23,673 bases of DNA from Streptomyces rubradiris (GTDB lineage: Bacteria; Actinomycetota; Actinomycetes; Streptomycetales; Streptomycetaceae): contig NZ_BNEA01000002.1 in assembly GCF_016860525.1 (NCBI RefSeq), forward strand, positions 1-23,673. The letters are read 5' to 3'. Below are positions 1 through 23,673 of the stretch, piece after piece. Position numbers and translations under genes: made by a program. Numbering within the stretch: position 1 is the stretch's first letter; the number at the start of each line of letters is the position of its first letter. The notes under the pieces were generated by a model. The model saw nothing but the letters and a program-made list of their open reading frames with translations, was not told the origin of the DNA and did not search any database.

Positions 1-3000
1 GGTGCGCCTTGCGATCGGGGATCGTGGCGATGTCGAAGGCGGGCAGCAGGTGCACGTACGACGTCCCCGACTCGGCCAGCTTCCTCAGGTGCCGGGAACC
101 GTCGCTGTCCTTGTCGGTGAACGCCAGGTAGGTGCCCGGGTGCCTGGAGGTGCGGTCCTCGACGGAGAAGTCCCTGATGTGCAGCTCCTGGATCCGCGCG
201 TCCCGCAGCGGCACGGCCTTCGGCTTGCGCAGGTCCGACCAGCCCGCCGGGGCCAGGGACCTGTCGTCCAGGTCCACGACCAGGCTGCGCTCGGAGTCCG
301 CGGTGAGCGCGAGCGAGTACGGGTCGGTGACCTTGTTGGTGACCACCTTGCCCGCGCTGGGCGCCCACACCTTCACCACGTACCGGTACGGCTTGCCCTT
401 CCAGGACGCCGGCCCCGTCACGGACCACACGCCCGTGGAGTCGTCCCGCGCATGCTCCTGACCGAACCGTCCAGCTCCAGCGACACGCTCCGCGCCGTCG
501 GGGCCCACACGGACAGCGTGGGCCTTCCGTCGCGGAACACCGGTCCGAGGTGCGCCTTCGTGGCACCGGGGTAGAGGTCGTCCAGCACACCGGCGGTCTG
601 CACACGGTCGCCGCCAGCACGGCCCCGTTCTCCGCCCGCTGCGAGACGACCAGCTGCCCCTTGACCGCTTCACGCACCCGGTCCCGGTCGCGCGGGTCCA
701 CGGACCAGGCGGCGTAGTCCTTCAGGTGGGGGAACTTCGCCTTCTGCGCGTCGGTCAGGGCCGTCTTCCCCAGCCTGATCCAGCGCTCGTCGTCGCTGCT
801 CAGGGTCCCGTCCCGGACGGTCAGGGAGCCGTCGAGGGAGTACAGCAACTGGGTGGAGGCGGCACCCGCCACGCCGTTCCAGGCGACGGTGTCCCGGTCG
901 ATCCACACCGCCTCGGCGGTGGTGAGGTCGAGCGCGGCGGCGGTGCCGGCCGGCTGCGGCAGCAGGTGCTTCTCCTGGCCGCTCACCAGCCACACCTCGT
1001 GGCCGTCGGCCGTGAGGTCAAGGCTCCGGTCGGCCGGGAGGTCCTTCTCGTCGCCCTTGTGGATGATGTAGCCGAGACTGGTGGCACCCGCGGTGAGGGG
1101 CACCTCGAAGACCGCGCCATAGGCATCAGTCTTCACCGGCTCCAGCGGCCGCGACCAGTCGGTGGGGTGCGCGGCGCCCGTCCAGACGTGCAGGCCCCAG
1201 CCGTCGTAGTCCCCGTCGGCGCGGTGGTAGTGCAGGACGGCCTTGGCCGGGTCCTGGGCGGGGTGGTCCGGCCGCTCGGTGCGCACGTCGGCCTCGCCCT
1301 GTTCGATCCACACCTCGCCGGTGCGGGTGACGTCGATGAACCGGTCGGCGGAGATGTCCTTGTTCCCGTCCTTGTCGACGACCAGGAACCCGACGTTCGA
1401 GGCGCCCGGCCGGAGCTTGACGTAGGCGAAGGCGCCGTAGGCGTCCCGGCCGATGAAGGGGTGGCCGGCCGGCCAGGTGGTGGCCTCGCCGTCGGCCAGG
1501 TCGCCCCAGGCGTACAGGCCCCAGCCGTCGTAGTCGCCGTCGGGGCGCTTGTAGTGCACGATCGCGTAGTCCCGGGAGGAGGCCCTGGGGACCTCGGGCG
1601 CGGGCGGGGTGCCGGTGGTGCTGCTCGCCGTGGCGCTCGCGGTGTGCCCGGCCGAGTCGATGACGACGGCCTTGTAGCGCAGGGCGGTCCCGGCGGGCAC
1701 GTCGGTGCCGAGGGTCTGGGTGACCTGGTAGGGGGCGTGGTCGGCGGAGCCGAGCGTCCGCCACTTCCCGTTGCCGACCTGGGCGGCGAAGACGACCCGG
1801 TTGAGCTGTCCCCCATCGACGTCGGCCCTGAGGTCGACCGTTCCGGTGGCTCCGGCGGCCGGGGCGGTCAGGGTGATCGTGGGCTCGGCGGTGGGCTCGG
1901 CGAGCTTTCCGGCCGCCTTGTAGACGACGGCGGACCCGGCCGGGACGGTGACGGTGAGCCGCCGGTCGCCGTCGGAGCGCACCGGGCCGGTGGCGCCGTG
2001 GATCCCCCGGTACGTCATGTCCGGCGACCCGGTCGCGAAGGTCGCCGTCCGCTCCGAGCCGGCGTTGTTGAAGGCCACGACGTACTCCTGGCCGGACGCG
2101 GCGTCGGTGCGGGTGAAGGCGTAGATCCCGGGGCCGTCGGCCGCGTACCGCTCGGTCTGCACCCCGTCCGTCAGGGCCGGCTCGGCCTTGCGGAGCCGGG
2201 CCAGGTCCGCGATCCGCCGGTACAGCGGGGCGCCGGTGTCGTAGGCGGCGCTCGCGTGGGTGCGGTCGGTGCCGATCTCGTCGTCGTCCAGGTAGTCGGC
2301 GACCTTGGAGGCGAACATGGTCTGGCGGGCGTCCTTGTCGCCGCCGGAGCCGGTGAAGCCCTGCTCGTCGCCGTAGTAGACGACCGGGTTGCCCCGGCTG
2401 AGGAACATCAGCTCGTTGGCGAGCCGGTCCTTGGCCAGGATCTCGGCGTCGGTCGCGTTCGGGTTGTCCTGCTTCAGGAAGGTTCCGATGCGGCCCATGT
2501 CGTGGTTGCCGAGGAAGGTGACCTGTTCGTAGGCGTTGGCCTTGTCAGTCGTGTACTTGTGGTCGGCGCCGAAGACGGCCGCCAGCTTCCGGGCGCTGCC
2601 GCCCTGGGAGGCGTAGGCGCGGGCCGCGTCCTGGAAGGGGAAGTCGAGGGTGGCGTCGAGCCGGCCCCGGGTGACGTACGGGGCGGTGACGGCGGGGTCG
2701 GCGGAGTAGACCTCGCCGAACATGAAGAAGTCCTTCCGGCCGCGCTCGGCCGCGTAGCGGTCCAGCGCGGTGGCCCACTGGGTCCAGAACTCCATGTTCA
2801 CGTGCTTGACGGTGTCGATCCGGAAGCCGTCGACGGCGAAGTCCCGCACCCAGCGCTGGTAGATCCGCTCCATCCCGCGGACGACCTCGGGGCGCTCGGT
2901 CCACAGGTCGTCCAGGCCGGAGAAGTCGCCGTAGGTGGTGGACTCGCCGGTGTACGTGGAGTCGCCCCGGTTGTGGTACATCGCCGGGTCGTTGAGCCAG

Positions 3001-3761
3001 GCCGGGACCTTGGCCTGGCTGGTCGCCCTCGGGGTGTGGGGAAAGGAGCCGGTGCCGACGGGCGGGAACTTCCCCGTGCCGTCGGCGTGGTCGGCGTCGT
3101 CGAAGGGGCGGCCGTCCTCGGTGAGGTAGGGGAAGGCGCCCTTGGAGAGGTAGTCGTAGGTCTTCTCGTCGTAGTCGACGACGTCGGCGGTGTGGTTGGT
3201 GATGACGTCGAAGAAGACCTTCATGCCCTTGGCGTGGGCCTTGGAGATGAGGTTCTTCAGGTCCTGGTCGGTGCCGAAGTGGGGGTCGACCTGGGTGAAG
3301 TCGGTGATCCAGTACCCGTGGTAGCCCGCCGAAGCGTTGCTTCCGGTGCCCTGCACGGGGCGGTTCTTGAAGATCGGCGCCAGCCAGATGGCCGTGGTGC
3401 CGAGCCCCTTGATGTAGTCCAGCCGCTGCGTCAGGCCCTTGAGGTCGCCGCCCTGGTAGAAGCCCTTGTCCGTGGGGTCGTAGCCGGTGCGCAGCCGCGA
3501 ACCGGTCAGACCACCGCGGTCGTTGGACGGGTCACCGTTGGCGAAGCGGTCCGGCAGGACGAAGTAGAACTGCTCGCGGGTGGCGTCGTGCCGGGCGGGT
3601 GCGGCGGCCAGCTTCGCGTCCGAGGGAGGCGCGGGCGGGCCGGCCGCGTGGGCGGCCAGGGGCGACAGCAGCGTGGCGGCGAGGGCCGCGGCGCTGACGG
3701 CCGCGGCACCGGCGCGCCGCCGGGTACGGCGCCTGGGCGGCGCCGGCCATCGTGGTGTCAC
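1..3761 (-). CDS. Secreted bifunctional alpha-amylase/pullulanase (amylopullulanase), 3' end cut by the window edge, two apparent frameshifts
   Basis: Extracellular enzyme expected to cut alpha-1,4 and alpha-1,6 links in starch and pullulan. The GTG start at 3761 follows GGAG and is 11 bases past the amylase stop. Residues 1-34 look like an arginine-rich signal peptide ending LAAHA. The first GH13 domain has YFVLPDRFANGD near residue 48, DVITNH, nucleophile D316 in GFRID, acid/base E350 in FGEVYS and D421 in GNHD. An Ig-like segment follows (about 635-725), then two CBM41-like starch-binding modules (about 730-830 and 840-927, both with a GDYDGWGL motif), a pullulanase N2-like region, a CBM48-like module (LSVWAPTARSVSLELDG) and the start of the pullulanase GH13 domain (IQELHIRDFS). 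The frame is open from 3761 to about 605. Single-base deletions near 605 and 449, absent from the mirror copy, shift the frame and are probably sequence errors. About 1,250 residues are visible; relatives run to about 1,800. Confidence 0.9.
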   Translation of the reverse strand, partial: MTPRWPAPPRRRTRRRAGAAAVSAAALAATLLSPLAAHAAGPPAPPSDAKLAAAPARHDATREQFYFVLPDRFANGDPSNDRGGLTGSRLRTGYDPTDKGFYQGGDLKGLTQRLDYIKGLGTTAIWLAPIFKNRPVQGTGSNASAGYHGYWITDFTQVDPHFGTDQDLKNLISKAHAKGMKVFFDVITNHTADVVDYDEKTYDYLSKGAFPYLTEDGRPFDDADHADGTGKFPPVGTGSFPHTPRATSQAKVPAWLNDPAMYHNRGDSTYTGESTTYGDFSGLDDLWTERPEVVRGMERIYQRWVRDFAVDGFRIDTVKHVNMEFWTQWATALDRYAAERGRKDFFMFGEVYSADPAVTAPYVTRGRLDATLDFPFQDAARAYASQGGSARKLAAVFGADHKYTTDKANAYEQVTFLGNHDMGRIGTFLKQDNPNATDAEILAKDRLANELMFLSRGNPVVYYGDEQGFTGSGGDKDARQTMFASKVADYLDDDEIGTDRTHASAAYDTGAPLYRRIADLARLRKAEPALTDGVQTERYAADGPGIYAFTRTDAASGQEYVVAFNNAGSERTATFATGSPDMTYRGIHGATGPVRSDGDRRLTVTVPAGSAVVYKAAGKLAEPTAEPTITLTAPAAGATGTVDLRADVDGGQLNRVVFAAQVGNGKWRTLGSADHAPYQVTQTLGTDVPAGTALRYKAVVIDSAGHTASATASSTTGTPPAPEVPRASSRDYAIVHYKRPDGDYDGWGLYAWGDLADGEATTWPAGHPFIGRDAYGAFAYVKLRPGASNVGFLVVDKDGNKDISADRFIDVTRTGEVWIEQGEADVRTERPDHPAQDPAKAVLHYHRADGDYDGWGLHVWTGAAHPTDWSRPLEPVKTDAYGAVFEVPLTAGATSLGYIIHKGDEKDLPADRSLDLTADGHEVWLVSGQEKHLLPQPAGTAAALDLTTAEAVWIDRDTVAWNGVAGAASTQLLYSLDGSLTVRDGTLSSDDERWIRLGKTALTDAQKAKFPHLKDYAAWSVDPRDRDRVREAVKGQLVVSQRAENGAVLAATVCRPPVCWTTSTPVPRRRTSDRCSATEGPRCPCGPRRRGACRWSWTVRSGACAGRLHGRVVRDGAGVLEGQAVPVRGEGVGAQRGQGGHQQGHRPVLARAHRGLRAQPGRGPGRQVPGPGGLVGPAQAEGRAAAGRADPGAAHQGLLRRGPHLQAPGHLPGVHRQGQRRFPAPEEAGRVGDVVRAPAARLRHRHDPRSQGA

Positions 3762-3772
3762 TGGGTGGCTCC

Positions 3773-5149
3773 TCAGCAGTCCGGCTTGCCGGCGTACAGC
3801 GCCAGGGCGGTGTCGGGGGCCAGGGTGGCGGTGAACTGACCGCCGGCATTCACCGTCACCGGCCTGTTGCCCTGCACGTCGCAGTAGGTCCCGGCGGGCA
3901 GGGAGGTCTGGTAGGTGCGGGTCATGCTGCCCGGCTCGTGGTTGATGGCCACGTATCCCTTGGCGCCCCGGCCGAAGGCGACCCAGTCGTTGCCGTTGTC
4001 CCACCAGTTCGTGACCGCCTGGCCCCGGGTCGCGTTGCGGAAGGCGACCATGGACTTGATCTCCGGCCAGGCATGCTGGCACTTCCAGCCGCTTTGCCAA
4101 CAGGCGTCCACCCGGCCGCCGTTCGGCGGGCCGGCGTCGGCGTCCGACCACTCGTAGCCGGAGTTGACGTCGGGGGCGCCGTACGGCCAGGCCAGCATGA
4201 AGACGTTGGCCAGGGTGTAGTTCGCGCCGCTCTTGTAGGAGAGCGTGCTGCCGTTGCGCTCGGTGTCGTGGTTGTCCACGAAGACGCCCGCGGCCGAGCC
4301 GCTCAGGTAGCCCCAGCCCTCGCCGTAGTTCTTCAGGTACGCCAGCTTCTCGGCGGTGAAGACCCGCTTGAGGTCGTAGGCGTAGCGGAACTCCTGGACG
4401 TCTCCGTTGCCGGTGTACTCGGAGGGCTGGACGGCCTCGCCCGCGCCGTGGATGACCTCCTGCTTCCAGTGGACCGACGGGTTGGTCAGCCGGCTCTTGA
4501 TGTCCGCCAGGTCCGCGGCCGGTATGTGCTTGGCCCCGTCGATCCGGAAGCCGTCCACGCCCAGGCTCAGCAGGTCGTTCAGATAACCGGCGATCGCCTT
4601 GCGGACGTACTCCTCGCCGGTGTCCAGGTCGGCCAGGCCGAGGAGTTCGCAGTGCTGGACGTTCCAGCGGTCGGAGTAGTCCGAGATCTGGGCGGTGCAG
4701 TCGTCGAAGTCGTAGGACGAGTACAGGCCCGGGTAGGCGTACTTGGTGTACGACGAGCCGCCGGTGCCGGTGCCCGAGCCGGCCGACATGTGGTTGACGA
4801 CGGCGTCGGCGACGACCTTCACCCCGGCCGCGTGGCAGGTGTCCACCATGTTCCGGAACGCCGTGCGGTCGCCGAGCCGGCCGGCGATCTTGTACGACAC
4901 CGGCTGGTACGACGTCCACCACTGGGCGCCCTGTATGTGCTCGGCGGGCGGGGAGACCTGGACGTATCCGTAGCCGGCGGGGCCGAGGGCGGTGGTGCAC
5001 TCCCTGGCCACGGAGTCGTAGTTCCACTCGAAGAGGACGGCGGTGACGTCCTTGGTGCCGGGCGGGGCGGCCTCTGCGGTAGTCGGGGTCATGCCCATCA
5101 GGGCGGCGGCGGTGAGGGCGACCGCCGTGGGGAGTGCGCTGCGTGCCAT
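3773..5149 (-). CDS. Secreted alpha-amylase (GH13), 458 aa
   Basis: Endo-acting alpha-1,4-glucanase that would release maltodextrins from starch outside the cell. The ATG at 5149 follows AAGGAA. Residues 1-28 form a short signal peptide with an AEA cleavage site. Actinobacterial (animal-like) amylase motifs are present: [13 protein letters not shown] (40-52), DAVVNH (115-120), nucleophile D204 in [10 protein letters not shown], acid/base E231 in WKQEVI and D295 in VDNHD. Six cysteines are visible in the mature part up to residue 357, plus C423 and C458. At 458 residues it ends with the C-terminal beta domain and has no CBM20 starch-binding module, unlike longer streptomycete amylases. It has its own promoter region with a palindromic operator (5196-5215) and probably shares a transcript with the amylopullulanase 11 bases downstream. 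A longer reading frame from 5215 is rejected because it would start in the operator and lose the signal peptide. Confidence 0.95.
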
Positions 5150-5195
5150 GTGGGGTTCCTTCGACGGTGAAGGGGGTGGGGGCCGCTGAAGCGGT

Positions 5196-5215
5196 TTGCT
5201 GAAACTTTTCAGCAA
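5196..5215 (-). promoter_or_regulatory. Probable MalR (Reg1-type) operator upstream of alpha-amylase
   Basis: TTGCTGAAACTTTTCAGCAA is a near-perfect palindrome, with only the central two bases unmatched, 46 bases upstream of the amylase ATG. It is joined to a second perfect palindrome, GCAAGCTTGC (5212-5221). Streptomycete amylase promoters controlled by MalR/Reg1 are known to carry CTTGCAG-like repeats. The TTGC/GCAA half-sites match those between malR and malE in this window, so shared control by MalR is inferred. Confidence 0.7.
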
Positions 5216-5239
5216 GCTTGCGGTGACGCAGATGGTAAA

Positions 5240-5266
5240 GGCCCGCTGCCCGGAAGGCAGCGGGCC
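5240..5266 (-). terminator. Rho-independent-like terminator after aglA
   Basis: A perfect 11-bp stem (GGCCCGCTGCC at 5240-5250, GGCAGCGGGCC at 5256-5266) has a 5-base loop. In the direction of aglA transcription it is followed by TTTACC, a short T run. It lies 63 bases past the aglA stop and upstream of the amylase operator, so it separates the mal-agl transcript from the amylase transcript. Confidence 0.8.
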
Positions 5267-5329
5267 GGAGTGAAGGTGATGCGGGAAAGTTCTCCGACGG
5301 AGCGTCAGGGGGCCGCTCCGGTGCGGGCG

Positions 5330-7015
5330 TCAGCGCTCCGCGGACCACCAGACCGTGGTGTCGGCGGGCACCTTCGTCTCGCCGTCCGCCTCGGTGACCT
5401 CGCCGCTGGCGAGCAGCACCCGGCCGTGGGACGGCATCGTCACGGACTCGCCGGTGGTGTTGGCCACGCACACGAAGTCGCCCCGCCGGAAGGCCAGGAC
5501 GCCCTCCGGCGCGCGCAGCCACTCCACCGACTCGCCCGCGCCCAGGTCCGGCCGCTCCCGGCGGACCCGCAGCGCCGACCGGTACAGCTCCAGCGTGGAG
5601 CCGGGGGTCCCGGTCTGCGCCTCCACGCTCAGCTCGGCCCAGGCCGGCGGCTGGGGCAGCCAGCTTCCGCCGTCGCCGAAGCCGTAGGAGGAGCCCGTAC
5701 GGGTCCACGGGATCGGCACCCGGCAGCCGTCGCGGAAGCCGTCCTGGCCCGCGCCGCGGAAGTACGCCGGGTCCTGGCGGACCTCGTCGGGCAGGTCCAC
5801 GACGTCCGGCAGGCCCAGTTCCTCGCCCTGGTAGAGGTAGGCCGAGCCGGGCAGGGCGAGCATCAGCAGGGTGGCGGCGCGGGCCCGGCGCAGGCCCAGC
5901 TCGCGGTCGCCGGCCGTGCGGATCTGGGTGCCGAGGCCGGGCGGGTTGGCGAAGCGGGTGGCGTGCCGGGTGACGTCGTGGTTGGACAGCACCCAGGTGG
6001 CGGGGGCGCCGACGGGGCGCATCGCGTCCAGGGTGCGGTCGATGACCGTGCGCAGCTCCTCGGCGTCCCAGGCCGTGCCCAGGTACTGGAAGTTGAACGC
6101 CTGGTGGAGTTCGTCGGGGCGCACGTAGTTCGCGGTGCGCTCGACGGTCGGGGTCCACGCCTCGGCCACGAAGATGCGGTCACCCGAGTACTCGTCGAGG
6201 ATGCGGCGCCACTGGCGGTAGATGGCGTGCACGCCGTCCTGGTCGAAGAACGGCATGACGTCATTGCCCAGCAGCTTGACCTGGTCGTGAGTGCCGAGGT
6301 CGGGCAGGCCCGCCGCCTTGACCAGGCCGTGGGCGACGTCGATGCGGAAGCCGTCCACGCCCATGTCCAGCCAGAAGCGCAGGATCGAGCGGAACTCGTC
6401 GCCGACGGCCGGGTGTTCCCAGTTGAAGTCGGGCTGCTCGGGGGCGAACAGGTGCAGGTACCACTCGCCGGGGGTGCCGTCCGGCTCGGTCACCCGGGTC
6501 CAGGCCGGTCCGCCGAAGATGGACTCCCAGTCGTTGGGCGGCAGTTCGCCGTTGTCTCCCTTGCCGGGGCGGAAGTGGTAGCGCTCGCGCAGCGGGGAGC
6601 CGGGACCCTCGGCGAGGGCGCGCTTGAACCACTCGTGCCGGTCGGAGGAGTGGTTGGGGACCAGGTCCACGATGACGCGCAGGCCGTGCGCGTGGGCGTC
6701 GCGGATCAGCGCGTCGGCGTCCAGCAGGGAGCCGAACATCGGGTCGACGGCGCGGTAGTCGGCGACGTCGTAGCCGGCGTCGGCCTGCGGGGAGGCGTAG
6801 AAGGGGCTGAGCCACACCGCGTCCACGCCGAGGTCGCGCAGGTACGGCAGGCGGGAGCGTACGCCCTCCAGGTCGCCCATGCCGTCGCCGTTGCCGTCGG
6901 CGAAGCTGCGCGGGTAGACCTGGTAGATGACCGCGTCCCGCCACCAGTCGCGGCGGTCGGCGACGGTGACGGCGCTGGAGTGGCGGGCCGGTGCGGCGGA
7001 GTGCTGCTGGCTCAT
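5330..7015 (-). CDS. aglA: Intracellular alpha-glucosidase (GH13, oligo-1,6-/alpha-1,4-glucosidase family), AglA-like, 561 aa
   Basis: Hydrolyses imported maltose and maltodextrins to glucose in the cytoplasm; no signal peptide is present. GH13 motifs in order: [14 protein letters not shown] (27-40), DLVPNHSS (117-124), QPDFNWE (194-200, typical of alpha-glucosidases), nucleophile D226 in DGFRID, acid/base E285 in VAEAW and D347 in SNHD. The ATG at 7015 is preceded by AAGGA at good spacing. The in-frame ATG at 7042 lacks a ribosome binding site, and the still longer open frame into malG is a by-product of GC-rich DNA. It follows malG in the same direction with a strong hairpin between them. 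In S. coelicolor an aglA gene is known downstream of malEFG, which supports the name. Substrate preference cannot be read from sequence. Confidence 0.92.
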   Translation of the reverse strand: MSQQHSAAPARHSSAVTVADRRDWWRDAVIYQVYPRSFADGNGDGMGDLEGVRSRLPYLRDLGVDAVWLSPFYASPQADAGYDVADYRAVDPMFGSLLDADALIRDAHAHGLRVIVDLVPNHSSDRHEWFKRALAEGPGSPLRERYHFRPGKGDNGELPPNDWESIFGGPAWTRVTEPDGTPGEWYLHLFAPEQPDFNWEHPAVGDEFRSILRFWLDMGVDGFRIDVAHGLVKAAGLPDLGTHDQVKLLGNDVMPFFDQDGVHAIYRQWRRILDEYSGDRIFVAEAWTPTVERTANYVRPDELHQAFNFQYLGTAWDAEELRTVIDRTLDAMRPVGAPATWVLSNHDVTRHATRFANPPGLGTQIRTAGDRELGLRRARAATLLMLALPGSAYLYQGEELGLPDVVDLPDEVRQDPAYFRGAGQDGFRDGCRVPIPWTRTGSSYGFGDGGSWLPQPPAWAELSVEAQTGTPGSTLELYRSALRVRRERPDLGAGESVEWLRAPEGVLAFRRGDFVCVANTTGESVTMPSHGRVLLASGEVTEADGETKVPADTTVWWSAER

Positions 7016-7072
7016 GGCGTCCTTGATACGTAACTGGTGCATGGTGGGCGGTCGTTGATGGCCGGAGTACGA

Positions 7073-7119
7073 GGCGGGCCGCGGTGGCGGCGGGGTCGGT
7101 TGGGCCACCGCGGCCCGCC
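7073..7119 (-). terminator. Strong hairpin between malG and aglA (attenuator or partial terminator)
   Basis: A perfect 16-bp stem (GGCGGGCCGCGGTGGC at 7073-7088 and its complement at 7104-7119) encloses a 15-base loop, 15 bases past the malG stop. No T tract follows on the minus strand, so full termination is doubtful. mRNA stabilisation of malEFG or attenuation of aglA is more likely. Confidence 0.65.
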
Positions 7120-7134
7120 CGGCCGGTGCGGGCG

Positions 7135-8040
7135 TCAGCCCTTGGTGCCGCCGGCGGTGAGGCCGGTGACCAGGTTCTTCTGCACGAGGTAGAAGAACAC
7201 CGTCACCGGTATCGCGATCAGCACCGCGGTGGCGGCCATGTAGTTCCACTGGGCGTCGTGCTCGCTGACGAAGGTCTGCAGGCCGACGGCGAAGGTGTAC
7301 TTGGAGTCGTCCAGCAGGAAGGTCGTCGCGAAGGCGACCTCGCCGACGGCGGTGATGAAGGTGTAGAACGCGGCGACGGCCAGCCCCGGGCGGGCCAGCG
7401 GCAGGATCAGCCGGAAGAAGGTGCCGAAGGGGCTGAGCCCGTCCACCCGCCCGGCCTCGTCGATCTCGAACGGGATGGTGTCGAAGTAGCCCTTCAGCAG
7501 CCAGGCGCTGTACGGCACGGCGGTGGAGCAGTTGATGGCGATCAGCGCCCAGTAGGTGTCGATGAGGCCGAGCTCGCTGAAGATCTCGTACATCGGCACG
7601 ATCAGGATGGCGATCGGGAAGGCCTGGGTGAGCAGCAGGACCCACATCAGCTGCTTGTAGCCGGGAAAGCGCATCCGGGAGACCGCGTAGCCGGTGGTGG
7701 CGGCGACGAGGACACCGATCACGGTGGTGCCGAGGGCCACGATCAGCGTCGACTTGAACCAGTCGAGGAAGCCGGTGTGCTGGAGCACGAAGCTGTAGTT
7801 GGAGAAGGTCAGCTTGCCCGCGATGCCGCCCGGGTGGAGGTAGTCGTCCTTGTCCGGGCCGAGGGACAGGTAGCACAGCCAGGCCACCGGGGCGAGGGCG
7901 ATCAGGCTGGCCAGGGCGAGGCCGCCGTGCAGCAGGGCGGTGCCGAGCGGTCCGCGCTCGCCGCGCCGGCGGGTGCGGCGGACGGGTACGGCGGCGGGGG
8001 CCGGCGCGGTCTTCGTGGTGTCCAGGGTCGTGGTGCTCAT
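7135..8040 (-). CDS. malG: Maltodextrin ABC transporter permease MalG, 301 aa
   Basis: Inner-membrane subunit of the maltose/maltodextrin importer, pairing with MalF. Hydrophobic segments lie near residues 38-60, 97-120, 130-150, 163-183, 218-240 and 268-287. The binding-protein-dependent transport signature (EAA loop, [10 protein letters not shown]...LILP, about 192-213) contacts the ATPase. The arginine-rich N-terminus (21-29) is cytoplasmic. The ATG at 8040 has GGAG about 9 bases upstream and lies 19 bases after the malF stop. An ATG at 8079 would overlap malF and has no clear ribosome binding site. No ATPase gene is present; in streptomycetes the shared ATPase MsiK, encoded elsewhere, usually powers such systems. 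Confidence 0.94.
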   Translation of the reverse strand: MSTTTLDTTKTAPAPAAVPVRRTRRRGERGPLGTALLHGGLALASLIALAPVAWLCYLSLGPDKDDYLHPGGIAGKLTFSNYSFVLQHTGFLDWFKSTLIVALGTTVIGVLVAATTGYAVSRMRFPGYKQLMWVLLLTQAFPIAILIVPMYEIFSELGLIDTYWALIAINCSTAVPYSAWLLKGYFDTIPFEIDEAGRVDGLSPFGTFFRLILPLARPGLAVAAFYTFITAVGEVAFATTFLLDDSKYTFAVGLQTFVSEHDAQWNYMAATAVLIAIPVTVFFYLVQKNLVTGLTAGGTKG

Positions 8041-8059
8041 GGCGGCGGCTCCTGCGGCG

Positions 8060-9064
8060 TCAGACGGCGAGTTGGTCATTGCGCTTCAGCCAGCGGAAGT
8101 AGAAGGAGGTGAAGACGGTGAGGATCGACAGCAGCAGCACGCCGTAGGCGGCGGACTGGGCGAAGTCGCGCGGCTGCTGGCCGAAGCCCAGCTGGTAGGC
8201 CCAGGTGACGAGGATCTGGGCGTCCGGGGCGGAGTTCTTGCCGAACAGCAGGAAGATGATGACGAACTGGTTGAAGGTCCAGATGACGCCGAGCAGGACC
8301 ACGGTGGAGCTGACCGCGCGCAGTCCGGGCAAGGTGACGTGGCGGAAGCGCTGCCAGGCGCTCGCGCCGTCCATCTCGGCGGCCTCGTAGAGCGTGGAGT
8401 CGATGGACTGCAGCCCGCCGAGCAGCGAGAGCATCATGAACGGCACACCGCACCAGGTGTTCACCATGATCGCGGCGAACCGCTGCCAGAAGGTGTCCTC
8501 CAGCCAGGCCGGCTGGGGCAGGTGGAGGGCGCCGAGGAGCTGGTTGAGCGCGCCGGAGTCGGCGAGCATGATCCGCCAGGAGAAGACGGTGACGAAGGTC
8601 GGCACGGCCCAGGGCAGGACGAGCAGCAGCCGGTAGACGGTGCGGCCGCGCAGCTTCTGGTGCAGCATGAGCGCGAGGCCGAGCCCGAGGGCGTAGTGCA
8701 GGGCGACGCAGGCGGCCGTCCAGAAGACGGTCCACAGGAAGTGCGACCAGAACCGGTCGTAGGCCGTCGGGCCGAACAGGATGTCCTGGTAGTTGTCCAG
8801 GCCGATGAACTCGTAGGTGGCGTCGATGTGGTTGACGCCGATCGTCCGCGCCGAGTTGAGGCTGTTGGCGTCGGTGAGGGTGAGGTAGAAGCCGCGGGCC
8901 AGCGGGTAGCCGACGAGGACGCCGAGCACGATGACCACCGGGGCGATCATCGCGTAGGCGTACCAGTACTTCTGGAGGCCGTTCTTGACGCGCTGCCCCA
9001 GCCCGGGACGAGGCGCGCGGTCACCGCGGCGCTTGCCGGTGGCGCGGTCGATGGCGACTGTCAT
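8060..9064 (-). CDS. malF: Maltodextrin ABC transporter permease MalF, 334 aa
   Basis: Membrane permease subunit of the maltodextrin importer. About six transmembrane segments are visible (near 36-60, 107-134, 145-167, 198-219, 251-275 and 303-323). The EAA loop YEAAEMDGASAWQRFRHVTLP (226-246) docks the ATPase. It lacks the large periplasmic P2 loop and extra N-terminal helices of E. coli MalF, as is normal for Gram-positive MalF proteins. The ATG at 9064 is preceded by AAGG. It follows malE after 103 bases that contain a long hairpin, and is almost directly followed by malG, consistent with one operon. Confidence 0.94.
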   Translation of the reverse strand: MTVAIDRATGKRRGDRAPRPGLGQRVKNGLQKYWYAYAMIAPVVIVLGVLVGYPLARGFYLTLTDANSLNSARTIGVNHIDATYEFIGLDNYQDILFGPTAYDRFWSHFLWTVFWTAACVALHYALGLGLALMLHQKLRGRTVYRLLLVLPWAVPTFVTVFSWRIMLADSGALNQLLGALHLPQPAWLEDTFWQRFAAIMVNTWCGVPFMMLSLLGGLQSIDSTLYEAAEMDGASAWQRFRHVTLPGLRAVSSTVVLLGVIWTFNQFVIIFLLFGKNSAPDAQILVTWAYQLGFGQQPRDFAQSAAYGVLLLSILTVFTSFYFRWLKRNDQLAV

Positions 9065-9110
9065 GGTTCGACACCTTCATTGGATCAGGGGGGCGGGCCG
9101 GGCACAGGGC

Positions 9111-9162
9111 GGTGGCCGCCGGTCTCCTCCCCCGCGCGCGGCGGGAGCGGCCGACGGCCACC
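9111..9162 (-). other. Long hairpin between malE and malF
   Basis: GGTGGCCG (9111-9118) pairs with CGGCCACC (9155-9162), and the interior can pair further (CTCCC with GGGAG) to form a long imperfect GC-rich stem. It begins 5 bases past the malE stop. Such structures after a binding-protein gene commonly stabilise the upstream mRNA so that more binding protein than permease is made; that role is inferred here. Confidence 0.6.
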
Positions 9163-9167
9163 CGGGC

Positions 9168-10442
9168 TCACTTGCCGAAGCCGTCCAGCAGCTCGGAGAT
9201 GGCCAGTTCGGCGTTGCCCAGGCCCTTGTCCAGCGACTCCTTGCCGCCGGCGACCTTGGCCAGCTCGGTGTCGAGCGGGACCCACAGGGAGCTGTACTCG
9301 GGCAGTGCCGGGCGGGGCTGGGCGGCGGCCAGGACGCCCTGGTAGCCGGCGATGCCCGGGTCGGCCTTGACCTGCGCGGTGTAGGCGTCGGAGCGGGTGG
9401 GCAGGGTGGAGTTCTTCAGGGCGATGGTCTCCTGCGCCTGGGCGGAGGTCATGAAGTTCACGAACTTCAGGGCCGCCGCCTGGTGGGCCTTGTCCGAGCC
9501 GGCGTACACCGACAGGTTGTGGCCGCCGGTCGGGGCGCCCGCCTTGCCGGTGGAGCCGGCCGGGACGGTGGCGATGCCCAGGTTCTTCTTGTCCTTGAAG
9601 GCGCTGCCCTTGTAGAAGTTCGTGATCTCCCAGGGGCCCTGGATGATCGCGGCGACCTTGCCGTTGACGAACGCGTCCTGGATGTGGGCGTAGGCGTCGG
9701 CGGTGGTGTCGGCCTTGTGCAGGCCCTTGCCGGAGAACAGGCTCTGCCAGGTGCCGTAGCCCTTCTTGGCGGCGGCCGAGGTCACGGTGATCTTCTTGGC
9801 GGCGGCGTCGACGGTGTCGGTGCCCTCGCCGTAGAGGAAGGGCTGGGCGTAGTAGGCCTGGACGGAGCCCCAGTAGCCGTCGGCCCCGGTCTTGTCCTTG
9901 ATCTTCGCGGCGGCGGCCTTCAGCTCGTCCCAGGTCCCCGGGGCCTCGGTGAGGCCGGCCTTCTGGAACAGGGCCTTGTTGTAGACCAGCGCGAGGGTGT
10001 CGGTGACCAGCGGGACGCCGTAGGTCTTGCCCTCGTACTGGGCCTGCTTGATCAGGCTCGGCTGGAACTTCGCCTGGTCGGCGAGGGCCTCGGTGCCGTC
10101 CAGCGGCAGGAAGAAGCCCTTCTTGGCGAAGGCCGGGGTCCAGCCGACCTCGGAGCGCAGCACGTCCGGGGCGCCGGTGGCGCCGGCCGCGGTGTCGAAC
10201 TTGTTCTGCGCCTGGTCGAAGGGCACGTTGACGTACTTGACCTTGATGTCCTTGTGCGCGGCCTCGAACTGCTCGACCAGGGCCCGGTAGGCCGGGGCCT
10301 CGTTGGTGGCGTTGGAGGTGTCCCACCAGGTGATGGTGACCGGGCCGTCCGACTTCCCGCTGTCGCCGTCACCGCCGCCGCACGCCGTCGCCGTCAGGGC
10401 GAGGGACGCCGCCAGCGCGGAGGCCGCTATGCCACGCCGCAT
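9168..10442 (-). CDS. malE: Maltose/maltodextrin-binding lipoprotein MalE, 424 aa
   Basis: Extracellular solute-binding protein (family 1) that captures maltodextrins for MalFG. The N-terminus MRRGIAASALAASLALTATAC is a lipoprotein signal with the lipidated Cys at 21, followed by a glycine/aspartate/serine-rich linker. The mature part has the usual features: ITWWDTSN near residue 36, YGVPLVTDTLALVYNK, AAIIQGPWEI and GGHNLSVYAGSDKAHQAALKF-like segments. The ATG at 10442 has AAGGAG six bases upstream, an ideal site; the open frame runs further upstream but lacks a comparable start. It is the first gene of the mal operon and diverges from malR across a 344-base region with several putative MalR half-sites. 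Confidence 0.95.
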   Translation of the reverse strand: MRRGIAASALAASLALTATACGGGDGDSGKSDGPVTITWWDTSNATNEAPAYRALVEQFEAAHKDIKVKYVNVPFDQAQNKFDTAAGATGAPDVLRSEVGWTPAFAKKGFFLPLDGTEALADQAKFQPSLIKQAQYEGKTYGVPLVTDTLALVYNKALFQKAGLTEAPGTWDELKAAAAKIKDKTGADGYWGSVQAYYAQPFLYGEGTDTVDAAAKKITVTSAAAKKGYGTWQSLFSGKGLHKADTTADAYAHIQDAFVNGKVAAIIQGPWEITNFYKGSAFKDKKNLGIATVPAGSTGKAGAPTGGHNLSVYAGSDKAHQAAALKFVNFMTSAQAQETIALKNSTLPTRSDAYTAQVKADPGIAGYQGVLAAAQPRPALPEYSSLWVPLDTELAKVAGGKESLDKGLGNAELAISELLDGFGK

Positions 10443-10786
10443 GAGTTCTCCTTGAGGGTTAAAGCCCGAGTGGTACAGGGGGCGGTGCAGGTCCGCCCCT
10501 TGCGACTTGCCGACTGCGCCGTTGCCGCGGCCGGGCGACAGGGAACGTAACAGCGATGTAAGCGCTGCGAAAGACCTTGCAGAAAAAAAGTGCAAGGGAA
10601 CACGATGGTTACCCGGCCGTAACCGTTCGGCGGCCGCTGGACACTTGTGCAAGACTCTGCAAGCTCTTGCCACCATGATTCGAGGGAGCCGCGATGAGGC
10701 AGCAACCCACTGCGGGGCGTCCGGCCGTCCGCGCCCGGCGTCCGGCCGGTGTGCAAGGGCGGAGCCGACCGGTACAGTCCAGTGGC
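10443..10786. promoter_or_regulatory. malR-malE divergent control region with probable MalR operators
   Basis: No convincing gene lies in these 344 bases. An inverted repeat CCTTGCA (10575-10581) and TGCAAGG (10591-10597) flanks an A-rich centre. A second cluster at 10644-10670 holds two TGCAAG copies 10 bases apart (10648 and 10658) with CTTG at 10644 and CTTGC at 10666. These resemble the CTTGCAG-type repeats known at MalR-controlled streptomycete promoters. The malE promoter is probably near 10545-10600 reading leftward, but no -10/-35 pair is certain. The malE ribosome binding site AAGGAG is next to its ATG at the left end. Confidence 0.7.
10773..10778 (+). promoter_or_regulatory. Candidate -10 element of malR
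   Basis: TACAGT lies 8 bases before the GTG at 10787, the spacing expected when transcription starts at the start codon. The hexamer 17 bases upstream, TGTGCA (10750-10755), matches a -35 box only weakly but overlaps a GTGCAAGG half-site, which would allow self-repression by MalR. No ribosome binding site precedes the GTG. Confidence 0.4.
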
Positions 10787-11819
10787 GTGACCACACGGCT
10801 TGCCGACATCGCTGCGCAGGCGGGGGTGAGCGAAGCGACCGTCAGCCGGGTCCTCAACGGAAAGCCGGGCGTCGCCGCCACCACCCGCCAGTCCGTGCTC
10901 GCCGCCCTGGACGTCCTGGGCTACGAGCGCCCGGTACGGCTGCGGCAGCGCAGCGAGGGTCTGGTCGGGCTGATCACGCCCGAGCTGGAGAACCCGATAT
11001 TCCCGGCCCTGGCGCAGGTCATCGGCCAGGCGCTGACCCGCCAGGGCTACACCCCGGTGCTCGCCACGCAGACCCCGGGCGGGTCGACCGAGGACGAGCT
11101 GACCGAGATGCTGGTGGACCGCGGGGTCGCCGGGATCATCTACGTCTCCGGGCTGCACGCCGACACCACCGCCGACATGCAGCGCTACGAGCGGCTGCGG
11201 GCGCGGGGCGTGCCGTTCGTGCTGGTGGACGGGTTCTCGCCGCGGGTGCAGGCGCCGTTCATCTCCCCCGACGACCGCGCGGCGATGACGCTCGCGGTGA
11301 CGCACCTGGTGTCCCTCGGGCACACCCGGATCGGGCTCGCCCTCGGGCCCAAGCGGTTCGTGCCGGTGCAGCGCAAGATCGAGGGCTTCGTACGGGCCGT
11401 GCGGGACCAGCTGGGGCTCGCCGCGCAGACCGTGGAGGGCGAGCTGATCCAGCACTCGCTGTACACGCTGGAAGGCGGACAGGCCGCGGCGGCGGCGCTG
11501 ATCGAGCGGGGCTGTACGGCGGTGGTCTGCGCCAGCGACATGATGGCGCTGGGCGCGATACGCACGGCCGGCAGCGGGGCCTGGAGGTACCCCGGGACGT
11601 GTCGGTGGTCGGCTTCGACGACTCCCCGCTGATCGCCTTCACCGACCCGCCCCTGACCCCGGTGCGCAAGCGGTCCCGGCGATGGGGCAGGCGGCGGTGC
11701 GCACGCTGCTGGAGGAGATCGGCGGGACCCCGGCGCCGCACAGCGAGTTCGTGTTCATGCCGGAGCTGGTGGTGCGCGGCTCGACCGCCTCGGCTCCGCA
11801 CGGTTCACGCGCGTCGTAG
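10787..11819 (+). CDS. malR: LacI-family maltose repressor MalR (Reg1 type), apparent two-base loss
   Basis: Transcriptional repressor of maltodextrin genes. The N-terminal helix-turn-helix RLADIAAQAGVSEATVSRVL (residues 4-23) is classic LacI, followed by the hinge and a periplasmic-binding-protein-like sensor core (LVGLITPELENPIFPALAQV, VVCASDMMALGAI). One-base deletions near 11568 (GGCCGG versus GGCCCGG in the mirror copy) and near 11670 (AAGCGG versus AAGCCGG) break the frame. Restoring both gives a 344-residue protein ending at TAG 11817-11819, the length I recall for streptomycete MalR. The GTG at 10787 was chosen because it matches the family start (VTTRLADIAAQ). An in-frame ATG at 10694 has an AGGGAG site and would add 31 residues, so it remains possible. 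It is divergent from malE. Confidence 0.88.
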
Positions 11820-11854
11820 GCCGCGGGACCCGGGCTCGCCCCGGCCGCGGGGCC

Positions 11855-11876
11855 CGCGCCCGGCCAGAAGGTGCGC
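11855..11876. other. Spacer and fold-back junction of the inverted repeat
   Basis: These 22 bases separate the two arms. They are very GC-rich, and their ends (GCGCC at 11856-11860, GGTGCGC at 11870-11876) are themselves nearly complementary, so the unpaired loop may be only about 10 bases. The junction lies 35 bases past the malR stop, where a natural GC-rich hairpin or terminator could have promoted fold-back synthesis or reading of the second strand. No recombination site, insertion-sequence end or telomere-like sequence is visible. Confidence 0.85.
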
Positions 11877-11911
11877 GGCCCCGCGGCCGGGGCGAGCCCG
11901 GGTCCCGCGGC

Positions 11912-12953
11912 CTACGACGCGCGTGAACCGTGCGGAGCCGAGGCGGTTCGAGCCGCGGCACCACCAGCTCCGGCATGAACACGAACTCAGCTGTGCGGCC
12001 GCCGGGGTCCCGCCGGATCTCCTCCAGCAGCGTGCGCACCGCCGCCTGCCCCATCGCCACGGGACCGGCTTGCGCACCGTGGTCAGGGGCGGGTCGGTGA
12101 AGGCGATCAGCGGGGAGTCGTCGAAGCCGACCACCGACACGTCCCGGGGTACCTCCAGGCCCCGCTGCCGGGCCGTGCGTATCGCGCCCAGCGCCATCAT
12201 GTCGCTGGCGCAGACCACCGCCGTACAGCCCCCGCTCGATCAGCGCCGCCGCCGCGGCCTGTCCGCCTTCCAGCGTGTACAGCGAGTGCTGGATCAGCTC
12301 GCCCTCCACGGTCTGCGCGGCGAGCCCCAGCTGGTCCCGCACGGCCCGTACGAAGCCCTCGATCTTGCGCTGCACCGGCACGAACCGCTTGGGCCCGAGG
12401 GCGAGCCCGATCCGGGTGTGCCCGAGGGACACCAGGTGCGTCACCGCGAGCGTCATCGCCGCGCGGTCGTCGGGGGAGATGAACGGCGCCTGCACCCGCG
12501 GCGAGAACCCGTCCACCAGCACGAACGGCACGCCCCGCGCCCGCAGCCGCTCGTAGCGCTGCATGTCGGCGGTGGTGTCGGCGTGCAGCCCGGAGACGTA
12601 GATGATCCGGCGACCCCGCGGTCCACCAGCATCTCGGTCAGCTCGTCCTCGGTCGACCCGCCCGGGGTCTGCGTGGCGAGCACCGGGGTGTAGCCCTGGC
12701 GGGTCAGCGCCTGGCCGATGACCTGCGCCAGGGCCGGGAATATCGGGTTCTCCAGCTCGGGCGTGATCAGCCCGACCAGACCCTCGCTGCGCTGCCGCAG
12801 CCGTACCGGGCGCTCGTAGCCCAGGACGTCCAGGGCGGCGAGCACGGACTGGCGGGTGGTGGCGGCGACGCCCGGCTTTCCGTTGAGGACCCGGCTGACG
12901 GTCGCTTCGCTCACCCCCGCCTGCGCAGCGATGTCGGCAAGCCGTGTGGTCAC
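11912..12953 (-). pseudogene. malR: Mirror copy of malR, frameshifted (probable sequence errors)
   Basis: The same LacI-type gene as 10787-11819, read on the minus strand from the GTG at 12953 to the TAG at 11912-11914. Compared with the reconstructed 1035-base gene it has one deletion (about 12612) and eight inserted bases (about 12230, 12059-12060, 12015, 12000, 11989, 11957 and 11948). It carries the correct base at both places where the left copy is broken, so the two copies together restore one intact repressor. The DNA-binding domain is intact; the sensor domain is scrambled after about residue 113. Confidence 0.88.
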
Positions 12954-13298
12954 GCCACTGGACTGTACCGGTCGGCTCCGCCCTTGCACACCGGCCGGAC
13001 GCCGGGCGCGGACGGCCGGACGCCCCGCAGTGGGTTGCTGCCTCATCGCGGCTCCCTCGAATCATGGTGGCAAGAGCTTGCAGAGTCTTGCACAAGTGTC
13101 CAGCGGCCGCCCGAACGGTTACGGCCGGGTAACCATCGTGTTCCCTTGCACTTTTTTTCTGCAAGGTCTTTCGCAGCGCTTACATCGCTGTTACGTTCCC
13201 TGTCGCCCGGCCGCGGCAACGGCGCAGTCGGCAAGTCGCAAGGGGCGGACCTGCACCGCCCCCTGTACCACTCGGGCTTTAACCCTCAAGGAGAACTC
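12954..13298. promoter_or_regulatory. Mirror copy of the malR-malE control region
   Basis: Reverse complement of 10443-10786 with one extra base in a G run near 13111. It has the same inverted repeat (CCTTGCA 13144-13150, TGCAAGG 13160-13166), the half-site cluster at 13071-13097 and AAGGAG before the malE ATG. No gene is visible. Confidence 0.7.
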
Positions 13299-14569
13299 AT
13301 GCGGCGTGGCATAGCGGCCTCCGCGCTGGCGGCGTCCCTCGCCCTGACGGCGACGGCGTGCGGCGGCGGTGACGGCGACAGCGGGAAGTCGGACGGCCCG
13401 GTCACCATCACCTGGTGGGACACCTCCAACGCCACAACGAGGCCCCGGCTACCGGGCCCTGGTCGAGCAGTTCGAGGCCGCGCACAAGGACATCAAGGTC
13501 AAGTACGTCAACGTGCCCTTCGACCAGGCGCAGAACAAGTTCGACACCGCGGCCGGCGCCACCGGCGCCCCGGACGTGCTGCGCTCCGAGGTCGGCTGGA
13601 CCCCGGCCTTCGCCAAGAAGGGCTTCTTCCTGCCGCTGGACGGCACCGAGGCCCTCGCCGACCAGGCGAAGTTCCAGCCGAGCCTGATCAAGCAGGCCCA
13701 GTACGAGGGCAAGACCTACGGCGTCCCGCTGGTCACCGACACCCTCGCGCTGGTCTACAACAAGGCCCTGTTCCAGAAGGCCGGCCTCACCGAGGCCCGG
13801 GGACCTGGGACGAGCTGAAGGCCGCCGCCGCGAAGATCAAGGACAAGACCGGGGCCGACGGCTACTGGGGCTCCGTCCAGGCCTACTACGCCCAGCCCTT
13901 CCTCTACGGCGAGGGCACCGACACCGTCGACGCCGCCGCCAAGAAGATCACCGTGACCTCGGCCGCCGCCAAGAAGGGCTACGGCACCTGGCAGAGCCTG
14001 TTCTCCGGCAAGGGCCTGCACAAGGCCGACACCACCGCCGACGCCTACGCCCACATCCAGGACGCGTCGTCAACGGCAAGGTCGCCGCGATCATCCAGGG
14101 CCCCTGGGAGATCACGAACTTCTACAAGGGCAGCGCCTTCAAGGACAAGAAGAACCTGGGCATCGCCACCGTCCCGGCCGGCTCCACCGGCAAGGCGGGC
14201 GCCCCGACCGGCGGCCACAACCTGTCGGTGTACGCCGGCTCGGACAAGGCCCACCAGGCGGCGGCCCTGAAGTTCGTGAACTTCATGACCTCCGCCCAGG
14301 CGCAGGAGACCATCGCCCTGAAGAACTCCACCCTGCCCACCCGCTCCGACGCCTACACCGCGCAGGTCAAGGCCGACCCGGGCATCGCCGGCTACCAGGG
14401 CGTCCTGGCCGCCGCCCAGCCCCGCCCGGCACTGCCCGAGTACAGCTCCCTGTGGGTCCCGCTCGACACCGAGCTGGCCAAGGTCGCCGGCGGCAAGGAG
14501 TCGCTGGACAAGGGCCTGGGCAACGCCGAACTGGCCATCTCCGAGCTGCTGGACGGCTTCGGCAAGTGA
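13299..14569 (+). pseudogene. malE: Mirror copy of malE, four one-base deletions
   Basis: Copy of the maltodextrin-binding lipoprotein gene, with the same start context and the TGA at 14567-14569. Four single-base losses near 13434, 13449, 13798 and 14066 move the reading through all three frames; the intact 424-residue version is at 9168-10442. The lipoprotein signal and the last 113 residues read normally. The losses fall in short C, G or T runs, as expected of sequencing error. Confidence 0.9.
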
Positions 14570-14574
14570 GCCCG

Positions 14575-14626
14575 GGTGGCCGTCGGCCGCTCCCGCCGCG
14601 CGCGGGGGAGGAGACCGGCGGCCACC
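14575..14626 (+). other. Mirror copy of the malE-malF hairpin
   Basis: Identical to the hairpin at 9111-9162 in reverse complement, between the malE stop and the malF start of this arm. Confidence 0.55.
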
Positions 14627-14672
14627 GCCCTGTGCCCGGCCCGCCCCCCTGATCCAATGAAGGTGTCGAACC

Positions 14673-15676
14673 ATGACAGTCGCCATCGACCGCGCCACCG
14701 GCAAGCGCCGCGGTGACCGCGCGCCTCGTCCCGGGCTGGGGCAGCGCGTCAAGAACGGCCTCCAGAAGTACTGGTACGCCTACGCGATGATCGCCCCGGT
14801 GGTCATCGTGCTCGGCGTCCTCGTCGGCTACCGCTGGCCCGCGGCTTCTACCTCACCCTCACCGACGCCAACAGCCTCAACTCGGCGCGGACGATCGGCG
14901 TCAACCACATCGACGCCACCTACGAGTTCATCGGCCTGGACAACTACCAGGACATCCTGTTCGGCCCGACGGCCTACGACCGGTTCTGGTCGCACTTCCT
15001 GTGGACCGTCTTCTGGACGGCCGCCTGCGTCGCCCTGCACTACGCCCTCGGGCTCGGCCTCGCGCTCCTGCTGCACCAGAAGCTGCGCGGCCGCACCGTC
15101 TACCGGCTGCTGCTCGTCCTGCCCTGGGCCGTGCCGACCTTCGTCACCGTCTTCTCCTGGCGGATCATGCTCGCCGACTCCGGCGCGCTCAACCAGCTCC
15201 TCGGCGCCCTCCACCTGCCCCAGCCGGCCTGGCTGGAGGACACCTTCTGGCAGCGGTTCGCCGCGATCATGGTGAACACCTGGTGCGGTGTGCCGTTCAT
15301 GATGCTCTCGCTGCTCGGCGGGCTGCAGTCCATCGACTCCACGCTCTACGAGGCCGCCGAGATGGACGGCGCGAGCGCCTGGCAGCGCTTCCGCCACGTC
15401 ACCTTGCCCGGACTGCGCGCGGTCAGCTCCACCGTGGTCCTGCTCGGCGTCATCTGGACCTTCAACCAGTTCGTCATCATCTTCCTGCTGTTCGGCAAGA
15501 ACTCCGCCCCGGACGCCCAGATCCTCGTCACCTGGGCCTACCAGCTGGGCTTCGGCCAGCAGCCGCGCGACTTCGCCCAGTCCGCCGCCTACGGCGTGCT
15601 GCTGCTGTCGATCCTCACCGTCTTCACCTCCTTCTACTTCCGCTGGCTGAAGCGCAATGACCAACTCGCCGTCTGA
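14673..15676 (+). pseudogene. malF: Mirror copy of malF, one-base deletion
   Basis: Copy of the MalF permease gene. A single C is missing near 14831 (GGCTACCGC versus GGCTACCCGC), which shifts the frame after residue 52, within the first membrane segment. The correct frame can be read again from about 14832 to the stop at 15676. One substitution changes the Met of ALMLHQ to Leu (ALLLHQ). The intact 334-residue version is at 8060-9064. Confidence 0.9.
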
Positions 15677-15695
15677 CGCCGCAGGAGCCGCCGCC

Positions 15696-16601
15696 ATGAG
15701 CACCACGACCCTGGACACCACGAAGACCGCGCCGGCCCCCGCCGCCGTACCCGTCCGCCGCACCCGCCGGCGCGGCGAGCGCGGACCGCTCGGCACCGCC
15801 CTGCTGCACGGCGGCCTCGCCCTGGCCAGCCTGATCGCCCTCGCCCCGGTGGCCTGGCTGTGCTACCTGTCCCTCGGCCCGGACAAGGACGACTACCTCC
15901 ACCCGGGCGGCATCGCGGGCAAGCTGACCTTCTCCAACTACAGCTTCGTGCTCCAGCACACCGGCTTCCTCGACTGGTTCAAGTCGACGCTGATCGTGGC
16001 CCCTCGGCACCACCGTGATCGGTGTCCTCGTCGCCGCCACCACCGGCTACGCGGTCTCCCGGATGCGCTTTCCCGGCTACAAGCAGCTGATGTGGGTCCT
16101 GCTGCTCACCCAGGCCTTCCCGATCGCCATCTGATCGTGCCGATGTACGAGATCTTCAGCGAGCTCGGCCTCATCGACACCTACTGGGCGCTGATCGCCA
16201 TCAACTGCTCCACCGCCGTGCCGTACAGCGCCTGGCTGCTGAAGGGCTACTTCGACACCATCCCGTTCGAGATCGACGAGGCCGGGCGGGTGGACGGGCT
16301 CAGCCCCTTCGGCACCTTCTTCCGGCTGATCCTGCCGCTGGCCCGCCCGGGGCTGGCCGTCGCCGCGTTCTACACCTTCATCACCGCCGTCGGCGAGGTC
16401 GCCTTCGCGACGACCTTCCTGCTGGACGACTCCAAGTACACCTTCGCCGTCGGCCTGCAGACCTTCGTCAGCGAGCACGACGCCCAGTGGAACTACATGG
16501 CCGCCACCGCGGTGCTGATCGCGATACCGGTGACGGTGTTCTTCTACCTCGTGCAGAAGAACCTGGTCACCGGCCTCACCGCCGGCGGCACCAAGGGCTG
16601 A
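15696..16601 (+). CDS. malG: Mirror copy of malG, open but with a garbled internal segment
   Basis: The copy keeps a 301-codon frame with the same start (ATG 15696 after GCAGGAG) and stop. An extra C near 16002 and a missing C near 16133 put about 44 codons (roughly residues 103-146) out of frame, replacing transmembrane segments 2 and 3 with an arginine/histidine/proline-rich stretch. The EAA loop and the remaining segments match the left copy. As written, the protein could not fold as a permease; this is very probably two sequence errors that happen to cancel. Confidence 0.88.
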
Positions 16602-16616
16602 CGCCCGCACCGGCCG

Positions 16617-16663
16617 GGCGGGCCGCGGTGGCCCAACCGACCCCGCCGCCACCGCGGCCCGCC
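16617..16663 (+). terminator. Mirror copy of the malG-aglA hairpin
   Basis: The same perfect 16-bp stem as at 7073-7119 (16617-16632 pairing with 16648-16663), 15 bases past the malG stop of this arm. Confidence 0.6.
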
Positions 16664-16720
16664 TCGTACTCCGGCCATCAACGACCGCCCACCATGCACC
16701 AGTTACGTATCAAGGACGCC

Positions 16721-18400
16721 ATGAGCCAGCAGCACTCCGCCGCACCGGCCCGCCACTCCAGCGCCGTCACCGTCGCCGACCGCCGCGACTGGTGGCGGGA
16801 CGCGGTCATCTACCAGGTCTACCCGCGCAGCTTCGCCGACGGCAACGGCGACGGCATGGGCGACCTGGAGGGCGTACGCTCCCGCCTGCCGTACCTGCGC
16901 GACCTCGGCGTGGACGCGGTGTGGCTCAGCCCCTTCTACGCCTCCCCGCAGGCCGACGCCGGCTACGACGTCGCCGACTACCGCGCCGTCGACCGATGTT
17001 CGGCTCCCTGCTGGACGCCGACGCGCTGATCCGCGACGCCCACGCGCACGGCCTGCGCGTCATCGTGGACCTGGTCCCCAACCACTCCTCCGACCGGCAC
17101 GAGTGGTTCAAGCGCGCCCTCGCCGAGGGTCCCGGCTCCCCGCTGCGCGAGCGCTACCACTTCCGCCCCGGCAAGGGAGACAACGGCGAACTGCCGCCCA
17201 ACGACTGGGAGTCCATCTTCGGCGGACCGGCCTGGACCCGGGTGACCGAGCCGGACGGCACCCCCGGCGAGTGGTACCTGCACCTGTTCGCCCCCGAGCA
17301 GCCCGACTTCAACTGGGAACACCCGGCCGTCGGCGACGAGTTCCGCTCGATCCTGCGCTTCTGGCTGGACATGGGCGTGGACGGCTTCCGCATCGACGTC
17401 GCCCACGGCCTGGTCAAGGCGGCGGGCCTGCCCGACCTCGGCACTCACGACCAGGTCAAGCTGCTGGGCAATGACGTCATGCCGTTCTTCGACCAGGACG
17501 GCGTGCACGCCATCTACCGCCAGTGGCGCCGCATCCTCGACGAGTACTCGGGTGACCGCATCTTCGTGGCCGAGGCGTGGACCCGACCGTCGAGCGCACC
17601 GCGAACTACGTGCGCCCCGACGAACTCCACCAGGCGTTCAACTTCCAGTACCTGGGCACGGCCTGGGACGCCGAGGAGCTGCGCACGGTCATCGACCGCA
17701 CCCTGGACGCGATGCGCCCGTCGGCGCCCCCGCCACCTGGGTGCTGTCCAACCACGACGTCACCCGGCACGCCACCCGCTTCGCCAACCCGCCCGGCCTC
17801 GGCACCCAGATCCGCACGGCCGGCGACCGCGAGCTGGGCCTGCGCCGGGCCCGCGCCGCCACCCTGCTGATGCTCGCCTGCCCGGCTCGGCCTACCTCTA
17901 CCAGGGCGAGGAACTGGGCCTGCCGGACGTCGTGGACCTGCCCGACGAGGTCCGCCAGGACCCGGCGTACTTCCGCGGCGCGGGCCAGGACGGCTTCCGC
18001 GACGGCTGCCGGGTGCCGATCCGTGGACCAGTACGGGCTCCTCCTACGGCTTCGGCGACGGCGGAAGCTGGCTGCCCCAGCCGCCGGCCTGGGCCGAGCT
18101 GAGCGTGGAGGCGCAGACCGGGACCCCCGGCTCCACGCTGGAGGCTGTAACGGTCGGCGCTGCGGGTCGAAGGGACGCGCAGGACCTGGGCGCGGGAGAT
18201 CGGTGGAGCGGCTGCGGCGCGGACGAGGGCGTCCGTCCTTCCGGCGGGGCGACTTCGTTCTGCGGGCCAACACCCCGGCGAAAGTGCACGTGGACGATGC
18301 CGTCCCACGAGGGTGCTGCTCTCCAGCGGCGAGGTCCGATGCGGACGGCGAGACGAAGGGTGCCCGCCGACACCACGGTGTGTGGTCCGCGGAGCGCTGA
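16721..18400 (+). pseudogene. aglA: Mirror copy of aglA, multiply frameshifted
   Basis: Copy of the alpha-glucosidase gene. Single C losses near 16993, 17582, 17719, 17877 and 18021 break the frame. From about 18143 to 18380 the copy also has many substitutions and indels and is barely alignable at the protein level. Motifs DLVPNHSS, DGFRID and VAEAW are still readable in one frame. The intact 561-residue version is at 5330-7015. Confidence 0.88.
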
Positions 18401-18457
18401 CGCCGCACGGAGGGCCCCCTGACGCTCCTTCTGAAACTTTACCGCACACCTTAACTC

Positions 18458-18484
18458 CGGCCGTGCCTTCAGGGCAGCCGGGCC
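18458..18484 (+). terminator. Mirror copy of the aglA terminator, degraded
   Basis: Corresponds to 5240-5266, but the 11-bp stem is interrupted here (CCGTGCC facing GGCAGCCGGG) by mismatches and gaps. It is followed by the same TTTACC. The damage matches the error-rich stretch around it. Confidence 0.5.
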
Positions 18485-18507
18485 TTTACCATCTGCGTCA
18501 CCGAAGC

Positions 18508-18526
18508 TTGCTGAAAGTTTCAGCAA
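18508..18526 (+). promoter_or_regulatory. Mirror copy of the amylase operator
   Basis: TTGCTGAAAGTTTCAGCAA is one base shorter than the left-arm version (5196-5215) and therefore reads as a perfect odd-length palindrome. The length difference lies in the central A/T run. Confidence 0.6.
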
Positions 18527-18571
18527 ACCGCTTCAGCGGCCCCCACCCCTTCACCGTCGAAGGAACCCCAC

Positions 18572-19940
18572 ATGGCACGCAGCGCACTCCCCACGGCGGT
18601 CGCCTCACCGCCGCCGCCCTGATGGGGCATGACCCCGACTACCGCAGAGGCCGCCCCGCCCGGAACCAAGGACGTCACCGCCGTCCTCTTCGAGTGGAAC
18701 TACGACTCCGTGGCCAGGGAGTGCACCACCGCCCTCGGCCCCGCCGGCTACGGATACGTCCAGGTCTCCCGCCCGCCGAGCACATACAGGGCGCCCAGTG
18801 GTGGACGTCGTACCAGCCGGTGTCGTACAAGATCGCCGGCCGGCTCGGCGACCGCACGGCGTTCCGGAACATGGTGGACACCTGCCACGCGCGCCGGGGT
18901 GAAGGTCGTCGCCGACGCCGTCGTCAACCACATGTCGGCGGCTCGGGCACCGGCACCGGCGGCTCGTCGTACACCAAGTACGCCTACCCGGGCTGTACTC
19001 GTCCTACGACTTCGACGACTGCACCGCCCAGATCTCGGACTACTCCGACCGCTGGAACGTCCAGCACTGCGAACTCCTCGGCCTGGCCGACCTGGACACC
19101 GGCGAGGAGTACGTCCGCAAGGCGATCGCCGGTTATCTGACCGACCTGCTGAGCCTGGGCGTGGACGGCTTCCGGATCGACGGGGCAAGCACATACCGGC
19201 CGCGGACCTGGCGGACATCAAGAGCCGGCTGACCAACCCGTCGGTCCACTGGAAGCAGGAGGTCATCCACGGCGCGGGCGAGGCCGTCCAGCCCTCGAGT
19301 ACACCGGCAACGGAGACGTCCAGGAGTTCGCTACGCCTACGACCTCAAGCGTGGTCTTCACCGCCGAGAAGCTGGCGTACCTGAAGAACTACGGCGAGGG
19401 CTGGGGCTACCTGAGCGGCTCGGCCGCGGGCGTCTTCGTGGACAACCACGACACCGAGCGCAACGGCAGCACGCTCTCCTACAAGAGCGGCGCGAACTAC
19501 ACCCTGGCCAACGTCTTCATGCTGGCCTGGCCGTACGGCGCCCCCGACGTCAACTCCGGCTACGAGTGGTCGGACGCCGACGCCGGCCCGCCGAACGGCG
19601 GCCGGGTGGACGCCTGTGGCAAAGCGGCTGGAAGTGCCAGCATGCCTGGCCGGAGATCAAGTCCATGGTCGCCTTCCGCAACGCGACCCGGGGCCAGGCG
19701 GTCACGAACTGGTGGGACAACGGCAACGACTGGGTCGCCTTCCGGGGCGCCAAGGGATACGTGGCCATCAACCACGAGCCGGGCAGCATGACCCGCACCT
19801 ACCAGACCTCCCTGCCCGCCGGGACCTACTGCGACGTGCAGGGCAACAGGCCGGTGACGGTGAATGCCGGCGGTCAGTTCACCGCCACCCTGGCCCCCGA
19901 CACCGCCCTGGCGCTGTACGCCGGCAAGCCGGACTGCTGA
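18572..19940 (+). pseudogene. Mirror copy of alpha-amylase, multiply frameshifted
   Basis: Copy of the secreted amylase gene, with the same AAGGAA site before the ATG at 18572 and the stop at 19938-19940. About twelve indels relative to the left copy are visible, including near 18605, 18626, 18769, 18891, 18942, 18994, 19185, 19295, 19331, 19351, 19617 and a 3-base gap near 19746. The net loss is eight bases. Segments around residues 60-125 and the last third can be read in pieces. The intact 458-residue version is at 3773-5149. Confidence 0.88.
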
Positions 19941-19951
19941 GGAGCCACCCA

Positions 19952-22900
19952 GTGACACCACGATGGCCGGCGCCGCCCAGGCGCCGTACCCGGCGGCGCG
20001 CCGGTGCCGCGGCCGTCAGCGCCGCGGCCCTCGCCGCCACGCTGCTGTCGCCCCTGGCCGCCCACGCGGCCGGCCCGCCCGCGCCTCCCTCGGACGCGAA
20101 GCTGGCCGCCGCACCCGCCCGGCACGACGCCACCCGCGAGCAGTTCTACTTCGTCCTGCCGGACCGCTTCGCCAACGGTGACCCGTCCAACGACCGCGGT
20201 GGTCTGACCGGTTCGCGGCTGCGCACCGGCTACGACCCCACGGACAAGGGCTTCTACCAGGGCGGCGACCTCAAGGGCCTGACGCAGCGGCTGGACTACA
20301 TCAAGGGGCTCGGCACCACGGCCATCTGGCTGGCGCCGATCTTCAAGAACCGCCCCGTGCAGGGCACCGGAAGCAACGCTTCGGCGGGCTACCACGGGTA
20401 CTGGATCACCGACTTCACCCAGGTCGACCCCCACTTCGGCACCGACCAGGACCTGAAGAACCTCATCTCCAAGGCCCACGCCAAGGGCATGAAGGTCTTC
20501 TTCGACGTCATCACCAACCACACCGCCGACGTCGTCGACTACGACGAGAAGACCTACGACTACCTCTCCAAGGGCGCCTTCCCCTACCTCACCGAGGACG
20601 GCCGCCCCTTCGACGACGCCGACCACGCCGACGGCACGGGGAAGTTCCCGCCCGTCGGCACCGGCTCCTTTCCCCACACCCCGAGGGCGACCAGCCAGGC
20701 CAAGGTCCCGGCCTGGCTCAACGACCCGGCGATGTACCACAACCGGGGCGACTCCACGTACACCGGCGAGTCCACCACCTACGGCGACTTCTCCGGCCTG
20801 GACGACCTGTGGACCGAGCGCCCCGAGGTCGTCCGCGGGATGGAGCGGATCTACCAGCGCTGGGTGCGGGACTTCGCCGTCGACGGCTTCCGGATCGACA
20901 CCGTCAAGCACGTGAACATGGAGTTCTGGACCCAGTGGGCCACCGCGCTGGACCGCTACGCGGCCGAGCGCGGCCGGAAGGACTTCTTCATGTTCGGCGA
21001 GGTCTACTCCGCCGACCCCGCCGTCACCGCCCCGTACGTCACCCGGGGCCGGCTCGACGCCACCCTCGACTTCCCCTTCCAGGACGCGGCCCGCGCCTAC
21101 GCCTCCCAGGGCGGCAGCGCCCGGAAGCTGGCGGCCGTCTTCGGCGCCGACCACAAGTACACGACTGACAAGGCCAACGCCTACGAACAGGTCACCTTCC
21201 TCGGCAACCACGACATGGGCCGCATCGGAACCTTCCTGAAGCAGGACAACCCGAACGCGACCGACGCCGAGATCCTGGCCAAGGACCGGCTCGCCAACGA
21301 GCTGATGTTCCTCAGCCGGGGCAACCCGGTCGTCTACTACGGCGACGAGCAGGGCTTCACCGGCTCCGGCGGCGACAAGGACGCCCGCCAGACCATGTTC
21401 GCCTCCAAGGTCGCCGACTACCTGGACGACGACGAGATCGGCACCGACCGCACCCACGCGAGCGCCGCCTACGACACCGGCGCCCCGCTGTACCGGCGGA
21501 TCGCGGACCTGGCCCGGCTCCGCAAGGCCGAGCCGGCCCTGACGGGGTGCAGACCGAGCGGTACGCGGCCGACGGCCCGGGATCTACGCCTTCACCCGCA
21601 CCGACGCCGCGTCCGGCCAGGAGTACGTCGTGGCCTTCAACAACGCCGGCTCGGAGCGGACGGCGACCTTCGCGACCGGGTCGCCGGACATGACGTACCG
21701 GGGGATCCACGGCGCCACCGGCCCGGTGCGCTCCGACGGCGACCGGCGGCTCACCGTCACCGTCCCGGCCGGGTCCGCCGTCGTCTACAAGGCGGCCGGA
21801 AAGCTCGCCGAGCCCACCGCCGAGCCCACGATCACCCTGACCGCCCCGGCCGCCGGAGCCACCGGAACGGTCGACCTCAGGGCCGACGTCGATGGGGGAC
21901 AGCTCAACCGGGTCGTCTTCGCCGCCCAGGTCGGCAACGGGAAGTGGCGGACGCTCGGCTCCGCCGACCACGCCCCCTACCAGGTCACCCAGACCCTCGG
22001 CACCGACGTGCCCGCCGGGACCGCCCTGCGCTACAAGGCCGTCGTCATCGACTCGGCGGGCACACCGCGAGCGCCACGGCGAGCAGCACCACCGGCACCC
22101 CGCCCGCGCCCGAGGTCCCCAGGGCCTCCTGGGACTACGCGATCGTGCACTACAAGCGCCCCGACGGCGACTACGACGGCTGGGGCCTGTACGCCTGGGG
22201 CGACCTGGCCGACGGCGAGGCCACCACCTGGCCGGCCGGCCACCCCTTCATCGGCCGGGACGCCTACGGCGCCTTCGCCTACGTCAAGCTCCGGCCGGGC
22301 GCCTCGAACGTCGGGTTCCTGGTCGTCGACAAGGACGGGAACAAGGACATCTCCGCCGACCGGTTCATCGACGTCACCCGCACCGGCGAGGTGTGGATCG
22401 AACAGGGCGAGGCCGACGTGCGCACCGAGCGGCCGGACCACCCCGCCCAGGACCCGGCCAAGGCCGTCCTGCACTACCACCGCGCCGACGGGGACTACGA
22501 CGGCTGGGGCCTGCACGTCTGGACGGGCGCCGCGCACCCCACCGACTGGTCGCGGCCGCTGGAGCCGGTGAAGACTGATGCCTATGGCGCGGTCTTCGAG
22601 GTGCCCCTCACCGCGGGTGCCACCAGTCTCGGCTACATCATCCACAAGGGCGACGAGAAGGACCTCCCGGCCGACCGGAGCCTTGACCTCACGGCCGACG
22701 GCCACGAGGTGTGGCTGGTGAGCGGCCAGGAGAAGCACCTGCTGCCGCAGCCGGCCGGCACCGCCGCCGCGCTCGACCTCACCACCGCCGAGGCGGTGTG
22801 GATCGACCGGGACACCGTCGCCTGGAACGGCGTGGCGGGTGCCGCCTCCACCCAGTTGCTGTACTCCCTCGACGGCTCCCTGACCGTCCGGGACGGGACC

Positions 22901-23673
22901 CTGAGCAGCGACGACGAGCGCTGGATCAGGCTGGGGAAGACGGCCCTGACCGACGCGCAGAAGGCGAAGTTCCCCACCTGAAGGACTACGCCGCCTGGTC
23001 CGTGGACCCGCGCGACCGGGACCGGGTGCGTGAAGCGGTCAAGGGGCAGCTGGTCGTCTCGCAGCGGGCGGAGAACGGGGCCGTGCTGGCGGCGACCGGT
23101 GTGCAGACCGCCGGTGTGCTGGACGACCTCTACCCCGGTGCCACGAAGGCGCACCTCGGACGGTGTTCCGCGACGGAAGGCCCACGCTGTCCGTGTGGGC
23201 CCCGACGGCGCGGAGCGTGTCGCTGGAGCTGGACGGTTCGGTCAGGAGCATGCGGCGGGACGACTCCACGGGCGTGTGGTCCGTGACGGGGCCGGCGTCC
23301 TGGAAGGGCAAGCCGTACCGGTACGTGGTGAAGGTGTGGGCGCCCAGCGCGGGCAAGGTGGTCACCAACAAGGTCACCGACCCGTACTCGCTCGCGCTCA
23401 CCGCGGACTCCGAGCGCAGCCTGGTCGTGGACCTGGACGACAGGTCCCTGGCCCCGGCGGGCTGGTCGGACCTGCGCAAGCCGAAGGCCGTGCCGCTGCG
23501 GGACGCGCGGATCCAGGAGCTGCACATCAGGGACTTCTCCGTCGAGGACCGCACCTCCAGGCACCCGGGCACTACCTGGCGTTCACGACAAGGACAGCGA
23601 CGGTTCCCGGCACTGAGGAAGCTGGCCGAGTCGGTGGACGTCGTACGTGCACCTGCTGCCCGCCTTCGACATC
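19952..23673 (+). pseudogene. Mirror copy of the amylopullulanase, frameshifted and cut by the window edge
   Basis: Starts at the GTG at 19952 after GGAG, 11 bases past the amylase stop. The first GH13 domain is intact here, with nucleophile, acid/base and third Asp matching the left copy. A 4-base loss and a 1-base loss between 21541 and 21590 shift the frame until a further 1-base loss near 22058 restores it, garbling about 160 residues that cover the end of the amylase domain and the Ig-like segment. A 3-base gap near 22130 removes one codon net. Both CBM41-like modules then read normally until a G loss near 22976 creates a stop at 22981. Further shifts occur near 23160 and after 23565. 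At the two places where the left copy is broken (near 605 and 449) this copy is correct. Confidence 0.88.

Follow-up and report, generated by a model that had tools for sequence, protein, structure and literature searches.

A palindromic contig at the mal locus of Streptomyces rubradiris and its probable origin as a fold-back artefact

The mal locus and its palindromic contig

The window, that is, the whole stretch of 23,673 bases of Streptomyces rubradiris DNA analysed here (contig NZ_BNEA01000002.1), is an entire contig, C2, of an assembly that comprises 9,051,737 bases in 22 contigs (GCF_016860525.1). It holds a locus of the Streptomyces malEFG-malR type in two mirrored copies, or arms, which meet at a short apex (Table 1). 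The names malE, malF and malG come from NCBIfam matches that lie below the curated cut-offs, whereas the regulator is recognised by a profile match to the LacI family and is presumably malR. The outermost gene is cut by the end of the window and, in contig C1, a stop-to-stop frame of 1821 aa spans the point at which the cut falls. The regulator gene of arm A is frameshifted near the apex, with deviations at 11567, 11659 and 11670. Four genomes of relatives (G004, G005, G006 and G015) carry another malR-like gene (72% to the query) on the opposite strand, 6.5-8.7 kb away from the best match, and in two others (G002 and G017) such a pair is found on a different contig from the best match.

Table 1. 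Features of the window, in positions of contig C2; gene coordinates are those of arm A.
Feature	Position	Strand	Remarks
Arm A	1..11853	+	Native mal locus in a well-polished copy that corresponds to the right end of C15 (reverse complement)
Pullulanase/alpha-amylase-like open frame	1..3827	-	Cut by the window end; NCBIfam matches below cut-off (arm B copy)
Alpha-amylase-like gene, 458 aa	3776..5149	-	NCBIfam matches below curated cut-offs
Glycoside hydrolase, 561 aa	5333..7015	-	Alpha-glucosidase-type, a name we assume from general family knowledge; NCBIfam matches below cut-offs
MalG-like ABC permease, 314 aa	7138..8079	-	NCBIfam 163.7 bits, cut-off 261
MalF-like ABC permease, 334 aa	8063..9064	-	NCBIfam 150.3 bits, cut-off 392
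MalE-like solute-binding protein, 424 aa	9171..10442	-	NCBIfam 97.7 bits, cut-off 291
LacI-family regulator at the malR position	10694..11816	+	Profile match; open over 375 aa in C15
Apex	11854..11878		6-bp inverted repeat CCGCGC / GCGCGG; loop of 13 bases (14 in C15)
Arm B	11879..23673	-	Error-rich second copy of the same 11.8 kb
Noisy patch in arm B	about 18130..18530		C15-oriented positions 5200-5599, converted via the pair sums

Comparison of the window with its own reverse complement (blastn, minus strand) returned a single match, of positions 29-23673 to 23673-29, with 99.01% identity, 56 mismatches and 178 gap bases, a self-match far beyond chance; when the arms were aligned by MAFFT, 49 mismatches and 83 gap columns were counted. 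The centre of the palindrome is at 11865.5, so that the turn lies at the midpoint of the contig, and the palindrome takes up the contig except for 28 bases, reaching one end and stopping short of the other by that distance, as is expected for a hairpin-closed fragment that was read round. No unique flank on the palindrome was detected by self-blastn within C2, whereas a real duplication would be flanked on both sides. The near-perfect palindrome reported at 29..23673 by the initial annotation is thus borne out, as is the range that it gave for the sums of paired coordinates (23702-23741, to be compared with 23701-23741 in the arm alignment, the drift being due to indels). The 22-base loop that it placed at 11855-11876 is mostly unpaired in that register, but a one-base bulge at 11853, read by eye, lets the stem extend further, with CCGCGC (11854-11859) pairing with GCGCGG (11873-11878) and 13 bases left in the loop. 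The seven genes that it assigned to each arm in mirror order are not complete there, as the outermost one is cut at the window ends and no arm B protein is unchanged (see below).

Two unequal arms and one native locus

Both arms map to C15:5797090-5808967 on opposite strands, as the two halves of a fold-back would. Relative to C15, arm A carries 13 deviations over about 11.8 kb (5 deletions, 7 insertions and 1 substitution) and arm B carries 120 (51 deletions, 24 insertions and 45 substitutions), the corresponding blastn counts being 1 mismatch and 13 gaps for the former and 24 mismatches and 80 gaps for the latter. Indels account for 75 of the 120 deviations of arm B, and the coding signatures that a duplication would have kept are missing. 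As many as 68 of the 120 are crowded into the 400 bp of the noisy patch, an error of about 17%, which falls within the 11-38% cited for long reads in the available part of a study on palindromic PacBio reads (PMC6218980); beyond the patch only 47 deviations are spread over about 11 kb, so that arm B does not consist of raw sequence over its full length. A four-way comparison found no deviation common to arm B and C1 and 6 common to arm A and C1, all within the first kilobase, which means that C15 may be wrong there. An old, diverged duplication is rejected on account of the clustered and indel-rich differences between the arms.

The same asymmetry is seen at the protein level. With seven reference proteins (six taken from C15, where they are necessarily all present, and one, the pullulanase-like protein, taken from C1), five of the seven are unchanged in arm A and none is in arm B. 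When the 12-residue words of the six C15 proteins were searched in the best single stop-free frame, arm A contained all the words of five proteins and 77% of those of malR, and arm B contained 19-82%. In arm B, the open frame of malG still has its full length of 314 aa, but part of its interior is altered.

Outside C2, the locus is found at the ends of two large contigs. The right end of C1 (1,909,431 bases) corresponds to window positions 1-10236, with other sequence to its left, and the right end of C15 (5,808,967 bases) corresponds to window positions 11879-1 in reverse; C15 terminates exactly at window base 1, and in the other direction it crosses the apex and continues into other genomic sequence. 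The two contig ends dovetail over 10,242 columns (10.2 kb) with 99.5% identity and bring together one left and one right flank, so that C1 followed by C15 reversed makes up an ordinary stretch of DNA with a single mal locus. The 4.2-kb flank in C1 has a full-length match at one place only, the others being short and of at most 93% identity (40 of 1402 candidates scored), and the same holds for the 4.1-kb flank in C15 (40 of 1608 candidates scored). A 4-kb stretch of arm A, used as query, recovered full-length copies from C1, C15 and both C2 arms and from nowhere else among the candidates scored (40 of 1148), and of the 6 matches listed for a 132-bp query spanning the apex (candidates scored, 40 of 144) only that in C2 extended over the full length. 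As far as can be judged from the contigs, the native mal locus looks ordinary and single. Two further candidates were rejected, namely a real duplication elsewhere in the genome, since the only full-length copies among the candidates scored are those in C1, C15 and the C2 arms and C1 plus C15 amount to one locus, and the terminal inverted repeat of a linear chromosome, since the ends of C1 and C15 dovetail and their flanks differ.

The comparison with relatives covered the best 80 of 251 confirmed loci. The closest named loci at malG are those of Streptomyces achromogenes and S. eurythermus (98%), in a set from which records very near the window's own may be absent. Core and C15 flank occur together in 73 of the 80 loci and adjoin with a gap of at most 300 bp in 72 of these 73, the gap being 404 bp in the remaining one (L066). 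All three parts, C1 flank, core and C15 flank, are present in 52 loci and have this order in every one of them; the remaining 28, some of which are truncated by contig ends, lack a match on that strand for one or more of the parts. In many of the relatives' loci almost the entire core could be aligned, and no difference of the native locus from the known Streptomyces malEFG-malR arrangement was noticed. With megablast settings, no inverted self-match longer than 400 bp was present in any of these 80 loci. With more sensitive settings, 84-1038 bp of core sequence were matched on the opposite strand in 10 of the 80, which may represent a diverged, oppositely oriented paralogue nearby.

Other palindromic and redundant contigs

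A search for palindromes covered C2-C6, C8, C9, C11-C14, C16, C17 and C19-C22 as a whole and at least 20 kb from each end of C1, C7, C10, C15 and C18, and it uncovered two more palindromic contig ends. The first lies at an end of C5 (31691-43512, 98.25% identity; loci L040 and L041) and is a fold-back whose apex corresponds in the genome to a perfect 22-bp inverted repeat, the turn being exactly at the end of the 11-bp stem; C12 and C20 both cross this apex unbroken into the same other sequence. The other occupies the last 15.6 kb of the 147-kb contig C10 (131719-147358, 99.6% identity, centre at about 139541; locus L047), where the sequence is repetitive. No contig crossing the C10 apex was found in the assembly, and a search of 30 relatives for native sequence beyond it yielded nothing but short, weak matches; the lack of a crossing contig means that the C10 palindrome may have another cause, and it may be either an artefact or a true replicon end.

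Redundancy is found elsewhere in the assembly too. C4, C6, C9, C13, C19 and the first 26.6 kb of C16 are near-identical stretches of 26.6 kb (98.7-99.7%) with the same start, the first 10 kb of which correspond to the end of C8, and they are probably redundant contigs that were not collapsed. The ends of C14, C17, C18, C21 and the left end of C15 overlap as a chain. Besides the dnaA gene of C15, a second DnaA ATPase family match is located at C7:76026-76334; it is weaker but, at 46.7 bits, exceeds its cut-off.

Origin of the palindrome

The palindrome is almost certainly an artefact of some kind and is very probably absent from the genome proper. C2 is most likely a contig that goes back to a single fold-back molecule or read, or to very few of them, which is in keeping with the preference of the initial annotation for a fold-back long read or a misassembled contig and fits the ordinary copies in C1 and C15, the palindrome devoid of flanks, the single error-rich arm and the further palindromic contig ends. 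A piece of the single mal locus, about 11.85 kb in length, would have been read to its end and then back along the complementary strand. In the likeliest course, a broken 3' end would have snapped back on a short inverted repeat and been extended or sealed during DNA handling or library preparation; as an alternative, the read itself may have turned at such a broken end. The assembler would then have kept the palindromic read as a separate contig, and the retention of C2 may also have blocked the merging of C1 and C15 despite their overlap.

Since a short inverted repeat, immediately downstream of the malR-type gene, marks the turn, snap-back would be the likeliest physical cause. The turn is suggestively at an inverted repeat in C2 and clearly so in C5, and the 6-bp repeat of C2 weakly suggests the snap-back of a broken strand. 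Among 4000 random positions (stem ends within 2 bases, loops of 0-30 bases), 8.4% had a stem of at least 6 bp and 0.1% one of at least 11 bp, as at C5, the stem scored for C2 in this test being a different one of 6 bp with a 25-base loop; as stems of 6 bp are this common, the C2 apex by itself is weak evidence for snap-back. Moreover, snap-back on CCGCGC/GCGCGG predicts one base more than is present at the junction of the window, so that a one-base error must be assumed.

Artefacts of this type have been described for long-read sequencing. According to the available part of the report by Heinz, Meyerson and Li (2026; PMC12870357), in foldback reads the two halves map to one place but on opposite strands, the turn is at the midpoint with little or no sequence between the halves, and other data cross the site normally; C2 resembles them in all these respects, its turn being crossed without a breakpoint in C15 and in the 72 relatives' loci mentioned above, but it is known here as a contig and not as reads. 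In the same text, near-symmetric foldbacks are put at about 0.55-0.6% of the genomic reads from ONT, with library preparation named as their source, most foldbacks have little sequence between their halves, and PacBio HiFi data are said to contain virtually none (PMC12870357). Palindromic PacBio reads, produced by missed SMRTbell adaptors or by whole-genome amplification, share with C2 an inverted self-match of the whole sequence and an effect on the assembly, as far as the accessible portion of that study describes them (PMC6218980); a difference is that the insert at the C2 apex is genomic.

A pure misjoin, in which the assembler would have linked ordinary reads or contig ends and no palindromic molecule or read would have been involved, is an unlikely source of C2: many overlapping contigs were indeed left unmerged, and C15 and C2 have a common end base, but misjoins do not call for a turn on a 6-bp inverted repeat (C2) or at the end of an 11-bp one (C5). 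Still less probable is a real inverted duplication in some of the cells, in which a break near an inverted repeat would be followed by resection, by capping through a snap-back hairpin and by replication of the hairpin or fusion of sister ends. The turns on inverted repeats, certain in C5 and possible in C2, would agree with such a process, and end-to-end fusion of deleted chromosomes, which has reportedly been published for Streptomyces ambofaciens, was also counted in its favour. In E. coli, duplications of this kind are formed by hairpins at a 246-bp interrupted palindrome in the absence of SbcCD and RecA, and there too the duplication is centred by snap-back of an inverted repeat; however, that system, in the part of the source available, involves a 246-bp palindrome, a mutant and an origin-proximal arm (PMC3315005), whereas C2 has a 6-bp stem, sbcD is present as an open frame of 397 aa (C1:847375) and the arm is origin-distal as judged by dnaA. 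Indeed, dnaA is located at C15:4134791 and the apex at about C15:5797100, with the duplicated arm extending outward (C15:5797111-5808967), so that dnaA is on the non-duplicated side and the arm, if oriC is assumed to lie by dnaA, is origin-distal and not origin-proximal; an origin-distal hairpin-capped end in E. coli is said, in the same partial source, not to replicate into an inverted duplication (PMC3315005).

Further points against an event in the cell are that a palindrome with unique flanks is present in no contig (the junction, among the matches listed, being in C2 only) and that all seven arm B proteins are altered. It seems just as improbable that the palindromes of C2, C5 and C10 are real hairpin-capped ends or unstable inverted duplications that originated by snap-back in the mycelium, and not by library chemistry. 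It is hardly credible that the mal locus is duplicated in inverted form in a stable and inherited way: contig C2 itself, and nothing else, speaks for this, whereas in C1 and C15 the locus is present once, between a single left and a single right flank, the relatives' loci compared above are devoid of long inverted self-matches under megablast settings, and arm B has the error profile and the broken frames already described. The fallback proposed by the initial annotation, an inverted duplication of a complete maltose regulon, is left without support.

With the fold-back artefact as the preferred reading, the palindrome has no significance for the biology of the organism, the mal locus of which looks ordinary. 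Its meaning is a minor one of data quality: besides one contig that is itself a palindrome, the assembly has two contig ends of this type and several redundant contigs, and the broken gene copies that all these add could pass for gene duplication. If it were true that the fold-backs arose in the cell, they would bear on the formation of inverted duplications in linear actinobacterial chromosomes.
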